Assembly (NCBI RefSeq): GCF_036194065.1
Contig: NZ_CP108095.1
Coordinates: 1,302,001 to 1,366,000 of the forward strand
DNA: 64,000 bases
Direction of reading: 5' to 3'
DNA from: Streptomyces sp. NBC_00239
Lineage (GTDB): Bacteria; Actinomycetota; Actinomycetes; Streptomycetales; Streptomycetaceae
The first letter of the stretch is position 1, and each line of letters opens with the position of its first letter. A program made the position numbers and the translations under genes. The notes beneath the pieces are model-generated. The model was not told the DNA's origin, did not search any database, and was given only the letters and a program-made list of their open reading frames with translations. Shown piece after piece: positions 1 through 64,000 of this stretch.

Positions 1-983
1 TGCGCGGCGCCGCCGTCCGGATCGTGGACCGGCGGGAGGAGCCGCACCGCGAATCCCGCGGCAAGACCCTGCGACCGGGCGGCCTGAAGGTGTTCGAGCG
101 GTTCGGCATCGCGGACCGGATCACCGCCCTCGGGCGGTCGAGCCTCGTCCTCCGCAAGTACTTCGACGGCGTCCACGCCGGCGACACGGCCGTCGAGGGG
201 CTGTGCCTGATCGGCCAGTGGCAGATCGAGGACGTGCTGCGCGACCGGCTGGCCGGGCTCGGAGTGCACGTCGAATTCGGCGCCCGGGTCACCGGCGTGA
301 CCCAGGACGCCGATGCGGTTCGCGCGGAGCTGGCCGACGGTCGCTCGGTCCGGGCCGGCTACCTCGCCGGCTGCGACGGCGGGCGCAGCGCGGTGCGCAA
401 GCTGCTGGGGATCGCCTTCCAGGGGCACGGCGACAGCGAGCAGGCGATGGTGGTGGGCGATGTCCGGGCCCCGGGCCTGAGCCGCGACTACTGGCACCAG
501 TGGTTCACCTCGGACGGCGGCGCCATGCTGCTGTGTCCGATGCCGGGCACCGACACGTTCCAGCTCCAGGCCTCACCCGAGAGGGACGCCGAGGGCGGCG
601 CGCTGCCCCCGTCGGCGGAGGGCTTCCGACGCCTGTTCGACCGGCACGCCCGGATGCCGGGCGTCCGGCCGGCCGATCCCACCTGGCTTTCCACCTGGCG
701 GGTCAATGTCCGCAGGGCGGACCGGATGCGCGAGGGCCGCGCCTTTCTGGCCGGGGACGCGGCGCACGTCCATCCGATAGCCGGCGGCTTCGGAATGAAC
801 ACCGGGATCGAGGACGCCGCCGCACTGGGGCGGGCGCTGGGCGGGGCGGCGGACCTCGACGGCTACGAGGCGGAACGCCTCCCGGTCGCCGCCCACGTGC
901 TGGCCGACACCACCGCCCGCATGGAGCGCGTGGTCGAGGCGGTCCGCACACCCGGGCGGGGAATCGAGGCCGGCCTCGACTGA
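1..983 (+). CDS. FAD-dependent aromatic monooxygenase (5' end outside window)
   Basis: Class A flavoprotein monooxygenase of the PHBH fold, which hydroxylates aromatic or polyketide-type substrates using NAD(P)H and oxygen. The frame is open to the left edge: upstream of the GTG at 24 it already reads a Rossmann-like stretch ending in AAVRIVDRR, so the N-terminal GxGxxG FAD motif and true start lie outside the window. Visible are the DG motif (CDGGRSAVRKLLG) and the second FAD motif (AGDAAHVHPIAGGFGMNTG). The chain ends about 70 residues after that motif, so there is no thioredoxin-like C-terminal domain of the kind seen in some polyketide hydroxylases. The family is clear; the substrate is unknown. 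Confidence 0.88.
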   Translation, partial: RGAAVRIVDRREEPHRESRGKTLRPGGLKVFERFGIADRITALGRSSLVLRKYFDGVHAGDTAVEGLCLIGQWQIEDVLRDRLAGLGVHVEFGARVTGVTQDADAVRAELADGRSVRAGYLAGCDGGRSAVRKLLGIAFQGHGDSEQAMVVGDVRAPGLSRDYWHQWFTSDGGAMLLCPMPGTDTFQLQASPERDAEGGALPPSAEGFRRLFDRHARMPGVRPADPTWLSTWRVNVRRADRMREGRAFLAGDAAHVHPIAGGFGMNTGIEDAAALGRALGGAADLDGYEAERLPVAAHVLADTTARMERVVEAVRTPGRGIEAGLD

Positions 984-1003
984 CCGGCGGCCGGGGGTCG
1001 CCC

Positions 1004-3163
1004 TCACGGCACGGCGTCCGCCAGGGAAAGGGTGTGGATCCGGTCCGGGGCCCCGGGCCGGGCGTAGTACCAGCCCTGCGCGGTGTCGCAGCCGAGCGCA
1101 CGGAGCTGCGCCGCCTGGGCGCCGGTCTCCACTCCCTCGACGGTGACCGCGAGTTCGAGGCTGTGGGCCAGCGCGACGATGCCCTCCACGATCTTCACGT
1201 CCACCGGGTCCGCGGGCAGCTGTTGCATGCTCTGCGTGAAGGAGCGGTCCAGCTTCAGCACGCTGACGGGGAGCCGGCGCAGGTTGGCGAGGTTGGAGTA
1301 GCCGGTGCCGAAGTCGTCGAGGGCGATGTCCACACCGAGTGCGGCCAGCCGCCGCAGGGGTTCCAGCAGTTGGTCGTCGGCGCCTATCAGGGCCGATTCG
1401 GTGACCTCCAGGCACAGGGCGCCGGGCGCGAGGCCGGATTCCTCCAGGACGGCCACCGTGTCGGCGACCAGGCCCGGGTGGTGGAGCTGGGTCGGCGAGA
1501 GGTTGACGTTGATCCGCAGCGAGCCGCCGTGCTCCCGCTGCCAGGTACGGGCCTGACGGACCGATTCTTCGAGCACCCATCGGCCGAGGGGCACGATCAG
1601 GCCGGTGCGTTCGGCGAGCGGGATGAAGCGGTCGGGGCCGAGGACGCCGTGCTGCGGGTGCGACCAGCGGACCAGGGCCTCGGCGCCGTGCACGGTGCCG
1701 TCGTGGAGGTGGACCAGCGGCTGGTACTCGATGAAGAACTCGCCGCGCTCCAGAGCGGCGGGGAGCGCGTTGGTGAGTCCGTGCCGGGTGATGGCGCGGG
1801 CGTCGGCCTCGGCGTCGGCGAGTTCGAAGCGGTTGCCGCCGGCGCCCTTGGCCCGGTACATGGTGATGTCGGCGCTGCGCAGGACCTCCGCCGGGCCGCG
1901 TTCCCCGGCCGGGCCCTCCACGATGCCGATGCTGCCGCGGACCGTCAGCTCGCGGCCCTCCAGGCGGACCGGCGCCGAGAGGGTGGTGAGGATCCGCATC
2001 GCGAGGTCGGTCACGTCCTCCGGTCCGGATGCGGAGGTGGTGAGGGCCACGAACTCGTCGCCACCGAGCCGGGCGACCATCTCGCCCGGGCCGGTCGCGC
2101 AGCTCTGCAGCCGGTCCGCCACTTCCACCAGCAGCCGGTCTCCCGCCGCGTGGCCGAGGCTGTCGTTGACGGCCTTGAAACCGTCGAGGTCCAGGTAGCA
2201 GAGGCCGAAGTGGGTGTCCTTGCCCGCGAGCGCCTTCTCCAGGCGTTCGAAGAACAGTGTCCGGTTGGGGAGTCCGGTCAGCGCGTCGTGGGTGGCCTCG
2301 TAGCGCAGCCGCAGGGTGAGCAGCCGGCGCTCGGTGGTGTCCTCCATGAGGGCCAGCTGGTACTGGGGCTTGCCGTCGGCGTCGCGGAGCAGCGAGACCG
2401 TCAGGTTGGTCCACAGCACGGTTCCGTCGTGCCGGTAGTAGGGCTTCTCCACGTGGTAGGACTCGCGCTCGCCGCGTACCAGCTCGCCGTACATGCGCCA
2501 CACGTGCGGCGCGTCCTCGGGGTGGCCCCAGTCGCAGACGTTGCGGCCGCGGACGTGGCCGTCCATGCCGCCGAACATGCGGGTCAGGGCCTCGTTGACC
2601 TCGAGGACGTTGCCGTCGAGGTCGGCGATGCCGATGCCTACGGCCGCGCCCTCGAAGACGGCGCGGAAGCGGGCCTCGCTCGCGTGCAGGGCCTGCTGGG
2701 CGTCGGTCCTGGCGCTGAACGCGGAGCGGGCGATGGCCTCCTGCTCGCTGAGGGTGCGTTCCCGCAGGGCACGGGCGTAGCCCGCGGCCAGGGCGTGCTG
2801 GAGGCGGGCGCAGCGGGCCCGGTACTCCTCGGCGTCCTCGCGGCTGTCGGGGCCGCAGTAGAGGACGAGGTACGACTCGACGACCCCGAGGGTCCCGGAC
2901 AGCGCGTCGGGGTCGGTGCAGTGCGCGGCGACCAGGTCGGCGCCGACCTGCTGGGCGGGTGCCGGGTCGAAGGGCTGTGCGTGCAGGGCGTGGGAGAGGG
3001 TGCGGGCCAAGGGGAGGAGGTGTCCCTCGAATTCCACACGGGTGAGGGAGGTGGCGGTGACGGGGAAGATGGCCCGGCTCCAGATCCTCGCGAAGCGGGA
3101 GATCCGGTCTTCCGGGCTGTCGGCGAGGACGGTCGGCTCCCCCGGCTGTACGGGGATTCTCAC
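1004..3163 (-). CDS. PAS-GGDEF-EAL cyclic-di-GMP turnover protein
   Basis: Predicted bifunctional c-di-GMP enzyme of 719 residues. An N-terminal region of about 150 residues without an assigned domain is followed by PAS/PAC (about 160-280), GGDEF (about 290-445; intact GGDEF at 367-371) and EAL (about 460-710; EAL at 495-497, DDFGTGYS at 616-623). Both catalytic signatures look intact, so cyclase and phosphodiesterase activities are both possible. No RxxD inhibitory site is present at the usual place before GGDEF. No membrane segment is evident. The architecture resembles Streptomyces RmdA/CdgA-type regulators of development, but I do not assign orthology. The GTG start overlaps the stop of the upstream methyltransferase by four bases (GTGA), implying translational coupling. 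Confidence 0.93.
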   Translation of the reverse strand: MRIPVQPGEPTVLADSPEDRISRFARIWSRAIFPVTATSLTRVEFEGHLLPLARTLSHALHAQPFDPAPAQQVGADLVAAHCTDPDALSGTLGVVESYLVLYCGPDSREDAEEYRARCARLQHALAAGYARALRERTLSEQEAIARSAFSARTDAQQALHASEARFRAVFEGAAVGIGIADLDGNVLEVNEALTRMFGGMDGHVRGRNVCDWGHPEDAPHVWRMYGELVRGERESYHVEKPYYRHDGTVLWTNLTVSLLRDADGKPQYQLALMEDTTERRLLTLRLRYEATHDALTGLPNRTLFFERLEKALAGKDTHFGLCYLDLDGFKAVNDSLGHAAGDRLLVEVADRLQSCATGPGEMVARLGGDEFVALTTSASGPEDVTDLAMRILTTLSAPVRLEGRELTVRGSIGIVEGPAGERGPAEVLRSADITMYRAKGAGGNRFELADAEADARAITRHGLTNALPAALERGEFFIEYQPLVHLHDGTVHGAEALVRWSHPQHGVLGPDRFIPLAERTGLIVPLGRWVLEESVRQARTWQREHGGSLRINVNLSPTQLHHPGLVADTVAVLEESGLAPGALCLEVTESALIGADDQLLEPLRRLAALGVDIALDDFGTGYSNLANLRRLPVSVLKLDRSFTQSMQQLPADPVDVKIVEGIVALAHSLELAVTVEGVETGAQAAQLRALGCDTAQGWYYARPGAPDRIHTLSLADAVP

Positions 3164-4020
3164 GCCTTGCGTCCCACGCCGGCGAAGCCCGCGAAGGTGA
3201 ACGGCTCCTCGTCCTCGTCGGGGCCTTCGGGGATGCCGGCTCCGCTGCCGGACACCTCGAGGGCCGGGTCGGGCTCCGGGCGCCAGCGCGGCATCGGCAC
3301 GATGCCGGGGTCGAGGATCTCGAACCCGTCGAAGAAGCCGGTCACTTCCTCGCGGCTGCGCATCACCAGGGGGTTGCGGGCGTCCCGGTAGACGGTGACG
3401 GCGCCGCCGGCGACCTCTCTGGGGAGCGGAATGCCCTCGTACGAGGCGTGGGTGAGGATCAGCATGCTGCCGGGCGCGAGGGCGTCGCGCAGCTCGGCGA
3501 CCGCCTCGTAGGGCTGGTCGTGGTCCTCCAGGAAGTGCAGCACCGCGACCAGCATCAGGGCCACCGGCCGGTCGAAGTCGAGGAGGGAGGTGGTGTACGG
3601 GCTGTGCAGGATCTCGGCCGGCTTGCGCAGGTCGGCGGCGACGATGTCGCTGCGGTCGTCGTCGGCCAGGACGGCGCGGCTGTGCGCGACGGCCACCGGG
3701 TCGTGGTCCACGTACACGACGCGGGCCTCGGGGGTGGCGGCCTGGGCGACCTCGTGGACGTTGCCGAAGGTGGGGATGCCGGAGCCGATGTCGAGGAACT
3801 GGGTGATGCCCTCGGACACCGCGTGGCGCACGGCCCGGCGCATGAACGCGCGGTTGGCCTGCATGATCTTGGGCAGCCCCGGGAGGAATTCCATGGCCCG
3901 GCGGGCGGTCTGCCTGTCGACCTCGAAATTGTGGGAGCCGCCCAAGTAGTAATCGTAGATACGGGACACGCTGGGCACCGATATGTCGATGCCTGGCGGT
4001 GCCCAGTCCGGGCGCTCCAT
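3160..4020 (-). CDS. SAM-dependent methyltransferase (DUF574 / SAV2177 type)
   Basis: 286-residue protein of the actinobacterial S-adenosyl methyltransferase family (DUF574). It opens with the family's PSVSRIYDYYLGGSHNFEVD segment and has a SAM-binding glycine motif (FLDIGSGIPTFGNVHE) followed by the acidic ribose-binding strand VVYVDHDP. The ATG at 4020 is preferred over an in-frame TTG at 4032 because GGAG lies six bases before the ATG. The substrate is unknown for most members of this very expanded Streptomyces family. It is first in a two-gene unit with the GGDEF-EAL gene, which it overlaps by four bases. The C-terminus has an acidic stretch (GPDEDEEPF). Confidence 0.9.
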   Translation of the reverse strand: MERPDWAPPGIDISVPSVSRIYDYYLGGSHNFEVDRQTARRAMEFLPGLPKIMQANRAFMRRAVRHAVSEGITQFLDIGSGIPTFGNVHEVAQAATPEARVVYVDHDPVAVAHSRAVLADDDRSDIVAADLRKPAEILHSPYTTSLLDFDRPVALMLVAVLHFLEDHDQPYEAVAELRDALAPGSMLILTHASYEGIPLPREVAGGAVTVYRDARNPLVMRSREEVTGFFDGFEILDPGIVPMPRWRPEPDPALEVSGSGAGIPEGPDEDEEPFTFAGFAGVGRKA

Positions 4021-4313
4021 CACGGTCTCCAAGACGTAGTCCGACGGCTGTCCGAGCCGAATCTACTGATCATTGCCCAACCGGGCGAGCCAAAGCGGAA
4101 ATTGGCGATCCGTTCTTCGTCACACACCAAAGGCACGTGCCCGTCCGCTGCACCCCATTGATCGAAGCCGACAAATCCCTTTTGGGTTTTAACGACACCT
4201 GACCGGGTAGCCACCGTCTTTGGCTTAAACCTCTCTGGTCGAAACTCCGCCCGATCAGGCGAATCCTCAGGTGCTGCCGCGTGCTCCGGGGGCCGCCCGC
4301 CCATGCTCCCCGG
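4021..4313. other. Intergenic region, divergent
   Basis: Non-coding stretch between the divergent methyltransferase and the His/Cys/Pro-rich protein. It is less GC-rich than its surroundings between about 4070 and 4250, as expected for promoters, but I could not place a convincing -35/-10 pair or a repeat. Confidence 0.5.
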
Positions 4314-5078
4314 GTGAACAGACCCAGAGCCCGAAGGCTTGCGGCGGTCTCGGTCCTGCTGTGGGCCGCCCTCGCCGCCACCCCTGCCTTGGCTGATAGC
4401 TGCGCCTGCGCGACGGTCGATTCGGCGGGCGGTTCGGTGACGGCGTACGCCGTCGCGGGCGGCGCCGGATTACCGGACCGTGGCGACCGTCACAGTGACG
4501 AGTGGCGCGGCGAGGACCGCGGCGACGGGCACGGGAAGGGACACGGCAAGGGGCACGGGAGAGGGCACGGGAAGGGCCGCTGCCACGGTCGCGGCTGCCA
4601 CCACCCGTGCCCGCGGCACGGTCACTGCCGGTGCCACTGCCCCTGTCCCCCGAAGCCGACGCCCACGCCCACCCCGAAGCCGACTCCGACGCCGGAACCC
4701 ACCCCGACGCCCACGCCCAAGCCGACCCCGACCCCGAAACCGACCCCCAAGCCCACGGCGAAGCCGACGCCCGCGCCGACCCGGACGCCACCGCCCCGCC
4801 CCCGGCCGGTCACCGAACCGCCCGTCGTGCCGCGCCCGGTCCCCGCACGGCCGACCCCGCCGCCCGTGGTCCGCGCCGTGCCCGCGCCGAAGCCGCCGCC
4901 ACCGCGGCCCACCCCCACCGTGCGGCCCACCCCGGCACCCTCGCGCACCCCGGTCCCCAGGCCCGCGTACCGCGCCCCGGCCCGGAAGCTGCCCGAGCAC
5001 CACATCTCGCCGGTGACCTTCACCCTGCTCACCACGGCTCCCGCGGTGCTCGCCATCGCCGCGCTGCGGCCCCGCTGA
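4314..5078 (+). CDS. Secreted Gly-His/Cys-rich, Pro-Thr repeat protein
   Basis: Unrecognised exported protein of about 254 residues. From the GTG at 4314 it begins with a basic N-terminus and hydrophobic signal peptide ending ATPALA. Next come a GHGK-type repeat ([17 protein letters not shown]) and a segment of roughly 30 residues with seven Cys and several His. A long [11 protein letters not shown] repeat of about 100 residues follows, then a final hydrophobic stretch ([21 protein letters not shown]) that could anchor it in the membrane. The repeat looks like a cell-wall spacer, and the His/Cys block suggests metal binding; both are inferences. A GTG at 4281 is an alternative start, and neither has a good ribosome site. 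Confidence 0.7.
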
Positions 5079-5124
5079 CGCGCCGGCCGCCGACCCGACC
5101 GCACCTCGTCACCCGGAGAAGACC

Positions 5125-5889
5125 TTGTCGGAATGGCTCGTCCTGTCCCTCGCGATGGCCGCGGCGTGCGCCGTGGTGCTCTCCATCGCCTTCCTCAACC
5201 ACCGGCGGATCGGCGACGACGACGATCCCTCCGAAACCCCCGACGTCATCGAGTACATGACGATGATGATCGGCGTGATCTACGCGATCGTGCTGGGCCT
5301 GGCGATCGCCGGCGTGTGGGAGGCCCGCGGCGCCGCCCAGGAGTACGTGCGCCAGGAGGCCCAGGCCCTGCACGAGGTGAGCGTCCGCGCGGAGGTCTAT
5401 CCGGTGCCCGTGCGGGCCAGGATCCGCACCGACGTGAACGCGTACGCCGCGTACGTCGTCGACACCGAGTGGAAGGCGATGGCGGACCGCGGCGAGGTGA
5501 CCGACGAGGGCGCGCGGCTGCTGGAGCGGATCCGGCGTGACGTGACGGACTACGAGCCGAAGACCGATCAGGAGGGGCAGGCCTACCAGCCGCTGGTGGA
5601 CCACGTCGCCGCCGTCGACGACGCGCGCAGCGCCCGCGCCTCCGGGGCGAGCGCGACCATGCCCGGGGTGGTCTGGTTCGGGCTCGTCGTCGGGGCGGCG
5701 GTGACGATCGGTCTGATCTTCACCCTGCAGATCCGCCGCTCGTTCCGGGAAATGCTGCTCGCGGGCCTGTTCAGCGCGCTGATCGCCTTCCTGCTGTTCC
5801 TCATCTGGGACTTCGACGCGCCCTTCGGCCGGGGCATCTCCGCCACCGCCGAACCCTTCCTGCACCAGTTCCCGCACCTGCGCGGCTGA
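5125..5889 (+). CDS. DUF4239-type membrane protein
   Basis: 254-residue membrane protein. The TTG start is chosen because GGAGAAG lies six bases upstream. Two hydrophobic helices lie at the N-terminus (residues about 3-24 and 45-66), followed by a soluble middle region of about 110 residues. Two further helices sit near the C-terminus (about 178-200 and 210-230). This 2+2 arrangement with a conserved acidic patch after the first helix matches the DUF4239 family, whose function is not known. It follows the Pro-Thr repeat gene by 46 bases and may be co-transcribed. A hairpin lies just after its stop. Confidence 0.8.
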   Translation: MSEWLVLSLAMAAACAVVLSIAFLNHRRIGDDDDPSETPDVIEYMTMMIGVIYAIVLGLAIAGVWEARGAAQEYVRQEAQALHEVSVRAEVYPVPVRARIRTDVNAYAAYVVDTEWKAMADRGEVTDEGARLLERIRRDVTDYEPKTDQEGQAYQPLVDHVAAVDDARSARASGASATMPGVVWFGLVVGAAVTIGLIFTLQIRRSFREMLLAGLFSALIAFLLFLIWDFDAPFGRGISATAEPFLHQFPHLRG

Positions 5890-5896
5890 CCCGCCG

Positions 5897-5923
5897 GGAG
5901 GTCCGGCCCGACCCCGGACCTCC
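5897..5923 (+). terminator. Hairpin after DUF4239 gene
   Basis: A 10-bp perfect stem, GGAGGTCCGG (5897-5906) with CCGGACCTCC (5914-5923) and a 7-base loop, starts eight bases after the stop at 5889. There is no clear T-tract, as is usual for GC-rich actinobacterial terminators. Confidence 0.55.
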
Positions 5924-5985
5924 GCAGGACGCCCCCAGTCCCCCCGGACCTCCGGGGGACGCCCCCCGACCTCCCGGGGCACCCC
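5915..5985. repeat. Imperfect direct repeats downstream of DUF4239 gene
   Basis: The segment CGGACCTCCG-N2-GGACGCCCCC occurs at 5915 and again at 5945, 30 bases apart. A third degenerate copy (CCGACCTCCCGGGGCACCCC) follows from about 5966. No open frame with credible coding character uses it. Confidence 0.6.
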
Positions 5986-6148
5986 CGGAACGCCCCGGCT
6001 TCCCCCACAAGGAGCACGCGGCTACCCCGTTCGCCTGACCCTGATCGCGGGTCACCTTGCGCGCACCTAGCGTGGCGGTCATCGAGGTGCACGACCCCTC
6101 ACGTGGAACAGGTTTCCGCCGTTGCTCCTCGGGGACCGGAGGACTCAC

Positions 6149-6676
6149 ATGCGTGCGATACGCACCGCTTCCAGCCATCTGATCGCGGCGGGCGCCACGG
6201 CCGCGGCGCTCGCCTTCGCCGCGCCCGCCGCCACCGCGGCCGGCGCCCAGCCCATCACCTCGTTCGGCTTCGCCATCACCCCGTCCACGGTCGCGCCCGG
6301 CGGACAGGTGACGCTCACCGTCACCGGCTGCGCCGCCGCCTTCGCGACCGCCTCCTCGGGCGTCTTCGACACCGTCAGCATCCCGCAGGGCCGGCCCGTA
6401 CGGGTCACCGTGGACCGGGACGCCCGCCGCGGCGCCCGCTACGGGGTCTCCTTCACCTGCAACGGGGAGACCGGTTCTGCGGACCTGACGATCGCCACCG
6501 CGAGCACCCCCACGACCAGTTCCACCGCTGCCTCCCGCGGGGTGCGCGGCGGACTGGGCGGCAGCGTGTCCGGGGCCGAACCCGCCGAGATCGCCGCGGG
6601 CGCGGCGCTGTTCCTCGTCGCCGCCGCGGGGACCACGTACGCGGTGCGCCGCCGGACGGCGGCCCGACGCCACTGA
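6149..6676 (+). CDS. Secreted surface protein with C-terminal anchor, paralogue A
   Basis: 175-residue exported protein. The ATG at 6149 has GGAGG seven bases upstream. A signal peptide ends near APAATA (about residue 30). The body looks like a small beta-sandwich (TPSTVAPGGQVTLTVTGC) with two Cys at 61 and 104. The C-terminus has three parts like a sortase sorting signal: GGLGGS at 134-139, a hydrophobic helix (about 147-166) and a tail rich in Arg (RRRTAARRH). There is no LPXTG. It is paralogous to the convergent gene at 6805-7365, which shares the Cys spacing and the GGLGGS-helix-RRR end. A class F sortase lies next to them. Function unknown; a sortase substrate is an inference. Confidence 0.78.
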   Translation: MRAIRTASSHLIAAGATAAALAFAAPAATAAGAQPITSFGFAITPSTVAPGGQVTLTVTGCAAAFATASSGVFDTVSIPQGRPVRVTVDRDARRGARYGVSFTCNGETGSADLTIATASTPTTSSTAASRGVRGGLGGSVSGAEPAEIAAGAALFLVAAAGTTYAVRRRTAARRH

Positions 6677-6724
6677 CGACCGCCACCCCCGCCACACCGG
6701 GCGGCGGCCCTGCCGCTCACGGCC

Positions 6725-6780
6725 CGCAACCGCCCGGAGCCCCGAGTCCGAACACGGACTCGGGGCTCCGGGCGGTTGCG
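6725..6780. terminator. Bidirectional terminator between convergent paralogues
   Basis: A perfect 26-bp inverted repeat (6725-6750 and 6755-6780) with a 4-base AACA loop, placed between the two convergent surface-protein genes. It should form a very stable hairpin in either direction. Confidence 0.85.
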
Positions 6781-6804
6781 CTTCGACCAGGGGGCGGGTC
6801 CCGG

Positions 6805-7365
6805 TCAGGCGCGGCTGCGGGAAGAGCGTCGACGCACCACGTGCACGCCCGCGCCGAGGGCCGAAGCGCCCACGAGCCCGGCACCGATCGCGGTCTCGGC
6901 GGCGGACGGCCCGAACGAACCGCCGAGGCCACCCTCGGCACCTCGGCCGCGCAGGACGCGGAACTCGTGGGTGCCCAGGGCACTGCTCCCGTGGCAGCGG
7001 ACGTTGAGGGTGTGCCGGCCGGGAGTCGCGTCGTCGAAGATGCGGACGGTGGCGAACCCGATGCGGCCCGCCGAGAGCGTGGTCTCCTCGAACTGACCTC
7101 GGGAGAAGACGGTGCCGCCGTTGCGGCAGCCGCTGGCGCTGACGTCCATGAGGGCGCCCTGATGGACACTCAGAGGGTTGACGGTGATGTCCCGCGGCAC
7201 GTTGCCGTCGCCGCCGCCGATGCCGCCTCCGTTGCCGCCGCGGCCGTCCCGGCCGTCCCGGCCGTCGCCGCCCCCGGGCGCGCCCCCCGCCGCGGCGAAC
7301 GGCGACGCCAGGCCAATGACGGCGACCGCCGCGGCGGCCGCCAGGGAAATACGTGCAACACGCAT
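6805..7365 (-). CDS. Secreted surface protein with C-terminal anchor, paralogue B
   Basis: 186-residue exported protein. ATG at 7365 has GGAGG seven bases upstream. A signal peptide (to about residue 26) is followed by a Gly/Asp-rich linker with GRDGRDGRGGNGGG, then a domain like that of paralogue A with Cys at 80 and 124. The end repeats the same design: GGLGGS at 145-150, a hydrophobic segment (about 156-175) and a basic tail (RRRSSRSRA). It is convergent with paralogue A and divergent from the sortase gene. The conserved C-terminal signal suggests that both proteins are handled by the same anchoring enzyme. Function otherwise unknown. Confidence 0.78.
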   Translation of the reverse strand: MRVARISLAAAAAVAVIGLASPFAAAGGAPGGGDGRDGRDGRGGNGGGIGGGDGNVPRDITVNPLSVHQGALMDVSASGCRNGGTVFSRGQFEETTLSAGRIGFATVRIFDDATPGRHTLNVRCHGSSALGTHEFRVLRGRGAEGGLGGSFGPSAAETAIGAGLVGASALGAGVHVVRRRSSRSRA

Positions 7366-7710
7366 GGTGGAACCTCCAGAGGAAAGCGCCCCGGGGCTGT
7401 GGCCACCGGCTGATCGACGAGAACGCCTTCCACTGGAACACTCACGGAGTCTTTGATTCCGCGCATGTTGGGCTTGCGCCGCCCGGCTGAGGCGACACGC
7501 CGAGCGGATCTGACGGAGCCGCAGGTCACACACCGTCAGACGTTTTATATGACTCTTACTCGGATGGCTGCACCCGTCCTGGTCCGGACCCCCTGTGGGA
7601 CCACTCGTTCGCCGTCTCCCCGGTCGCCGGTCCGGCGGCGCAGACCTAACGTGCGGAGGCAAGGGGGGAAGAGAACGCGGGACGGGACCCCGCGTCGGGA
7701 AGGGAGAGAC
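7366..7710. promoter_or_regulatory. Divergent promoter region with inverted repeat, sortase side
   Basis: A 345-base non-coding region between paralogue B and the sortase gene. It contains an inverted repeat TCTGACGG (7509-7516) / CCGTCAGA (7533-7540). An AT-rich TTTTATATGAC sequence (7543-7553) follows immediately and could supply a -10 element (TATATG at 7546) for the sortase gene. No matching -35 is obvious, so the repeat may bind an activator or repressor. This is inference from position only. Confidence 0.4.
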
Positions 7711-8376
7711 ATGACCGAGGACGAGATCGAGCAGGACCGCAGACGGCGCTCCCCGTGGGGGGTGCTGGCTCTGGTCATGCTCACCGGCCTCGCCATGATC
7801 CGCAACGGAGCCGATGTGGAGTCGGGGCCGCCGCAGCCGGCCGCGGCCGCCAGCGTCCGCGTCCAGCAGAAGGCGCTCGGCACGGCCGCGCCCACTCCGC
7901 CGGCCGGCATGCAGGTGCTGGAGCACGCCACGGTGGAGCGGATCCGCATCCCCTCCATCAACGTGGACGCGCCGACGATGACGGTCGGCCTCGACGCGGA
8001 GGGCTGGATCGACGCGCCGCCGCCGCAGGACCCGAACCTGGCCGGCTGGTACCTGAACGGCATCTCCCCGGGGCAGCGCGGCTCGGCGGTCATCGTGGGC
8101 CACGTCGACAACGAGAAGGGCCCGGCGGTCTTCTACGGCCTCGGCTCGGTGCGCAAGGGCGACGACATCGAGGTGACGCGGTACGACGGACGCACCGCCG
8201 TGTTCGAGGTCTACGGGGTCGAGGTGTTCTCCAAGAACGACTTCCCCGGCGCGCTGGTGTACGGGGACACCGGCCACCCCGAGCTCCGGGTGATCACCTG
8301 CGGCGGCGGCTACTCCAAGTCCCGCGGCTACGACGGCAACGTGGTCGTCTTCGCCCGCATGGTGGAGACCCGCTAG
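7711..8376 (+). CDS. Class F sortase
   Basis: 221-residue membrane-anchored transpeptidase expected to cut a C-terminal sorting signal of exported proteins and join them to a cell-envelope nucleophile. One hydrophobic N-terminal helix (about 15-30) is followed by a Pro/Ala linker and the sortase domain (about 70-220). The catalytic set is visible: His131 (VIVGHVDN), Cys197 (VITCGGG) and Arg205 (SKSRGYDGN). The ATG at 7711 follows GGGAGAG. An upstream in-frame extension to 7453 has no coding character and would hide the membrane anchor. The adjacent paralogous secreted proteins are the obvious candidate substrates. Confidence 0.9.
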   Translation: MTEDEIEQDRRRRSPWGVLALVMLTGLAMIRNGADVESGPPQPAAAASVRVQQKALGTAAPTPPAGMQVLEHATVERIRIPSINVDAPTMTVGLDAEGWIDAPPPQDPNLAGWYLNGISPGQRGSAVIVGHVDNEKGPAVFYGLGSVRKGDDIEVTRYDGRTAVFEVYGVEVFSKNDFPGALVYGDTGHPELRVITCGGGYSKSRGYDGNVVVFARMVETR

Positions 8377-8436
8377 CGGGCCGAACCATTCCCCGCGTCC
8401 GCGTTCCGTCTCGTTCGGCCCGTCCGGGAAGGCCGC

Positions 8437-9015
8437 TCAGTCGGAGACCGCCGCCTGCCACGTCCACGCGGTGCGGCGGGGGCGGCCGTCCAGCTCTCCC
8501 CTGCCGGTGCACCAGAGGAGGACCTGCGCCGGGTCGCCGGGCGGGGCGTCGGGGAACAGACGGCGGAGCACCGCCGCGCAGAGCGGCGCCGGGGGCAGCC
8601 ACGGCACCCCCAGCCCCTGCGTGATGTCGCTGGTGTGCAGGAGGACCTCGGCGACGCCCATCGCCGCGAACCCCGCCGGGTCGCACGGCCCCCAGTGCCA
8701 GGCCCGCGCTTCCGGGCCGGCCGCGGTCAGCGCACTGCCGAGCAGCCCTGCGCAGGCGGTGACCACCTGGAGCACCTCTCGTGGAGAGGCGTCCGGGCGG
8801 ACCACGAGGTCGAAGGGCAGGTAGGCGTCGGCAGGCCGACCCGCGACCTGCCCGGCGTACGCCAGCAGGTCGTGCGCGACGTGGGCGGCCGTCGTCCGGC
8901 AGCTCCACTCCAGCGGACCCGCCGGCACCGCCCAGTCCTCGGTGTCGTGCGGGCCGAGCACCCGCAGCATCTCGGCCACGGCCCGGTCGACGTCTCGGCT
9001 GTCCATGCGGTGCAT
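8437..9015 (-). CDS. DinB / maleylpyruvate-isomerase-N-terminal-like protein
   Basis: 192-residue protein with the four-helix DinB/MDMPI layout often found in actinobacterial mycothiol-dependent enzymes. It has an N-terminal helix, a TTAHVAHDLLAYA segment around the first metal-ligand position (TAAHVAHDL), a middle helix with GVAEVLLHTSDITQGLG (second His region) and a short C-terminal domain ending TAWTWQAAVSD. Metal-binding His residues are plausible in HVAHD and LLHTSD. The physiological substrate is not known. It lies nine bases downstream of the amidase on the same strand as a separate cistron. The exact start (9015 or the ATG at 9006) is uncertain. Confidence 0.75.
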   Translation of the reverse strand: MHRMDSRDVDRAVAEMLRVLGPHDTEDWAVPAGPLEWSCRTTAAHVAHDLLAYAGQVAGRPADAYLPFDLVVRPDASPREVLQVVTACAGLLGSALTAAGPEARAWHWGPCDPAGFAAMGVAEVLLHTSDITQGLGVPWLPPAPLCAAVLRRLFPDAPPGDPAQVLLWCTGRGELDGRPRRTAWTWQAAVSD

Positions 9016-9024
9016 CCCGCGATG

Positions 9025-10473
9025 CTAGCGCTGCGACGAGAGGGGCCCGCCGGCTCCTCCGGGCCGCGGGTCGACGGGGGTGAGGACACCGAGCCGGTCC
9101 TCGACGGCCTGGGCGGCGGTCAGGCACAGGTCTTCCCGGAACGCCCGGCCCACGATCTGGACTCCGGTGGGCAGCCCGCCCGCCGTGCCGGTCGGCAGCG
9201 CCACGGCGGGCACGCCGACGAAGCTGGTCACGGAGCACAGGCGCATGGCCGTGCCGACCCGTTCGTGGCCCGCCCCGTCGCGCGATTCCAGCCCCGGCTC
9301 GACCGGCGGCTCGGTGAAGACCGGGCCGAGCACCAGCGGGTACCGGTCGAGGAACTCCGCCCACGACCGGCGGATGCCCATCCAGGTACCCATCAGGCGC
9401 ACCAGCTCGTCCGCGGCGGCGGGCGGGGTCCGCTCCATCATCATCGCGATGTAGCGGTCCCCGCCCGGGCCCAGCAGGGTGCGCACGACCGGCCAGGACG
9501 GCGCGAACTCGGTGACGGCGAGCCGGTGGTACACGTCGAGGGCCTCGGCGAGCCGCGGTACGTCCGGTACCTCGCGCACGTCGTATCCGGCGTCGCGCAG
9601 CGCGTCCGCCGCGTCCTCGACGGCCGCGCGGACCGCGGGGTGCACACCGAGACCGCCGGGGTCGGCCACGACCGCGACCGGCACCGGCCCGGGCAGCGGC
9701 GCGCCGTACAGCGGCACCGGCACCGCCCGCGGGTCCCGGGGATCCGTCCCGGCCAGCACCTCGTACGCGGCCCGCAGGTCGGCCACCCGCCGGGCCAGCG
9801 GGCCGTCGGTGACGAGCAGTTGGGAGGCCGGGCCCGGGTCGTCGGGGCCCAGCACGCGCTGGTCCGCGGGGAACCGGCCGGCCGTCGGCTTCAGCGCCGC
9901 CACTCCGCAGAACTGGGCCGGGATGCGCACCGATCCCCCGGAGTCGTTGCCGAGACCGAGCGCCGCCATGCCGGTGGCGACGGCCACCGCGTCGCCGCCA
10001 CTGGTGCCGCCCGGGGTCCGGCCGGGATCCCACGGGTTGACCGTGTCGCCGAAGAGTTCGCTGCGCGTGTGCATCCCCGCCAGGATCAGCGTCGGCATGT
10101 TCGTGTGGCCGACGGGGACGGCCCCGGCCGCGCGCAGCCGGGCCACCGGGAGGGCGTCGGCGGGCGCCACCAGGTCCCGGAAGCGGGGGCTGCCGAACGT
10201 GGTGGGCACGCCCTCGACGGCGGTGGACTCCTTCACCGTGAACGGCACGCCCGCGAGCGGGCCCAGCTCCTCGCCGGCAGCCCGCCGCCGGTCGGTGCGC
10301 GCCGCGTCCTCCCGCGCCCGCTCGGCGAGCAGTTGGGTGACCGCGTTCAGCCGTGGGTTGACCTCGGCGATCCTCAGCAGGTGGGCGTCGACGAGCTCGG
10401 CGGCCGACACCTCCCCGCCGCGCACCGCCGCCGCCTGGGCGACGGCGGGCAGCCTCCACAGGGCCTCGTCCAT
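9025..10473 (-). CDS. Amidase (amidase-signature family)
   Basis: 482-residue hydrolase of the amidase-signature family, which cleaves amide bonds with a Ser-cisSer-Lys triad. Visible residues are Lys81 (PFTVKES), Ser158 in GGTSGG and the nucleophile Ser181 in GNDSGGSVRIPAQ. Length is normal for the family. The ATG at 10473 has GGAGG about eight bases upstream. No signal peptide is seen, so it should be cytoplasmic. It is transcribed away from a TetR regulator across a region with inverted repeats, so repression by that regulator is likely. The substrate cannot be read from sequence; gatA is unlikely because no gatB/gatC accompany it. Confidence 0.92.
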   Translation of the reverse strand: MDEALWRLPAVAQAAAVRGGEVSAAELVDAHLLRIAEVNPRLNAVTQLLAERAREDAARTDRRRAAGEELGPLAGVPFTVKESTAVEGVPTTFGSPRFRDLVAPADALPVARLRAAGAVPVGHTNMPTLILAGMHTRSELFGDTVNPWDPGRTPGGTSGGDAVAVATGMAALGLGNDSGGSVRIPAQFCGVAALKPTAGRFPADQRVLGPDDPGPASQLLVTDGPLARRVADLRAAYEVLAGTDPRDPRAVPVPLYGAPLPGPVPVAVVADPGGLGVHPAVRAAVEDAADALRDAGYDVREVPDVPRLAEALDVYHRLAVTEFAPSWPVVRTLLGPGGDRYIAMMMERTPPAAADELVRLMGTWMGIRRSWAEFLDRYPLVLGPVFTEPPVEPGLESRDGAGHERVGTAMRLCSVTSFVGVPAVALPTGTAGGLPTGVQIVGRAFREDLCLTAAQAVEDRLGVLTPVDPRPGGAGGPLSSQR

Positions 10474-10490
10474 GATCCGTACCTCCGGGA

Positions 10491-10561
10491 ATCGTTTCGG
10501 GGAATCGTTTCGATGCGCTTGCATCGGAACGGTACCCTGAGAACCGATACGAACGCATCGG
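10491..10561. promoter_or_regulatory. Putative TetR operators between amidase and regulator
   Basis: The divergent promoter region holds several overlapping repeats: direct repeats ATCGTTTCG at 10491 and 10504, an inverted repeat CGATGC-gctt-GCATCG (10511-10526), and a second inverted pair CCGAT (10544-10548) / ATCGG (10557-10561). GCATCGGAA occurs twice. The dense symmetry between divergent amidase and TetR genes is the usual layout for an autoregulated operator. Confidence 0.6.
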
Positions 10562-10596
10562 AAAAAGATGCGCCGCACCCAGGGAGGCGACCGGGC

Positions 10597-11295
10597 ATGC
10601 CCAGGCACGTGGACCACGCGGGCCGGCGCCGCGTCATCGCCGAGGCCGTCTGCCGCCTCACGGACGAGCACGGCGTGGAGGGCGTGACCCTGCGCGACGT
10701 GGCCGCGCGCGCCGGAGTGTCGATGGGGGCCGTCCAGCGGTGCTTCGCCACCAAGGAGGAGATGCTCGTCTTCGCGCTCGGGCACATCGGGGAGCGGATC
10801 GGCGAGCGGGTGCGGGCGCGGCTGACCGCGAGCCCGGCGCAGTCGGCCGCCACCGCCCTGGGGCACGCGGCCGCGGAGGTCTCGCTCCTCGACGCGGAGC
10901 ATCGCGCCGAGGCCCGGATCTGGCTCGCCTTCATCGCCCGGGCGGCCGTCAGCGACACGCTCGCCGTACCGCTGCGGGCCAACTACGCGGCGCTGCAGGA
11001 GGTTTTCACCCGGCTCGTCACGCGGGCCCGCGCGGACACCGGCCGCCCCGGGGAAGCGGACGCCCCTGCGGACACCGCCACGGACACGCACACGGATGCG
11101 GGCACGCACCCGGACCCGGACACGGACGCCGATGCGGATCTCCGCGTGGAGGCGGAGCGTGCGGCGCGCACCCTGCTCGCCCTTGCCGACGGGCTCACCG
11201 CGCACGTCCTGATCGGCCACCTCACCCCGCAGCAGGCGCAGGACGTCCTCCACGGCCACCTGATCCGACTGTGGGAACGGCCGGACCGGGACTGA
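10597..11295 (+). CDS. TetR-family transcriptional regulator
   Basis: 232-residue regulator. The ATG at 10597 has GGGAGG upstream. The N-terminal helix-turn-helix (about residues 10-55) reads VTLRDVAARAGVSMGAVQRC with FATKEEML following. A C-terminal ligand domain fills the rest. Unusually, the ligand domain contains a low-complexity Asp/Thr/His/Pro stretch of about 30 residues (DTATDTHTDAGTHPDPDTDA), probably a loop expanded by slippage. It is divergent from the amidase and likely represses both genes through the intervening repeats. Confidence 0.9.
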   Translation: MPRHVDHAGRRRVIAEAVCRLTDEHGVEGVTLRDVAARAGVSMGAVQRCFATKEEMLVFALGHIGERIGERVRARLTASPAQSAATALGHAAAEVSLLDAEHRAEARIWLAFIARAAVSDTLAVPLRANYAALQEVFTRLVTRARADTGRPGEADAPADTATDTHTDAGTHPDPDTDADADLRVEAERAARTLLALADGLTAHVLIGHLTPQQAQDVLHGHLIRLWERPDRD

Positions 11296-11329
11296 TCAGG
11301 GCCGGCGCCGGGGACCGCTCCGGTCCGGT

Positions 11330-11401
11330 GCGGAGGTCAGGGCCGGTGCGGAGGTCAAGGCAGGCGCGGAGGTCAGGGCAGGCGCGGAGGTCAGGGCAGG
11401 G
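11330..11401. repeat. Four 18-bp tandem repeats
   Basis: GCGGAGGTCA recurs at 11330, 11348, 11366 and 11384, giving four near-identical 18-bp units between the convergent TetR and deacetylase genes. Degenerate units continue to about 11440 and include the stop codon of the deacetylase gene. The leftward strand would encode a TSAPAL hexapeptide repeat in a frame different from the deacetylase, so I treat it as a non-coding minisatellite. Confidence 0.8.
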
Positions 11402-11426
11402 GTGAGGGTCGAAGCCGGAGTGAGGG

Positions 11427-12332
11427 TCAGAGCCGGGGCGGGAGCTGAGGCAGGGTCATGCGGTAGCCGCGGTCGAGCAGGCGGGGCAGGTACGTGCGCA
11501 GGGCGGCGACGCTCTGCGCCCGGTCGCCGCCGGCGTCGTGGGAGAGCACGACCACGCCGGGCCCGGCGCCGCGCAGCACCCGGCCGACGATGGTGGAGGT
11601 GCCCGGCTCCTGCCAGTCGAGGGTGTCCACGGTCCAGGCCAGCGGCTCCATGCCGAGTTCGGCGCCGATCTCGAACGCCGCACGGTTCCACGCCCCGTAG
11701 GGCGCCCGGAACCAGACGGGCGCGGTGCCGGTGACCCGTTCGACGAGCCGGCTGGTCTGGCCGATCTCCCGGGCCAGGGCAGGGCGGCCGAGCTTGGGGA
11801 TCAGCGGGTGGCTCCACGTGTGGTTGCCGATCACGTGCCCTTCGGCCACCATCCGCCGCAGCAGGTCGCGGTTGTCGGTGGCCATCTCCCCGCACACGAA
11901 GAACACGGCCCGCACGTCGTGCCGGGCCAGCGTGTCGAGGATGCCGGGGGTGTAGCGGGGGTCGGGCCCGTCGTCGAAGGTGAGCACCATGTTGTGGCCG
12001 TCGGCGGGCATGTCGAGCAGCGGCCGGGTGCGGACCGGCGGTGTGGCGGGCGGGCGGCGGCGCGGCCGCTCGTCGGTCATGGGGCTGAGCCGGTACGTGG
12101 AGGGGAGCTGCGGTCGGCCGGCCTGCGGCGGTCCCGCGGCGGGCGGCGGGGCGGCCGGGGTCCCCGCACCGTGCGGCTGTGGCCCGCCCGCCCCGGCGGG
12201 GGCGGCGGCAGTGTGCCGGCCGGTGCCGGCCTCTCCCCCGGTCAGAATTCCGGAGGCGACGGCAGCTCCGAGGAATACGGCGGTGCGCCGCAGCAGCACC
12301 CTACGCCCCGGAGTCAGCTCTTCAGATTTCAT
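11427..12332 (-). CDS. Exported polysaccharide deacetylase (NodB domain)
   Basis: 301-residue carbohydrate esterase family 4 protein that would remove N-acetyl groups from peptidoglycan or chitin-like polymers outside the cell. From the ATG at 12332 it has a basic, Tat-like leader (RRVLLRRTAVFLGAA), an Ala/Pro/Gly linker of about 55 residues and a NodB domain (about 110-290). All signature motifs are present: TFDDGPD, the HTWSHP metal site, RAPYGAWN and the late LSHD. The ribosome site is weak, so the start is uncertain. The stop lies inside a degenerate copy of the adjacent 18-bp repeat. Confidence 0.9.
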   Translation of the reverse strand: MKSEELTPGRRVLLRRTAVFLGAAVASGILTGGEAGTGRHTAAAPAGAGGPQPHGAGTPAAPPPAAGPPQAGRPQLPSTYRLSPMTDERPRRRPPATPPVRTRPLLDMPADGHNMVLTFDDGPDPRYTPGILDTLARHDVRAVFFVCGEMATDNRDLLRRMVAEGHVIGNHTWSHPLIPKLGRPALAREIGQTSRLVERVTGTAPVWFRAPYGAWNRAAFEIGAELGMEPLAWTVDTLDWQEPGTSTIVGRVLRGAGPGVVVLSHDAGGDRAQSVAALRTYLPRLLDRGYRMTLPQLPPRL

Positions 12333-12469
12333 TACCAATAGCTCGCACGGCAGACAGCCTGAAGCCCTTATCAACACTGGTCAAGGGGGTTATTGCACCC
12401 GATGGGACCAGCTCGCCCGCCGCCTGGCCGAAATCGTGTACACGGGGCCGGTAATCGCCCCCGCCGGCA

Positions 12470-15400
12470 TCAGGACCGGCGCACCAGGGGGAACGGCAGC
12501 GTCTCCCGGATCGTGAGGCCCGTGAGGAACATGACCAGCCGGTCCACCCCGATGCCCAGTCCGCCGGTCGGCGGCATCGCGTACTCCAGGGCGTCGAGGA
12601 AGTCGTTGTCGAGTTCCATCGCCTCGGGGTCGCCGCCCGCGGCCAGCAGGGACTGCGCGGTGAGCCGGCGCCGCTGTTCGACCGGGTCGGTCAGCTCCGA
12701 GTACGCGGTGCCGAGTTCGGTGCCGAACGCCACCAGGTCCCAGCGCTCGGCGAGCCGCGGGTCCTCGCGGTGCTGCCGGGTCAGCGGCGACACGTCGGTG
12801 GGGAAGTCCTTGTAGAAGGTCGGCAGTTGGGTCCGCTCCTCGACCAGCCGCTCGTACATCTCCAGGACCACGTCGCCGCGGGTGTTCTCCGGGGTGTGCG
12901 GGACCCCGGCCCGGTCGCAGAGCACGCGCAGGGCGTGTTCCTCGGTGTCGGCGTCGACGTCCTCGCCGAGGGCCTCGCTGATCGCCCCGTACATCGTCTT
13001 GACCGGCCAGGGCCCGGAGATGTCGTGGACGACGAGCTTTCCGTCCGGGCCCGCCTTGTGGGCGACGGGCGAGCCGAAGGCGGCGGTCGCGGCGCCCTGG
13101 ATGAGCTCGCGCGTCAGGTCGAGCATCACGTCGTAGTCGGCGAAGGCCTGGTAGGCCTCCAGCATCGTGAACTCGGGGTTGTGCTTGTACGAGACGCCTT
13201 CGTTGCGGAAGGTCCGGCCCATCTCGAAGACCTTCTCCATGCCGCCGACGCAGAGCCGCTTGAGGTACAGCTCGGGTGCGATGCGCAGGTACAGGTCGAG
13301 GTCGTAGGCGTTGATGTGGGTGGTGAAGGGCCGGGCGTTGGCGCCGCCGTGGATCTGCTGGAGCATCGGGGTCTCGACCTCCAGGTAGCCGCGGTCCAGC
13401 AGGCCCTGGCGCAGCGCCTGCACGGCGCTGGAGCGGGCCCGGACCACGTCGCGGGCCTCGGGGCTCGCCACCAGGTCGAGGTAGCGGCGGCGCACCCGCG
13501 CCTCGGGGTCGGCGAGCCCCTTGCGCTTGTCGGGCAGCGGGCGCAGGCACTTGCCGGTGAGCTGCCAGGAGCTCGCGATCACGGACAGCTCGCCGGTCCG
13601 GCTGGCGCCGATCTCGCCGGTGGCCACCACGTGGTCGCCGAAGTCCACGTCGGAGGTGAACGAGCCGAGCGGGCCGGTTCCGGAGCCGTCGCGGGTGAAC
13701 ATCAGCTGGAGGTCCCCGGACCAGTCCCGCAGGACGGCGAAGACCACCCCGCCGAGGTCCCGCACGACCATCACCCGGCCCGCCACGGTGACCGTCTCGC
13801 CGGTACGGGCGCCGGGGGCGAGGCCAGAGTGGGCGCGGCGCAGCTCGGCGAGGGTGTGGGTGCGCTGCGGGATGCCCACGGGGTAGGGGTCGGTGCCCGC
13901 GGCCCGTAGCCGGTCCAGCTTGCGGTGGCGTACGCGCACCTGGTCGGGCAGGTCGGCCGCGGCGTCCGCGGGGCCAGCGTCCGCCTCGGCCAGTCCGAGG
14001 GAGGCGATGGAGGGCAGGCCTTCGGTGGTGGCGGGCGCGGCGGCCCCGGTGGGGTGGCCGTTGCCCCACAGCTTGCGCAGGCGCGGTACGGAGACGAAGC
14101 CCTCGGCGATGCCGGAGGCGAGGCTGATCCGGGCGAGGGAGCCGGCGTCGGCGTAGCAGAGCATCCGCGGGTACCACTCGGGGCCGTACTTGACGTTGGA
14201 CCGGTAGAGGGCCTCCAGCTGCCACCACTTGGAGAAGAACAGCAGCAGCCGGCGCCACAGGCGCAGCACCGGGCCGGCGCCGATCCGGGCGCCCTCCTCG
14301 AAGACGGAACGGAAGACGGCGAAGTTGAGGGAAATCCTCCGGATGCCGAGTTTGGGCGAGGCGGCGCAGAGCTCGGCGACCATGAACTCCATGACCCCGT
14401 TGGGCGCCTTGCGGTCGCGGCGCATCAGGTCGAGCGAGATGCCGTCCCTGCCCCAGGGGACGAAGGACAGCAGGGCGATCAGGCTGCCGTCGGCGTCGAA
14501 GGCCTCGACCAGCAGGCAGTCGCCGTCGGCGGGGTCGCCGAGCCGGTCCAGTGCCATCGAGAAGCCGCGCTCGGTCTCCGTGTCGCGCCAGGTGTCGGCG
14601 CGGTCGACGATCCTGCTCATCTCCTCGTCGGTGAGGGCGGAGTGGCGCCGGATCTGCGTGGTGCAGCCGGCCCGCCGGACCCGGTTGACGGCCTGCCGGG
14701 TGACCCGCATGTCACGCCCGTCGAGGTCGAACTGGGCCACGTGCAGGATCGCCTCGTCGCCGAGCTGGAGCGCGCCGAGGCCGGAGCGGGCGTACGCGGT
14801 CGCGCCGTCCTCGGATGCGCCCATGACGGCGGGGGCCCAGCCGTGCTTGCGGGCCACGGCCAGCCAGGCGTCGATGGCGGGGCTCCAGGCCCCGGGGTCG
14901 CCGACCGGGTCGCCGCTGGCCAGGCAGACGCCGGCCTCGACCCGGTAGGTGACGGCGGCCTTGCCGTTCGGGGCGAAGACCACGGCCTTGTCGCGGCGGG
15001 TGGCGAAGTAGCCGAGGGAGTCGTTGCGCCCGTACGCGCCGAGCAGGGCCCGGATCCGCGGCTCCTCGTCGCCGTGCAGGGCGGCCGTCAGGCGCTGGGA
15101 GCGGAACAGGGTCGAGGCGGCGTTCAGCAGGGCCAGCGCACCGAGCAGGCCCAGGACGAAGTACAGCGGGCGCGGCGGCCTGCCGTCGAACTGGCGGGCG
15201 GAGAAGAGCCCGCCGAAGACCTGCTTGGCGGCCCAGTCGAGCCACTGGCCGCGGGGCAGGGTGCCGGGCCACAGGGCGACCAGGCCCCAGCCGACGAGCA
15301 CGGCGGCGAACAGGCCGAGCCCGAGGACGAGCAGGGCCCGCCAGAACGCGGCCGTCCGGGAGGCCGCGTAGAACTCCGAGCGGGCCAGGACCAGCAGCAC

Positions 15401-15838
15401 CATGGCCGCCACCGCGAGGGCGAAGGAGGAGGTGGCGACGGCGTAGTCGGCCTCGGTGAAGGACACCAGGTCGACCAGGATGAGCAGGGTCAGGTAGCCG
15501 ATGACGATCCACCAGGCGACCTTCTTGCGGGCGCCGAGGGCGGCCGCGAGGAGGAAGAGGAAGACGGCGTACGCGAGGTTGGCGCTGACCGGTACGACGA
15601 TCGCGTCGAGGAAGCGCACGACGGGGCGCAGCAGCCGCCGCAGTCCCGGGGAGAGCGAGAGCAGCGCGCACAGCAGTCCGAGGGTGCCGAAGAACGCGCC
15701 GAATCCGTCGGGGACGCGGTTCAGGAAGCGGTGGCCGGTCCCGGGGACGTTCCCGGGCGCGTTTCGGGGCGTCTTCGCGGCGGCCTTCCCCGCCGCCGCC
15801 CCGGGTGCTCCCTGCGTGTCGTCCGCGCGCACACTCAT
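12470..15838 (-). CDS. lysX: Bifunctional lysylphosphatidylglycerol synthetase / lysyl-tRNA synthetase LysX
   Basis: Membrane protein of about 1122 residues that charges lysine onto tRNA and transfers it to phosphatidylglycerol, making the membrane less anionic and so protecting against cationic peptides. Six hydrophobic segments lie between about residues 45 and 240, followed by an MprF-like transferase domain (about 260-560). An OB-fold (about 660-760) and a class II aminoacyl-tRNA synthetase domain follow, with motif 2 around [13 protein letters not shown] and motif 3 around [12 protein letters not shown]. Length fits mycobacterial LysX. The ATG at 15838 is used; an in-frame GTG at 15847 is equally possible because neither has a clear ribosome site. 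Confidence 0.93.
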
Positions 15839-15933
15839 GACTGGCACTGTAGGGAGCGCCGGGCGGGTCCGCGCGGTGGGGAAGCGCCCGCTCCGGTCGG
15901 GGAGAAGCTGCTGCTCCGGTTAGCCTCGGTGGG

Positions 15934-16395
15934 GTGACGGAGCGCGCAGACACCCGGTTCGAACGCGGCACCGACGGCCCGAAGGTCATCCTGGCGGGCG
16001 TGGACGGGTCCGACTCCTCGCTGCGGGCGGTGGCCTACGCGGCGGGCCTGGCCCGACGGCAGAACGCGCTGCTGGCGGTGGTGTACGTACAGCCGGTGCT
16101 GCCCGCGGGGGCTGCGCTCGGCGTGCCGGTCGGCGAGACCACGCGGGAGATCGCGGACGAGCTGGTGGCGGAGATCCGGGCCTCCGCGGAACGCCTCAGG
16201 GGGATCTTCGAGGTCCGCTGGGAGTTCCACACGTTCCGCGGTGACGCGTTCAGCGGGCTGGTGCGCGCGGCCGAAGAGCTGACGGCGGACGCGGTGGTGG
16301 TCGGGGCCTCGGAGCGCGCCGGGCACCGGCTCGTGGGATCGGTGGCGGTCCGGCTGGTCAAGGCGGGCCGGTGGCCGGTCACGGTGGTGCCGTGA
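15934..16395 (+). CDS. Universal stress protein (UspA domain)
   Basis: 153-residue single-domain Usp protein. It starts with the beta-strand ILAGVDGSDSSLRAVAYAA and ends with the usual ADAVVVGAS...GSVAVRLVKAGRWPVTVVP. The nucleotide motif G-2x-G-9x-G(S/T) is incomplete: the loop reads GASERAGHRLVGS, so the second glycine is replaced by Glu and ATP binding is doubtful. GTG start. It is divergent from lysX. Confidence 0.9.
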   Translation: MTERADTRFERGTDGPKVILAGVDGSDSSLRAVAYAAGLARRQNALLAVVYVQPVLPAGAALGVPVGETTREIADELVAEIRASAERLRGIFEVRWEFHTFRGDAFSGLVRAAEELTADAVVVGASERAGHRLVGSVAVRLVKAGRWPVTVVP

Positions 16396-16420
16396 CCGGC
16401 CACCGGCGCGCGCGGCGCGG

Positions 16421-17620
16421 TCAGCGGGCCATGGTGAGACCGTCGCGGGCCGCGCCGCGCCCGAGTACGGCTTCGCTGATGGCGTCCTGGGCGGTCCGGT
16501 AGTCGTCCCGGTCCGGGTGCTCGGCCAGGGCGGCGGGCAGGTTCACCAGCCGGCCCGCGTCGGTGTCCATCCACTGGGGGACGAACTCGGCCCGGGTGAC
16601 CCGCCAGCGCTCCCCCGCCCGCGCCGGGGGTTCGAAGCGGAACCGGCCGATCGAGCCGTAGTTGCCGCGGGGATCGTGGTGGCCCTCGTCGTTGAACATC
16701 TTTCCGGCGATCTGGTCCCCCATGCCGTAGACGACCCAGGACCCGTTGACCTTCTCGTAGGCCTGAGGGATGTGGGCGTGCGTGCCCAGGATCAGGTCGA
16801 TGTCGGGGCGGCCGGCCGTCCGGGAGGCGGTGAGCGCCTTGCCGAGCGTCAGCTGGACCTCGTCGGGCGCGGTCTGCCATTCGGTGCCCCAGTGCAGGCT
16901 GACCAGGACCACGTCGGCGCCGGCCCGCCGGGCGGCCCGGGAGTCGGCGACGATCTTCTTCTCGTCCATCAGGTTGACCGCCCAGGGCTGCCCGTCCGGC
17001 AGCGGGTAGCCATTGGTGTCGTACGTGTAGGCCAGATGGGCGATCTTGGCCGTCCCGGCGCGGTAGATCTGCGGCCGGGCCGCCTCGGCGGCGGTGCGCG
17101 CCGAGCCCGCGTGGCCCAGGCCCTGTCGGTCGAAGGCGTCCAGGGTGCGGCGCAGCCCGTCGGCACCGTCGTCGAGGGTGTGGTTGGAGGCCGTGGAGCA
17201 GCCGTCGTAGCCGGTGGCCTTGAGGGCTTCGGCGATCTGCGGCGGCGAGACGAAGGCGGGGTAGCCGGCGAAGGGGCCGTCCTCCGGGCCGTAGACGGTC
17301 TCCATGTGGCACAGGGCCAGGTCGGCGGCCGACACCAGCGGTTTCACGGCGGCGAACATCGGCTTGAAGTCGTGGCCTTCGCCGTCCGCGTCGGCGGCGG
17401 CCTGCCGGATGACCGAGTCGTGCGGGAGGACGTCACCGCTGGCCACGAGGGTGAATCCGCGGCCGTCGGCGGCCGCGGAGCCGGGGGCGGCGGCGGGCGT
17501 ACTGCTCTGCGGAGCGGCCAGCCGGGCCTGAGCCGGGCCGTTCGCCGTGCATCCGGCGACGGCTGCCAGCAGGACGGCCGAGAGGACAGCCGCGGTCCGA
17601 GGCGCGCGTTGCTTGGTCAT
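16421..17620 (-). CDS. CapA-family metallophosphoesterase-like lipoprotein
   Basis: 399-residue exported lipoprotein of the CapA/PGA_cap family, related to poly-gamma-glutamate synthesis protein CapA and built on a metallophosphatase fold. The leader ends in a lipobox (LLAAVAGC, Cys24). The CapA domain (about 60-360) shows ASGDVLPHDS, ASNHTLDDGADG and GTHAHIPQ, the usual metal-ligand clusters. No capBC genes are adjacent, so a role in poly-glutamate synthesis is not supported here. ATG at 17620 is used; an ATG at 17635 would add five residues without affecting the lipobox. Confidence 0.87.
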   Translation of the reverse strand: MTKQRAPRTAAVLSAVLLAAVAGCTANGPAQARLAAPQSSTPAAAPGSAAADGRGFTLVASGDVLPHDSVIRQAAADADGEGHDFKPMFAAVKPLVSAADLALCHMETVYGPEDGPFAGYPAFVSPPQIAEALKATGYDGCSTASNHTLDDGADGLRRTLDAFDRQGLGHAGSARTAAEAARPQIYRAGTAKIAHLAYTYDTNGYPLPDGQPWAVNLMDEKKIVADSRAARRAGADVVLVSLHWGTEWQTAPDEVQLTLGKALTASRTAGRPDIDLILGTHAHIPQAYEKVNGSWVVYGMGDQIAGKMFNDEGHHDPRGNYGSIGRFRFEPPARAGERWRVTRAEFVPQWMDTDAGRLVNLPAALAEHPDRDDYRTAQDAISEAVLGRGAARDGLTMAR

Positions 17621-17987
17621 CTGCCCAGCTCTCATTCGTAGGACTATCCGATCTTCCGCTCTTTCGAATCCAGCGGGGAAGCGACCCGAAGTCAAGGAGC
17701 ACGGCCGCGGACGTCACCGGAACGGACCCGGCGGCTGAACGGACCCCTCGGCGGGGCGCGGCAAGGGTCAGGGGCGGGGGCCGGGGGCCCTGTCACGCCG
17801 GGCCGCCCGCCGGGCCGCCCGCGGTGCCGTTCGGCGCACCGGACGACCGTTCGTCGCGCGCTGGGGCCGTCCGCCGGACCCGGCGGACGGTTGGGCGCCC
17901 GGCCGCGACAGGGCGGTTCCCGCACCGCCACCCGCAGGTCAGGGTGGGTGCACCGGATCCCCGCGGCCCACGGAAGGGAGCCCACCG

Positions 17988-18608
17988 GTGAGCAGCACGA
18001 CGACCCTTCGGCGCACGGGCGCCACACACCACGCCGGCCCCACCGTCCCCGACGGCCCCACCGTCCCGGGAGGGCCCGGAGGGCCGGAGGGCCTGGACCG
18101 GCTGAGCGGTCTCGTCGACCTGGCCGCCCTCCAGCGGGACCACGGCCGGGCCCTGTTCGGTTTCCTCCTCGGGCTCACGCACGGGGACGCGCAGCGCGCC
18201 GAGGACCTCGTCCAGGAGACCCTGGTGCGGGCCTGGCAGCACCCCGAGGCCTGGCACACCTCGCACGCCTCGATGCGGCCCTGGCTGTTCACGGTCGGCA
18301 GGCGGCTCGCGATCGACGCCCGCCGGGCCCGGCTCTCCCGGCCGCAGGAGGTGGAGGCCGAATCCCTGGAACTCACCGCCGCCGTCGAGGACCGCGTGAC
18401 CGGCGCGGTGACCGCGATCGACGTCCGCCGCGCGGTCAGCTCCCTGGGCCCCGAACACCGCGAGGTCCTCGTGGAGGTCTACTTCCGCGACCGCTCCGTC
18501 ACGGAGGCCGCCCGGCGGCTCGGCATTCCCGCCGGCACCGTCAAGTCCCGTACGCACTACGCCCTGCGGGCGCTGCGGCAGGGGCTGGCCGGCTACGGAC
18601 TCGGCTGA
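17988..18608 (+). CDS. ECF RNA polymerase sigma factor
   Basis: 206-residue extracytoplasmic-function sigma factor. A 40-residue Gly/Pro-rich N-terminal extension is followed by region 2 (ALFGFLLGLTHGDAQRAEDL, then VQETLVRAWQHPEAW) and region 4 (LGPEHREVLVEVYFRDRSVT with the helix-turn-helix AARRLGIPAGTVKSR). It resembles the SigL group of mycobacteria. GTG start with GGGAG upstream. That group usually has a zinc anti-sigma gene directly downstream, but here the next gene is an unrelated protein 263 bases away, so the regulator, if any, is elsewhere. Confidence 0.92.
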   Translation: MSSTTTLRRTGATHHAGPTVPDGPTVPGGPGGPEGLDRLSGLVDLAALQRDHGRALFGFLLGLTHGDAQRAEDLVQETLVRAWQHPEAWHTSHASMRPWLFTVGRRLAIDARRARLSRPQEVEAESLELTAAVEDRVTGAVTAIDVRRAVSSLGPEHREVLVEVYFRDRSVTEAARRLGIPAGTVKSRTHYALRALRQGLAGYGLG

Positions 18609-18871
18609 GCGCGCCCGCCCGCCCGGGGCTCGCCGGGCGGGGGCCCTGCGGACGAGGGGTCAGCGGGAGGCTCTCCGGGCAGGGCCTTCTCCGGCCATGA
18701 TCCGCCCGGCCTGACCGGATCTGGCCGATTTGGTGAACAGTGTGCGCAATGGGCGCATCGAATTCGCCATCAGACCGTTCAAGTTGAGTAAACGTCCCCC
18801 GTCCGACGAGCCCGGGAGTGAAGGCTCGTCCCCGACGGCCGGAAGCTCGACGCACGGGAGAAGGTGGCACG

Positions 18872-19387
18872 GTGCAGCCCGAGGGTACGAACGGCACCAG
18901 CGACGGTGGGCTCGCGGTCCCCATGGCATGGCTCTACGCGGAGTACATCGCGGACGAGCTGCTGCGCACGGGCCGCCTGATCCCGGTCAGCACGCTGGAG
19001 TTCCGCGCCGGACGCGACACGCTGGCCCTCACGATCTACCTCTCGGACGCGGCGGGTGAGCTCTCGGGGATCCGGGTGGTCTCCCAGCTCGACGAGTGGC
19101 TCTCGCTCACCGCGTACGGGCATCCCTGGCGGGACTGGGTGCACACCCGGTTCCTCGAACTCGGCGAGGAGGCCCGCGAGCGCGGCGGCGAGCACGCCGA
19201 CCTGGAGCTGGCCCGGGCCGCCTGGAGCTGGCTCGACCGCACCGAGCTGTACGCGACCAACCTCGACCCGGGCCGGCTCTCCGGGCCCGAGGAGTTCCCG
19301 GCCGCGGTCGACGAGAGCGCCCGGGTGTGGACGCCCGCCTGGCAACTCGGCCTGCCCCTCGGCCACCTGGCGATGCACCTGTTCTGA
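18872..19387 (+). CDS. Conserved-looking hypothetical protein
   Basis: 171-residue soluble protein that I do not recognise. GTG at 18872 is preferred to one at 18818 because GGAGAAGG lies upstream. The first ten or so residues are polar. The rest is a compact mixed alpha/beta sequence with AWLYAEYIADELLRTGRLIP, a VVSQLDEWLSL strand-helix and a C-terminal TPAWQLGLPLGHLAMHLF. No signal peptide, membrane helix or catalytic motif is visible. Third-position GC is high, as for real genes. It stands alone between the ECF sigma gene and a convergent sensor kinase. Confidence 0.7.
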   Translation: MQPEGTNGTSDGGLAVPMAWLYAEYIADELLRTGRLIPVSTLEFRAGRDTLALTIYLSDAAGELSGIRVVSQLDEWLSLTAYGHPWRDWVHTRFLELGEEARERGGEHADLELARAAWSWLDRTELYATNLDPGRLSGPEEFPAAVDESARVWTPAWQLGLPLGHLAMHLF

Positions 19388-19420
19388 GGGCGGCGGCCCT
19401 CTCCCGCAACGCGCCGCCGC

Positions 19421-19443
19421 GCCCGCCCCGGACCGGGGCGGGC
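19421..19443. terminator. Hairpin between convergent genes
   Basis: Perfect 10-bp GC stem GCCCGCCCCG (19421-19430) with CGGGGCGGGC (19434-19443), in the 61-base gap between the hypothetical gene and the convergent histidine kinase. Likely a bidirectional terminator. Confidence 0.65.
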
Positions 19444-19448
19444 GGCCC

Positions 19449-20687
19449 TCACGGGTGGACCCGCGGCCCGCCTCCGGGGTGCACGCCCGCCTGGTACTTG
19501 GGCACCCGCACGATCACCTTCATGCCCGCCCCGACCCCCGTCTCGATCACCAGCCCGTACGCGTCCCCGTACACCTGACGCAGCCGCTCGTCCACGTTGC
19601 GCAGCCCGATCCCGGAGGAGGCCGGGCCGCGCCCGGCGAGCAGGGCGCGCAGCAGGCCGGGGTCCATGCCGACGCCGTTGTCCTCGACGCTCACCACCGC
19701 CTCGGCTCCCGCGTCGCGGGCCGCGATGGTGATGCGGCACTCGGTCCCGGAGTCCTCCAGGCCGTGCTTGACCGCGTTCTCCACCAGGGGCTGCAGGCAC
19801 AGGAACGGCAGCGCCACCGGCAGCACCTCGGGGGCCACCTGCAGCGTCACCTTCAGCCGGTCCCCGAAGCGGGCCCCAGCGAGCGCCAAGTACTGCTCGA
19901 TGGACCGCAGTTCGTCCGCGAGCTGGGTGAACTCGCCGTGCCGGCGGAAGGAATAGCGTGTGAAGTCGGCGAACTCCAGCAGCAGTTCGCGGGCCCGCTC
20001 GGGATCGGTGCGCACGAACGAGGCGATCGCGGCGAGCGAGTTGTAGATGAAGTGCGGGGAGATCTGGGCCCGCAGCGCGCGGATCTCCGCCTCGATCAAC
20101 CGGGTCCGCGACCGGTCGAGTTCGGCCAATTCCAACTGGACCGACACCCAGCGCGCCACCTCCGTGGCGGCCCGCACCAGGACCGCCGACTCGCGCGATC
20201 CGTACGCGACGAGCGCACCGAGCACGCCCTCCTCCCCCGTCAGCGGGGCGATCACCGCCCAGCGCAGCGGGCAGCCGGGGTGCTCGCACTCGGTACGGAA
20301 GCTCTGGCTGCGCCCCGAGTCCAGGAGGGCGTCCACCCTGGCCATCACCCGGTGCTCGTGGTGCCCGCCGCCGGGCCCGTCCCAGGCGAGCACCCGGCCG
20401 CGGTCCGCCAGGCACAGCGCCTCCGTGCCGAGCAGCGGGCGCAGGCCGCGCACCGCCCGGCGCGCGGTGTCCTCGGTGAGCCCGGCGCGCAGCGGCGGCG
20501 CGGCCAGCGAGGCCGTGTGCAGGGTGTGGAAGGTGGCCCGCTCCACCGGGGTGCCGAGGTCGAGGTCGGAGCGCTCGCCGCGTCGCGCGCCGCCCCGGAG
20601 CCGGCCGAGCAGCACCCCGCCGCCGACGCCCGCGGCGAACAGCGCGAGCCCGGCGGGCACCAGGGCGGTCAGGGTCTGCGCGGTCAC
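19449..20687 (-). CDS. LytS-type sensor histidine kinase
   Basis: 412-residue kinase with one N-terminal membrane helix (about 8-28), a GAF-like sensor region (about 50-190) and a His_kinase/HATPase_c pair. The phosphoacceptor is His212 in QISPHFIYNSLAAIASF. The N-box reads LVENAVKHGLE, and the G-boxes are DNGVGMD and SGIGLRNVDERL. It should phosphorylate the LytTR regulator three genes upstream. The GTG start overlaps the stop of the symporter gene by four bases (GTGA), so it is translated as the last cistron of the operon. A Cys-rich CEHPGCPLRW segment in the GAF region might bind a ligand or metal. Confidence 0.93.
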   Translation of the reverse strand: MTAQTLTALVPAGLALFAAGVGGGVLLGRLRGGARRGERSDLDLGTPVERATFHTLHTASLAAPPLRAGLTEDTARRAVRGLRPLLGTEALCLADRGRVLAWDGPGGGHHEHRVMARVDALLDSGRSQSFRTECEHPGCPLRWAVIAPLTGEEGVLGALVAYGSRESAVLVRAATEVARWVSVQLELAELDRSRTRLIEAEIRALRAQISPHFIYNSLAAIASFVRTDPERARELLLEFADFTRYSFRRHGEFTQLADELRSIEQYLALAGARFGDRLKVTLQVAPEVLPVALPFLCLQPLVENAVKHGLEDSGTECRITIAARDAGAEAVVSVEDNGVGMDPGLLRALLAGRGPASSGIGLRNVDERLRQVYGDAYGLVIETGVGAGMKVIVRVPKYQAGVHPGGGPRVHP

Positions 20688-22402
20688 GTACGGGCCTCCC
20701 TGGCGAGTTCCTCGGGCAGGTGCAGCCGGGTCAGGGTGGCCGCGGTCCCGGCCGGTATCCGGTGCCGGGTGGCCAGCGAGACCAGAACCATCGTGAGGAA
20801 GCCCAGCGGCACCGACCAGACGGCCGGCCAGGCCAGCAGCGTGTGCGGCCAGCCGCTGCCGGGCAGTCCCGCCCGGGTGGCCAGTACCGCGGTCAGCGCG
20901 GAACCGCCGCCGACGAGCAGCCCGCCGACGGCGCCGGGCGGGGTGAGGCCGCGCCACCAGATGCCCAGCACCAGCAGCGGGCAGAAGGACGAGGCCGACA
21001 CGGCGAAGGCCAGTCCCACCGCGTCGGCGACCGGCACGCTCGTGACGAAGGCGCTGGCCGCGAGCGGGACCGCCATGGCCGCCACGGTGGCGAGCCGGAA
21101 GTGCCGTACGCCGCCGCGGGAGGGCAGCGCGTCCTGGGTGAGCACTCCGGCCACCGCCATCGTCACGCCGGAGGCGGTCGACAGGAACGCGGCGAAGGCG
21201 CCGCCGGCGAGCAGGGCGCCCAGCAGGTCGCCGGCGACCCCGCCGATCATCCGTTCGGGCAGTACGAGGACGGCCGCGTCGGCGGTTCCGGTGAGCGCGA
21301 GTTCGGGGGCGTAGATCCGGCCGAGGGCGCCGTACAGCGGGGGCAGCAGGTAGAAGGCGCCGACCAGGGAGAGCACGGCGAGGGTGGTGCGGCGGGCGGC
21401 CGCGCCGTGCGGGCTGGTGTAGAAGCGGACGGCGACGTGCGGCAGGCCCATCGTGCCGAGGAAGGTGGCGAGGATCAGGCCGTACGTGGCGTACAGCGGG
21501 TGTTCCTCGCGGCTGCCGGACTGCGGCTGCGACCAGCGGGAGCCGCTCTCGCGCACGGCCCGTTCGGGCACCTGCGCCCCGGCCGGGAAGCGGAGTTCGG
21601 TGCCGGCCTCGAAGCGGTGCGGGCCGGCGGCCAGGGTGACCGGGCTCCCGTGGTGGGTGCGGCCGTCGACCCGGCCGGTGACGGTGATCCGCAGCGGGCT
21701 CTCCAGCCGGACCCGTACGGTGTCGGCGACCTTGACCGCGGTCTGCTCGCGGAAGGCCGGCGGCTCGGTGAAGCGGGCGCCCGGGGCGTCGTCGCCGAGC
21801 CACGCGAGCACCAGGAACAGGGCGGGCACCAGCAGCGCGGTGAGCTTGAGCCAGTACTGGAAGGCCTGGACGAAGGTGATGCTGCGCATGCCGCCCGCGG
21901 CCACCGCGCCGGTGACGACGATCCCGACGACGAGCGCGCCCGCCCAGTCCGGCGCGCCGGTCAGGATGTGCAGGGTCAGCCCGGCGCCCTGGAGTTGGGG
22001 CAGCAGGTACAGCCAGCCGATCCCAACGACGAACAGGCTCGCGAGGCGGCGCACGGCCCGGGACTCCAGCCGGGCCTCGGCGAAGTCGGAGAGGGTGTAC
22101 GCGCCGGAGCGGCGCAGCGGGGCGGCGACGAGCACGAGCAGGACGAGGTAGCCGGCGGTGTAGCCGACCGGATACCAGAGCATCTCGGGGCCCTGGAGGA
22201 GGACGAGTCCGGCGATGCCGAGGAACGAGGCGGCGGACAGGTATTCGCCGCTGATGGCGGCGGCGTTGAGGCCCGGGCCGACGGTGCGGGAGGCCACGTA
22301 GAAGTCGGAGGTGGTCCGGGAGATGCGCAGGCCGAGGGCGCCGATCAGGAGCGTGCCCAGGACCACGAGGGTGACGGCGGGTATCGCGTAGGCGGGATTC
22401 AC
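20684..22402 (-). CDS. Sodium:solute symporter (SSS family, ActP/MctC-like)
   Basis: 572-residue transporter with about 13 membrane helices. It starts at a GTG with GGAGG eight bases upstream and overlaps the upstream DUF485-like gene by four bases. The core sequence (TSDFYVASRTVGPGLNAAA, GEYLSAASFLGIAGL) is that of the solute:sodium symporter family. Pairing with a small DUF485-like protein is typical of acetate/monocarboxylate carriers such as ActP and corynebacterial MctC, so uptake of short carboxylic acids is the best guess. A hydrophilic loop of about 95 residues (about 235-330) interrupts the helices and is a good candidate sensor or substrate-collecting region. Confidence 0.88.
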   Translation of the reverse strand: MNPAYAIPAVTLVVLGTLLIGALGLRISRTTSDFYVASRTVGPGLNAAAISGEYLSAASFLGIAGLVLLQGPEMLWYPVGYTAGYLVLLVLVAAPLRRSGAYTLSDFAEARLESRAVRRLASLFVVGIGWLYLLPQLQGAGLTLHILTGAPDWAGALVVGIVVTGAVAAGGMRSITFVQAFQYWLKLTALLVPALFLVLAWLGDDAPGARFTEPPAFREQTAVKVADTVRVRLESPLRITVTGRVDGRTHHGSPVTLAAGPHRFEAGTELRFPAGAQVPERAVRESGSRWSQPQSGSREEHPLYATYGLILATFLGTMGLPHVAVRFYTSPHGAAARRTTLAVLSLVGAFYLLPPLYGALGRIYAPELALTGTADAAVLVLPERMIGGVAGDLLGALLAGGAFAAFLSTASGVTMAVAGVLTQDALPSRGGVRHFRLATVAAMAVPLAASAFVTSVPVADAVGLAFAVSASSFCPLLVLGIWWRGLTPPGAVGGLLVGGGSALTAVLATRAGLPGSGWPHTLLAWPAVWSVPLGFLTMVLVSLATRHRIPAGTAATLTRLHLPEELAREART

Positions 22403-23031
22403 CGGGCGGCCTCCGGGCGGGGGCCCGCGTTCGGGCGGAGGCCCGCGTCCGGGCCGGGGCTCGGGACCGGGCCGGAGCTCGGGACCGGGCCGGAGCTCAG
22501 GACCGGGCCGGAGCTCAGGACCGGGCCGGGGCTCGGGACCGGGCCGGAGGCGGGGGCGGGGGCGGGGGCGGGGGCCGGGTCCGGCTCCGGGGGGCCGGTG
22601 ATCAGGCCCGTGAAGTCGCGTTCGTTGCGCTCGGCGCGGTGGACGTAGCGGCGGGCGGTGAACCACAGGACCGGGTACACGGCCAGGCCGATGCACGCCC
22701 AGACCAGCAGGGGGGAGGCCGGGCCGCCGCCCGCGCCGGCCGGCAGTGCGAACAGCAGCGGGAGACTGCCGACCAGCAGCACCAGGGTGGCCAGGGCAGA
22801 CAGCGCGGCTCGCAGCTGACTGCGCATGAGCGCGCGGACGTACGTGGCGCCGAGGCTGGTCTGCTCGCTGATCTCGGAGCGGGCCGGGGTGTGCCCGGGC
22901 GGTCGGCGGCGGGCGGTGAGCGGCACCCCGGTGACGGTCTCGCGGCGCGGCGCGGCGCCCGCCGGTCCGGCGGTCGGCCTCGTGCCTCCGGTCGTCGCTC
23001 CGGTCGCCTCTCCGGTCATCTCTTCGGGCAT
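22399..23031 (-). CDS. DUF485-like small membrane protein with repetitive tail
   Basis: 210-residue protein. A polar N-terminus precedes the DUF485-like core: ATYVRALMRSQLRAALSALA leads into two membrane helices (about 79-97 and 106-124) followed by RRYVHRAERNERDF. This matches the small partner protein (YjcH type) found before ActP/MctC symporters. The last 65 residues are Pro/Ala/Ser-rich, encoded by (GGCGGG)n and by 18-bp tandem repeats (GPVLSS units). The ATG overlaps the response regulator stop (TGATG), and its own stop overlaps the symporter start. Confidence 0.8.
   Translation of the reverse strand: MPEEMTGEATGATTGGTRPTAGPAGAAPRRETVTGVPLTARRRPPGHTPARSEISEQTSLGATYVRALMRSQLRAALSALATLVLLVGSLPLLFALPAGAGGGPASPLLVWACIGLAVYPVLWFTARRYVHRAERNERDFTGLITGPPEPDPAPAPAPAPASGPVPSPGPVLSSGPVLSSGPVPSSGPVPSPGPDAGLRPNAGPRPEAAR
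22447..22554. repeat. 18-bp tandem repeats inside the DUF485-like gene
   Basis: GACCGGGCCGG recurs at 22465, 22483, 22501, 22519 and 22537, an exact 18-bp period, followed by a short GGGGGC/GGCGGG run to about 22580. The array is in frame and adds six-residue units to the cytoplasmic tail, so copy number should vary between strains. Confidence 0.8.
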
Positions 23032-23834
23032 CAGCCGCGGGCCCGGCGCAGCAGCAGTTCCCGCAGCTCGCGGGCGTGGCGGCGGCTGACGGCGAGTTCG
23101 GCGGCGCCGATGCGCACGGTGGTGACCCCGGCGTCGACCCGGAGTTCGTCGATGCGGCCGAGGGCGACCAGGTGGCGGCGGTGGATCCGGACGAAGCCGC
23201 GGGCCGCCCAGCGTTCCTCCAGCGTGGACAGCGCGATCCGTACGAGGTGGCTGCCGCCGGGGGTGTGCAGCCGGGCGTAGTCGCCCTGCGCCTCGGCGTA
23301 CGTGATCTCGTCGACGGGGACGAAGCGGGTCACGCCGCCGAGTTCGACGGCTATCTGCTCGGGCGCGGGCGCCGGGACGGGGACGGGCGCGGGGGTCGGG
23401 GCGGGTACGGGCGCGGCGGCCGGCCCGGGCGGGTGTGGTGCCGCGGCCGCCTGGTCGCAGACCCGGCGCACCGCCTCCGCCAGCCGTTCGCGGCGGACCG
23501 GTTTGAGGACGTAGTCCACGGCCTTGAGGTCGAAGGCCTGGACGGCGAAACCCTCGTGCGCGGTGACGAACACCAGGTGCGGGGGCCGGGCGAAGCCGGA
23601 CAGCAGCCGGGCCACGTCGAGACCGGTCAGCCCCGGCATGTGGATGTCGAGGAAGACCACGTCGACGGCGTCCGCACTGCCGGGCCCGGCCTCCACCGCC
23701 CGCCCGATGCGCCGCAGCGCCGCGGTGGCGTCGGCGGCCCCCTCCGCGCTGCGCACCCGCGGGTCGGCCCGCAGCAGGTACAGCAGCTCTTCGAGTGCGG
23801 GCTTCTCGTCGTCAACGGCCAGTACGCGCAGCAT
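23031..23834 (-). CDS. LytTR-family response regulator
   Basis: 267-residue regulator with a receiver domain (1-120) and a C-terminal LytTR DNA-binding domain (about 165-265). They are joined by a Pro/Ala linker (PAPTPAPVPVPAPAPE). Receiver residues are present: acidic pair Asp8/Asp9, phosphoacceptor Asp63 (VVFLDIHMPG), Thr91 and Lys111 (VLKPVRRE). It heads the overlapping symporter/kinase operon and follows fpg by 18 bases. By analogy with LytS/LytTR pairs that control pyruvate or acetate uptake, it probably activates this operon or another transporter in response to an extracellular carboxylate. Confidence 0.92.
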   Translation of the reverse strand: MLRVLAVDDEKPALEELLYLLRADPRVRSAEGAADATAALRRIGRAVEAGPGSADAVDVVFLDIHMPGLTGLDVARLLSGFARPPHLVFVTAHEGFAVQAFDLKAVDYVLKPVRRERLAEAVRRVCDQAAAAPHPPGPAAAPVPAPTPAPVPVPAPAPEQIAVELGGVTRFVPVDEITYAEAQGDYARLHTPGGSHLVRIALSTLEERWAARGFVRIHRRHLVALGRIDELRVDAGVTTVRIGAAELAVSRRHARELRELLLRRARG

Positions 23835-23852
23835 GCCCGGAGTCTAGAGCGG

Positions 23853-24713
23853 CTATTTGAGCAGGCGGGAGAGCCTGCGGTCGGCCAGGGGTTTGCCGCC
23901 GGTCTGGCAGGTGGGGCAGTACTGGAGGGAGGAATCGGCGAACGAGACCTCGCGGACGGTGTCCCCGCACACCGGGCAGGGCTCGCCGGTACGGCCGTGG
24001 ACGCGCAGCCCGCTCTTCTTCTCGGCCTTGAGGAGGCCCGCGGCCAGGCCGTGGTTGCGGGCGACGGCCTCGCGCAGGGTCGTCTGGAGGGCGGCGTAGA
24101 GGCGGGCCGTCTTCTCGGCGTCGAGGTTCGCGGCGAGCGCGAAGGGTGACAGCTTGGCCGCGTGGAGGACTTCGTCGCTGTAGGCGTTCCCCACACCTGC
24201 GATGACGCTCTGGTCGCGCAGCACTCCCTTGATCTGGCGGCGCTCGCCCGCCAGGAGGGCGGCGAAGGCGGCTTCGTCGAACTCCGGGGCGAGGGGGTCG
24301 GGGCCGAGCCGGGCGATGCCGGGGACCTCGGCGGGGTCGTGGACGACGTACACGGCGAGGCGCTTTTGGTGCCCCGCCTCGGTGAGGTCGAAGCCGCCGC
24401 CGTCCTGGAGGGCGAACCGCAGCGCGAGCGGGCCCTTGCCGGGCCGGGGCGGCGCCTCGGGCAGGGTGTCCTGCCAGCGCAGCCAGCCGGCCCGGGCCAG
24501 GTGGGTGACGAAGTACAGCCCGCCGGCGGACACGGCGAGGAACTTGCCGTGCCGGGTGGTCCCGGCGAGGGTCCGCCCCTCCAGGGCCGTCAGCGGCGGA
24601 TCGTAGGTCTTGAGCACGCTGACGGCGACGGGCCGCACGGCAGCGACGACCCGCCCGGCGAGCCGCTCGTCGAGGAACTCCCGGAGCGCTTCGACCTCGG
24701 GCAATTCGGGCAT
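23853..24713 (-). CDS. Fpg/Nei-family DNA glycosylase-AP lyase
   Basis: 286-residue base-excision repair enzyme. The ATG at 24713 gives the processed N-terminus PELPEVE required for catalysis (Pro2 nucleophile, Glu3). The helix-two-turn-helix region (RQIKGVLRDQSVIAGVGNAY) and a four-Cys zinc finger (CPVCG...YCPTCQTGGK) are intact. It removes oxidised bases and nicks the strand. Whether it prefers 8-oxoguanine (Fpg) or pyrimidines (Nei) is not decided by sequence alone, so no symbol is given. The ATP-dependent RNA ligase lies 73 bases upstream on the same strand. Confidence 0.93.
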   Translation of the reverse strand: MPELPEVEALREFLDERLAGRVVAAVRPVAVSVLKTYDPPLTALEGRTLAGTTRHGKFLAVSAGGLYFVTHLARAGWLRWQDTLPEAPPRPGKGPLALRFALQDGGGFDLTEAGHQKRLAVYVVHDPAEVPGIARLGPDPLAPEFDEAAFAALLAGERRQIKGVLRDQSVIAGVGNAYSDEVLHAAKLSPFALAANLDAEKTARLYAALQTTLREAVARNHGLAAGLLKAEKKSGLRVHGRTGEPCPVCGDTVREVSFADSSLQYCPTCQTGGKPLADRRLSRLLK

Positions 24714-24786
24714 ACCCCCAGCCTGCCCCACCGGCCCCGGCTGGGCACGACGGAGCGGGCGCGGCCCGGGCCTCGGCCCGCCGGGG

Positions 24787-25863
24787 TCACTCGTACTCCG
24801 TGCCGCCCTTGCGCGTCAGGTACGCGGGGCTGACGGCCTTCGCGATGGCCCGGCCGCCGGTCACCGGGCTGTACCGGCCGGTGGCAGCGCGGATGACGAC
24901 GCCCTCGCGCAGGTGCAGCGCCTTGCCCGACACGGTCTCCCGGCCGTCGGCCAGCGCCACCACCCGGTCCAGGTCGTACGGGCCCTCGTACAGCGTCGGC
25001 ACCAGCTCCAGCTCACCGGCCAGGGCCTCGACCGTCTCCGCGGGGTCCAGCCAGCGGACCCGTCCGTCGGTCTCGACCGATACGTCGAACACGGCGAAGC
25101 CCGGTCCGGTGGTCCGCGCGTCCGCGCCGTAGACGAGGTCCTGGACGCCGGCCCCGTACACCTCGCCGAAGATCCCGACCCGGGTGGCTCCGAGGCGGGC
25201 GGCCAGGCGGGCCGCGACGGCGGGTACGCCGTGGGTGCGTACGGCCCGCCAGTAGACGTTGCGCTCCTCCTCCTTCAGGGCGAGGCTCTTGGCCCCGAAG
25301 CCCTTGGAGGAGACCAGGACGCGGTCCTCGGCGGCGATGTGGGTGACCAGGCAGGCGGTGCCGTGCAGCTTCTCGGTGAGGACGACGGGCTCGCCGGGCT
25401 CGAAGATGTCCGGGTAGCGCTGCAGGTTCTCGATGTCCGTCCAGGGCAGCAGGTCGGGGGCGGCCTCCACCTCGCCGTTCATGGTCGTGGGGACCGGTGG
25501 CACCCACTTGGTGATGCCGAGGAGGCCGGCGAAGTCGGTGCCGTCGGCGGCGGCCGCCGCGAGGTCCACCCCGTCGAGGGCGCGCGGCCGGCAGACGAGC
25601 CCCTGCGACAGCTCGCCGCGCAGCCGTACCGCCTTGACCCGGTCGGCAGCGCTGCCCGCGAGCCGCCCGGTGAGCCCCAGTTCCGCGATGAGATCCGCGG
25701 GGAGCACGGCCTGTTCGGGGATGTAGAGCGCGAAGTCCCCGGTGCGGTAGTGGCCCTTGGCGACGACGGCGCGGTAGAGGCCCACCTGGGCCAACTCCAG
25801 CGCGTCGGCGCGCGGATGCTCGTGGACGGTCAGGGTTTCGGCGGTGACGCGCAGCGTCGACAT
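24787..25863 (-). CDS. ATP-dependent RNA ligase (Deinococcus DRB0094 / Rnl5 type)
   Basis: 358-residue ligase. An N-terminal OB-like domain (about 1-120) precedes the nucleotidyltransferase domain, the order found in Deinococcus radiodurans Rnl. Motif I is EKLHGT with candidate nucleophile Lys165. Later motifs include GFGAKS, FGEVYG and the C-terminal EGVVIRAA followed by KAVSPAY. The enzyme would seal 3'-OH/5'-phosphate RNA ends in duplexes, using ATP. It lies just upstream of the Fpg gene, so the pair could form a small nucleic-acid damage module. No RNA 3'-phosphatase or kinase gene is nearby. Confidence 0.88.
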   Translation of the reverse strand: MSTLRVTAETLTVHEHPRADALELAQVGLYRAVVAKGHYRTGDFALYIPEQAVLPADLIAELGLTGRLAGSAADRVKAVRLRGELSQGLVCRPRALDGVDLAAAAADGTDFAGLLGITKWVPPVPTTMNGEVEAAPDLLPWTDIENLQRYPDIFEPGEPVVLTEKLHGTACLVTHIAAEDRVLVSSKGFGAKSLALKEEERNVYWRAVRTHGVPAVAARLAARLGATRVGIFGEVYGAGVQDLVYGADARTTGPGFAVFDVSVETDGRVRWLDPAETVEALAGELELVPTLYEGPYDLDRVVALADGRETVSGKALHLREGVVIRAATGRYSPVTGGRAIAKAVSPAYLTRKGGTEYE

Positions 25864-26010
25864 GGCTCTCGGCTCCTCGGCAGGACGGCGGTTCTCATCC
25901 GGTGTTCATCACCGCCCACTCTCGACCAGCACAAATACGCTGGGCCACCGGTTTTCCCGTCTGCTATGCCGTCCTGCGCTTCCCCTCGTGGTCCGCTGGC
26001 GGTGCCGCCG

Positions 26011-28056
26011 TCAGCCCATGACGAATTCGCACCAGACGCATTTGCCGCTGCCGCGGGATTCGACGCCCCAGACGTCGGCCAGGCGGTCGACCAGCATCAG
26101 GCCACGGCCCGATACCCCGGATTCGCCGGCTTCGCGGCGGCGTGGGAGGGCGCTGGAGCGGTCCTCCACCTCTACGCGCAGGCGGCGTTGGGGGCCGGGG
26201 AGGACGCGGAGGGTGACGATGGCCGGGCCGTCGGTGTGCATGAGGGCGTTGGTGACGAGTTCGTCGGCGACGAGTTCGATCTCGTCGGAGCGTTCGCGCG
26301 CGCCCCAGGCGCGGACCGCCGCGCCGATCATGTGCCGGGCGGAGGCCAGCGCTTCGGGGTCGCCCTGGGCCACGTGCTGCTGGAGGCGGCCGCCGGCCTG
26401 CGGGGCGTCTTCGATGCGGCGGCGCAGCAGCAGGAGGGCCATGTCGTCGTCGCCGCCGCGTTCGTCGACGACTTCGCACAGCCGGTCGGCGAGCTGTTGG
26501 AGGTCGGCGGGGCCGCTGTGGATGAGGGAGGTGAGCAGCTGTATGCCGTCGTCGAGGTCGGCTCCGGGCTGTTCGACGAGGCCGTCGGTGCACATGAGCA
26601 GGGTTTCGCCCGGGTCGAGTTCGACGGTGGTGACGGGGTATTCGAGGTGGCCGAACTCGGCGGACAGGCCGAGGGGCATGCCGCCGGTGACGGGCAGCCG
26701 CCGGACGTCGCCGTGCCGGGAGCGCAGCAGCGGGTCGATGTGCCCGGCGCGGACCAGCTGGACGACGCCGGTCGACAGGTCGGCCTCGGCGTAGGCGCAG
26801 GTGGCGAAGCGGTCGGTGTCGAGTTCGTGGAGGAAGCCGGAGGCGCGGGCCATGACGGTGGCGGGCGCGTGGCCTTCGGCGGCGTACGCGCGCAGCACGA
26901 TGCGCAGTTGCCCCATGACGGCGGCGGCGTGCGTGTCGTGGCCCTGGACGTCGCCGATGACGGCGCCGACGCGGCCGCCGGGCAGCGGGATGACGTCGTA
27001 CCAGTCGCCGCCGATGTCCCGGCCCATGCGGGCGGAGCGGTAGCGCACGGCGATCTCGGCGCCGGGGACGGCCGGGATCCGGCGGGGCAGCATGGCCTGC
27101 TGGAGGCCTTCGGCGAGGTCGTGTTCCTGTTCGAGGAGCATGGCGCGCTGGAGGCTCTGCGCGATGCTGCTGCCGAGGGCGACGAGGAGGTTGCGTTCCT
27201 CCTGGGTGAAGCCGTCCTTGTCCTGGTAGAGCAGTCCGATGGCGCCGATGGGGCGCGCCTGCGCGATGAGGGGCAGGTAGGCGGCGGCGGAGATCCGCAT
27301 GGACGAGATCTTGGACCAGAGCCCGGGGTAGCCGGTCGCGAACTCCTCCTGGGAGTCGATGAACCGGGGCTGGAGGGAGCGGACCACCTCGCTCATCGGG
27401 TACTGCTCGTCGATGCGGGTGTAGCGGGTGCCGGGCACGTAGCTGCCGGACGGGCCCTCGGCGACGAGGTGGATGCGGCCGGCCTCGACCAGGCCCATCA
27501 CCATGCCCATGGAGCCGAGCCGTTCCAGGCCGTGGTTGTCGCTCAGCGCGTCGATGACGTCCTGCACGGTGCGGGCGTGCGCGAGTGCGGCCGTGGTGCC
27601 CTCGACGACGCTGGTCTGACGGCGGCGCTCCTCGTCGAGGCCGAGGCGTTCGGCGGAGTGGCTGAGTTCCTCGGTGGCGTCGCGGACGATCCCGATGATC
27701 CGGTACGGGCGCCCGTCGTCGTCGCGCAGCACCCGGCCCTGGGTGTGGGTCCAGCGCAGCCGGCCGTCGCGGCAGCGGATGCGGAAGTACGCGCCGTAGC
27801 TGTCGACGCCGCTCTTGAGGGCGCTGGAGACGAGTGCGTCCAGGCGTACCGACTCGGCCGGCGGCACCCGGGGCGACAGCGACTCGGGCCGGCCGTCGTA
27901 GTCGTCGGCGACCGTGTCGAAGACGTCGAGCGCCGGCGGGTCCAGGTGCATGAGACCCGCGACGAGGTCCCAGTCGAAGCTGCCCATGCGGTTCAGCGCG
28001 AGGCTCTGGTCCGGGTGTGCGGGCCAGTCGTCGGGCAGCGATACGGTGGTCGGCAC
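26011..28056 (-). CDS. PAS-GAF-PP2C (SpoIIE)-HATPase signalling phosphatase
   Basis: 681-residue soluble regulator with PAS (about 20-130), GAF (about 150-310), PP2C/SpoIIE phosphatase (about 330-545) and an anti-sigma-like HATPase domain (about 560-680). Phosphatase metal motifs are present: DIGGDWYDV, GDVQGHD and CTDGLVE. The ATPase N-box reads ADELVTNAL. Such proteins switch anti-sigma-factor antagonists by dephosphorylation in Streptomyces partner-switching networks. No antagonist gene is adjacent. GTG start with a poor ribosome site; the DUF6777 lipoprotein gene ends 51 bases upstream. Confidence 0.92.
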   Translation of the reverse strand: MPTTVSLPDDWPAHPDQSLALNRMGSFDWDLVAGLMHLDPPALDVFDTVADDYDGRPESLSPRVPPAESVRLDALVSSALKSGVDSYGAYFRIRCRDGRLRWTHTQGRVLRDDDGRPYRIIGIVRDATEELSHSAERLGLDEERRRQTSVVEGTTAALAHARTVQDVIDALSDNHGLERLGSMGMVMGLVEAGRIHLVAEGPSGSYVPGTRYTRIDEQYPMSEVVRSLQPRFIDSQEEFATGYPGLWSKISSMRISAAAYLPLIAQARPIGAIGLLYQDKDGFTQEERNLLVALGSSIAQSLQRAMLLEQEHDLAEGLQQAMLPRRIPAVPGAEIAVRYRSARMGRDIGGDWYDVIPLPGGRVGAVIGDVQGHDTHAAAVMGQLRIVLRAYAAEGHAPATVMARASGFLHELDTDRFATCAYAEADLSTGVVQLVRAGHIDPLLRSRHGDVRRLPVTGGMPLGLSAEFGHLEYPVTTVELDPGETLLMCTDGLVEQPGADLDDGIQLLTSLIHSGPADLQQLADRLCEVVDERGGDDDMALLLLRRRIEDAPQAGGRLQQHVAQGDPEALASARHMIGAAVRAWGARERSDEIELVADELVTNALMHTDGPAIVTLRVLPGPQRRLRVEVEDRSSALPRRREAGESGVSGRGLMLVDRLADVWGVESRGSGKCVWCEFVMG

Positions 28057-28107
28057 CGATCCACCATGACACTGTTCGCCGGATTCCTCGACAGGAGGAC
28101 GAGTGGT

Positions 28108-29442
28108 TCAGGCGCTCTCCAGCTGCGAGCCGCGGTCGGTGGCGGGGTCGCCGGACACGCCGCCGTCCGGGAGATCGTAGAGGTCCTCGGGGTGGACGGG
28201 CGGGAGCCGGTCCAGCCGGTCGTCGAGCGGATCGGGAGCGACGGGCTCGTCCGGCCAGGCGGGCAGGTCCGACTCGTCGGGCAGCAGGCCGTCCGACCGG
28301 GACCCGTCCGAGAAGTCGTCCGACAGCCCGTCCGAGAAGCCGTCCGAGAAGCCGTCCGCCAGCTCGTCCGACGACAGGCCGTCCGAGCGGCTCGAGGAGT
28401 CGCCCGGCACGTCGGCGGGCCGGTCCCGGTCGCCGGGTGCGGTGGGTACGTCGGGCAGCGCGGGCCGGGTGGAGGCGGAGGTGCACGGGGCCGGCCGGTC
28501 GCCGGACCCGGCCGGCGCGCTGCCCCCGGACTGCGGCGGAGCGGTGCGGGCCAGGCTGTTGCCGGAGCCGGTGCAGGGGTCGTGCGGGACGGCCGGGGCG
28601 GCGTCGGCGGCGGGGCCGCTGGGGACCGGGCCGCTCGGGTCGAAGGGCGGCGGTTCGGCGGGCACCTTGTCCTGTGCGCCGTCGTCCCCGGACCGGCGTT
28701 CGATCCAGGTGTTGTTGCTGATGTTCACGATGACGAGGTTGTCGACGATCGCGTCGGTCGGCTTGATCACGACGACCTGGGCGGGCTGGAAGCCGGGCCA
28801 CGGGGTGCCCGTGTTGCTGCTGGCGCCGCCTTCGACGGGTGGCATCAGCGGGTTGCCGCAGGCGCACCGCACCCGGGGCAGCCCGTAGTCGTCGACGAGT
28901 ACGGCGGTGCCGGCCTGGAGGACGGCCTGGTAGGCGGCGGCCCGGCCGCCGCGGAAGCCGTGGCTGGTGACGCGGGTGTCGGCGCGCAGCACCACGGGGG
29001 TGAGGCCGCGCAGGAATTCCGCGATCCGGGCGGATTCGACGCCGGCGGCGGCCGCGAAGGCGCGGGCGCGGTTGCGGTCGGCGGCGTAGAAGCGGACCTG
29101 CTGTTCCACGTCGCAGCTGCCTCGTTTGTGCGTGCCGCCGTACAGGCCGGGGGTGGAGCCGGTGACGGCGCGCAGTGCCGCGGCCGGTCCGCTGCCGGCG
29201 GCGCCGGGGCCGGGGCGGCCCTGCTGCCCGGTCCCCTGGTGGGCGGGCGGCGGCAGGGCGGCCAGGGAGGTGGCGGTGGAGGCCGTGAACGGGTCGGGGC
29301 CGGCCGCCACGACGGACTGCAGCAGCACCTCCTGGCCGGTGACGGCCTTCGTCGGCTCGGCTTCGCTGCCGCAGCCCGCAACGGCGAACAGGCCGACGGC
29401 GGCCGTACAGGCCAGGGCATAGCGACGTACCGGTCCGTGCAC
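28108..29442 (-). CDS. DUF6777-type lipoprotein
   Basis: 444-residue exported lipoprotein. GTG at 29442 is chosen over a longer frame because GGGAGA lies just upstream and the leader is then short, ending in a lipobox (LFAVAGC, Cys24). The conserved domain (about 35-215) starts EVLLQSVVAAGPDPFTAST and contains YGGTHKRGSCDVEQ and a RCACGNPLMPP segment, typical of DUF6777. The remaining half is disordered Pro/Ser/Asp-rich sequence with GFSDGFSDGLSDDFSDG repeats. Function unknown. It may be co-transcribed with the PP2C gene. Confidence 0.8.
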   Translation of the reverse strand: MHGPVRRYALACTAAVGLFAVAGCGSEAEPTKAVTGQEVLLQSVVAAGPDPFTASTATSLAALPPPAHQGTGQQGRPGPGAAGSGPAAALRAVTGSTPGLYGGTHKRGSCDVEQQVRFYAADRNRARAFAAAAGVESARIAEFLRGLTPVVLRADTRVTSHGFRGGRAAAYQAVLQAGTAVLVDDYGLPRVRCACGNPLMPPVEGGASSNTGTPWPGFQPAQVVVIKPTDAIVDNLVIVNISNNTWIERRSGDDGAQDKVPAEPPPFDPSGPVPSGPAADAAPAVPHDPCTGSGNSLARTAPPQSGGSAPAGSGDRPAPCTSASTRPALPDVPTAPGDRDRPADVPGDSSSRSDGLSSDELADGFSDGFSDGLSDDFSDGSRSDGLLPDESDLPAWPDEPVAPDPLDDRLDRLPPVHPEDLYDLPDGGVSGDPATDRGSQLESA

Positions 29443-29471
29443 GTGTGATCTCCCGCCTCTTCGCACCTTCC

Positions 29472-29508
29472 CACGCCTCTTCGGCACGCCTTTTCACGCC
29501 TCTTCGGC
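29472..29508. repeat. Short direct repeat upstream of DUF6777 gene
   Basis: CACGCCTCTTCGGC occurs at 29472-29485 and 29495-29508, 23 bases apart, within 70 bases of the lipoprotein start. It could be a two-site regulator target; there is no other support. Confidence 0.45.
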
Positions 29509-29707
29509 CCGGATTGCTCTTCCAGGTGTGCCGCACATCCCGACGGCCCGCAAGCGGTGATCGGCCGCCCGGTGCACGGGCCGTACGCCGGGTTCCGCCG
29601 CGTGGAGTACGGGCCGCGCGGCCCGCCCGCACCCCCTTCCCCGTCCCCTTGCGCATCCGTGCGCACCGCCTCCCGCGCACCGCCCGTACCTCCCCTCCAC
29701 CCCGCTC

Positions 29708-29765
29708 TTGAACGCGTTCAACAAACCTCGTATCGTTCGGCGGGAAGGAACTTGAACACGTTCAA
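29708..29765 (+). promoter_or_regulatory. Promoter flanked by two TTGAAC-N2-GTTCAA operators
   Basis: Two perfect 14-bp palindromes, TTGAACGCGTTCAA (29708-29721) and TTGAACACGTTCAA (29752-29765), are 44 bases apart. The first supplies a -35 TTGAAC (29708-29713), with a -10-like TATCGT at 29731-29736 after a 17-base spacer. The second lies about where the 5' end of the transcript would be. This is a textbook repressor arrangement for the YndJ/DUF1990/lipase-factor genes. The motif is typical of TetR-family sites, but no such regulator gene is adjacent. Confidence 0.75.
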
Positions 29766-29795
29766 GGGATCCGGAATCGTTCGGGGGGGTTCGTC

Positions 29796-30623
29796 GTGTC
29801 CGCGCTGGCAGTCCTGGTGAATCCCGTGGTCACGCTCGGCATGCTGGCGATCGTCCCGGCCGGGCTCGCGCTCGTGGACCGGGACGGGCTCGCCACCCTG
29901 CGCCGCCTGTGGCCGCTGTGCGCCGTACCCGGTGCGGTAGCGCTGTGGCTGCCGCGCGGCGGCCCGGCCACCGCGCTCGCCGCGGTCTACGCCCTGGGCA
30001 CCCTCGTCCTCGCGCTCCAGGCGCCGCTGCGGCTGGCCCGCACCCGCTCGCTCGCGGCCGCCGAGGCCGCCGTGCTGACCGCACTGGTCTCGCCCGCCGT
30101 GGCGGCGACCGCTCTGGCCGCGGAGCGCGCGGGACGGCGGCTGTTCGGTTTCGACCTCGACATCCTGGCGCTGACCGTCCCGCACTTCCACTTCGCGGGC
30201 TTCACCGCAGCCCTGGTCGCCGGGCTGGTCTGCCGGACCTCGGGCTCCGGCACGGCCCGCTTCGCCGGGTACAGCGTGCCCGCCGGCACCCTGCTGGTGC
30301 TCGGCGGCTACTTCACCGGCGATTGGGTGGAGCTGGCCGGTGCGGTCGTGCTCACCGCCGGGATGTGGGCGGTGGCCGTCCACACCTGGCGCGAGCCCCG
30401 CACCCGCGCCCGGGACCCTCTCACCCGCGCCCTGTTCGCCGTCTCGGCCGCCGTGCTCGCGGCCACCATGCTGCTCGCCCTGTGGTGGGCGCTGGGCGAG
30501 GCCGCCCACGTCCCCCACCCCACCCTGACCTGGATGGCCGCCACCCACGGCCTCGGAAACGCCCTCGGCTTCGCACTGTGCGCCGTGCTCGCCTGGCACC
30601 GGATGAAGGAGATCGCACGATGA
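29796..30623 (+). CDS. YndJ-like membrane protein
   Basis: 275-residue integral membrane protein with about eight hydrophobic helices, matching the YndJ-like transmembrane family. A conserved loop reads LTVPHFHFAGFTAALVAGL, with two His that might bind metal or haem. A later DWVELAG and the C-terminal MAATHGLGNALGFALCAVLAW are also typical. The GTG start is 31 bases after the second operator palindrome. The stop overlaps the next gene's start (ATGA). Function unknown. Confidence 0.8.
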   Translation: MSALAVLVNPVVTLGMLAIVPAGLALVDRDGLATLRRLWPLCAVPGAVALWLPRGGPATALAAVYALGTLVLALQAPLRLARTRSLAAAEAAVLTALVSPAVAATALAAERAGRRLFGFDLDILALTVPHFHFAGFTAALVAGLVCRTSGSGTARFAGYSVPAGTLLVLGGYFTGDWVELAGAVVLTAGMWAVAVHTWREPRTRARDPLTRALFAVSAAVLAATMLLALWWALGEAAHVPHPTLTWMAATHGLGNALGFALCAVLAWHRMKEIAR

Positions 30624-31153
30624 CCCGCATCACCAGCCTCCACCGGGACACCGTCAACTACGTGGAGCGCGGCGCCACCCGGCACCGGCCGCTCCCCACC
30701 GGCTACCACCACCTGCACCACCGCGTCCCCATCGGCCACGGCCGCGAGGTGTTCAAGCGCGCCGGGACGGCCGTCACCACCTTCCGCATGCACCGCGCGG
30801 CCGGCGTCCGGGTCCGCGCCGACCGCGAGCGCGCCGAGACCGGCGGCCTGGTCGAGTGCGCGATCGGCATCGGCCCCGCCCGGATCACCGCCCCGTGCGA
30901 GGTCATCTGGACGGCGTACGGGCCCAGCCTGACCGGCTTCGCGTACGGCACCCGGCACGGGCACCCGGAACTCGGCGAGGAGTCGTTCCTGGTCGAGCTG
31001 GGCGAGGACGGCACCGTCTGGTTCGACGTGACCGCCTTCAGCCGCCCGGGCCGCTGGTACACCCGGCTCGCCGGCCCCCTGGTCCCCTTCCTCCAGATGC
31101 GCTACGCCCGGCACTGCGGGCGCACCCTGCGCCGCCTCGCCGCGGGCGGCTGA
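30620..31153 (+). CDS. DUF1990 family protein
   Basis: 177-residue soluble protein with the DUF1990 pattern: a central GREVFKRAGTAVTTFRMHRAAGVRV, then CEVIWTAYGPSLTGFAYGTRHGHPELGEESFLVE and a C-terminal FSRPGRWYTRLAGPLVPFLQMRYARH. The fold resembles small beta-barrel lipid or cofactor binders, but no activity is known. The ATG overlaps the YndJ stop by four bases, so the two are translationally coupled and probably act together at the membrane. Confidence 0.87.
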   Translation: MTRITSLHRDTVNYVERGATRHRPLPTGYHHLHHRVPIGHGREVFKRAGTAVTTFRMHRAAGVRVRADRERAETGGLVECAIGIGPARITAPCEVIWTAYGPSLTGFAYGTRHGHPELGEESFLVELGEDGTVWFDVTAFSRPGRWYTRLAGPLVPFLQMRYARHCGRTLRRLAAGG

Positions 31154-31216
31154 CCGCGCCCCGGCGGATACTGGAGGTCCCGGGGGGCTCCGGCGGCACG
31201 TCGAGGGCGAGCGGCG

Positions 31217-32704
31217 ATGGAGTGGTTCACGGCACCCGAGTACTGGCTGAGCCGGCTGGTCTTCCAGCGGACCCTGGCCCTCGTGTACCTCGCCGCGTTC
31301 CTCGGCGCGGCCCTCCAGTTCCGCGCCCTGATCGGCGAGCGCGGCATGCTGCCGGTCCCCGAGTACGTGCGGTACGTGCCGTTCCGGCGCGCCCCGAGCC
31401 TGTTCCAACTCCGCTACTCCGACCGGCTCTTCGCCACCTGCGCGTGGGCGGGCGCGGCCCTGTCGGCGGCGCTGGCCGCGGGCGCGGCGGACGAGGTGCC
31501 GCTCGGCGCGGCGATGGCGATGTGGGCGGCGCTGTGGGCCGCGTACCTGTCGATCGTCAACGTCGGCCAGACCTGGTACGCCTTCGGCTGGGAGTCGCTG
31601 CTGCTGGAGGCCGGGTTCCTCGCGGTCTTCCTCGGCAACGACCGGGTCGGGCCGCCGGTGCTCGTGCTGTGGCTGCTGCGCTGGGTGGTGTTCCGGGTGG
31701 AGTTCGGCGCCGGGCTGATCAAGATGCGCGGCGACGCCTGCTGGCGCAAGCTCACCTGCCTGTACTACCACCACGAGACGCAGCCGATGCCGGGACCGCT
31801 GAGCTGGTTCTTCCACCGGCTGCCGAGGCCGCTGCACCGGGTGGAGTGCGCGGCCAACCACGTCACCCAACTCGCGGTGCCAGTGCTGCTGTTCACCCCG
31901 CAGCCGGTGGCCTCGGTGGCCGCCGGGATCATCGCGGTGACCCAGCTGTGGCTGGTGTTGTCCGGCAACTTCGCCTGGCTGAACTGGGTGACGATCGCGC
32001 TCGCCCTGTCCGCGGTCGACGTCACGGCCTTCGGCGGCCCGTCCCGCGCCCAGCCCGCGGCGCCGCTCTGGTACGTCGTGCTCGTCTGCGCGGTCGCGGC
32101 GCTGGTGCTGTTCCTCAGCCGCGGTCCGGTGCTCAACATGGTCTCGCGCCGCCAGGTGATGAACCGGTCCTTCGACCCGCTGCACCTGGTCAACAGCTAC
32201 GGGGCGTTCGGCACGGTCGGCCGGATCCGCGACGAGGTGGTGGTGGAGGGCACCCTCGCCGCGTCACCGCGCCGGGACGGCGGCGAGTGGCGGGAGTACG
32301 ACTTCAAGGGGAAGCCCGGCGACGTGCGGCGGATGCCCCGCCAGTACGCCCCGTACCACCTGCGGCTGGACTGGCTGATGTGGTTCGCCGCGCTCAACCC
32401 CGGCTACGCCCGCGACTGGTTCGGGCCGTTCGTGACCCGGCTGCTGGAGAACGACCGGGACACGCTGCGGCTGCTGCGCCGCAATCCGTTCCCGGACGCG
32501 CCGCCGCTGTTCGTGCGCGCCCGGCTGTACCGGTACCGGTTCACGGGCCTGCGCGAACTGCGCAGCACGGGCGCCTGGTGGCACCGCACCCTGCTGCGCG
32601 AGTTCATGCCGCCGACCCGGCTGGCCGCCGAGCGCGGAGCCGGCGAGGAGGGCGGGGCCGGTGCGGAGGGCGAGGAGGCGCGCCGGGGCCGGGCGGGCGG
32701 CTGA
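31217..32704 (+). CDS. Lipase maturation factor (LMF) family membrane protein
   Basis: 495-residue membrane protein of the LMF1-like family. The N-terminal two thirds contain about eight hydrophobic segments with the family-typical NVGQTWYAFGWESLLLEAGFL and GAGLIKMRGDACWRKLTCL plus YYHHETQPMP stretches. The C-terminal part is soluble (EWREYDFKGKPGDVRRMPRQ, then APYHLRLDWLMWF). In vertebrates LMF1 helps fold secreted lipases; bacterial roles are not established. It lies 63 bases after DUF1990 and is probably in the same operator-controlled unit. The last 30 residues are Glu/Gly/Ala-rich and look dispensable. Confidence 0.88.
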   Translation: MEWFTAPEYWLSRLVFQRTLALVYLAAFLGAALQFRALIGERGMLPVPEYVRYVPFRRAPSLFQLRYSDRLFATCAWAGAALSAALAAGAADEVPLGAAMAMWAALWAAYLSIVNVGQTWYAFGWESLLLEAGFLAVFLGNDRVGPPVLVLWLLRWVVFRVEFGAGLIKMRGDACWRKLTCLYYHHETQPMPGPLSWFFHRLPRPLHRVECAANHVTQLAVPVLLFTPQPVASVAAGIIAVTQLWLVLSGNFAWLNWVTIALALSAVDVTAFGGPSRAQPAAPLWYVVLVCAVAALVLFLSRGPVLNMVSRRQVMNRSFDPLHLVNSYGAFGTVGRIRDEVVVEGTLAASPRRDGGEWREYDFKGKPGDVRRMPRQYAPYHLRLDWLMWFAALNPGYARDWFGPFVTRLLENDRDTLRLLRRNPFPDAPPLFVRARLYRYRFTGLRELRSTGAWWHRTLLREFMPPTRLAAERGAGEEGGAGAEGEEARRGRAGG

Positions 32705-32749
32705 GGGCCGCCACCGCGCCCGGCCCGGCGGTGCGTGCGGGAGGGCCGC

Positions 32750-33733
32750 TCAGCCTGCGAGCAGCGCGGCCTCGCGGGCCGCGTCCAGCCCGGGGGCGGG
32801 CCGGTCCGGGCGCTGCGGGGCCACGCCGCCGAGCTCCTGCAGCCACCGCCAGGTGTCGGCGACGGTGTCGGCGACGGGCCGGCAGACGAGTCCGGCGCCG
32901 AGCGCCTTGGAGACGTCCCCGCCGTACATGTAGTCGTGCATCTCCCCCTCGGGCACCCACACCGGCAGCTCGGTCCACGGCTCCACCCCGGCCGCGAGCA
33001 CGGCGGCGGGATCCGTCCAGCGCAGCCGGGCGCCGCCGCCGGTGACCTCGGCACACGCCTCCAGGAAGTCGCCCAGGGTGGCGTGGCCGGTCGGGCAAAC
33101 GATGTCGTACGGGCCGCCCAGCCCGCGGACGGCCGCGTCCAGGGACCAGGCTGCGAGGTCGCGTACGTCGATGTACTGGAGCGAGAGCTCGCGCGGGCCG
33201 GGGGCGATCATGTCGCCGCCGCGCGCGGCCCGGTTCAGCCACCAGGGCAGTCGGCCGACGTTCTCGTACCGGCCGAGGATCAGGCCGGGCCGTACGAGCA
33301 GCGCGCGGTCTCCGAAGGCGTCGAGCACGGCCAGCTCGGCGCCGCGCTTGTCCTCCGCGTACGCCTTGGCACCGGCGTCGGGGGAACCCTCGACGAGCGG
33401 GCCGTCCTCGGTGTGGCCGGCCGGCGCCGGGTAGGTGTAGACGGACCGGCTGGAGACGTACACGTACCGGCCGACCCGGCCGGACAGTAGCCGCGCGCTG
33501 TCGCGGACGGCGGTGGGAGCGGCACCCCAGGTGTCGACGACGACGTCCCACTCCCCCTCGGCGAGGGCGGCGAGCCCGTCGGGGGTCAGCCGGTCGCCGT
33601 GCAGGGAGGTGACACCGGGCGGCGGCGCGTGGTGGCCGCGGTGGAACACCGTGACCTCCCAGCCGCGGGCGAGGGCGTCCTCGGTGATCGCGCGGCCGAC
33701 GAATTCGGTCCCGCCGAGCATCAGGAGTTTCAT
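32750..33733 (-). CDS. NAD(P)-dependent epimerase/reductase (extended SDR)
   Basis: 327-residue extended short-chain dehydrogenase. Starting at ATG 33733, it opens with a Rossmann motif (LLMLGGTEFVGRAI), then VDTWGAAP and VYVSSRSVYTYP. The active-site lysine is probably in YAEDKRGAELAV (YxxxK). Substrate binding is suggested by DVRDLAAW and a C-terminal helical part. Similar actinobacterial proteins are annotated as reductases or nucleotide-sugar epimerases, and the substrate cannot be named. It converges with the lipase-factor gene 45 bases away. Confidence 0.88.
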   Translation of the reverse strand: MKLLMLGGTEFVGRAITEDALARGWEVTVFHRGHHAPPPGVTSLHGDRLTPDGLAALAEGEWDVVVDTWGAAPTAVRDSARLLSGRVGRYVYVSSRSVYTYPAPAGHTEDGPLVEGSPDAGAKAYAEDKRGAELAVLDAFGDRALLVRPGLILGRYENVGRLPWWLNRAARGGDMIAPGPRELSLQYIDVRDLAAWSLDAAVRGLGGPYDIVCPTGHATLGDFLEACAEVTGGGARLRWTDPAAVLAAGVEPWTELPVWVPEGEMHDYMYGGDVSKALGAGLVCRPVADTVADTWRWLQELGGVAPQRPDRPAPGLDAAREAALLAG

Positions 33734-33927
33734 GGGCGCCAGCCTGCCCGGGGCTTGCGACCGCAGAAAGGCAAGATCGCCCAGAGCGGACGGAACACGC
33801 TGAGCGCGAAAACCGCAGGACGGCGCCGGAAACGGGAACCGCCCCCGCAACGGTGCGTCGCGGGGGCGGTACGGATGCGCAGGGTCCGGATCCACAGCGC
33901 CGGTCCGCAGGGTCCGGGCCGGGGTCC

Positions 33928-33953
33928 GGCGCCGGCCGTGGGGGGCCGGCGCC
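33928..33953 (-). terminator. Hairpin downstream of the 56-residue gene
   Basis: Ten-base stem GGCGCCGGCC (33928-33937) with GGCCGGCGCC (33944-33953) and a 6-base loop, 21 bases beyond the stop of the small leftward gene. Confidence 0.65.
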
Positions 33954-33974
33954 GTCCGGCGTGTTCCCTCGGGG

Positions 33975-34145
33975 TCAGTCGATGCCCGGCAGGATGTGCG
34001 GCTCCGCGAGGTCGTCCTCGTAGCCGGCCAGCCGGATCGGGGCGGACCTGGCCCACACCTCCAGGCTGCCGAGCTCGTCGGAACGGGTGGCCCGGACGGG
34101 TCGTTCCGTCAGGCTCTGCTCGTGCTGCGTCAACTCTGGTGTCAC
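33975..34145 (-). CDS. Small 56-residue protein, unknown
   Basis: A short gene with good signals: AAAGGAG six bases before a GTG at 34145, and a strong hairpin after the stop. The product starts VTPELTQHEQSLTERPVRA, continues with EVWARSAPIRLAGYEDD and ends LAEPHILPGID. It is polar, has no membrane helix or signal peptide, and contains no Cys. A charged N-terminal half followed by a Pro/Asp/Glu-containing end is compatible with a peptide precursor or a small regulatory protein. However, no modification enzyme lies nearby, so I assign no function. Confidence 0.7.
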   Translation of the reverse strand: MTPELTQHEQSLTERPVRATRSDELGSLEVWARSAPIRLAGYEDDLAEPHILPGID

Positions 34146-34462
34146 CGCGCACTCCTTTGTGTCGCATAACCCGTCGGGCGGTCCGCGCCGGTCGCTGCCG
34201 GCCGCTGTGGCCATCCGTCGGGGCAGGGGAATGTAAAGGACAGTCCGGTCGCGGTGGCGCCGTTGTTCTGGTGCGGAGCGGGCCTTGGTGGGGCCTTCCG
34301 TGAGCCTCAGAGTACACATATGAGCGCGGTTGCGCTCGATAGGGGGTCCGGTTCCGGCCTGTGCCCTGACCTTCGCCCTCTGTTCAGCACCCCGTCCGGC
34401 GTGCCGTTCACCGAGGCGTGTTCTGCTCGGCGGGCATGCGGCGGCGCGGGGAGGGAGCTGTG
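34146..34462. promoter_or_regulatory. Divergent promoter region with palindrome
   Basis: A 317-base gap between the small leftward gene and the HD-domain gene. It holds a perfect inverted repeat GAGCGC-ggtt-GCGCTC (34322-34337) and a less GC-rich ACACATATG just before it. I could not define -10/-35 boxes. Confidence 0.4.
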
Positions 34463-35032
34463 ATGGCAGGGACGGTGCAGGGAATCCGTGACGTGGGTGA
34501 ACTGATGGAGCTGCTGCACCGGTGCAGGGGCGCCTGGGACACACCGGACGGCAGTGGCGACCCGGTCGACCTGCACGACCACGCCCTGCAGACTGCGGCG
34601 CTGCTCCGCCGCTCTCACCCGTTCGACAAGGAACTCCAGGTCGCGGGCCTGGTGCACGACCTGGGGCACCTGCTGCTGCCGGGGGACGACGCGGGCCACG
34701 CCGAGCACGCGGCGGACGCGGTGCGGACGCTGCTCGGGGCGCGGGTGGCCCGGCTGGTGCGGCTGCACGTTCCGGCCAAGCGGTACCTGGCCGCCGTGGA
34801 GCCGCAGCGGGCGCTCTCGCCGCAGAGCGCACTCACGCTGCGCGCCCAAGGTGGCGTGATGAGCGCGGCGGAGGCCCGTGCGTTCGCGGGCGACCCGGAG
34901 GCGGCGGGGGCGGTGATACTGCGGCAGGCGGATGATGCGGGCAAGGTGGTCGGGCTGGACGCGGGCGTCATGGAGGACTGGCGTCCGGTCCTGGAACTCG
35001 TCGCGGCCGGCCGCCACGACCACGCGCCCTGA
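34463..35032 (+). CDS. HD-domain protein (PhnZ/MIOX-like)
   Basis: 189-residue metal-binding HD-domain protein. ATG at 34463 follows GGGAGG. Likely ligands are in LHDHALQTAALL, the core LVHDLGHLLLPGD (HD pair), then HAEHAADAV and VRLHVPAKRYLA. The small all-helical layout and the LVHDLGH segment resemble the mixed-valent di-iron oxygenases PhnZ and myo-inositol oxygenase more than HD phosphohydrolases. No phosphonate genes are adjacent, so the substrate is open. Confidence 0.75.
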   Translation: MAGTVQGIRDVGELMELLHRCRGAWDTPDGSGDPVDLHDHALQTAALLRRSHPFDKELQVAGLVHDLGHLLLPGDDAGHAEHAADAVRTLLGARVARLVRLHVPAKRYLAAVEPQRALSPQSALTLRAQGGVMSAAEARAFAGDPEAAGAVILRQADDAGKVVGLDAGVMEDWRPVLELVAAGRHDHAP

Positions 35033-35092
35033 CGGGCACCCGCACCCTGCCTCGGCGGGCAATCCCCAGCCTCGCCGGTGTCCGGCGCATTA

Positions 35093-35204
35093 CCAGCCTC
35101 GCCGGCGTTTGAGGCGCGGGTCCGGGCGGAGCCCGGTACCCGGCGGAGCCGGGTTGCTTGGGGCTCCGCCCCAAACCCCGCGCCTCAAGCGCCGGCGAGG
35201 CTGG
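35093..35204. repeat. Long-arm inverted-repeat element between convergent genes
   Basis: A 28-base arm at 35093-35120 (CCAGCCTCGCCGGCGTTTGA...) is repeated inverted at 35177-35204 with one mismatch. The 56-base interior contains smaller hairpins (for example GGGGCTCCGCCCC near 35160). A partial direct copy of the left arm starts at about 35067. Such GC-rich palindromes are scattered between Streptomyces genes; here it lies between the HD-domain and SDR gene ends and probably ends transcription both ways. Confidence 0.8.
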
Positions 35205-35214
35205 AGTTGCGCCC

Positions 35215-36678
35215 CTACCAGTTGGCGGGGGCGTAGTCCTTCAGGAAGACGCCGTAGAGCTCTTCGCCCGCTTCACCGCGCACGATCGGGTCGTAGACCC
35301 GCGCCGCCCCGTCGACCAGGTCGAGCGGCGCGTGGAAGCCCTCCTCGGCCAGCCGGACCTTGTCCGGGTGCGGGCGCTCGTCGGTGATCCAGCCGGTGTC
35401 CACGGCGGTCATCAGGATCTTGTCCGCCTGGAACATCTCCTGCGCGCTGGTGCGGGTCAGCATGTTCAGCGCGGCCTTGGCCATGTTCGTGTGCGGGTGG
35501 CCGGCGCCCTTGTAGCCGCGGCTGAAGACGCCCTCCATCGCGGAGACGTTCACCACGTACTTGAACGGCGCCGCGGACGCGGTCATGGCCGCGCGCAGCT
35601 TGCTGATCAGGATGAACGGCGCCGTGGAGTTGCACAGCTGCACTTCGAGCAGCTCGATCGGGTCGACCTCGGAGACGGTCTGGATCCAGCTGTTGGTGTC
35701 GTGCAGGTCCGGGACCAGGCCGCCGGCGTCGATGGCGGTACCGGCCGCGATCCGCTCCAGGGAGGCGGAGCCCGACACCAGGGCCAGCTCGGTGACGTCC
35801 TGGGCGCTGAGCTTGTCGCCCCGGCCGGAGGGCAGGGCGGCGACCCGGTCCACGGTGCCGCTGCCGAACGTCCCGATGACCTCGGCCGTCGGCAGCTCAC
35901 CGGCGGGCAGCGGCGCGTTCTCGGCGGCGACGAGCTCGCTGTACGCCTGCGGGGAGCGGCGGACCGTCTGCGCGGCGTTGTTGATCAGGATGTCGAGCGG
36001 GCCCTCGGCGGCGACCGAGTCGGCGAGCGCCACGACCTGGGCCGGGTCGCGCAGGTCGATGCCCACGATCTTCAGGCGGTGCAGCCACTCGGAGCTGTCG
36101 GGCATCGCCTTGAAGCGGCGGATCGCGTCGTTGGGGAAGCGCGTGGTGATGGTGGTGTGCGCACCGTCGCGCAGCAGCCGCAGCGCGATGTACATGCCGA
36201 TCTTGGCGCGGCCTCCGGTGAGCAGGGCGCGGCGGCCGCTCAGGTCGGTGCGCGCGTCGCGGCGGGCCCGGTTGAAGGCGGCGCAGTCCTGGCACAGCTG
36301 GTGGTAGAACGCGTCGACCTCGACGTAGCGCGTCTTGCAGACGTAGCAGGAGCGCGGGCGCTGGAGTATCCCGGCGATCGGGCCCTTGGTCGCCGCGGTG
36401 AGCGCGTTGCCCTGGGTCTCGTCGTCGATGCGCTCGGCGGAGCCGGTGGCGGTGGCCTCGGTGACGGCCTTGTCGTTCGCGGTCTTCGCGGCGCGGCGGT
36501 CCTGGCGGCGGCGCTGCTTGACGGTCCGGTAGATGCCGGCCGTGGCGCGCCGGACGAGGATCGCGTCCGGGTGGTCGACGTCGAGCTTGTCGAGCTCTTC
36601 GAGCACGCCGAGGCAGACGGCCAGGCGCTCCGGGTCGATTCCCGGCCCGTACACCTGGTTGTCTTCAGTCACCGTCAT
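35215..36678 (-). CDS. Atypical SDR with N-terminal zinc-finger-like region
   Basis: 487-residue protein. Residues 1-150 hold a helical region and a CYVCKTRY...LCQDC double CxxC motif that could bind zinc. A short-chain dehydrogenase fold follows (about 150-460) with LLTGGRAKIGMYIALRLL as nucleotide-binding loop, DILINNAAQ and NVSAMEGVF. At the catalytic position the usual YxxxK reads TNMAK (HPHTNMAKAALNML), so the tyrosine is missing. The protein may be a non-canonical oxidoreductase or a binding protein. ATG at 36678 follows GAGGAA. Confidence 0.85.
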   Translation of the reverse strand: MTVTEDNQVYGPGIDPERLAVCLGVLEELDKLDVDHPDAILVRRATAGIYRTVKQRRRQDRRAAKTANDKAVTEATATGSAERIDDETQGNALTAATKGPIAGILQRPRSCYVCKTRYVEVDAFYHQLCQDCAAFNRARRDARTDLSGRRALLTGGRAKIGMYIALRLLRDGAHTTITTRFPNDAIRRFKAMPDSSEWLHRLKIVGIDLRDPAQVVALADSVAAEGPLDILINNAAQTVRRSPQAYSELVAAENAPLPAGELPTAEVIGTFGSGTVDRVAALPSGRGDKLSAQDVTELALVSGSASLERIAAGTAIDAGGLVPDLHDTNSWIQTVSEVDPIELLEVQLCNSTAPFILISKLRAAMTASAAPFKYVVNVSAMEGVFSRGYKGAGHPHTNMAKAALNMLTRTSAQEMFQADKILMTAVDTGWITDERPHPDKVRLAEEGFHAPLDLVDGAARVYDPIVRGEAGEELYGVFLKDYAPANW

Positions 36679-36983
36679 GGCCGCTGCCGTTCCTCGATCG
36701 CTTGCTACGGAGAAGTCCCAAAAGGAGAACCTTACGGATGGCCGCCCCTTGTCTCAAACCCGCTCACGCGACGTGACCGGGCGGTCACGACAGCCCCGCC
36801 CCCGCGCCGCCCGCGGCCGGCCCGGCCGCGGCCCCGTACCCCGCCCGACCGCCGTCCCCTACCCCCTGCGTCCTACACCCGTACTGCGGACGCAGTAGCC
36901 GCTGTTCCCACCCGTAGCACGAGGAATACTCGAGTCGCGCGCGGCATTGTGGTGAGCATGGATGCACCGACCCGGAGATTCCC
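36679..36983. promoter_or_regulatory. Divergent intergenic region with palindrome
   Basis: 305 bases between the SDR and DMT genes. CGTGACC-gggc-GGTCACG (36772-36789) is a 7+7 palindrome and may be an operator. A Pro/Arg-like C-rich stretch follows and has no coding support. I did not find clear promoter boxes. Confidence 0.4.
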
Positions 36984-38105
36984 ATGAGTGCGCTGGCACT
37001 GGCGGTGCTGCTGTCACTGGTGTCGGCGGTCGCGTACGCGGGCGGTGCCATCGTCCAGGAGCAGGTGGCGGTCAGCACGTCCGGCCAGCCTTACGCTCCG
37101 CTGCGGCGCGCGGGCTGGTGGGTGGCGGTCGGTCTGAACGGGCTCGGTGCACTGCTGCACGTCGCGGCCCTCGCCTACGGGCCGCTCAGCCTGGTGCAGC
37201 CGCTCGGCGCCCTCACCATAGTCTTCGCCCTGCCGCTGGCCGCGCTGTTCGTGCGCCGGCGGGCCGGGCGCACCGCCTGGCGCGGCGCGGTCCTGGCCAC
37301 CGTCGGGCTGGCGGGGCTGCTCGCCCTCACCGGAGGGTCGGGCTCGGAGCCGCTGGCAGGCGGCGAGCGCGGGCTGCTGATCGCGGTCACGGCCGGCGCC
37401 GTCGTCGTGCTGTTCCTGCTGGCCCGTGCGGTGCACCGGGCGGTCAGCCGGAGTGTGCTGCTCGCCGCGGCCGCCGGTGTGGCGTTCGGCATCGCGTCGG
37501 TGTTCACCAAGTCCGTGGCCGAGTCGTGGACCTCCGGAGCGCCGTTCGCCGAGCTCCCCGGCATGGCGGTCATCGCCGTGCTCGCGTCCACCGGGCTGCT
37601 GCTGTCCCAGGCCTCGTACCGGGGCGCGGGGCTGACCGCCCCGCTCGCGACGGTGACCGTGGTCAATCCGGTGGTCGCCGCGACGGTCGGCCTGACCCTG
37701 TTCGGCGAGAGCTTCCGGTACGGGGCGCTTGGCACGGCCGCGGCGCTGCTGAGCGGCGCGGTCGCGGCGGCCGGCATCGTCCTGCTGACCGCCGAGCGGC
37801 TGTCATCGGCCCGGCGGCCCGTGGCTCCGGCCCGTCGGGCCGCGGCTCCCGCCCGGTCGGACCGGTCGACCGCGTCGGCTTCGCCGCGGTCCCCGGCGCC
37901 GGAGCGGCCGGGGACCGTGCTGCCGAGGTCAGATCGAAACGCCCCGGCCGCGCAGGTACGCGAGCGGGTCGATGTCCGAGCCGTAGCCGGATCCCGTGCG
38001 CATCTCGAAGTGAAGGTGCGGGCCGGTGCTGTTGCCGGTGGAGCCGGAACGGCCTATCCGCTGTCCTCCGTTGATCTGCTGCCCCGCCCGGACGCCGACC
38101 GCTGA
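36984..38105 (+). CDS. DMT-superfamily membrane protein with overlapping 3' end
   Basis: 373-residue membrane protein with nine or ten helices in the first 270 residues, in the drug/metabolite transporter (EamA-like) pattern: LALAVLLSLVSAVAYAGGAI at the start, YGPLSLVQPLGALTIVFALP, and later GAGLTAPLATVTVVNPVVAA. ATG with CGGAG upstream. The last 100 residues are Arg/Pro/Ala/Ser-rich and have no membrane character. The frame runs 177 bases past the end of the convergent Rpf-M23 gene. Either this tail is real or an upstream frameshift has destroyed an earlier stop. Substrate unknown. Confidence 0.82.
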   Translation: MSALALAVLLSLVSAVAYAGGAIVQEQVAVSTSGQPYAPLRRAGWWVAVGLNGLGALLHVAALAYGPLSLVQPLGALTIVFALPLAALFVRRRAGRTAWRGAVLATVGLAGLLALTGGSGSEPLAGGERGLLIAVTAGAVVVLFLLARAVHRAVSRSVLLAAAAGVAFGIASVFTKSVAESWTSGAPFAELPGMAVIAVLASTGLLLSQASYRGAGLTAPLATVTVVNPVVAATVGLTLFGESFRYGALGTAAALLSGAVAAAGIVLLTAERLSSARRPVAPARRAAAPARSDRSTASASPRSPAPERPGTVLPRSDRNAPAAQVRERVDVRAVAGSRAHLEVKVRAGAVAGGAGTAYPLSSVDLLPRPDADR

Positions 38106-39119
38106 CAGGTGCGCGTACTGGGAGTACTTCCCGTCCGTGTGCCGGATCACCACCTGGTAGCCGTACGCGCCGCCCCAGCCGGCCGAGACCACTTCGCCCG
38201 CGGCGACGGCCTTGACGGACGTCCCGGTGGGGACCTGGAAGTCGACGCCCGTGTGGTAGCCGCTGGACCAGGACGATCCGGACTGGTGGTACGGGGTGCC
38301 GATGCTCGCCTCGACGGGTGCGAACCAGCCGCCGCGCGCGGTCTCCTTCGGCGGCTTGGTCACCTTCGCGGGCTTGGCCGGTACGGGCTTCGCGGTCCGC
38401 GGCGGCTTCTCCGGGGAGGGCGCGGGCGCGGGGAGCGTGCGCGGATGCCCGGTGACGGTCAGGCTCAGCCGCTGCCCGGGGTAGATCATGTCGGGGTCGC
38501 CGCCGATGACCGTGCGGTTCGCCTCGTACACGGCCTGCCAACCGCCGCGCACGTGGTGTTCGTCCGCGATCCCCGAGAGCGAGTCGCCCGGCACCACCGT
38601 GTACGGGGAACCCATCGCGGGACGCGCGGTCTTCGGCAGCGCCGCCGTCTTGACCGGGGCGGGCGCGGCGGCCTGCTTCGGGACGGTCCTGGTCTGCCGG
38701 GGCTTCGTCGGGGCGCCGCCGTCGTCGTCGGGGGCGGGGCCGCCGCGGGTCAGGCCCGCCGCGGGTCCGCAGGCGGGCCAGGCGCCCGGCCCCTGCCCGT
38801 CGAGCACCTTCTCTGCGATGGTGATCTGCTGACCCTTGGAGGCGAGGTCGGCCCGCTGGGCGTAGACCGTGCCGCCGAATTCGCGCCACGTGCTCCGGCT
38901 GAACTGCAGGCCGCCGTAGTAGCCGTTGCCCGTGTTGATCTGCCAGTTCCCGCTGGATTCGCAGGCCGCGACCTTGTTCCAGGTGTCGACGGAGGCGGCG
39001 TGCGCCGTCCCCGCGCCGATCAGGGGGAGCATGATCCCGGCACCGCCCGCGGTGACCGTGAGCGAGGCCCGGTTGATGCTGCTCGGCTGGTACCGGCGGT
39101 GCCGGCCCCGTACACCCAT
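37929..39119 (-). CDS. Secreted Rpf-LysM-M23 cell-wall hydrolase
   Basis: 396-residue exported peptidoglycan hydrolase. From ATG 39119 (AAGGGGG upstream) a signal segment ends at AHA (residue 41). Then come a resuscitation-promoting-factor transglycosylase domain (about 43-118, catalytic Glu54 in AACESSGNW), a LysM repeat (about 172-222, YTVVPGDSLS) and an M23/LytM endopeptidase domain (about 280-390) with HTGVD (His289, Asp293) and HLHFEM. It can thus attack both glycan and peptide bonds. The domain set resembles Streptomyces RpfC. I saw no ydaO-like c-di-AMP riboswitch in the upstream region. Confidence 0.93.
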   Translation of the reverse strand: MGVRGRHRRYQPSSINRASLTVTAGGAGIMLPLIGAGTAHAASVDTWNKVAACESSGNWQINTGNGYYGGLQFSRSTWREFGGTVYAQRADLASKGQQITIAEKVLDGQGPGAWPACGPAAGLTRGGPAPDDDGGAPTKPRQTRTVPKQAAAPAPVKTAALPKTARPAMGSPYTVVPGDSLSGIADEHHVRGGWQAVYEANRTVIGGDPDMIYPGQRLSLTVTGHPRTLPAPAPSPEKPPRTAKPVPAKPAKVTKPPKETARGGWFAPVEASIGTPYHQSGSSWSSGYHTGVDFQVPTGTSVKAVAAGEVVSAGWGGAYGYQVVIRHTDGKYSQYAHLSAVGVRAGQQINGGQRIGRSGSTGNSTGPHLHFEMRTGSGYGSDIDPLAYLRGRGVSI

Positions 39120-39854
39120 GGGAGCCCCCTTGAAGACATCAGGAACCTCGCAACCTAACGGGGTGACCAGGGTGTGACAAGAGGATCGCCGGGGGCTCAA
39201 CGGCGCACATGCAAGTGGCAGTTGCCGTTCCACTCCGCCGCGGACGCCCGATCAGCACAAAGCCCCGACGGGGCGCTGTGCCGCACATCGGGGGGCGCGC
39301 GAGGGGCGCGCGCGGCGCGTGCGCGCGCGCCTGCTCGCGACGGGTGTCAGCCCAGGGGGCCGGGCTGCGGGATGGGGGCCGGGCCCGGGGGCGCCGGTAC
39401 GGGGTCGGGCTCCGGGATCGGCCCGGGCACCGGCGGTACCGGCGGCGGCACCGGGGTGGGCCGGGGCGCCGGCTCCGGCTGGGGCATCGGCGCCGGATCG
39501 GGCGGGGGAGGCTGGGTGTCTGCGTGCATGGGTCCCATACCTCCCACTGTGCCGCGCCACCGGACCGCCCGCCTCCGGACGCCCGCCGTTCGGAGGGGCC
39601 GGGGATACGACCGCAGGCGTACGGGTCGTACGGGTCGGCCGTACGTGTGGCAGACAGACGTACGCCCGGGGGCGGCGAACGACGCCCGGGGCCGGCGACC
39701 GAGGCCGACTCACACGCGCGGCGTCCGCACGGAGGAGTACGGCGGGGGGCGGCCGTCTCCTCCGTCAGGACGACCCGACCTCGCCTCGGGTCTGACGGGT
39801 CGCTCCTCCTGCGAGTTGAAGACCGCCCCGCTCCCGGCGCATAGGTTTCCGATC
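39120..39854. other. Long intergenic region
   Basis: 735 bases between the Rpf-M23 gene and the esterase gene. Besides one possible small Pro-rich gene (39347-39529) it contains short CG-alternating runs (GCGCGCGCGC near 39320), a tandem CGTACGGGT pair near 39618 and no other coding signal. The promoter of the hydrolase must lie in its first 200 bases. Confidence 0.5.
39347..39529 (-). CDS. Possible small Pro-rich protein
   Basis: 60-residue frame starting MHADTQPPPPDPAPMPQPEP and continuing as almost pure Pro/Ala/Glu/Val sequence to PQPGPLG. GGGAGG lies ten bases before this ATG; two earlier in-frame starts sit closer to it. Composition gives no function, and such low-complexity GC-rich frames arise easily by chance, so this is tentative. 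Confidence 0.4.
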   Translation of the reverse strand: MHADTQPPPPDPAPMPQPEPAPRPTPVPPPVPPVPGPIPEPDPVPAPPGPAPIPQPGPLG

Positions 39855-41078
39855 ATGACCCGCAACCGAACGGCAGCCGCCGCCACGTTACTTGCCCTGC
39901 TCCTCCCCTTCCCACTCGCCGCCGCGGGCTCCGCCGGGGCGGCCGTACCCGCCGCCGCCACCGCCTCCGCACCCGCCGCCGCCTCCGTCTTCGCCGCGGA
40001 CCCCGCCGTCGGACTGACCGCCGACCGCCGACAGGTGGCGCTCGAACTCCCGCGCCCCACCGGCCGGTTCCCGGTCGGCCAGGAGGTCCTGCACCTGACC
40101 GACCGCAGCCGCGTCGACCCGTGGGCGGGATCCGGTCCGCGCGAGCTCATGGTGACCATGCGCTACCCCGCCCGCCCGGGTTCCGGCACCCCCGCCCGCT
40201 ACCTCCGCACCGAGGAGGCCCACCGGCTGCTGGCCGATCGGGACCTGGACCAGGTGATCTCCCCCGAGACCCTGGCGGGCACCGCGGTGTACGCCCGCGA
40301 GGGCGCCCGGCCGCGCCACGGCCGGTACCCGCTGGTCGTGCTCTCGCCCGGCTTCGGCGTGCCCCGCGCCACCCTCACCGCCCTCGCCGAGGAGCTGGCC
40401 TCGCGCGGCTACGTCGTGGCCGCGGTGGACCACGCGTACGAGGCCTCCGCCGCCACCTTCCCCGGTGGCCGCATGCTGCCCTGCCTGGCCTGCGAGAAGA
40501 CCGAGCAGACCGGCGACTACCGGCCGGTGAGCGACGGCCGCGCCAAGGACGTGTCCTTCCTCCTGGACCGTCTCACCGGCCACCGGCCGGCCTGGCGGCA
40601 CGCCGAGCTGATCGACCGGCGGCGGATCGCGATGGCCGGGCACTCCATCGGCGGCGCCTCGGCAGCCGCGACGATGGCCGTGGACCGGCGGGTGCGGGCC
40701 GGGGTGGACATGGACGGCTCACTGATGACGCCGGTGCCCGCGACCGGTCTGGGCGGCCGCCCGTTCCTGCTGCTGGGCGCCGCGAACACGAAGCCCGGGG
40801 ACGACGTCAGCTGGGACCGTGACTGGCCGCTGCTCGACGGCTGGAAGCGCTGGATCACCTTCGCGGGCTCCGCGCACTTCACGTTCACCGACTTCCCGGC
40901 CCTCGCCGACCAGCTGGGGCTGCCGGATCCCGACGCCCCGCTGCCCGGCGCGCGGTCGGTCGAGCTGACCCGACGCTACGTGACGGCCTTCTTCGACCAG
41001 CACCTCAAGGGGCGGCCGCAGCCGATCCTGGACGGCCCGGTGGCCGACGCGCCGGAGGTCGGCTTCCACTCACCGTGA
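39855..41078 (+). CDS. Secreted PAF-acetylhydrolase-like esterase
   Basis: 407-residue exported alpha/beta hydrolase. A signal peptide (LLALLLPFPLAAAGSAGAA) is followed by a mature domain with a platelet-activating-factor acetylhydrolase/dienelactone-hydrolase look: PLVVLSPGFGVPRATLTALA, then ELASRGYVVAAVDHAYEAS. The nucleophile is Ser264 in AGHSIGGAS, the acid probably Asp in GVDMDGS, and the base His in GSAHFTFTD. It would cleave short or oxidised acyl chains from phospholipids or other esters outside the cell. Two Cys in MLPCLACEK could form a disulfide. Confidence 0.88.
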   Translation: MTRNRTAAAATLLALLLPFPLAAAGSAGAAVPAAATASAPAAASVFAADPAVGLTADRRQVALELPRPTGRFPVGQEVLHLTDRSRVDPWAGSGPRELMVTMRYPARPGSGTPARYLRTEEAHRLLADRDLDQVISPETLAGTAVYAREGARPRHGRYPLVVLSPGFGVPRATLTALAEELASRGYVVAAVDHAYEASAATFPGGRMLPCLACEKTEQTGDYRPVSDGRAKDVSFLLDRLTGHRPAWRHAELIDRRRIAMAGHSIGGASAAATMAVDRRVRAGVDMDGSLMTPVPATGLGGRPFLLLGAANTKPGDDVSWDRDWPLLDGWKRWITFAGSAHFTFTDFPALADQLGLPDPDAPLPGARSVELTRRYVTAFFDQHLKGRPQPILDGPVADAPEVGFHSP

Positions 41079-41167
41079 GGTCGGCGGCGGCCCGTACGCG
41101 ACCGCCCGCTCGGCCGTCGGCCGGTCCACCCGCAGCACCGGGACACCCGACTGCCCGGCCGGCGTCG

Positions 41168-41518
41168 TCACCACAGTGACGGATCCGCTTCGAGCTGCGC
41201 CTGCGCGGCCTCGACGAGCGCCGCGGGCGCCGCCGGGGCCGCGTCGGGGTGCTTGCGGGCCCAGGCCGCCGCGTACGGGCACAGCGGCACCACGGCCACC
41301 TCCTCCGCGGCCGCCATCCCGTAGAGGGCGCGTACGAGGTCACCGCCGATCCCGCGGCCCTCGCGGCCGGGCTCGACCACGGTGTGGACGGCCACCAGCG
41401 CGGCAGGGTCCCCGGTCGGCTGGGCGAGCACGAAGTACGCGACGAAGCCGGCGGCCACCCCGTCCTCGTACGCTTCGAGCCGTCCCGCGGCCCGCTCGTC
41501 CCTGATCTCGACACCCAT
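41168..41518 (-). CDS. Small GNAT-family N-acetyltransferase downstream of panD
   Basis: 116-residue GNAT protein of the minimal (YjdJ/GNAT_2-like) type. Acetyl-CoA binding is indicated by VVEPGREGRGIGGDLVRALY, preceded by the ALVAVHTVV strand; the end is VVPLCPYAAAWARKHPD. It lies 59 bases downstream of panD on the same strand and is probably co-transcribed. In enterobacteria a GNAT protein (PanZ/PanM) triggers PanD self-cleavage; whether this one acts on PanD is speculation based on position only. Confidence 0.85.
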   Translation of the reverse strand: MGVEIRDERAAGRLEAYEDGVAAGFVAYFVLAQPTGDPAALVAVHTVVEPGREGRGIGGDLVRALYGMAAAEEVAVVPLCPYAAAWARKHPDAAPAAPAALVEAAQAQLEADPSLW

Positions 41519-41577
41519 CGGCGACGCCACTCCCTCGGCGGACGGACTCGGACGGCAGTGCACGGGAGGGGAAGGAC

Positions 41578-41997
41578 TCAGGCGGACACGGCGTGCGGGC
41601 TGCGCTCCTGGTCGCTGCCGGGCACCGGCGCGGAGGGGTCCGCCCCCAGTTCGATGATCCGGTTGTCCGCGTCCACGTGCACGACGCGAGGGGTGAGCGC
41701 ACGCGCCTCGGCGTCCTCGACCTGTGCGTAGCTGATCAGAATGACCAGGTCGCCGGGGTGCACGAGGTGCGCGGCGGCCCCGTTGATCCCGATGACCCCG
41801 GACCCGCGCTCGCCCTCGATCACGTAGGTCTCCAGCCGTGCCCCGTTGTCTATGTCGACAATGTGCACGAGCTCCCCGGGCAGCAGATCGGCCGCCTCCA
41901 TGAGGGCGGCATCCACGGTCACGGACCCGACGTAGTGCAGGTCGGCCTGCGTGACGGTGGCCCGGTGGATCTTGGACTTGAACATGGTACGAAGCAT
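41578..41997 (-). CDS. panD: Aspartate 1-decarboxylase
   Basis: 139-residue proenzyme that makes beta-alanine from L-aspartate for pantothenate and CoA synthesis. It self-cleaves between Gly24 and Ser25 ([12 protein letters not shown]), turning Ser25 into the pyruvoyl cofactor. The start [17 protein letters not shown] at 41997 places the cleavage site at exactly 24/25 as in E. coli and has GGGAG upstream. Conserved [19 protein letters not shown] substrate residues are present. The C-terminus is slightly longer than E. coli PanD, as in other actinobacteria. Confidence 0.97.
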
Positions 41998-42351
41998 GAG
42001 ACAACTCCCGGTTCGGCTGCTCCCTGCCTGCTTTGCGCAGGTCAAGGGCGGTCTCCGGAGACTACAACGATTCGCATGTTCGGTCAGCTGGCCTCAAGTG
42101 TTTCAGGACTCACACTGACCGCTCGCCGACTTCCCTGACGCTCCATCAATCCTGGTGGAGACCGATTCAAGCCGCCCACTGCTCCGCCGAGAGCGACCAA
42201 GATCGGCGCCGGCCGGCTCCTTCTCGAGACGGCCAGGTAGGCGCGGGTGGAGGAGACCACGGAGGCGTCCGTGGGGGCGCCCTCGGCCGCGTGCCCAGCC
42301 ACCATCAGCGCACGACCCAAGTCTCCGGCGGGGGGGCGGGAGGCTATCGGC
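41998..42351. promoter_or_regulatory. Region upstream of panD with palindrome
   Basis: 354 bases between panD and the end of the next leftward gene. GTCTCCGGAGAC (42051-42062) is a perfect 12-bp palindrome about 55 bases before the panD start and may be an operator or the base of a leader hairpin. A TTG-initiated frame (42084-42359) reads as non-coding. Confidence 0.4.
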
Positions 42352-43605
42352 TCAGTCAAAAGCGGCGAGATGGTCGGCGTCGCCCCCGCGCCACTCGATG
42401 AGGAAGATGGTCGCGTCGTCGCTGGTGATGCCGCCCCGTTCCTGTTTCAGCGCGTGGGAGAGAGCCCGCACCACCGGCCGGACCCCGGTGTGGTCACGGA
42501 CGACACGGTTGGTCCATTCGATGAGTTGCTCCTCGCCGAACTGCTCCCCGCCGGCTTGGTGCTCCTCGATCAGGCCGTCGGTGAAACACAGCAACCGGTC
42601 TCCGGGTTGCAGCATCCGCTCACTGACTTCCGGCTGCTCGCCGCCGAAGCCGACCGGCAAAGTGGTCGGGCTCACCAGGCGCTCCACCACGGCGCGGTCA
42701 CGGATCAGCAGCGGTGCCGGGTGACCTGCATTGACCCAATGCAGCCGACCCGTGGCGATGTTCAGACGCATCATCTGCGCGGTGACGAAGTGTTCGTGGC
42801 CGAACTGTTCGTTGATGGCCCGGTCCATGAACGCATACACCTGGGACAGACCGGTGTCGGCCCGTCTCGAGTGGCGATAGGCGCCGATGGCCACCGTCGC
42901 CATGGTCGCCGCGTCCAGGCCGTGGCCCATCGCGTCGATCATGGCCACGTGCAGGATGTCGCCGTTGAGGGCATAGTCGAAACTGTCTCCGGCCGCCTTG
43001 TACGCAGGCTCCAGGATTCCGGCTACCTCAACCTGCGGAACGGTCATCGAGAGCGGAGGCAGCAGCGACCACTGGATCTCGGCGGCCACGCTCATCGGGG
43101 CGCGGCGGCGGGCTTGGAAGAACAGATCGGTGTAGGCGTCCTTGGTGACGATCATGTCGGCGACCAGACCGGCGAGTCTGCGCAGCAGCCGCCGGTCGTC
43201 GTCATCGACGCTGTCCAGGGTGACGGCCATGACCCCGACCTGGTCACTGCCGTCCAGCAGCGGCAGGTACATCCGCACACTGCCATCCCGTGTCACCTCT
43301 ACCGTCTTGCGGCGCAGGAACGACTCTCCGGCCGGGGAGTCCTCGATCGGTTCGGGGTCGCCGACCACCAACCGCCGGCCCGGCAGCGGCACCAGCAGCA
43401 TCTGTTCGTAGTCCTGCAAGAGGATCGAGAGGTCCCGGCCGCCGACCCTGGCCACCTCCTCCGCAACGAGCGGGGCGATCAACTGCGGCGGCATCTCGTG
43501 CGCCCGGTCCAGCAGCACACCCAGCAACCGCTCACCGAACCCCTCGGACCGGTCCACCCTGAACGTGGTCGGCTTCCGCCCTCCCTCGGTCATCGCTGAT
43601 TGCAT
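42352..43605 (-). CDS. PP2C (SpoIIE/RsbU-type) phosphatase
   Basis: 417-residue regulator. The N-terminal half (about 30-170) contains a GAF-like sensor (GDPEPIEDSPAGESFL and the following MYLPLLDGSDQVGVMAVT). The phosphatase domain (about 180-400) has AGDSFDYAL, MIDAMGHGLDAA, FTDGLIEEH and TSDDATIFLIEW. There is no C-terminal ATPase domain, in contrast to the divergent neighbour at 43950. It likely dephosphorylates an anti-sigma antagonist. The start is uncertain among ATGs at 43605 and 43593 and a GTG at 43635. Confidence 0.9.
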   Translation of the reverse strand: MQSAMTEGGRKPTTFRVDRSEGFGERLLGVLLDRAHEMPPQLIAPLVAEEVARVGGRDLSILLQDYEQMLLVPLPGRRLVVGDPEPIEDSPAGESFLRRKTVEVTRDGSVRMYLPLLDGSDQVGVMAVTLDSVDDDDRRLLRRLAGLVADMIVTKDAYTDLFFQARRRAPMSVAAEIQWSLLPPLSMTVPQVEVAGILEPAYKAAGDSFDYALNGDILHVAMIDAMGHGLDAATMATVAIGAYRHSRRADTGLSQVYAFMDRAINEQFGHEHFVTAQMMRLNIATGRLHWVNAGHPAPLLIRDRAVVERLVSPTTLPVGFGGEQPEVSERMLQPGDRLLCFTDGLIEEHQAGGEQFGEEQLIEWTNRVVRDHTGVRPVVRALSHALKQERGGITSDDATIFLIEWRGGDADHLAAFD

Positions 43606-43949
43606 CCCTTCGTCCCACTGCCTCGGGAAACTCACTGGGTGTAACGCGCACCGCGCACATCATGCACAGTGGTCAACCCGGGCCACTGCCGCAACGCCGC
43701 TCTCACCGGCAAGCAGGAGTTCGCAGAACCAGGACGGCGCGCGGCTGCGAATGGCGGCGCATACCGACGGCAGGCAGGAGCGGATACGGCCTGCCTCCGA
43801 CCAGGACAACCGGAGCCTCACACCGATGGTCACCCTGAGCGATTCCCGTCGGCTCGCTCTCCGGGGGGGCAGAAGCGGTCTCGGGATCGCAGCCGCTCGG
43901 CGATCGTCGCCCCCGCTGCCGATGGCCCACAGAGGTTAGAGAATGGACT
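43606..43949. other. Intergenic region between divergent phosphatase genes
   Basis: 344 bases with mixed base composition and no repeat or hairpin that stands out. It must contain promoters for both PP2C genes, but I could not place them. Confidence 0.45.
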
Positions 43950-46772
43950 ATGAGCAACGTCCTGGGACCCTTCCGGCGTTGGCTGCTCCGCTCCACCACG
44001 CAGTCTTCCTCTCCCCCTCGGCGTCCCCGCTCAGGACACCATCAGGAGCGCGGCCGGCCCCCGACGGCAATGGCGCGGCCGCAGCGTCTGTCCTCCTTGC
44101 TGAGCGTGCGCAGCATGGCTGGGGAGGTGTTCCTCCTGCAGCTGGCCGTCGTGGTGCTTCTCGTGGCCGCCGCGGTGGTGGCCCTCGTGGTGCAGGCGCG
44201 GCGCGACGCGATGCTGGACGCCCGGCACCGCACACTCGCCGCCGCCGGAACGTTCGCGGAATCTCCGGGAATCGTCGCGGCCCTGCGCAGCCCCCATCCC
44301 AGCTCCGTGCTGCAGCCGAGCGCCCGGGCGGCCAGCGACATCGCCGGGGTCGACGGCATCAACGTGTACACGCTCGGCGGGGTCACCGTCGCCCACAGCG
44401 ACCCGCAGCAGATCGGGAAACGCGTCGTCGGCCCCTTCGCCGGGGCTGCGGCCGGCAAGTCCTTCACCGAGACGTTCGAAGGGTCCCTGGGGCGGTCCGT
44501 GGTCTCCGTGGTGCCCGTCAAGGACTCCCACGGCACCGTCATCGCCATAGTCTCCTCCCCGGTCACCATCCAGAACGTCCAGACCATGGTCAACCGGCAG
44601 CTGCCGGTCGTCCTCGGCAGCGCCGCCGCGGTGCTCGCCCTGTCCGCGGGTGGGACGGCCCTGGTGAGCCGTCGGCTGCTGCGCCGGACCCATGGCCTGG
44701 GCCCGGCCGAGATGACGAGGATGTACGAGCACCACGACGCGGTCCTGCACGCGGTGCGAGAGGGCGTACTGATCGTCGGCGGCGACGGACGGCTGCTGCT
44801 CGCCAACGACGAGGCGCGCCGGCTGCTGGACCTGCCCGTGGACGCGGAGGGGCGCCCCGTCACGGACCTGGGTCTGGAGGAAGCGATCGCCGAGCAGATC
44901 GCATCGGGCCGTTCCGCGACCGACGAGCTGCACATGTCGGCCGATCGGCTGCTGGCGGTGAACATCCGGCCCACCACCCCCTACGGGCAGGCGGGCACCG
45001 CAGTCACGCTGCGGGACACCACCGAGCTGCGGGCACTCACCGGCAGGGCCGAGGTGGCCCGCGAGCGGCTGAAGCTGCTCTACGACGCGGGGGTGCAGGT
45101 CGGAACGACGCTGAACGTGGAGCGCACCGCGGAGGAACTGGCGGAGGCGGCGGTCCCGCGGTTCGCCGACGTGGTCACTGTCGACCTGCTGGACCCGGTG
45201 CTGCGCGGCGAGGAGCCACCCGAAGCGAACACCGAGATGCGCCGCACCGCCGTCGTCGGCCTTCAGGGCGACCACCCGCTCTCCCCCGTCGGCGAGCTGA
45301 TCCGGTTCGCTCCCACCGGTCCCATGGCCGCCGGGCTGGCCGGCGGCCATGCGGTCCTGGAGGCGGACCTGCGCGCCACCCACCGCTGGAGGTCCCAGGA
45401 CCAGGCCAACGCCCTGCAGATCCTGGACCGCGGCATCCACTCCCTGATCGTCGTGCCCCTGCGGGCAAGGGGCGTGGTACTGGGGATGGCCGGCTACTGG
45501 CGGGGGAAGGACTCCCCGCCGTTCGACGAGGAGGACGTGTCCTTCGCCGAGGAGCTGACCGCCAGGGCGGCACTGTCCGTCGACAACGCCCGCCGCTACA
45601 CCCGCGAGCACACCATGGCCGTCACCCTGCAGCGCAGCCTGCTGCCCCGGGGCGTACCGGAGCAGTCCGCCGTCGAGGTCGCGCACCGTTATCTGGCAGC
45701 CCAGGCCGGGGTGGGCGGTGACTGGTTCGACGTCATCCCGCTGCCCGGCACCCGGGTGGCCCTGGTCGTCGGCGACGTCGTCGGCCACGGTCTGCACGCC
45801 GCCGCCACCATGGGCCGCCTGCGCACCGCCGTGTACAACTTCTCCACCCTCGACCTGCCCCCGGACGAACTCCTGAGCCACCTGGACGAGCTGGTCGCCC
45901 ACATCGACACCGACGAACAGGAGTGGCAGGGGATCACCGGAGCCACCTGCCTGTGCGCCATCTACGATCCCGTCTCGGGGCAGGTGACCGCCGCCACCGC
46001 CGGGCATCCGGGCCCCGCCCTGGTCGGCCCCGACGGGACCGTGTCCTTCCCCGAGGTGCCGGTCTCCCCGCCGCTGGGCCTGGGCGCGGGCCTGCCCATG
46101 GAAAGCATCACGGTCACACTGCCCGAAGGCTCCCGGCTGGCACTCTTCACCGACGGGCTGATCGAGAGCCGCGACCGCGATCCGGACGCGGGCCTCGCAG
46201 CGCTGCGCGCCGCCCTGGCGGGGCCCGCCCGCACCCCCGAGGAAACCTGCACCGTGGTGATCAACGCGATGCTGCCCACCAGGCCCAGCGACGACGTCGC
46301 ACTGCTGGTGGCCCGCACCCGCCGGCTGGATCCCGCGCGGATCGCCGAGTGGGACGTGCCCCCCGACCCGGCGGCGGTGTCCCCGGTGCGCAACGCCTGC
46401 GCCCGCCGGCTGTCGGACTGGGGCCTGGAGGACATCGCCTTCACCACGGAACTCATCCTCAGCGAGCTGATCACCAATGCCATCCGCTACGGCACCGAGC
46501 CCATCAGGGTGAGGCTGCTGTACGACCGCAGCCTGGTCTGCGAGGTCTCCGACGGGTCCAGCACCTCCCCGCACCTACGCCGGGCCGAGGCTACCGACGA
46601 GGGCGGCCGCGGCCTGTTCCTCGTCGCGCAGTTCGCCGAGCGCTGGGGCACCCGCTACACCGCCCGCGGAAAGATCATCTGGAGTGAGCAGGCCCTCCAC
46701 GGCGGGGCCGCCCCTCCCGGGGTGGATCTGGGCGAGGCTCTCCTGGCCGGGTGGGACGACGAGGGGGGCTGA
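43950..46772 (+). CDS. Membrane Cache-PAS-GAF-PP2C-HATPase sensor phosphatase
   Basis: 940-residue membrane sensor. One helix (about 60-82) and a second (about 220-240) flank an extracellular CitA-like single-Cache domain (DGINVYTLGGVTVAHSDPQQ, IGKRVVGPFAG). PAS (about 258-360), GAF (about 375-550), SpoIIE phosphatase (about 575-780; GVGGDWFDV, GDVVGHGLHAA, FTDGLIES) and HATPase (about 800-905; ELILSELITNAIRYG) follow. It can sense a small external molecule, perhaps a carboxylate, and signal through phosphatase and kinase activities. The ATG at 43950 has a poor ribosome site; ATG 44070 would still keep the first membrane helix. Confidence 0.92.
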   Translation: MSNVLGPFRRWLLRSTTQSSSPPRRPRSGHHQERGRPPTAMARPQRLSSLLSVRSMAGEVFLLQLAVVVLLVAAAVVALVVQARRDAMLDARHRTLAAAGTFAESPGIVAALRSPHPSSVLQPSARAASDIAGVDGINVYTLGGVTVAHSDPQQIGKRVVGPFAGAAAGKSFTETFEGSLGRSVVSVVPVKDSHGTVIAIVSSPVTIQNVQTMVNRQLPVVLGSAAAVLALSAGGTALVSRRLLRRTHGLGPAEMTRMYEHHDAVLHAVREGVLIVGGDGRLLLANDEARRLLDLPVDAEGRPVTDLGLEEAIAEQIASGRSATDELHMSADRLLAVNIRPTTPYGQAGTAVTLRDTTELRALTGRAEVARERLKLLYDAGVQVGTTLNVERTAEELAEAAVPRFADVVTVDLLDPVLRGEEPPEANTEMRRTAVVGLQGDHPLSPVGELIRFAPTGPMAAGLAGGHAVLEADLRATHRWRSQDQANALQILDRGIHSLIVVPLRARGVVLGMAGYWRGKDSPPFDEEDVSFAEELTARAALSVDNARRYTREHTMAVTLQRSLLPRGVPEQSAVEVAHRYLAAQAGVGGDWFDVIPLPGTRVALVVGDVVGHGLHAAATMGRLRTAVYNFSTLDLPPDELLSHLDELVAHIDTDEQEWQGITGATCLCAIYDPVSGQVTAATAGHPGPALVGPDGTVSFPEVPVSPPLGLGAGLPMESITVTLPEGSRLALFTDGLIESRDRDPDAGLAALRAALAGPARTPEETCTVVINAMLPTRPSDDVALLVARTRRLDPARIAEWDVPPDPAAVSPVRNACARRLSDWGLEDIAFTTELILSELITNAIRYGTEPIRVRLLYDRSLVCEVSDGSSTSPHLRRAEATDEGGRGLFLVAQFAERWGTRYTARGKIIWSEQALHGGAAPPGVDLGEALLAGWDDEGG

Positions 46773-46894
46773 GAGCGCGCCGGTAGGGCAGCCGAAGGGA
46801 AGACGGCGGACACCACCGTCCGGGACTGCGTCGCCGGGGCCGCCGAACGTACGCTGGCCTCGACCAGTACGCGACCGCCCGTTATGGAGCCTTC

Positions 46895-48040
46895 GTGCCC
46901 GCACCTCGTGTCCGGACAGTCTCCGTCGCCGCCTGCCTGGCCCTCGCGGCGGCGGCCCTCGGTGGCTGCAGCGACGAGCCTCCCGCCCCACCGAGAGCAC
47001 CCGCGGTGGCCACCTCCGCGGTGGACGCCGGCGGCATGGCGGCACTGACCGCAGCGGCCAAGAAGGAGGGCACGCTGAACACGATCGCGCTCCCGAGGGA
47101 CTGGGCCGGCTACGGCGCATTGATCGACGGCTTCGAGCGGAAATACGGGATCAAGGTCACGACGGAGAACCCGGAGGGGACGAGCCAGGACGAGGTCAAC
47201 GCCCTGAAGGAGCACAGGGGCGAGGGCCGCGCCCCCGACGTGATCGACGTGGGGGGCTCGTTCGCGCAGTCCGCGGCCCGGCAGGGCCTGCTCGCGCCGT
47301 ACGAGGTCGCCGCCTACGACCAGATCCCCGAAGAGCAGAAGGACCCGCGGGCCCGCTGGTACAACAACTACGGGGGCTACGTCTCGATCGGCTGTGACGC
47401 CCAGCGCGTCAAGACCTGCCCAGCGACTTTCGCCGACCTGCGCAAGCCCGAGTACAAGGGCCAGGTCACGCTCAACGGCGACCCCACCAAGTCCGGCTCC
47501 GCCTTCGCCGGTGTCTATGCGGCGGCCCTGGCGAACGGGGGGTCCTTCGACGACATCCAGCCCGGTATCGACTTCTTCGCCGAGCTCAGCAAGAACGGAA
47601 ACTTCATCCCGGTCGAATCCACTCCGGCGACGATCGCGAAGGGCCAGACCCCGATCAGCATCGACTGGGACTTCCTCAACCTCGGATACGCCGACGCATT
47701 CCGCGAGAAGGGCGCGGACGTCGACTGGCGGACCGTCATCCCCTTCGACGGCGGCTTCGCCGAGTACTACGCGAACGGAGTGAACAAGGACGCCCCGCAC
47801 CCGGCGGCGGCACGTCTGTGGCAGGAGTACGTCTTCAGCCCGGAGGGCCAGAACCTCCGGCTCGGCGCCTACGCACGCCCCGTCCTCATGGAAGCGATGA
47901 AGAAGGACGGCACGCTCGACAAGGCCGCCGCGGAGAAACTGCCGACGGTCGAGGGCACCCCGACGTTTCCGACGGAGGCGCAGACGGAGAAGGCGAGGGA
48001 GACCGTCAACCGCGGCTGGGCCAAGGCCGTCTCGGGCTGA
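46895..48040 (+). CDS. Orphan ABC-type solute-binding lipoprotein
   Basis: 381-residue exported binding protein. GTG start with GGAG six bases upstream. Lipobox is LGGC (Cys25). The mature domain resembles type 2 periplasmic binding proteins of the iron/spermidine/2-aminoethylphosphonate group: NTIALPRDWAGYGALIDGFE, then GRAPDVIDVG, GQVTLNGDPTKSGSA and a Tyr-rich RWYNNYGGYVSIG. No permease or ATPase gene is adjacent, so the partner transporter is unknown. It lies beside the NRPS cluster but is probably independent, since a very strong terminator separates them. Confidence 0.88.
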   Translation: MPAPRVRTVSVAACLALAAAALGGCSDEPPAPPRAPAVATSAVDAGGMAALTAAAKKEGTLNTIALPRDWAGYGALIDGFERKYGIKVTTENPEGTSQDEVNALKEHRGEGRAPDVIDVGGSFAQSAARQGLLAPYEVAAYDQIPEEQKDPRARWYNNYGGYVSIGCDAQRVKTCPATFADLRKPEYKGQVTLNGDPTKSGSAFAGVYAAALANGGSFDDIQPGIDFFAELSKNGNFIPVESTPATIAKGQTPISIDWDFLNLGYADAFREKGADVDWRTVIPFDGGFAEYYANGVNKDAPHPAAARLWQEYVFSPEGQNLRLGAYARPVLMEAMKKDGTLDKAAAEKLPTVEGTPTFPTEAQTEKARETVNRGWAKAVSG

Positions 48041-48279
48041 GGACGGAGGCGGTCCTGGCCCGGCGTGCGCCGGCCCGCCCAGGCCTCCGGCGCAGGGCGC
48101 GCTGCAACTGGGTCGCGATCAGCAGTCCGACGAGGGTGCCGAGCACCCGGCGGAAGCCACGGACTCCCCGCGTGCAAATTCGGGACCGACGCCGACCACT
48201 TGCTGACCCGGACCCCGACAACACGACGGGGCCGGACGACGAACTGGTCGCCTTCGTCTGCGAACCGGTCGTCGCGGCG
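48041..48279. other. Intergenic stretch, possible gene remnant
   Basis: No intact gene. On the leftward strand a short hydrophobic phrase (RRVLGTLVGLLIATQLQRAL, around 48100-48160) looks like part of an FUSC-type or other membrane protein. It has no start or continuation, so it may be a decayed remnant. Confidence 0.3.
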
Positions 48280-48356
48280 CCCGCTCCGCGGCGGGCGGGG
48301 GGCGGCACCGGCCTGTGGGCCGCCGGTGCCGTGCCCCCCGCCCGCCGCGGAGCGGG
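48280..48356. terminator. Strong bidirectional terminator
   Basis: A 33-bp inverted repeat, 48280-48312 against 48322-48356, broken only by a 2-base bulge, with a 9-base loop. It lies between the convergent solute-binding gene and the leftward biosynthetic operon and marks the left end of the NRPS cluster. Confidence 0.85.
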
Positions 48357-48360
48357 AGGG

Positions 48361-48948
48361 TCAGCCCTGGGGCTGGAGGAAGTCCGAGAAGCGGGCGGTG
48401 ATGCCCTCCAGGTGGTCGGTCACGCGGGGCGGAGGCGGCGTGGTGTCGGCCGTCACCGTGCAGTGGATGAAGACGGGCGCGGGCGGGTTCAGGAGTTCAC
48501 CGCGCAGGGCTTCCGCCAGCGCCTGCGCCGAGTCCACGGCGTGGATGCGGGCGAATCCGCAGGCGCGGGCCCACCCGGGCAGGTCCACCAGGCTGCCGGG
48601 GGCGCGCTGGCCTCCGGTCGACGCGTAGACCCCGTCGTCGAGGACGAGCTGGATCAGCGGCAGGTCGGGGTCCTCGGCCGCCGCGACCAGCCCGACGGGG
48701 TTCATCAGGAGGCTCCCGTCGCCGTCCACCACCAGCGTGGTGCGGCGCGAGCGCAGGGCGATGCCGGTGCCGAGCGACAGGGCCAGCCCCATCGATCCCG
48801 TCATGTAGAAGTGGTTGCGGCGGTCGGCCGCGGCGCCGATGCGGGCGATGTAGCCGGTGGTGAACACCGTCGGCACGTCGGGGGCGGCCTCCAGCGCGAC
48901 CGCCACGGCTTCGGACTTGGTCAGGGGCAAGGTCATGGTCGTGGTCAT
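48361..48948 (-). CDS. ThDP-dependent decarboxylase, beta (cofactor-binding) subunit
   Basis: 195-residue C-terminal half of a thiamine-diphosphate enzyme of the sulfopyruvate (ComE) / phosphonopyruvate decarboxylase type. The ThDP motif GDGS (76-79) followed by Asn83 is intact (VDGDGSLLMNPVGL), as are GSMGLALSLGTGIAL and DDGVYASTGGQRAP. It needs the alpha subunit, whose gene ends four bases upstream, to form an active site at the dimer interface. It would decarboxylate a 2-oxo acid with a second acidic group. Last gene of the leftward operon. Confidence 0.88.
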   Translation of the reverse strand: MTTTMTLPLTKSEAVAVALEAAPDVPTVFTTGYIARIGAAADRRNHFYMTGSMGLALSLGTGIALRSRRTTLVVDGDGSLLMNPVGLVAAAEDPDLPLIQLVLDDGVYASTGGQRAPGSLVDLPGWARACGFARIHAVDSAQALAEALRGELLNPPAPVFIHCTVTADTTPPPPRVTDHLEGITARFSDFLQPQG

Positions 48949-48952
48949 GGGG

Positions 48953-49480
48953 TCACACCTTCCAGGCGAATTCGTCCGGGCGGACCAGGAGCGCGTAGGG
49001 CAGGCGCTTCTCGCGCACCACGGTGGCGGCGTGTTCCAGCTGCCGGTCGGCGTCCTCACCGGTCAGGTACGCGTAGTCGATGCCGAGGCCCTCCAGGACG
49101 GGCTCGGTGAGCCGCCCCATGGCGAGGTTCTCGGACGTCGTGTCCGGCGCCGTCCCCCGCATGCTGACCACCAGCAGCATGGGGATGCGGTACGGCACGA
49201 CCAGTGAGGCGAGCGCGTTGACGGACTGCCCGAAGCCGGAGTTCTGCATCAGCACGACCGGCGTGGCGCCGGCCAGGCCCGCCCCGGCGGCGACGCCGAC
49301 GGCGTTGTCCTCGCGCGCCACGACGTGGTAGTCGGCGCCCGCCTCCAGCAGGGAGAGCAGGGGGGCGAGGACGCCGCACGGGGTCCCGAAATACGGGCCG
49401 AAGCCGTTCGCCGTCAGCGCCTCGTACGCGGCGGCCTCCGCGGTGGCCGGTCGCACGGCCTGGAGTGTCTGGGTGGGCAT
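48953..49480 (-). CDS. ThDP-dependent decarboxylase, alpha subunit (ComD-like)
   Basis: 175-residue N-terminal half of the same enzyme. Glu57 in AREDNAVGVAAGAGLAG is the residue expected to activate ThDP. PVVLMQNSGFGQSVNALASL, MLLVVSMRG and LAMGRLTEPVLEGLGI are close to ComD and to phosphonopyruvate decarboxylases. AAGGAG precedes the ATG. The split alpha/beta format is that of archaeal sulfopyruvate decarboxylase, whereas Streptomyces phosphonopyruvate decarboxylases (Fom2 type) are usually one chain. Product would be an aldehyde such as sulfo- or phosphonoacetaldehyde. Confidence 0.88.
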   Translation of the reverse strand: MPTQTLQAVRPATAEAAAYEALTANGFGPYFGTPCGVLAPLLSLLEAGADYHVVAREDNAVGVAAGAGLAGATPVVLMQNSGFGQSVNALASLVVPYRIPMLLVVSMRGTAPDTTSENLAMGRLTEPVLEGLGIDYAYLTGEDADRQLEHAATVVREKRLPYALLVRPDEFAWKV

Positions 49481-49500
49481 GTGGGTCTCCTTCTGGTTGG

Positions 49501-51174
49501 TCACGTGTCGGTCGTGCCGGTGCCGGGCCGTCCGTCCGCCGGGCCGCCCAGCCGTCGCGCCTCGTCCAGGTGGTCGCTGGTCCCGAGGAGTTCCCACCGC
49601 TGGAGCGCCAGCGGCACGTTCCCCTCCCGCCACAGCCGTTCGTGGAAGGCGGCGAGGCTGAAGTCCGTCCCCGCGCGCCGCGCGCAGGCGGTCAGCAGGT
49701 CGAGCACCTGGGCCTTGCCCGCGAGGTAGCTGAGGCCCAGCCCGGGGCGGCCCGCGTAGAAGGCGGTCTCCTCCCACGCCGTCCGGCGGTCCATCGGGAC
49801 CAGGTCCGCCAACCGGTCGGCCGCCTCGTCGAGGGTCAGTTCGCCCAGCGCGAGTCCCAGGTCGATCTCCACCCGCAGGGCGCGCAGCCGCATCGCGTTC
49901 ACCACGAACCGCCGGCTGGCCGGGGCCTCGTCGAAAAGGCCGGCGAGCAGGGCGAGTTCCTCGGTGTGGAAGGCCACGCCCTCGTTCGCCGCCGAGTCGT
50001 AGTAGTGGCGCCGCACCGGGTTCTCGTGCCGCGCGGAGAGCGCGAGCTGCCAGGCGTGGACCCCTTCGTGGACGATGCCCACGCGCGGGTCCCGCGCCTC
50101 GGCGAGCTGGAAGTACGGGAGGTCCGGGCGGGGTTCGGGGATGTAGCGCACCGCGTCCTCGTCCCGGCCCGCCCCGGCGGCCGTGTAGTGCTGGACGCCG
50201 AGCCAGGTCAGTGGCGCCAGGTACGGCGGGACCGGCAGGTTGCGGTAGTGCCGCAGGTCGTCCGGCAGGTCGACCAGGCGCTCCTTGCGCAGGAACGCCC
50301 GGACGTCCAGCTCGTCCGTCCACTGCCGGGCGAGCTGCGCCTCGATGCCGGGGAGCAGCGGCGGGGCGTCCGGCTCCCCGTGCCGGCTCAGCACCAGCTC
50401 CGCGGCGGCGGCGCGGGCGTACTCGCGGCGGCCCATGTCGCGCAGTTGCTCCACCGTCCAGGGCAGGAGCGCGACCCGGTGGAGGAAGAAGCGGAACGCT
50501 TCGGGGCCCGGGCTGAACGGCCCGGTGCAGGAGGGCAGTAGCTCAGCGAGCCACTGCCGGTACGCGGTCAGGGCCCGGCGCGCCGTGCCGGACGCGGTGT
50601 CCAGTTCGGCCGCCAGGGCCGTCGGGAGCGGTGCGGCGAGCGCGGCGACCGCTGTGGCGAGGGCCTCGTCGGCGGTGTCGAGCAGCCGCAGCGTGTACGC
50701 GGCGAGCGGCGCGGCGGCGTGCCCGGCCAGGTTGGTCCGGCCCTGGGCGAGGATCCCGGGCACACCGGCGAGCCGGGCCGCCACCGCCCGCGCCCTCGGT
50801 TCACCGGCGGCGTCCGGCCGCAGCAGGTGGTGGTAGACCGGCAGCAGGGCCTGGTCGAGGTAGAAGCCGGGATTGCGCTGCCAGTCCCGCAGCAGGTGCA
50901 GTTCCCAGTGCACGCGGGCGAGCGCCGAGCCGATCAGCTCGCCGTCGACCCGTACGCGTACGGGCTCGGCCGTGAGGTCGAGCGTGCGGTGGCGGGCGGT
51001 GAACCCGGCGAGCACCCGGCCGCGCTCGGCGACGGCCTCCGGTGACCAGTCCGGAAGCGGGCCGTCGGGTCTCTCGACCCGGTTGAGGTCGTCGTAGCAG
51101 TCGGGCTGGGTGGCCTCGCGCCATGCCCAGAACTCTTCGGCCAGCTCGCGCAGAGCGGCTGCTGCGCTGCTCAT
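49501..51174 (-). CDS. DUF885 metallopeptidase-like protein
   Basis: 557-residue, mainly helical protein of the DUF885 family. A zinc-peptidase motif HEGVH (369-373) and a downstream Glu in NEGVAFHTEE (397-406) are present, so it is likely an active metallohydrolase. No signal peptide is seen, so it works in the cytoplasm. In a peptide cluster it could trim a precursor peptide, provide self-resistance or catalyse amide formation or cleavage; none of these is shown. GGGGAG lies before the ATG. It is 23 bases from asparagine synthetase and 20 from the ThDP gene. Confidence 0.85.
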   Translation of the reverse strand: MSSAAAALRELAEEFWAWREATQPDCYDDLNRVERPDGPLPDWSPEAVAERGRVLAGFTARHRTLDLTAEPVRVRVDGELIGSALARVHWELHLLRDWQRNPGFYLDQALLPVYHHLLRPDAAGEPRARAVAARLAGVPGILAQGRTNLAGHAAAPLAAYTLRLLDTADEALATAVAALAAPLPTALAAELDTASGTARRALTAYRQWLAELLPSCTGPFSPGPEAFRFFLHRVALLPWTVEQLRDMGRREYARAAAAELVLSRHGEPDAPPLLPGIEAQLARQWTDELDVRAFLRKERLVDLPDDLRHYRNLPVPPYLAPLTWLGVQHYTAAGAGRDEDAVRYIPEPRPDLPYFQLAEARDPRVGIVHEGVHAWQLALSARHENPVRRHYYDSAANEGVAFHTEELALLAGLFDEAPASRRFVVNAMRLRALRVEIDLGLALGELTLDEAADRLADLVPMDRRTAWEETAFYAGRPGLGLSYLAGKAQVLDLLTACARRAGTDFSLAAFHERLWREGNVPLALQRWELLGTSDHLDEARRLGGPADGRPGTGTTDT

Positions 51175-51197
51175 CAGTGGTCTCCCCGGTGTGGCGG

Positions 51198-53018
51198 TCA
51201 GGACGTCATCGTCACGTCGTAGGCACGCATCCAGCGGTCGACTTCGATGAGCGGCAGCAGCAGGTGCAGGTTGTCGGCCATCGTCATCATCTCGGTGCGA
51301 CCGGCGGCGAGTTCGCGCACCTTGGGCAGGTCCAGCAGGTGGGCCAGGGGTGAGGAGGCGTCGTCGAGCACCCGGTCGAGCTCGGCGCGGACGGCCTTGG
51401 CGTGGGCCGGCGAGAAGGTGGCGGGGAAGGCGCTCTTGCGGCGTTGCAGCACCTCCTGCGGGAGCAGGTCGGCGACCGCGGCGCGCAGCAGGCTCTTCTC
51501 CCGTCCGTCGGCCACCTTCATCTTCCAGGGCACGTTCCAGACGTACTCCAGGAGGGTGTGGTCGCAGAACGGCACCCGCACTTCCAGCCCGAGGGCCATG
51601 CTCATCCGGTCCTTGCGGTCGAGCAGGTACAGCAGCGGGCCTTGCAGGCTGAGGAAGAGGACCTCGCGCATCCGGGCCTGCAGGCCGGTCTCGCCGGTGA
51701 GCCGCGGGACCCTGGCGCGCAGGGTGGCGTAGCGGTCGCGTTCGTCGTCGCCGGGGCGGATCCGGGCCCGGACGTCGGGGGCGAGGCAGTCGGTCAGCCG
51801 GGGTGCGTTGCCGAGCCAGGGGAAGGTGTCGCCCCACACGGTGGCCTGGTCGAAGAACCAGGGGTAGCCGCCGAAGACCTCGTCGGCCGCCTCGCCGGAG
51901 AGCGCGACGGTGGAGCGTTCGCGGATCGCCTGGAAGAGCAGGTACATGGAGGCGTCGAACTGGCCGAGGGTGGGTGCGTCGCGGGCGGCGAGTGCGGCCG
52001 GGACGACGCCGGCCAGCGCCGCCGGGTCCAGGCTGATCGACGTGTGGTCGACGCCGATGTGCCGGGCGGCGGCCCACGCGAAGGGGGTGTCCTGCTCCGG
52101 GCGCAGCGCCGTGGCGCGGAAGTCGTCGGCGGCGTTCTCGAAGTCCACGGAGAAGGAGCGCAGCCCGGGCGAGTGGTGCCGGGCGGCCAGGGCGGTGACG
52201 GCCGAGGAGTCCAGGCCGCCGGAGAGCAGGGTGCACAGCGGGACGTCGGCCACCAGCTGGTGGGCGACGGTGTCCTCCAGGATCTCGCGGACCCGGCGCA
52301 CGGTGGTGTCCTCGTCGTCGAGGTGCTCCTGGCTGACGAGCCGCCAGTAGGGTGCCTCGTGGGCTCCGGAGCGGTCGACCCGGACCATGTGTCCGGGCTG
52401 TACCTGGCGCAGGTCGGTGTAGGGGGTCTCCCAGGGCATGGCGAGCCGCGGGTTGAACAGGATGGGGAGTTTGTCCTCGCTGGTGCGTGCGGTGAACAGC
52501 GGGTTGGCGAGGACCGCCTTGGGTTCGGAGCCGAACAGGACTCCGCCCCGGTAGGCGTGGTAGTAGAGCGGTTTGACGCCCAGCCGGTCGCGGTACAGGA
52601 GCAGTTCCTCCCGGGCGGCGTCCCAGATGGCGAAGGCGAACATGCCGGAGAGCCGGTCGATGAAGCCCGTCCCCCACTCCAGGTAGGCGCGCAGGACGAC
52701 CTCGGTGTCGGAGGCGGTGGTGAAGTGGTGGCCGCGGGCGAGGAGTTGGTCCCGCAGTTCGCGGAAGTTGTACAGCTCGCCGCTGTAGGTGAGCACCACC
52801 GGGGCCCGGCTGCCGCGCCGGTGGGCGGTCATGGGCTGGACGCCGCCCTCCAGGTCGACGATGGCCAGGCGCCGGTGGCCGAGGGCGGCGTGGGGGGCGA
52901 TCCAGGTGCCGTCGGCGTCGGGCCCGCGCCGGTGCAGGGACGCGGTCATGGCCTCCACCGTCGGGCGTTCGGTGGTGAGGTCCCGGGTGAAGTCGATCCA
53001 GCCGGCGATGCCGCACAT
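51198..53018 (-). CDS. asnB: Glutamine-hydrolysing asparagine synthetase
   Basis: 606-residue class II amidotransferase. Cys2 (MCGIAGWIDF) is the glutaminase nucleophile, and RRGPDADG and SGELYNFRELRDQL complete the Ntn domain. The synthetase domain has the PP-loop SGGLDSSAV and ALSGEAADEVFGGYPWF. It makes Asn from Asp, Gln and ATP, or amidates another carboxylate. AAGGAGG before the ATG. Within this cluster it may supply Asn to the NRPS module whose adenylation domain reads as Asn-specific, or convert a cluster intermediate to its amide. Confidence 0.93.
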   Translation of the reverse strand: MCGIAGWIDFTRDLTTERPTVEAMTASLHRRGPDADGTWIAPHAALGHRRLAIVDLEGGVQPMTAHRRGSRAPVVLTYSGELYNFRELRDQLLARGHHFTTASDTEVVLRAYLEWGTGFIDRLSGMFAFAIWDAAREELLLYRDRLGVKPLYYHAYRGGVLFGSEPKAVLANPLFTARTSEDKLPILFNPRLAMPWETPYTDLRQVQPGHMVRVDRSGAHEAPYWRLVSQEHLDDEDTTVRRVREILEDTVAHQLVADVPLCTLLSGGLDSSAVTALAARHHSPGLRSFSVDFENAADDFRATALRPEQDTPFAWAAARHIGVDHTSISLDPAALAGVVPAALAARDAPTLGQFDASMYLLFQAIRERSTVALSGEAADEVFGGYPWFFDQATVWGDTFPWLGNAPRLTDCLAPDVRARIRPGDDERDRYATLRARVPRLTGETGLQARMREVLFLSLQGPLLYLLDRKDRMSMALGLEVRVPFCDHTLLEYVWNVPWKMKVADGREKSLLRAAVADLLPQEVLQRRKSAFPATFSPAHAKAVRAELDRVLDDASSPLAHLLDLPKVRELAAGRTEMMTMADNLHLLLPLIEVDRWMRAYDVTMTS

Positions 53019-53057
53019 CGTGGCCTCCTTGGGGGCGGGGTCGGGTCGGGTGTGGGG

Positions 53058-54227
53058 TCAGGGGCGCGCGGGTTGCGCGGCGGGGGTCCGCGGGGTGGAA
53101 CGGGGCAGGCCGTCGAGGAACTCGTCCAGGTCGACGGCGCGTTGGCCGCTCACGCCCGGGCACTGCCAGCGCAGGTCCGTCCGGGCGGGCCGGTCCGCGT
53201 CGTGGAAGTACACGGCCTCCAGGGCGCCGCCCGTGGTGTCGTACGCCAGTACGGGGTTGGCGGTGAGGAGGTCCCGGACCTCCGGGGTGTCGCGCAGGAC
53301 GCGCAGCATCAGCCGCTTGTCCCGGAAGTGGTTGTCGGGCAGGGTGACTTCGGGGTGCATCTTGCGCTTGAACTGGAAGATGCCCTTGCTCAGGAAGGGC
53401 TCGCAGCCCGAGAGGTCGACCCGGGTCAGGCCGTGCTCGGCGGCCCACTGGAGGATCAACACGTACATCGCCATGTACGTGCCGGAGCGGTAGGGCTCCT
53501 CGCCGCCGGCCTCGACGCCGGCCAGCCGGACGACCAGCGTGGCGCCCTCCAGGCGGCACAGCATCCCCGCCACCCGGCGGCCCGACTCGCGCAGGAAGAA
53601 CAGCACGCCGCGCCGGAAGAGGCAGACGAGGGCGCTGCGCCGTTCCTCCGAGCGGGCGGCGTCGCGGTGCCGGTTGCGCATGGTCGGCCGGTGCATGCCG
53701 TCGTAGAAGGAGTGGAAGTCGGCTTCGGAGGTGGCGACTTCGAGGGTGCGGTCGCGGGAGCGGAGCTCCCTGGCGTGCTGCTGGCGGGCCTTGCGCGAGA
53801 GCCGCTGGACGACCTCCTGCGGGTCGGGGCCCACCGGAACCGACAGGCTGATCCGGAAGGGCAGCAGCAGGCAGTGGCGCGGAGCCGTCCGCGGGGCGGC
53901 GCGGCGGAGCAGGCCGACCGCGAGGAGGTCCGCGCCGGTCGCGGCGCGGCCGTCGGCCAGTTCCGCCCAGGTGGTGCGGCGGCGGCTGTGCTGCGCGCCG
54001 GCTCCGCGGCGCTGTTCGAGGAACGGCAGTACGTGGGTGAGGCCGTGCGCGAGTCCGCCGTACGCCAGGGTCGGGCTCCCGCCGTCCGGGCCGCCGGTCG
54101 GTCGGGACACCGTGACGGACGGGCGGGCGGCCGCGGCCGTCAGCGCATGGGCGCGGACGACGAGCGGGGCGGCGCTGTTGTTCCAGGCGTACCGCCAGTT
54201 GGGTGGGACGAGCGTCGTGGTGGGCAT
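53058..54227 (-). CDS. GNAT/FemAB-like acyltransferase
   Basis: 389-residue protein with a poorly conserved N-terminal half and a C-terminal BioF2/FemAB-type acetyltransferase domain (about 130-330): SRKARQQHARELRS, DFHSFYDGMHRPTMRNRH, RVAGMLCRLEGATLVVRLAG and TRVDLSGCEPFLSKGIFQFK. Relatives transfer aminoacyl or acyl groups from tRNA, CoA or carrier proteins to amines. Its place between the PLP enzyme and asnB suggests it links an amino acid to a small-molecule or carrier-bound acceptor. No membrane helix. Confidence 0.78.
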   Translation of the reverse strand: MPTTTLVPPNWRYAWNNSAAPLVVRAHALTAAAARPSVTVSRPTGGPDGGSPTLAYGGLAHGLTHVLPFLEQRRGAGAQHSRRRTTWAELADGRAATGADLLAVGLLRRAAPRTAPRHCLLLPFRISLSVPVGPDPQEVVQRLSRKARQQHARELRSRDRTLEVATSEADFHSFYDGMHRPTMRNRHRDAARSEERRSALVCLFRRGVLFFLRESGRRVAGMLCRLEGATLVVRLAGVEAGGEEPYRSGTYMAMYVLILQWAAEHGLTRVDLSGCEPFLSKGIFQFKRKMHPEVTLPDNHFRDKRLMLRVLRDTPEVRDLLTANPVLAYDTTGGALEAVYFHDADRPARTDLRWQCPGVSGQRAVDLDEFLDGLPRSTPRTPAAQPARP

Positions 54228-54250
54228 CGTGGTCTGCTCCGGGCCGGCGG

Positions 54251-55612
54251 CTACGCGTGCGCGGCCGCGAGGACGGCCCGTGCGAGGTCGTCGACGGTGG
54301 CGACGCGGGTGAGGTGCTCCTCGCGCAGCGCGGGGAGCAGTGCGTCGCTGTAGTAGCCGGAGCCGTGCACCACGACGTCGGTGTCGGGTGCCAGGAGGCC
54401 GCGTTCCCGGGAGATCAGTACCCCGGTGAGTGCCTTGACCAGCGACCACTCGCGGATGAGGGACGGGTCGGCGGCGATCTCTATGCCCGCGGCGGCGGCC
54501 AGTTCCCGTACGTGGGCGAAGTGCTCCAGGCACTCCCGGCGGGAGACCACGATCCCGCCGCCGCCGTGGCGGGCGACGATCTCGTTGAGCTGGGTGCGGG
54601 TGGCCGGCTCCTTGGTGTAGAAGGTCGGGTCGATCACCTCTTCGGGGTCGTCGGTGACGGCGGGGAACTCCGCCATGGAGTCCTGGCGCCACACGCCGGC
54701 CGCCTCGTCGTACGTGTAGTCCGGGACCTTCGCGCCGAGGAGGCTGGTCACCATGTCGGCCGTGGCGAGCTGCTGGACCAGGTGGAATCCGGGGTGGCGG
54801 GCGGGCACGGCGTGCCCGGGCAGTCCCTCGGTGAGCAGCCGGTGCCCGAGGTGGTAGCCGAGCAGCCCGAAGGCGCTGGACACGGAGTGCACGTGGACGC
54901 GCGGCGCGGAGTCGGCCGTGATGGGCAGGAGTTCCGCCTCGGCGAACGCGCGGGCCGCGTCGGCGATCCGGTAGTTGTCGAGGTCCAGGGTGTACCAGAC
55001 GCGGAAGCCGGTGGTGTCGAGGATCTCGGTGGCGTGCCGTCGCACCACCTCGCTGCTGAGCAGCTTGACGTCGGCCGGCTGCTCGACCCGGGCCAGGGTC
55101 ACGGGGTTGGCGGTGCGCAGCGCCTGGTCCGCGGTGAGCGCGCAGTCGCGCAGCTTGGTGCGGGAGGCCTCGGGGGCGAGCATGACGATGCGCAGTTCGT
55201 CGGGGGTGGCCAGCCCGGTGGCGTGGGCGCGGGCCACGGCGTCGCGCAGGGCCGTTCCCTTGTTGCCGGAGGTCGGGGTGAACAGCAGTACGCGCTCGCC
55301 GGTGCGGCGGATGTGGTCGGCCGCGCGGGCGATCATGAGCAGGGAGGCCATGGTCTTGGTGGTCCTCGCGCCCGGGTTGCGCATCAGGTCGAGGATGTGG
55401 GTGCGCGCGTCCACCTGGGTCAGACCGATGTCGGTGACCTCGGTGAACTTCGCGAAGGACGGGTGTTTCGCGGCGAGTTCGAGGGGGATGTCGGCGGCGG
55501 TGGTCCGCTCGGCGGTCACCTTCCGCGCGGCGGTACGGATCTCCTCGAAGTACCGGTCGAGCGCGTTGTGCACGACCTGGCCGGTGACGGCCGCACGGCC
55601 CGTTTCGGACAT
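54251..55612 (-). CDS. PLP-dependent threonine-synthase-fold enzyme (DUF6002-like)
   Basis: 453-residue enzyme of PLP fold type II. The candidate PLP lysine is Lys86 (GARTTKTMAS). The substrate loop is TPTSGNKGTALRDAV (SGNKG 115-119). A cofactor loop in VHSVSSAFGLLGYHLG and a C-terminal DTDVVVHGSGYYSDALL are placed as in threonine synthase. Relatives include archaeal cysteate synthase, which uses phosphoserine and sulfite. Co-location with a ComDE-like decarboxylase suggests an analogous beta-replacement, but diaminopropionate-type or other reactions are possible. AAAGGAG precedes the ATG. Confidence 0.8.
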   Translation of the reverse strand: MSETGRAAVTGQVVHNALDRYFEEIRTAARKVTAERTTAADIPLELAAKHPSFAKFTEVTDIGLTQVDARTHILDLMRNPGARTTKTMASLLMIARAADHIRRTGERVLLFTPTSGNKGTALRDAVARAHATGLATPDELRIVMLAPEASRTKLRDCALTADQALRTANPVTLARVEQPADVKLLSSEVVRRHATEILDTTGFRVWYTLDLDNYRIADAARAFAEAELLPITADSAPRVHVHSVSSAFGLLGYHLGHRLLTEGLPGHAVPARHPGFHLVQQLATADMVTSLLGAKVPDYTYDEAAGVWRQDSMAEFPAVTDDPEEVIDPTFYTKEPATRTQLNEIVARHGGGGIVVSRRECLEHFAHVRELAAAAGIEIAADPSLIREWSLVKALTGVLISRERGLLAPDTDVVVHGSGYYSDALLPALREEHLTRVATVDDLARAVLAAAHA

Positions 55613-55636
55613 GGCTGATCCACTCCTTTGGGGAAA

Positions 55637-55691
55637 CTGTCGGGTAGCTGTCGGGTAGCTGTGTCGCTCGGATCGCCGGCTCGGATCGCCG
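55637..55691. repeat. Tandem 11-mer and 13-mer between operon genes
   Basis: CTGTCGGGTAG is tandemly doubled (55637-55658) and GCTCGGATCGCCG is perfectly doubled (55666-55691), in the 98-base gap before the PLP enzyme gene. This is the widest gap in the operon and may hold an internal regulatory site. Confidence 0.6.
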
Positions 55692-55710
55692 GCTCCGGAG
55701 ACCGGCGGCC

Positions 55711-57522
55711 TCAGAGGTCGGCGGCGGGCGCGGCGGTGATCTCCGCGATGAGGGCCTCCTCCACCGTGTGGGCGAGGGCGCGCACGGTGGGCGCGTCGAA
55801 CAGGGCGCGGACCTCCAGGTCCACGCCGAAGGCCTGGCGGACGCGGGAGACGATCCACATGGCGCGCAGGGAGTCGCCGCCCAGGTCGAGGAAGGCGTCG
55901 TCGATGCCGATGCGTTCGCGTTCCAGGGCTTCGGCCCAGATGTCGTGGATGATCTCCTGCTGGGGGTTCTGCGGGGGGACGGATGCGGCGGCCGGGTCGA
56001 GGGGGCCGTCCGGCCGGGGCAGGGCGGCGCGGTCCAGCTTGCCGTTCTTGTTGAGCGGCAGGGCGTCGATCGGGACCAGCGCGGCGGGCACCATGTAGGA
56101 GGGGAGCCGCTGCTCGGCGTAGGCGCGCAGGGCGGCCCGGCCGGGCAGCGCACGGCCGGGTGCCGGGACCAGGTAGGCGGTCAGCTGCCAGCTGCCCTCG
56201 GCGGACTGCCGGGCGACGGTCGCCGCCTCCTGCACGTCCGGGTGGCCGGCGAGGACGGCGTCCACCTCGGCCGGCTCGACCCGGTGCCCGCGGATCTTCA
56301 CCTGGCCGTCGATGCGGCCGATGAACTCCAGCTGGCCGCCGTCGGCGTCACGCCGGACCAGGTCGCCGGTGCGGTACATCCGGCTGCCCGGTGGCCCGTA
56401 CGGGTCGGGGAGGAACCGCTCCGCCGTCAGGTCGGGACGCCCGAGGTACCCCCGGTTGACCCCGGTGCCGGCGATGTGGAGCTCGCCCGGTTCGCCGTCC
56501 GGTACGGGGGCGAGGTCCGCGTCCAGGACGTGGCCGCGCACGCCGGGGAGGGTCCGGCCGAGGGGTGGGCTGTCGGGCCACGCCGGCAGGCCTCCGGTCA
56601 GGGTGCAGGCGGTGGCCTGGTGCGTCTCGGAAGGGCCGTACTGGTTCTCCAGGACCGTGCCGTCCAGTGCCCCGAGGAACCGGCGGATCTCGGGTGTCAG
56701 CCGCAGGGGTTCACCGGCCGCGACGATCTCGGTCAGTACCAGCCGCCGGATGAGGTCGGGGTCCTGGAGGGCGGTGCGGGCGAGCTGCCGGAGGAACGCG
56801 GGTGAGAGGTAGACCCGTTGGACCCGCTCACGGGCCATCAGATCGAGCAGGGCCGCCGGGTCCTGCCGGTGCCGCTCCTCCACGAGGACCAGCGAGCCGC
56901 CGCTGAGCAGCGCGCCGAAGATCTCCTGGAGCGAGACGTCGAAGCCGAGCGAGGTGAACTGCAGGAAGACCTGCGGCCCGGGCAGCCGGGTGACCGCCCA
57001 GTCGGCGACGTTCGCGATCGACGCCGAGGTCAGGCCGATGCCCTTGGGGCGCCCGGTGGACCCGGACGTGAAGATGACGCAGCGCAGGCCCTGCTCGGGC
57101 AGGAGCCGGTCGGGCCGGGTCGCCGGGTACACGTCGAGTCCGGCGGCCAGGTCCTCGCACGGCAGCACGGGGAGCGGGGCGCCGTCGAACTCCCGGGCCA
57201 GTGCCCGCTCGGTGAGCAGGAGCAGCGCGCCCGAGGCGGTGAGGCTCTCCACGAGCCGCTGCGCGGGGTGGCCCGGGTCGAGCGGCTGGAAGGCGGCGCC
57301 GGTCTTCAGGGCCGCGAGCATGGCGACGAATGCCTCGGGGCGGCGGCTCATGCAGATGCCGACCACCGTCTCCGGCCCCGCGCCCCGGCTCCGCAGGAAG
57401 TGCGCGAGCCGATTGGCGCGGGTGTCCAGCTCGCCGTAGCCGACCTGCTCCCGGCCGGCCACGATCGCCGGGCTGCCGGGTGCGGTCCGGGCCCGTTCTT
57501 CGAAACGCTCGATGATGTCCAA
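55711..57522 (-). CDS. Free-standing NRPS adenylation-thiolation protein
   Basis: 603-residue two-domain protein: adenylation (about 10-505; FTSGSTGRPKG, YRTGDLVR, NGKLDR) and a carrier domain (about 525-595; LGGDSLRAMW). It activates an amino acid and holds it as a thioester for tailoring or transfer. Reading the pocket by the GrsA alignment gives D-V-Q-Y-V-A-Q-Q-A-K, closest to proline codes (DVQ..AH..K) but with Gln instead of His at position 322. The TTG start has AAGGAG six bases upstream. First gene of the leftward operon. Confidence 0.9.
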   Translation of the reverse strand: MDIIERFEERARTAPGSPAIVAGREQVGYGELDTRANRLAHFLRSRGAGPETVVGICMSRRPEAFVAMLAALKTGAAFQPLDPGHPAQRLVESLTASGALLLLTERALAREFDGAPLPVLPCEDLAAGLDVYPATRPDRLLPEQGLRCVIFTSGSTGRPKGIGLTSASIANVADWAVTRLPGPQVFLQFTSLGFDVSLQEIFGALLSGGSLVLVEERHRQDPAALLDLMARERVQRVYLSPAFLRQLARTALQDPDLIRRLVLTEIVAAGEPLRLTPEIRRFLGALDGTVLENQYGPSETHQATACTLTGGLPAWPDSPPLGRTLPGVRGHVLDADLAPVPDGEPGELHIAGTGVNRGYLGRPDLTAERFLPDPYGPPGSRMYRTGDLVRRDADGGQLEFIGRIDGQVKIRGHRVEPAEVDAVLAGHPDVQEAATVARQSAEGSWQLTAYLVPAPGRALPGRAALRAYAEQRLPSYMVPAALVPIDALPLNKNGKLDRAALPRPDGPLDPAAASVPPQNPQQEIIHDIWAEALERERIGIDDAFLDLGGDSLRAMWIVSRVRQAFGVDLEVRALFDAPTVRALAHTVEEALIAEITAAPAADL

Positions 57523-57878
57523 GGCGGCTCCTTGTCGCCGATGCGGCGTCGCCGGTGCGGCGGTGCTCCCCGGGGTCCGCGATCGCGCCCCGCTGGATTG
57601 CGTCCTCCCGCACTCACGGCGGGGTCGGCGGCCTCAGGATCAGCAACCCGCGGCGCCGGAATCAACGCCAACTGAACGAAGTCAGGGGCCCTTTGCGATA
57701 TTCGAGGCTGTCCGGGCACGGTGGCCGGGGTGGTGGGAGCCGGACTGAACGAAGTGTCCGCGGGCTTGCCGGGAGGCGCTTGCCCGTACGACGGAGCGCT
57801 GCTGATGATCCTTCGGAGCAGAGGTCGCCGGCCGGTCCGGCCGGGCGCCGACACCATCAACGGTCGGAGGACGACGCC
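57523..57878. promoter_or_regulatory. Divergent promoter region of the NRPS cluster
   Basis: 356 bases between the leftward A-T gene and the rightward mbtH-like gene. The 12-mer ACTGAACGAAGT is directly repeated at 57671-57682 and 57744-57755 (73 bases apart, about seven helical turns). A less GC-rich CTTTGCGATATTCGAGG follows the first copy. These are good candidates for a pathway-specific activator binding both sides. Confidence 0.5.
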
Positions 57879-58061
57879 GTGTTCAAGGTCGTGATCAACC
57901 ACGAGGAGCAGCACTCCATCTGGCCCGCGGACCGGGAGGCCCCGGCCGGCTGGACGGAGGTCGGCGTGGCCGGCAGCAAGGACGAGTGCCTGGAGTACGT
58001 CCGCGGCGCGTGGCCGGACATCACCCCGCTGAGCGTCCGCCGGGCCCTCGCCGAGTCCTGA
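57879..58061 (+). CDS. MbtH-like protein
   Basis: 60-residue NRPS accessory protein needed for folding or activity of many adenylation domains. All family landmarks are present: NHEEQHSIWPADREAPAGW, GSKDECLEYV and WPDITPLSVRRAL (the usual TDxRPxSLR end is slightly divergent). GTG start with GGAGG eight bases upstream. It lies 239 bases before the NRPS gene on the same strand. Confidence 0.95.
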   Translation: MFKVVINHEEQHSIWPADREAPAGWTEVGVAGSKDECLEYVRGAWPDITPLSVRRALAES

Positions 58062-58143
58062 CGCACCGGCGCACGGGGCTTCCGGCGAACGGGCTCCCGG
58101 CGCGCGGCTCCGAGCCCCGGTCCGGACCACCTGCGCACGGGGT

Positions 58144-58218
58144 CCTGCGCCCGGTCCGCCTACGCCCAGGCCGCCTGCGCCCGGTCCGCCTACGCCCAGG
58201 CCGCCTGCGCCCGGGCCG
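58144..58218. repeat. 30-bp tandem repeat between mbtH-like gene and NRPS
   Basis: The 30-bp unit CCTGCGCCCGGTCCG + CCTACGCCCAGGCCG begins at 58144 and 58174, with half a unit at 58204. The two 15-base halves are themselves similar. The array lies in the leader before the NRPS start at 58301. Confidence 0.75.
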
Positions 58219-58300
58219 GGGCGCCGCTCCCCGGAGACGGGCCCCAGACGCCGTATCCAGTCCACGAAGACCGTGTCCCGGTCGTATGTTCGGAGAGGCA

Positions 58301-61300
58301 ATGACTGTCGAGCACCCACCGCGGCTCTCCGCCGCCCAGGCCGAGCTGCTGGCCCGCCGCCTGCGCGGCACGGCCGGTGACCGCGCGAGCGACCCGGCCG
58401 CCCTCATCCGGCGGGCCCGCGACGAGCGCCCGGTCCTGTCGTTCGCGCAGCAGCGGCTCTGGTTCCTGGAGCAGATGCACCCGGGCTCGATCGCCTACGT
58501 CACCGCCGACACGGTCTACCGGATCCGGGGGCCGCTCGACGTGCCCGCCCTGCGCCGGGCCCTGCGGTCGGTGGCCGAGCGCCACGCCACGCTCCGCTCC
58601 CACTTCGCGGACGACGCCGGGCAGCCCTACGTGGTGGTCGGCCCGGCGGACCGCGTCACCCTGCGCGTCGTCGACCTGGCCGGCCGCGCCGACCCGGCGG
58701 CCGACGCAGCGGACCACGTCGCGCGGGAGCTGCGCACGCCCTTCGACCTCGCCGCCGGACCACTGCTGCGCACCACCTTGCTGCGGCTCGGCGAGGACGA
58801 CCACGTCCTGGCCGCCGTCGTCCACCACATCGCCTTCGACGGCTGGTCGATCGGGGTCTTCGAACGCGACCTGGCCACCGCGTACCGGGCGGCCCGCGCG
58901 GGCGGGGAGCCGGACTGGGCCCCGCTGCCCGTCGACTACACCGACTACGCGGCCTGGCAGCACCGGACGCAGGCGGACCGCCGGACGAAGGACCGGCTGG
59001 ACCGGTGGCGGCAGGCCCTCAGCGGCGCGCCCACCTCCCTGCAGCTGCCCACCGACCGTCCGCGCCCGGCGGCGCCCGGGTACCGGGGCGCCGTGGCCGC
59101 CTTCACCGTGGGCGAGGTGACGGCCGACCGGCTGCGCGCCCTGTCCCGTGAGCAGGGCGCGACGCTGTTCATGACGGCGCTGGCCGTGTACCAGGTCCTG
59201 CTGGGCCGCCACACGCACAGCAGCGACTTCCTCGTCGGCTGCCCGTCCGCGGGCCGCACCCGGCCCGAAGTCGAGGAGCTGATCGGCTTCTTCGTGAACA
59301 CCGTGCCCATCCGGGCGGACCTCACCGGCGACCCGAGCGTGCGCGCCCTGGTCGACCGGGCGCGTTCGGCCACCCTGGAGGCCTTCGCCCACCAGGACGT
59401 GCCGTTCCAGCGCCTCGTCGAGGAACTCGCCCCGCCGCGGGACTTCAGCCACAACCCGCTGGTCCAGGTCTGGTTCGACCTGTCCGCCCCGGGCGCCGGC
59501 CTCCGGCTCGACGGCGTCGCGGCGGAGCCCGTACGGCCGCGCGACCCCTCGACCAACTTCGACCTCGCGCTGCACCTCACGGACCCCGGGTCGGGTCCGC
59601 TGACCGGCGAACTCGTCTACGCCACCGACCTCTTCGACGAGGCCACCGCCCGCTCGATCGCCGAGCAGTACGTCCACCTGCTCGACCAGGCCGCCCGGCA
59701 TCCGGACCGCCCGGTGGCGGAGCTGCCGCCGGCCGACGCCGACCGGCTGTCCGGGCTGCTCGACGCCTGGAACGACACCGCACGCCCCCTCCCCGAGGGC
59801 ACGGTCACGGACGGCTTCGAGCGCCAGGTCGGCCGGACCCCCGGTGCCACCGCCCTGATCGAGGGCGACCGCCGGCTGACGTACGGCGAGCTCAACGCCC
59901 GTGCCAACCGGCTCGCGCACGAACTGCGGGCCCGCGGCGTCGGCCCGGAGCGGACGGTCGGCCTGCTGCTGCCGCGCGGCACGGACTTCGTGGTGGCGCT
60001 GCTCGCCGTGCTCAAGGCCGGGGGCGGCTACCTGCCGCTCGACCCCGCGCACCCGGCGGACCGCATCGCCTACCAGCTGGCCGACGCCCGGGCCGGGACG
60101 GTCGTCACCGACCGCCGGCTCGCCGGCCTGCTGCCGGACGGCGCCGCCGGCGTGCTGCTGGAACCGGACGGCTTCGGGCAGCGCCCGGAAACCGACCCGG
60201 CGCGGCTCGCCACGGGCGGCAACCTCTGCTACGTGATCTACACCTCGGGCTCCACCGGACGTCCGAAGGGCGTCGCGATGGCCCACGCGCCGCTGCTCAA
60301 CCTGATCCGGTGGCAGGCCGACCGGACCACCGTCGCCGGTCCCACCCTCCAGTTCTCCTCCCTGCACTTCGACGCCTCGTTCCAGGAGCTGTTCACCACC
60401 TTCCTCACCGGCGGCTCGCTGGTGCTGATCGGCGAGGACGAGCGCCGCGACCCCCGCCGGGTGCTGCACGCGATCCGCTCCCACGGCGTCCGGCGGCTGT
60501 TCTGCCCGCCGATGGTGCTGGAGCAGCTCGCCGTCCAGGACGCCGCCGAAGCGGTGGCGCCGCTGCCGCTGCGGGAGATCGTCACGGCGGGCGAACGGCT
60601 CTCCCTCGGCAAGGAGGTACGCGCCTTCCTGGCCCGGATGCCCGGGATCGTCCTGGAGAACCAGTGCGGCCCCACCGAGACGCACGCCGTCGTCGCCCAC
60701 CTGATGACCGGCCCGCCCGAGGACTGGCCCGAGCGCCCCCCGATCGGCCGGCCGATCGCCAACACCCGCATCCACGTTCTGGACGACCGCATGCGGCCGG
60801 TGCCGGTGGGGATGCCCGGCGAGCTGTACGTGACCCGGCCCTGGCTCGCCCGCGGCTACGTCGGCCGGCCGGAGCTCACCGCCGAACGGTTCCTGCCCTC
60901 CCCGTACGCCGGCGAGCCCGGGCAGCTGATGTACCGCACCGGCGACCTGGTCCGCTGGCTCCCCGACGGCACCGTGGAATTCCTCGGCCGGGCGGACGAC
61001 CAGGTGAAGATCCGCGGATACCGGGTCGAGCCCGCCGAGGTGGAGGCCCGTCTGCGGGAGCTTCCGCAGGTCGCCGAGGCCGCGGTGCTGCCCGTCGAGG
61101 TCGCTCCCGGAGACCGCCGGCTGGTGGCCTACCTCACCGCGGACGGCGGCTCCCGGCTCGTGCCGGCCCGGCTGCGGGCCCTGCTGGCGCAGTCCCTCCC
61201 GGACTACCTGGTCCCCTCCCACTTCGTCACCGTGCCCCGCCTCCCGCTCACCGCCACCGGCAAGCTGGACCGCGAGGTGCTGCTGCGCACGGAGCTGCCC

Positions 61301-64000
61301 GCCCCGGGGCAGGGCGCCGAGGGCGTCTCCCGGGCGCCGCGCGGCCCGCGGGAGGAGATCCTCGCGGGACTGTTCGCCGAGGTCCTGGCACTGCCGCGGG
61401 TCGGCGCCGAGGACGACTTCTTCGCGCTCGGCGGGCACTCGCTGCTGGCGACTCGTCTGATCGCCCGGATCCGTTCCGCCTTCGGGGTCGAGCTCGCGAT
61501 CCGCGACCTGTTCCGGGCGCCGAGCGTCGCCGGGCTGGTAGACCTGCTGGACGCCTCGCGGCCTTCCCGGCCGGCCCTCCGCGCGGCCGAACGGCCCGTC
61601 GTGCTGCCGCTGTCCGCGGCTCAGCGGCGGATCTGGTTCCTCAGCCGGACCGGCCAGAGCGCGGACTACAACTCGCCGTTCGCGCTGCGGCTGCGCGGCC
61701 GGCTCGACGCCGACGCGCTCGCCGCCGCCCTCGCCGACGTCGTCGACCGGCACGAGGCGCTGCGGACCGTCTTCCCCGACGACGCCGCCGATCCGCACCA
61801 GCAGATCCTGCCGCCCGGCTCCGTACCTGCGCTGCTGGCGCGCGCCGAGTGCCCGCCCGACGGGCTCGCCCCGGTCCTCGCCGCCTTCGCCGCGCGGGAG
61901 TTCGACCTGGCCGTGGAGCCCCCGCTGCGTGCGGCGCTGTACCGGACCGGCCCCGGGGAACACGTCCTGGCCCTGGTGGTGCACCACATCGCCACCGACG
62001 GCTGGTCCCTGGGCGTGCTCCTGCGCGACCTCTCCGCCGCCTACACCGCACGGGGCGTCGGCGAAGCCCCGGAACTGCCGGAACTGCCGGTGCAGTACGC
62101 GGACTTCGCGCTGTGGCAGCTCGGCCTGCTGGCCGAGGAGCACGATCCGGACTCCGCGGCCGCCCGGCAGCTGTCGTTCTGGCGGGAGCGGTTGGCCGGC
62201 CTGCCGGTCGAGCTGGAGCTGCCCTACGACCGTCCCCGGCCCGACACGGCGGACAACTCCGGCGCCACCGTGCCGCTGACGTTGGACGGCGAGCTGCACG
62301 CCCGGCTGCTGCGGCTGGCCGGAGCCCACGGCTGCACGCTGCTGATGGTCCTCCAGGCCGCCCTCGCCGCGCTGCTGTCGCGGCTCGGGGCCGGCACCGA
62401 CATCCCGATCGGGGTACCCGCGGCGGGCCGCGGCGACGAGGCCCTGGACGACCTGGTCGGTGTTTTCGTCAACACCCTCGTGCTGCGCACCGACGTCTCC
62501 GGCGACCCCACCTTCGCCGAGCTGCTGGCCCGGGTGCGGGACGAGGACCTGGCCGCGTACGAGCACGCCGACCTGCCGTTCGAGCGGGTGGTCGAGGCGG
62601 TCAACCCGGACCGCTCACTGGCCCGCCACCCGCTGTTCCAGGTGGTCCTCCAACTGGACGAGAGCGTGACCGACGGCCTGGCGCTCGCCGGTCTGGAAGC
62701 CGCCGAGGAGCCGGTGCCCTTCGAGGTGTCCAAGTTCGACCTGCGGGTCGCCCTGGCCGCCCGGACCGACGGCGGCGGGGCGCCGGCGGGGCTGCACGGT
62801 GTCCTGGAGTACGCGCGCGCCCTGTTCGACGCGGACACCGCCGAGGCCCTGGCGGGCCGGCTGCACCGGCTGCTGGAGCGGCTGGCGGCCGACCCGGACC
62901 GGCGGATCGGCTCGGTCGACCTGCTCACGGACGAAGAGCGCCACCGCATGCTCGTCGACTGGAACGACACCGCCGCGGACGTGTCCGAGGAGAACGTGCC
63001 CGAGCTGTTCGAGCGGTTCGCGCGGCAGACCCCGGACGCCGTCGCCGTGCGCGCCGGCGCCGCCGTCCTCGACTACGCCGCGCTCAACGCACGGGCCAAC
63101 CGTTTCGCCCGCCACCTGGCGGGCCTGGGCATCGGACCCGAGTCTCTCGTCGCGGTGGCGCTGCCGCGCACCCCGGAGCTGGTGGCGGTGCTGCTGGGCG
63201 TGCTCAAGGCGGGGGCGGGCTACCTGCCGCTCGACCCGGAGCAGCCGCCCGAGCGGCTGGCCCGCATCGTCACGTCGGCGGCTCCCGCGCTGGCCGTCAC
63301 CACCACCGCGCTCACGGACCGGCTGCCCGCGCTGCCGCGGCTGCTCCTGGACGAGCCGGACACGGCGGCCGCCGTGGACCGGCAGCCGGCCGGCGACCTG
63401 GCACCGGGCGAACGCACCGCTGAGCCGACCCCGGCGACCACCGCCTACGTCATCTACACCTCCGGGTCGACCGGCGAACCCAAGGGCGTGGTGATCGAGC
63501 ACCGGTCGCTCAACCTGTACCTGGCGTGGGCCCGGCAGGCCTACCCGGCGATGGCGGGGCGGGCGCTGGTGCACTCCCCGGTCGCCTTCGACCTCACCGT
63601 CACCGGCCTGTGGGGGCCCCTGACCTGCGGCGGCTCCCTCCACCTCGTGACACTCGACGACAGCGAACCGGCGGCGGTGGAACCGCCGACCTTCGTGAAG
63701 GCGACCCCCTCGCACCTCGGGCTGTTCCGGATCCTGCCGCAGGCGTACGCACCCACCGGGCAGCTCGTCCTCGGCGGCGAGCTGCTGCTGGGCGCGGCAC
63801 TGGACGAGTGGCGCGCCGAGCACCCCGGGGTGACCGTGGTCAACGAGTACGGACCGACCGAGACCACGGTGGGCTGCGCCGAGTACCGCATCGAGCCGGG
63901 CGACCCCGTACCGGCCGGCGGCGTCACGATCGGCCACCCGATCTGGAACACCCGGTGGTACGTGCTGGACGAGGCGCTGTCCCCCGTGCCGGCGGGCGTG
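58301..64000 (+). CDS. Multimodular NRPS (C-A-T-C-A..., 3' end outside window)
   Basis: 1900 residues are visible and the frame is open at the window end. ATG with GGAGAGG upstream. Order: condensation 1 (HHIAFDG at 175-181), adenylation 1 (YTSGSTGRPKG near 645), carrier 1 (LGGHSLLATR, Ser near 1047), condensation 2 (HHIATDGWS near 1228) and adenylation 2 (YTSGSTGEPKG near 1720), cut before its core ends. No epimerase domain is seen. By GrsA alignment, adenylation 1 reads D-A-Q-F-V-A-Q-A-V-K (proline-like clade, like the free-standing A domain) and adenylation 2 D-L-T-K-L-G-E-V-G, the canonical asparagine code. Starting with a C domain, it receives its first acyl or aminoacyl group from elsewhere. 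Confidence 0.95.
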   Translation, partial: MTVEHPPRLSAAQAELLARRLRGTAGDRASDPAALIRRARDERPVLSFAQQRLWFLEQMHPGSIAYVTADTVYRIRGPLDVPALRRALRSVAERHATLRSHFADDAGQPYVVVGPADRVTLRVVDLAGRADPAADAADHVARELRTPFDLAAGPLLRTTLLRLGEDDHVLAAVVHHIAFDGWSIGVFERDLATAYRAARAGGEPDWAPLPVDYTDYAAWQHRTQADRRTKDRLDRWRQALSGAPTSLQLPTDRPRPAAPGYRGAVAAFTVGEVTADRLRALSREQGATLFMTALAVYQVLLGRHTHSSDFLVGCPSAGRTRPEVEELIGFFVNTVPIRADLTGDPSVRALVDRARSATLEAFAHQDVPFQRLVEELAPPRDFSHNPLVQVWFDLSAPGAGLRLDGVAAEPVRPRDPSTNFDLALHLTDPGSGPLTGELVYATDLFDEATARSIAEQYVHLLDQAARHPDRPVAELPPADADRLSGLLDAWNDTARPLPEGTVTDGFERQVGRTPGATALIEGDRRLTYGELNARANRLAHELRARGVGPERTVGLLLPRGTDFVVALLAVLKAGGGYLPLDPAHPADRIAYQLADARAGTVVTDRRLAGLLPDGAAGVLLEPDGFGQRPETDPARLATGGNLCYVIYTSGSTGRPKGVAMAHAPLLNLIRWQADRTTVAGPTLQFSSLHFDASFQELFTTFLTGGSLVLIGEDERRDPRRVLHAIRSHGVRRLFCPPMVLEQLAVQDAAEAVAPLPLREIVTAGERLSLGKEVRAFLARMPGIVLENQCGPTETHAVVAHLMTGPPEDWPERPPIGRPIANTRIHVLDDRMRPVPVGMPGELYVTRPWLARGYVGRPELTAERFLPSPYAGEPGQLMYRTGDLVRWLPDGTVEFLGRADDQVKIRGYRVEPAEVEARLRELPQVAEAAVLPVEVAPGDRRLVAYLTADGGSRLVPARLRALLAQSLPDYLVPSHFVTVPRLPLTATGKLDREVLLRTELPAPGQGAEGVSRAPRGPREEILAGLFAEVLALPRVGAEDDFFALGGHSLLATRLIARIRSAFGVELAIRDLFRAPSVAGLVDLLDASRPSRPALRAAERPVVLPLSAAQRRIWFLSRTGQSADYNSPFALRLRGRLDADALAAALADVVDRHEALRTVFPDDAADPHQQILPPGSVPALLARAECPPDGLAPVLAAFAAREFDLAVEPPLRAALYRTGPGEHVLALVVHHIATDGWSLGVLLRDLSAAYTARGVGEAPELPELPVQYADFALWQLGLLAEEHDPDSAAARQLSFWRERLAGLPVELELPYDRPRPDTADNSGATVPLTLDGELHARLLRLAGAHGCTLLMVLQAALAALLSRLGAGTDIPIGVPAAGRGDEALDDLVGVFVNTLVLRTDVSGDPTFAELLARVRDEDLAAYEHADLPFERVVEAVNPDRSLARHPLFQVVLQLDESVTDGLALAGLEAAEEPVPFEVSKFDLRVALAARTDGGGAPAGLHGVLEYARALFDADTAEALAGRLHRLLERLAADPDRRIGSVDLLTDEERHRMLVDWNDTAADVSEENVPELFERFARQTPDAVAVRAGAAVLDYAALNARANRFARHLAGLGIGPESLVAVALPRTPELVAVLLGVLKAGAGYLPLDPEQPPERLARIVTSAAPALAVTTTALTDRLPALPRLLLDEPDTAAAVDRQPAGDLAPGERTAEPTPATTAYVIYTSGSTGEPKGVVIEHRSLNLYLAWARQAYPAMAGRALVHSPVAFDLTVTGLWGPLTCGGSLHLVTLDDSEPAAVEPPTFVKATPSHLGLFRILPQAYAPTGQLVLGGELLLGAALDEWRAEHPGVTVVNEYGPTETTVGCAEYRIEPGDPVPAGGVTIGHPIWNTRWYVLDEALSPVPAGV

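Follow-up and report, generated by a model that had tools for sequence, protein, structure and literature searches.

A recurring DUF6002 module with exchangeable decarboxylases in a probably functional, unfamiliar NRPS cluster of Streptomyces sp. NBC_00239

A cluster at the right-hand end of the DNA considered here (64,000 nucleotides of Streptomyces sp. NBC_00239, hereafter the window) raises the question of which building block its odd enzymes might supply to an NRPS. Seven leftward genes (48361-57522, minus strand), all open and without inner stops, are separated, from left to right, by 4, 20, 23, 39, 23 and 98 bp, exactly the range of 4-98 bp given in a preliminary description of this DNA. 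Opposite them, likewise as described there, stand an MbtH-like gene (57879-58061, plus strand, 60 aa; named by sequence reading) and a large NRPS gene (58286-65521, plus strand), diverging from the operon at a distance of 356 bp from its A-T gene. The NRPS is truncated by the end of the window at 64000; the extension across the right boundary that had been advised, with the numbering continued, completes it at 65521 (2411 aa; C-A-T-C-A-T-TE by domain search) and adds, on the same strand, an oxygenase (65575-66558), an acyl-CoA dehydrogenase-like protein (66583-67710; acyl-CoA dehydrogenase domains), an LLM oxidoreductase (67707-68621; PF00296, E 3.1e-46) and a SARP-type regulator (68931-69767), the last named by reading; its homologue in genome G134, 77% identical, occupies the corresponding end of the related cluster there. 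The cluster reaches about 69767, and a DDE transposase lies beyond the SARP gene. Pfam assigns the operon to TPP_enzyme_C, TPP_enzyme_N, DUF885, Asn_synthase plus GATase, DUF6002, AMP-binding plus PP-binding and Acetyltransf_6, in agreement with the enzymes originally named (free A-T, FemAB-like transferase, AsnB, DUF885 protein and split ThDP pair), and the catalytic motifs said to be intact were all located in the ThDP, DUF885, AsnB, A-T and NRPS proteins. Judged from its sequence, this is probably a functional NRPS cluster of an unfamiliar kind.

The protein encoded at 54251..55612 (minus strand, 453 aa) belongs to DUF6002 (PF19465), an uncharacterised family. That it is a PLP fold-II enzyme, as first proposed, is supported both by profile comparison and by the predicted fold, although the Pfam PALP family (PF00291) misses it: PF00291 matches 20 places in the genome, and DUF6002 is not one of them. 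The structure model, built from an 8-sequence alignment, has a threonine-synthase-like fold in a Foldseek comparison with pdb_via, and the profile comparison places K86 and the PTSGN motif in register with the Schiff-base Lys and the substrate loop of fold-II enzymes. Across 76 sequences, K86 is conserved in at least 90%, and S115 and N117 are invariant. Threonine synthase, CapA2 and tryptophan synthase beta share this fold over about 280-340 residues, with the Lys and the SGN loop aligned, but their identity to DUF6002 is 11-14%, and DUF6002 lies beyond PF00291 in a family of its own. Sequence and profile searches of the PDB gave no significant match to DUF6002, nor did hhalign comparison of its profile with single threonine synthases, run alongside an unrelated control. 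On the strength of the model, we consider DUF6002 to be a PLP fold-type II enzyme; cysteate synthase does not stand out among its fold relatives.

The preliminary description had made its reading depend on synteny between the operon and the NRPS in relatives, and this synteny exists: operon, MbtH gene and NRPS follow each other in the same order and diverge in the same way in S. benahoarensis (L012) and in a probable S. vinaceus (G134: L066 plus L085). The arrangement is likewise kept in Lentzea cavernae (L015), with PanD present and the ThDP pair missing. The MbtH homologues beside the NRPS genes of L012 and L015 are 75-83% identical to that of the window. The window's own panD gene (41578-42045) is an unlikely member of the cluster, since it is the sole copy in the genome and the single panD of G134 is over 5 Mb away from that genome's cluster.

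DUF6002 has at least 562 database relatives (8000 candidates scored) and is present in 33 of the 392 congeneric genomes. One of these 33 is the window's own genome, and four in which the match is short or weak (G243, G349, G304, G090) were omitted from the neighbourhood set; from the class set of 15, the own genome, G088 and G223 were already included, while G511, G670 and G714 fell below the cut-off and were omitted, as was L069, which comes from the same genome as L016. Among 44 DUF6002 neighbourhoods, read with a codon-usage gene caller that missed the LLM gene of L014 (tblastn shows it) and the DUF6002 gene of L061, a FemAB-like gene occurs in 27, PanD in 14 and the split ThDP pair in 8. 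All seven close homologues of the ThDP alpha subunit in the 392 genomes, that of the window included, lie within 21 kb of a DUF6002 gene. FemAB, PanD and the ThDP pair are non-random neighbours of DUF6002. In twelve of the 27 FemAB-bearing neighbourhoods, the stretch read lacks both PanD and the split pair; three of these (L016, L018, L074) have an alpha subunit 12-21 kb away, the only subunit searched for beyond the stretch and scored as a pair in the tree labels, and another, L070, has a fused phosphonopyruvate decarboxylase. The latter is a true member of its family (TIGR03297, 379.9 bits, over the cut-off of 312.5), and the L070 module stands tail to tail with it and a PEP-mutase-like gene.

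The DUF6002 tree comprises 42 sequences and excludes L075, whose gene is in two pieces, and L061, whose gene was not called. Within the 12-locus clade of the window, five loci carry the pair or its alpha subunit, four carry PanD and three neither, one of these with PepM-Ppd; AsnB is found in 10 of the 12. None of the 12 has both PanD and the ThDP pair, too few loci to prove exclusion there, and strict exclusion is rejected for the family because L063 and L064 carry both. The PanD neighbours at L049, L015, L065 and L067, the last three in the window clade, pass the NCBIfam cut-off for aspartate 1-decarboxylase. No aminotransferase family is conserved beside PanD in the DUF6002 neighbourhoods; at L049, one class III aminotransferase-like gene, named by eye, lies next to it. 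Some stretches with a DUF6002-FemAB module contain no NRPS gene. The odd enzymes of the window exemplify a recurring DUF6002 module that is not tied to the window's NRPS, and the decarboxylase is exchanged for other kinds across many other actinobacterial clusters.

In the window, the decarboxylase is encoded by two adjacent genes for a beta (48361..48948, minus strand, 195 aa) and an alpha subunit (48953..49480, minus strand, 175 aa), which carry the ThDP motifs GDG...DD (the classical NN is absent) and REDNA, a split arrangement of the ComDE type. Their best-scoring NCBIfam models are indeed those of ComDE sulfopyruvate decarboxylase, but the beta subunit reaches 109.1 bits with TIGR03846 (cut-off 221.5) and the alpha subunit 109.5 bits with TIGR03845 (cut-off 147.95). 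With the phosphonopyruvate decarboxylase model TIGR03297 (cut-off 312.5), the subunits, scored apart, reach 95.4 and 94.6 bits. The nearest solved structures by sequence are RhiF (9iz3_B, E 1.5e-15) for beta and RhiE (9iz3_A, E 1.8e-18) for alpha, whose PYR and PP halves are likewise two separate genes; RhiEF is the split enzyme that decarboxylates phosphonopyruvate in rhizocticin biosynthesis (PDB 9iz3/9iz4; PMC12141560). In contrast to the rhizocticin system, the window's genome has no match to PEP mutase (TIGR02320), so that a phosphonate pathway there was rejected, and the pair stays far under the phosphonopyruvate decarboxylase cut-off. A canonical coenzyme M-type sulfonate supply was rejected as well: ComA was not found in the genome, and the best cysteate synthase score (TIGR03844) is 37.3 bits against a cut-off of 324.9, at other genes.

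The FemAB-like GNAT transferase (53058..54227, minus strand, 389 aa) scores 26.1 bits with PF13480 (cut-off 22; E 1.1e-5), and its residues K281 and K287, either of which may correspond to Lys305 of FemX, are present in 22 of 22 sequences. Its profile matches 9wqy, an 'aminoacyl-tRNA-dependent peptide synthase' (E 1.2e-6), and from this one match it is predicted to use aminoacyl-tRNA. DhpH joins a PLP domain to a Fem domain; the PLP enzyme of the window, unlike that part of DhpH, stands alone as a fold-II protein and comes from a different family. DhpH and DhpK (dehydrophos) and PacB (pacidamycins) are FemABX-like aminoacyl-tRNA-dependent ligases of small-peptide pathways, PacB within an NRPS pathway (PMC12945691). 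The AsnB-type glutamine-dependent amidotransferase (51198..53018, minus strand, 606 aa) is well above its cut-off (TIGR01536, 487 against 267.1 bits), with an N-terminal MCGI (catalytic Cys2) and SGGLDSS, and the DUF885 protein (49501..51174, minus strand, 557 aa; PF05960, E 3.3e-39; 3o0y, E 4.4e-11) is metallopeptidase-like, with an HEGVH motif.

The free-standing A-T didomain (55711..57522, minus strand, TTG start; PF00501, PF00550) has intact core motifs and LGGDSL. Its pocket code, DVQYVAQQAK (last K assumed), is proline-like; it is identical beside DUF6002 in L066 and L015 and one residue off in L012. Among solved single domains, the pocket stretch is matched best by fragments of GrsB and TycB, whose first adenylation domains are proline-specific and share the pocket region and the FDVxxQE and GPSETH motifs with it. 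Compared with GrsB at nine read positions, four are equal, one is a V/I change and four differ, the A-T having Y for S278, Q for H322, Q for V330 and A for V331 in GrsA numbering. Such a pocket appears proline-like and not made for a sulfonate. The NRPS has two HHxxxDG condensation motifs, two GGHSL carriers, a TE with GWSFG and the codes DAQFVAQAVK (A1) and DLTKVGEVGK (A2). The oxygenase belongs to the wider TauD family (PF02668, E 3.7e-16) and is VioC/clavaminate-synthase-like, at scores below the NCBIfam equivalog cut-offs (GntD 196/345, clavaminate synthase 194/450, VioC 149/419 bits).

Gene content, motifs, synteny, DUF6002 fold and DUF6002 pairing are results of the analysis, whereas the chemistry that follows is inferred. 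Our tentative proposal, to which we would give clearly less than an even chance, is an intact NRPS cluster whose operon is a building-block module running from DUF6002-made cysteate through the decarboxylase and FemAB to the NRPS peptide. On an activated serine, DUF6002 would displace the leaving group with an anionic nucleophile, the leading candidate being sulfite, to give cysteate, an aspartate isostere. A dedicated decarboxylase would then strip the carboxylate. In the window this would fall to the split ThDP pair, which would convert sulfopyruvate, formed by transamination, to sulfoacetaldehyde; PanD would fill this role in the sister clusters. FemAB would transfer an amino acid from aminoacyl-tRNA onto an amine of the product, AsnB would form an amide and the DUF885 peptidase would trim. 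The free A-T would load a proline-like acid, to be oxidised by the acyl-CoA dehydrogenase and/or the LLM enzyme; the NRPS would add a second proline-like residue and Asn, the VioC-like oxygenase would hydroxylate the Asn, and the TE would free a short peptide. Against this proposal counts that the ThDP pair reaches neither the sulfopyruvate nor the phosphonopyruvate decarboxylase cut-off. Furthermore, the PanD proteins of L015, L065 and L067 score as ordinary aspartate decarboxylases, which suggests beta-alanine rather than taurine, and the PEP-mutase-like and phosphonopyruvate decarboxylase genes of L070 are hard to fit to sulfite. Further points against it are the proline-like A-T pocket, the unspecific fold ties of DUF6002 and its lack of a significant PDB match, and the twelve FemAB-bearing neighbourhoods whose stretch shows no PanD and no split pair.

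These same PanD scores, together with that of L049, favour a carboxylate chemistry, which we regard as possible though doubtful, in which DUF6002 couples a three-carbon unit from PanD or the ThDP enzyme (beta-alanine, or malonate semialdehyde from oxaloacetate) to PLP-aminoacrylate. Carbon attack and ring closure would yield a pyrroline, and LLM reduction 4-carboxyproline, amidated by AsnB and loaded by the A-T; nitrogen attack would yield an N-alkyl diaminopropionate. A GrsB/TycB-like pocket in which H and V are each replaced by polar Q would suit such a product, as would the frequency of AsnB in the window clade, and PepM-Ppd in L070 would provide a phosphono aldehyde. PanD, however, gives an amine and not an aldehyde, with no conserved aminotransferase family adjacent, and among the literature matches listed there is no precedent for such fold-II C-C bond formation.

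The proline-like pocket could also mean that the A-T loads plain L-proline, oxidised on its carrier by the acyl-CoA dehydrogenase in the prodiginine manner, with the DUF6002-FemAB-ThDP amino acid or dipeptide joining later or being a second product. The existence of DUF6002-FemAB modules without NRPS and the partial likeness of the dehydrogenase to RedW agree with this, but that likeness amounts to 83.6 bits, far below the RedW cut-off of 650, and the unusual A-T code is kept beside DUF6002 in the relatives; we consider this version unlikely. Less likely still is that the cluster belongs to a family already described in MIBiG, given that DUF6002 is named in none of the open-licence full texts searched and that searches for the gene combination found no match among those listed.

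The initial impression that the gene set corresponds to no recognised pathway agrees with the open-licence literature, where, among the matches listed, no equivalent cluster appears. The PanD term occurs once in a paper on aurodox (PMC9361827). In the kribbellichelin and madurastatin clusters, PanD is said to supply beta-alanine (PMC9962454, PMC10951976); like the sister clusters, these have a dedicated aspartate decarboxylase inside a biosynthetic cluster, but a link to a DUF6002 enzyme is not described in the available parts of these sources. The ichizinone cluster shares LLM, MbtH and NRPS in kind and was rejected as a counterpart, decarboxylase and asparagine terms being absent from the accessible text (PMC12144821).

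DUF6002 can now be placed as a fold-II protein, accompanied by a ligase of the aminoacyl-tRNA type and by a dedicated decarboxylase that varies in its chemistry from one sister cluster to another. It offers a genome-mining handle across NRPS, polyketide, LanB-like and stand-alone cluster types, which would have one building block in common. More speculatively, and with rather low confidence, we suggest that DUF6002 founds a widespread actinobacterial route to acidic antimetabolite amino acids, in which cysteate or a close isostere is processed by swappable decarboxylases and then receives a peptide cap, from aminoacyl-tRNA and through ligases or NRPSs; the exchangeable ThDP pair, PanD and phosphonopyruvate decarboxylase would yield C2 acid aldehydes or amines. 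If true, the phosphonate peptide antibiotics would have a counterpart built on sulfonate (or carboxylate). The set of three enzymes (DUF6002, ligase and decarboxylase) makes the DUF6002 reaction concretely assayable.

Seven leftward genes on the minus strand occupy positions 48361-48948 and 48953-49480 (the beta and alpha subunits of a split ThDP-dependent decarboxylase), 49501-51174, 51198-53018, 53058-54227 (FemAB-like), 54251-55612 (DUF6002) and 55711-57522 (the free-standing adenylation-carrier didomain A-T); they are separated by gaps of 4, 20, 23, 39, 23 and 98 bp and contain no inner stops. They face an MbtH gene starting at 57879, identified by reading the sequence, and an NRPS gene (58286-65521) with the domain order C-A-T-C-A-T-TE. 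The gaps agree with the range given in the preliminary description, and its statement that the catalytic motifs are intact holds for each motif searched for. In the 9.3-Mb source genome (5 contigs), where the window spans 1302001-1366000 of contig C1, the cluster continues past the right end of the window with four further genes, which encode a TauD-family oxygenase, an acyl-CoA dehydrogenase, an LLM oxidoreductase and a regulator of the SARP type. Next comes a DDE_5 transposase (69726-70904 in numbering continued past the window end; L009:11726-12904), which shares 42 bp with the end of the SARP gene and is likely to form the right border. The only panD gene of this genome (41578-42045), 6 kb to the left of the operon, probably serves housekeeping purposes.

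When the DUF6002 protein was used as the query in one scan of named genomes, seven loci were recovered. At six of these, DUF6002, FemAB-like, AsnB and DUF885 genes are grouped in the order of the window, with an LLM gene inserted at L017 and DUF885 on the opposite strand at L016 and L018; at the seventh, from Kutzneria (L013), DUF6002 and PanD lie amid other NRPS genes. S. benahoarensis and genome G134 both possess the complete leftward operon, with MbtH and NRPS genes transcribed away from it; in G134, the NRPS side also closes with TauD, acyl-CoA dehydrogenase, LLM and SARP genes. Lentzea cavernae (L015) has the same arrangement with PanD inserted between DUF6002 and FemAB; the ThDP pair is absent from this stretch, and a match to the alpha subunit is absent genome-wide. 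The synteny of operon and NRPS is therefore retained in relatives. Genes, motifs, synteny, association and fold are direct observations, and the cluster is real, intact and syntenic: an NRPS cluster of a known kind that carries a recurring, putative building-block module.

Within the genus, 33 of 392 genomes contain the DUF6002 family (PF19465); across the class, 12 of 394 do so above cut-off. Among 44 DUF6002 neighbourhoods (12-31 kb each, own locus counted, one duplicate omitted), genes for FemAB-like proteins (27), a Rossmann-like family, c6 (15), PanD (14), ATP-grasp-like proteins as judged by eye (12), AsnB (11), LLM (9), DUF885 (8) and ThDP alpha (8) recur. In all but two of the 14 neighbourhoods with PanD, no more than 122 bp separate it from DUF6002, and the 11 of these genomes that were searched each possess two to four PanD copies. 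In a comparison set of 37 congeneric genomes, 29 have exactly one PanD, three have none and five have more, three of the latter with DUF6002 and two without it.

With the ThDP alpha subunit of the window as the query, 95 of 392 genomes matched at E 0.001. Only seven matches reached at least 53% identity (next best, 44%), and all seven genomes carry DUF6002 at a distance of 0.6-21 kb. Searches of 16 further DUF6002 genomes added S. benahoarensis, S. lasiicapitis (about 20 kb from DUF6002, provided that contig C9 is the locus contig), G503 and the more distant G438; the remainder yielded no close homologue except in S. aureoverticillatus (G329), which had already been counted. Hence, eight of the 44 neighbourhoods hold the pair inside the stretch, and 11 have the alpha subunit no more than 21 kb away. 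RhiE and RhiF are the closest solved structures; the best models are sulfopyruvate decarboxylase subunits, followed by phosphonopyruvate decarboxylase, all below cut-off. The pairs at L066 and L063 also fall below every cut-off, and for their beta subunits the phosphonopyruvate decarboxylase model scores equally or higher. At L070 (genome G290; 5044-10768), the DUF6002-FemAB pair is arranged tail to tail with NTase-like, PEP-mutase-like (308.8 bits, slightly below the cut-off of 319.55) and phosphonopyruvate decarboxylase (above its cut-off) genes that form an operon, possibly a phosphonate version of the module.

In a tree of 42 DUF6002 proteins, the window falls into a clade of 12 (support 100/100), five members of which have the ThDP pair (two via alpha alone, 20 kb off), four PanD and one PepM-Ppd, with none seen in two. 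PanD and the pair never co-occur in this clade; they do so in two of the 42 tree rows, so that mutual exclusion is not general. Six label changes are needed on the whole tree for ThDP and eight for PanD (six and five forced by well-supported branches), and shuffled labels reach equally few in 9/500 and 42/500 cases. Both were thus repeatedly gained or lost, though less often than with shuffled labels. Our reading is that differing decarboxylases occupy one step of the pathway.

The A-T code, taken by motif with the last K assumed (as for all codes here), is DVQYVAQQAK, identical in L066 and L015; it is DVQYVAQQSK in S. benahoarensis and DMQYIAQQAK in L016 and L018. The NRPS codes are A1 DAQFVAQAVK and A2 DLTKVGEVGK, the latter being that for Asn. 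Taken by itself, the pocket stretch of the A-T matched 8xjz best (two domains summed), then GrsB and TycB fragments, which rank first per single domain; with positions numbered as in GrsA, four of nine equal those of GrsB.

Every reaction proposed here is inferred. The sulfonate reading, with formation of cysteate by DUF6002 as its leading candidate, is ranked first because it would explain both the constant proximity of the ThDP clade to DUF6002 across the searched genomes and how this clade can work in a genome without another known source of a 3-acid pyruvate; PEP mutase, ComA and a cysteate synthase over cut-off are all absent from the window's own genome. Rated nearly as high is a carboxylate version, in which PanD or the ThDP pair would supply a C3 unit used by DUF6002; the orthodox nature of PanD, the PepM-Ppd case at L070 and the proline-like A-T speak for it. 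The open-licence literature searched yielded no mention of DUF6002 and no match for DUF885 together with NRPS or for the gene combination with aspartate decarboxylase; the nearest partial matches for the combination with FemAB are unrelated by title, and the only match for sulfopyruvate decarboxylase in connection with Streptomyces gene clusters was a review on RhiEF.

The FemAB profile (22 sequences) matches 9wqy (E 1.2e-6) and 9wqw (E 3.2e-5), both named aminoacyl-tRNA-dependent peptide synthase; E276, F278, K281, G282, Q285 and K287 are invariant in 22/22. The review PMC12945691 describes VlmA, DhpH, DhpK, PacB and Orf11 as aminoacyl-tRNA-dependent enzymes and notes a conserved Lys for them. 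A LanB-like dehydratase N-domain protein next to DUF6002 and NRPS genes (L080:4371-6665) is perhaps another such ligase; L081 and L082 have similarly sized and placed genes.

Several neighbourhoods have further peculiarities. The c6 proteins comprise about 340 aa (e.g., L049:11994-13019), and the member tested had no match in Pfam or NCBIfam. The Amycolatopsis stretch L014, with neither PanD nor the ThDP pair, contains a B12-binding gene resembling the glutamate mutase small subunit by eye as well as an Asp/Pro hydroxylase-like gene (L014:16103-17589). Methyltransferase c24 accompanies DUF6002 at L053, L062, L074, L076 and L079, and at all of these except L076 a protein judged by eye to be amidinotransferase-like is found nearby, of which the copy at L079 has no match in Pfam. 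At L068, L072 and L073, as judged by eye, DUF6002 and an ATP-grasp-like gene lie within apparent type II polyketide clusters that also include a YcaO/TOMM-like gene. In G438, a natural DUF6002-TauD-family oxygenase fusion of 708 aa (L083:9172-11298) adjoins c6, FemAB, a LanB-like Lant_dehydr_N protein, an ATP-grasp-like protein and the ThDP pair.
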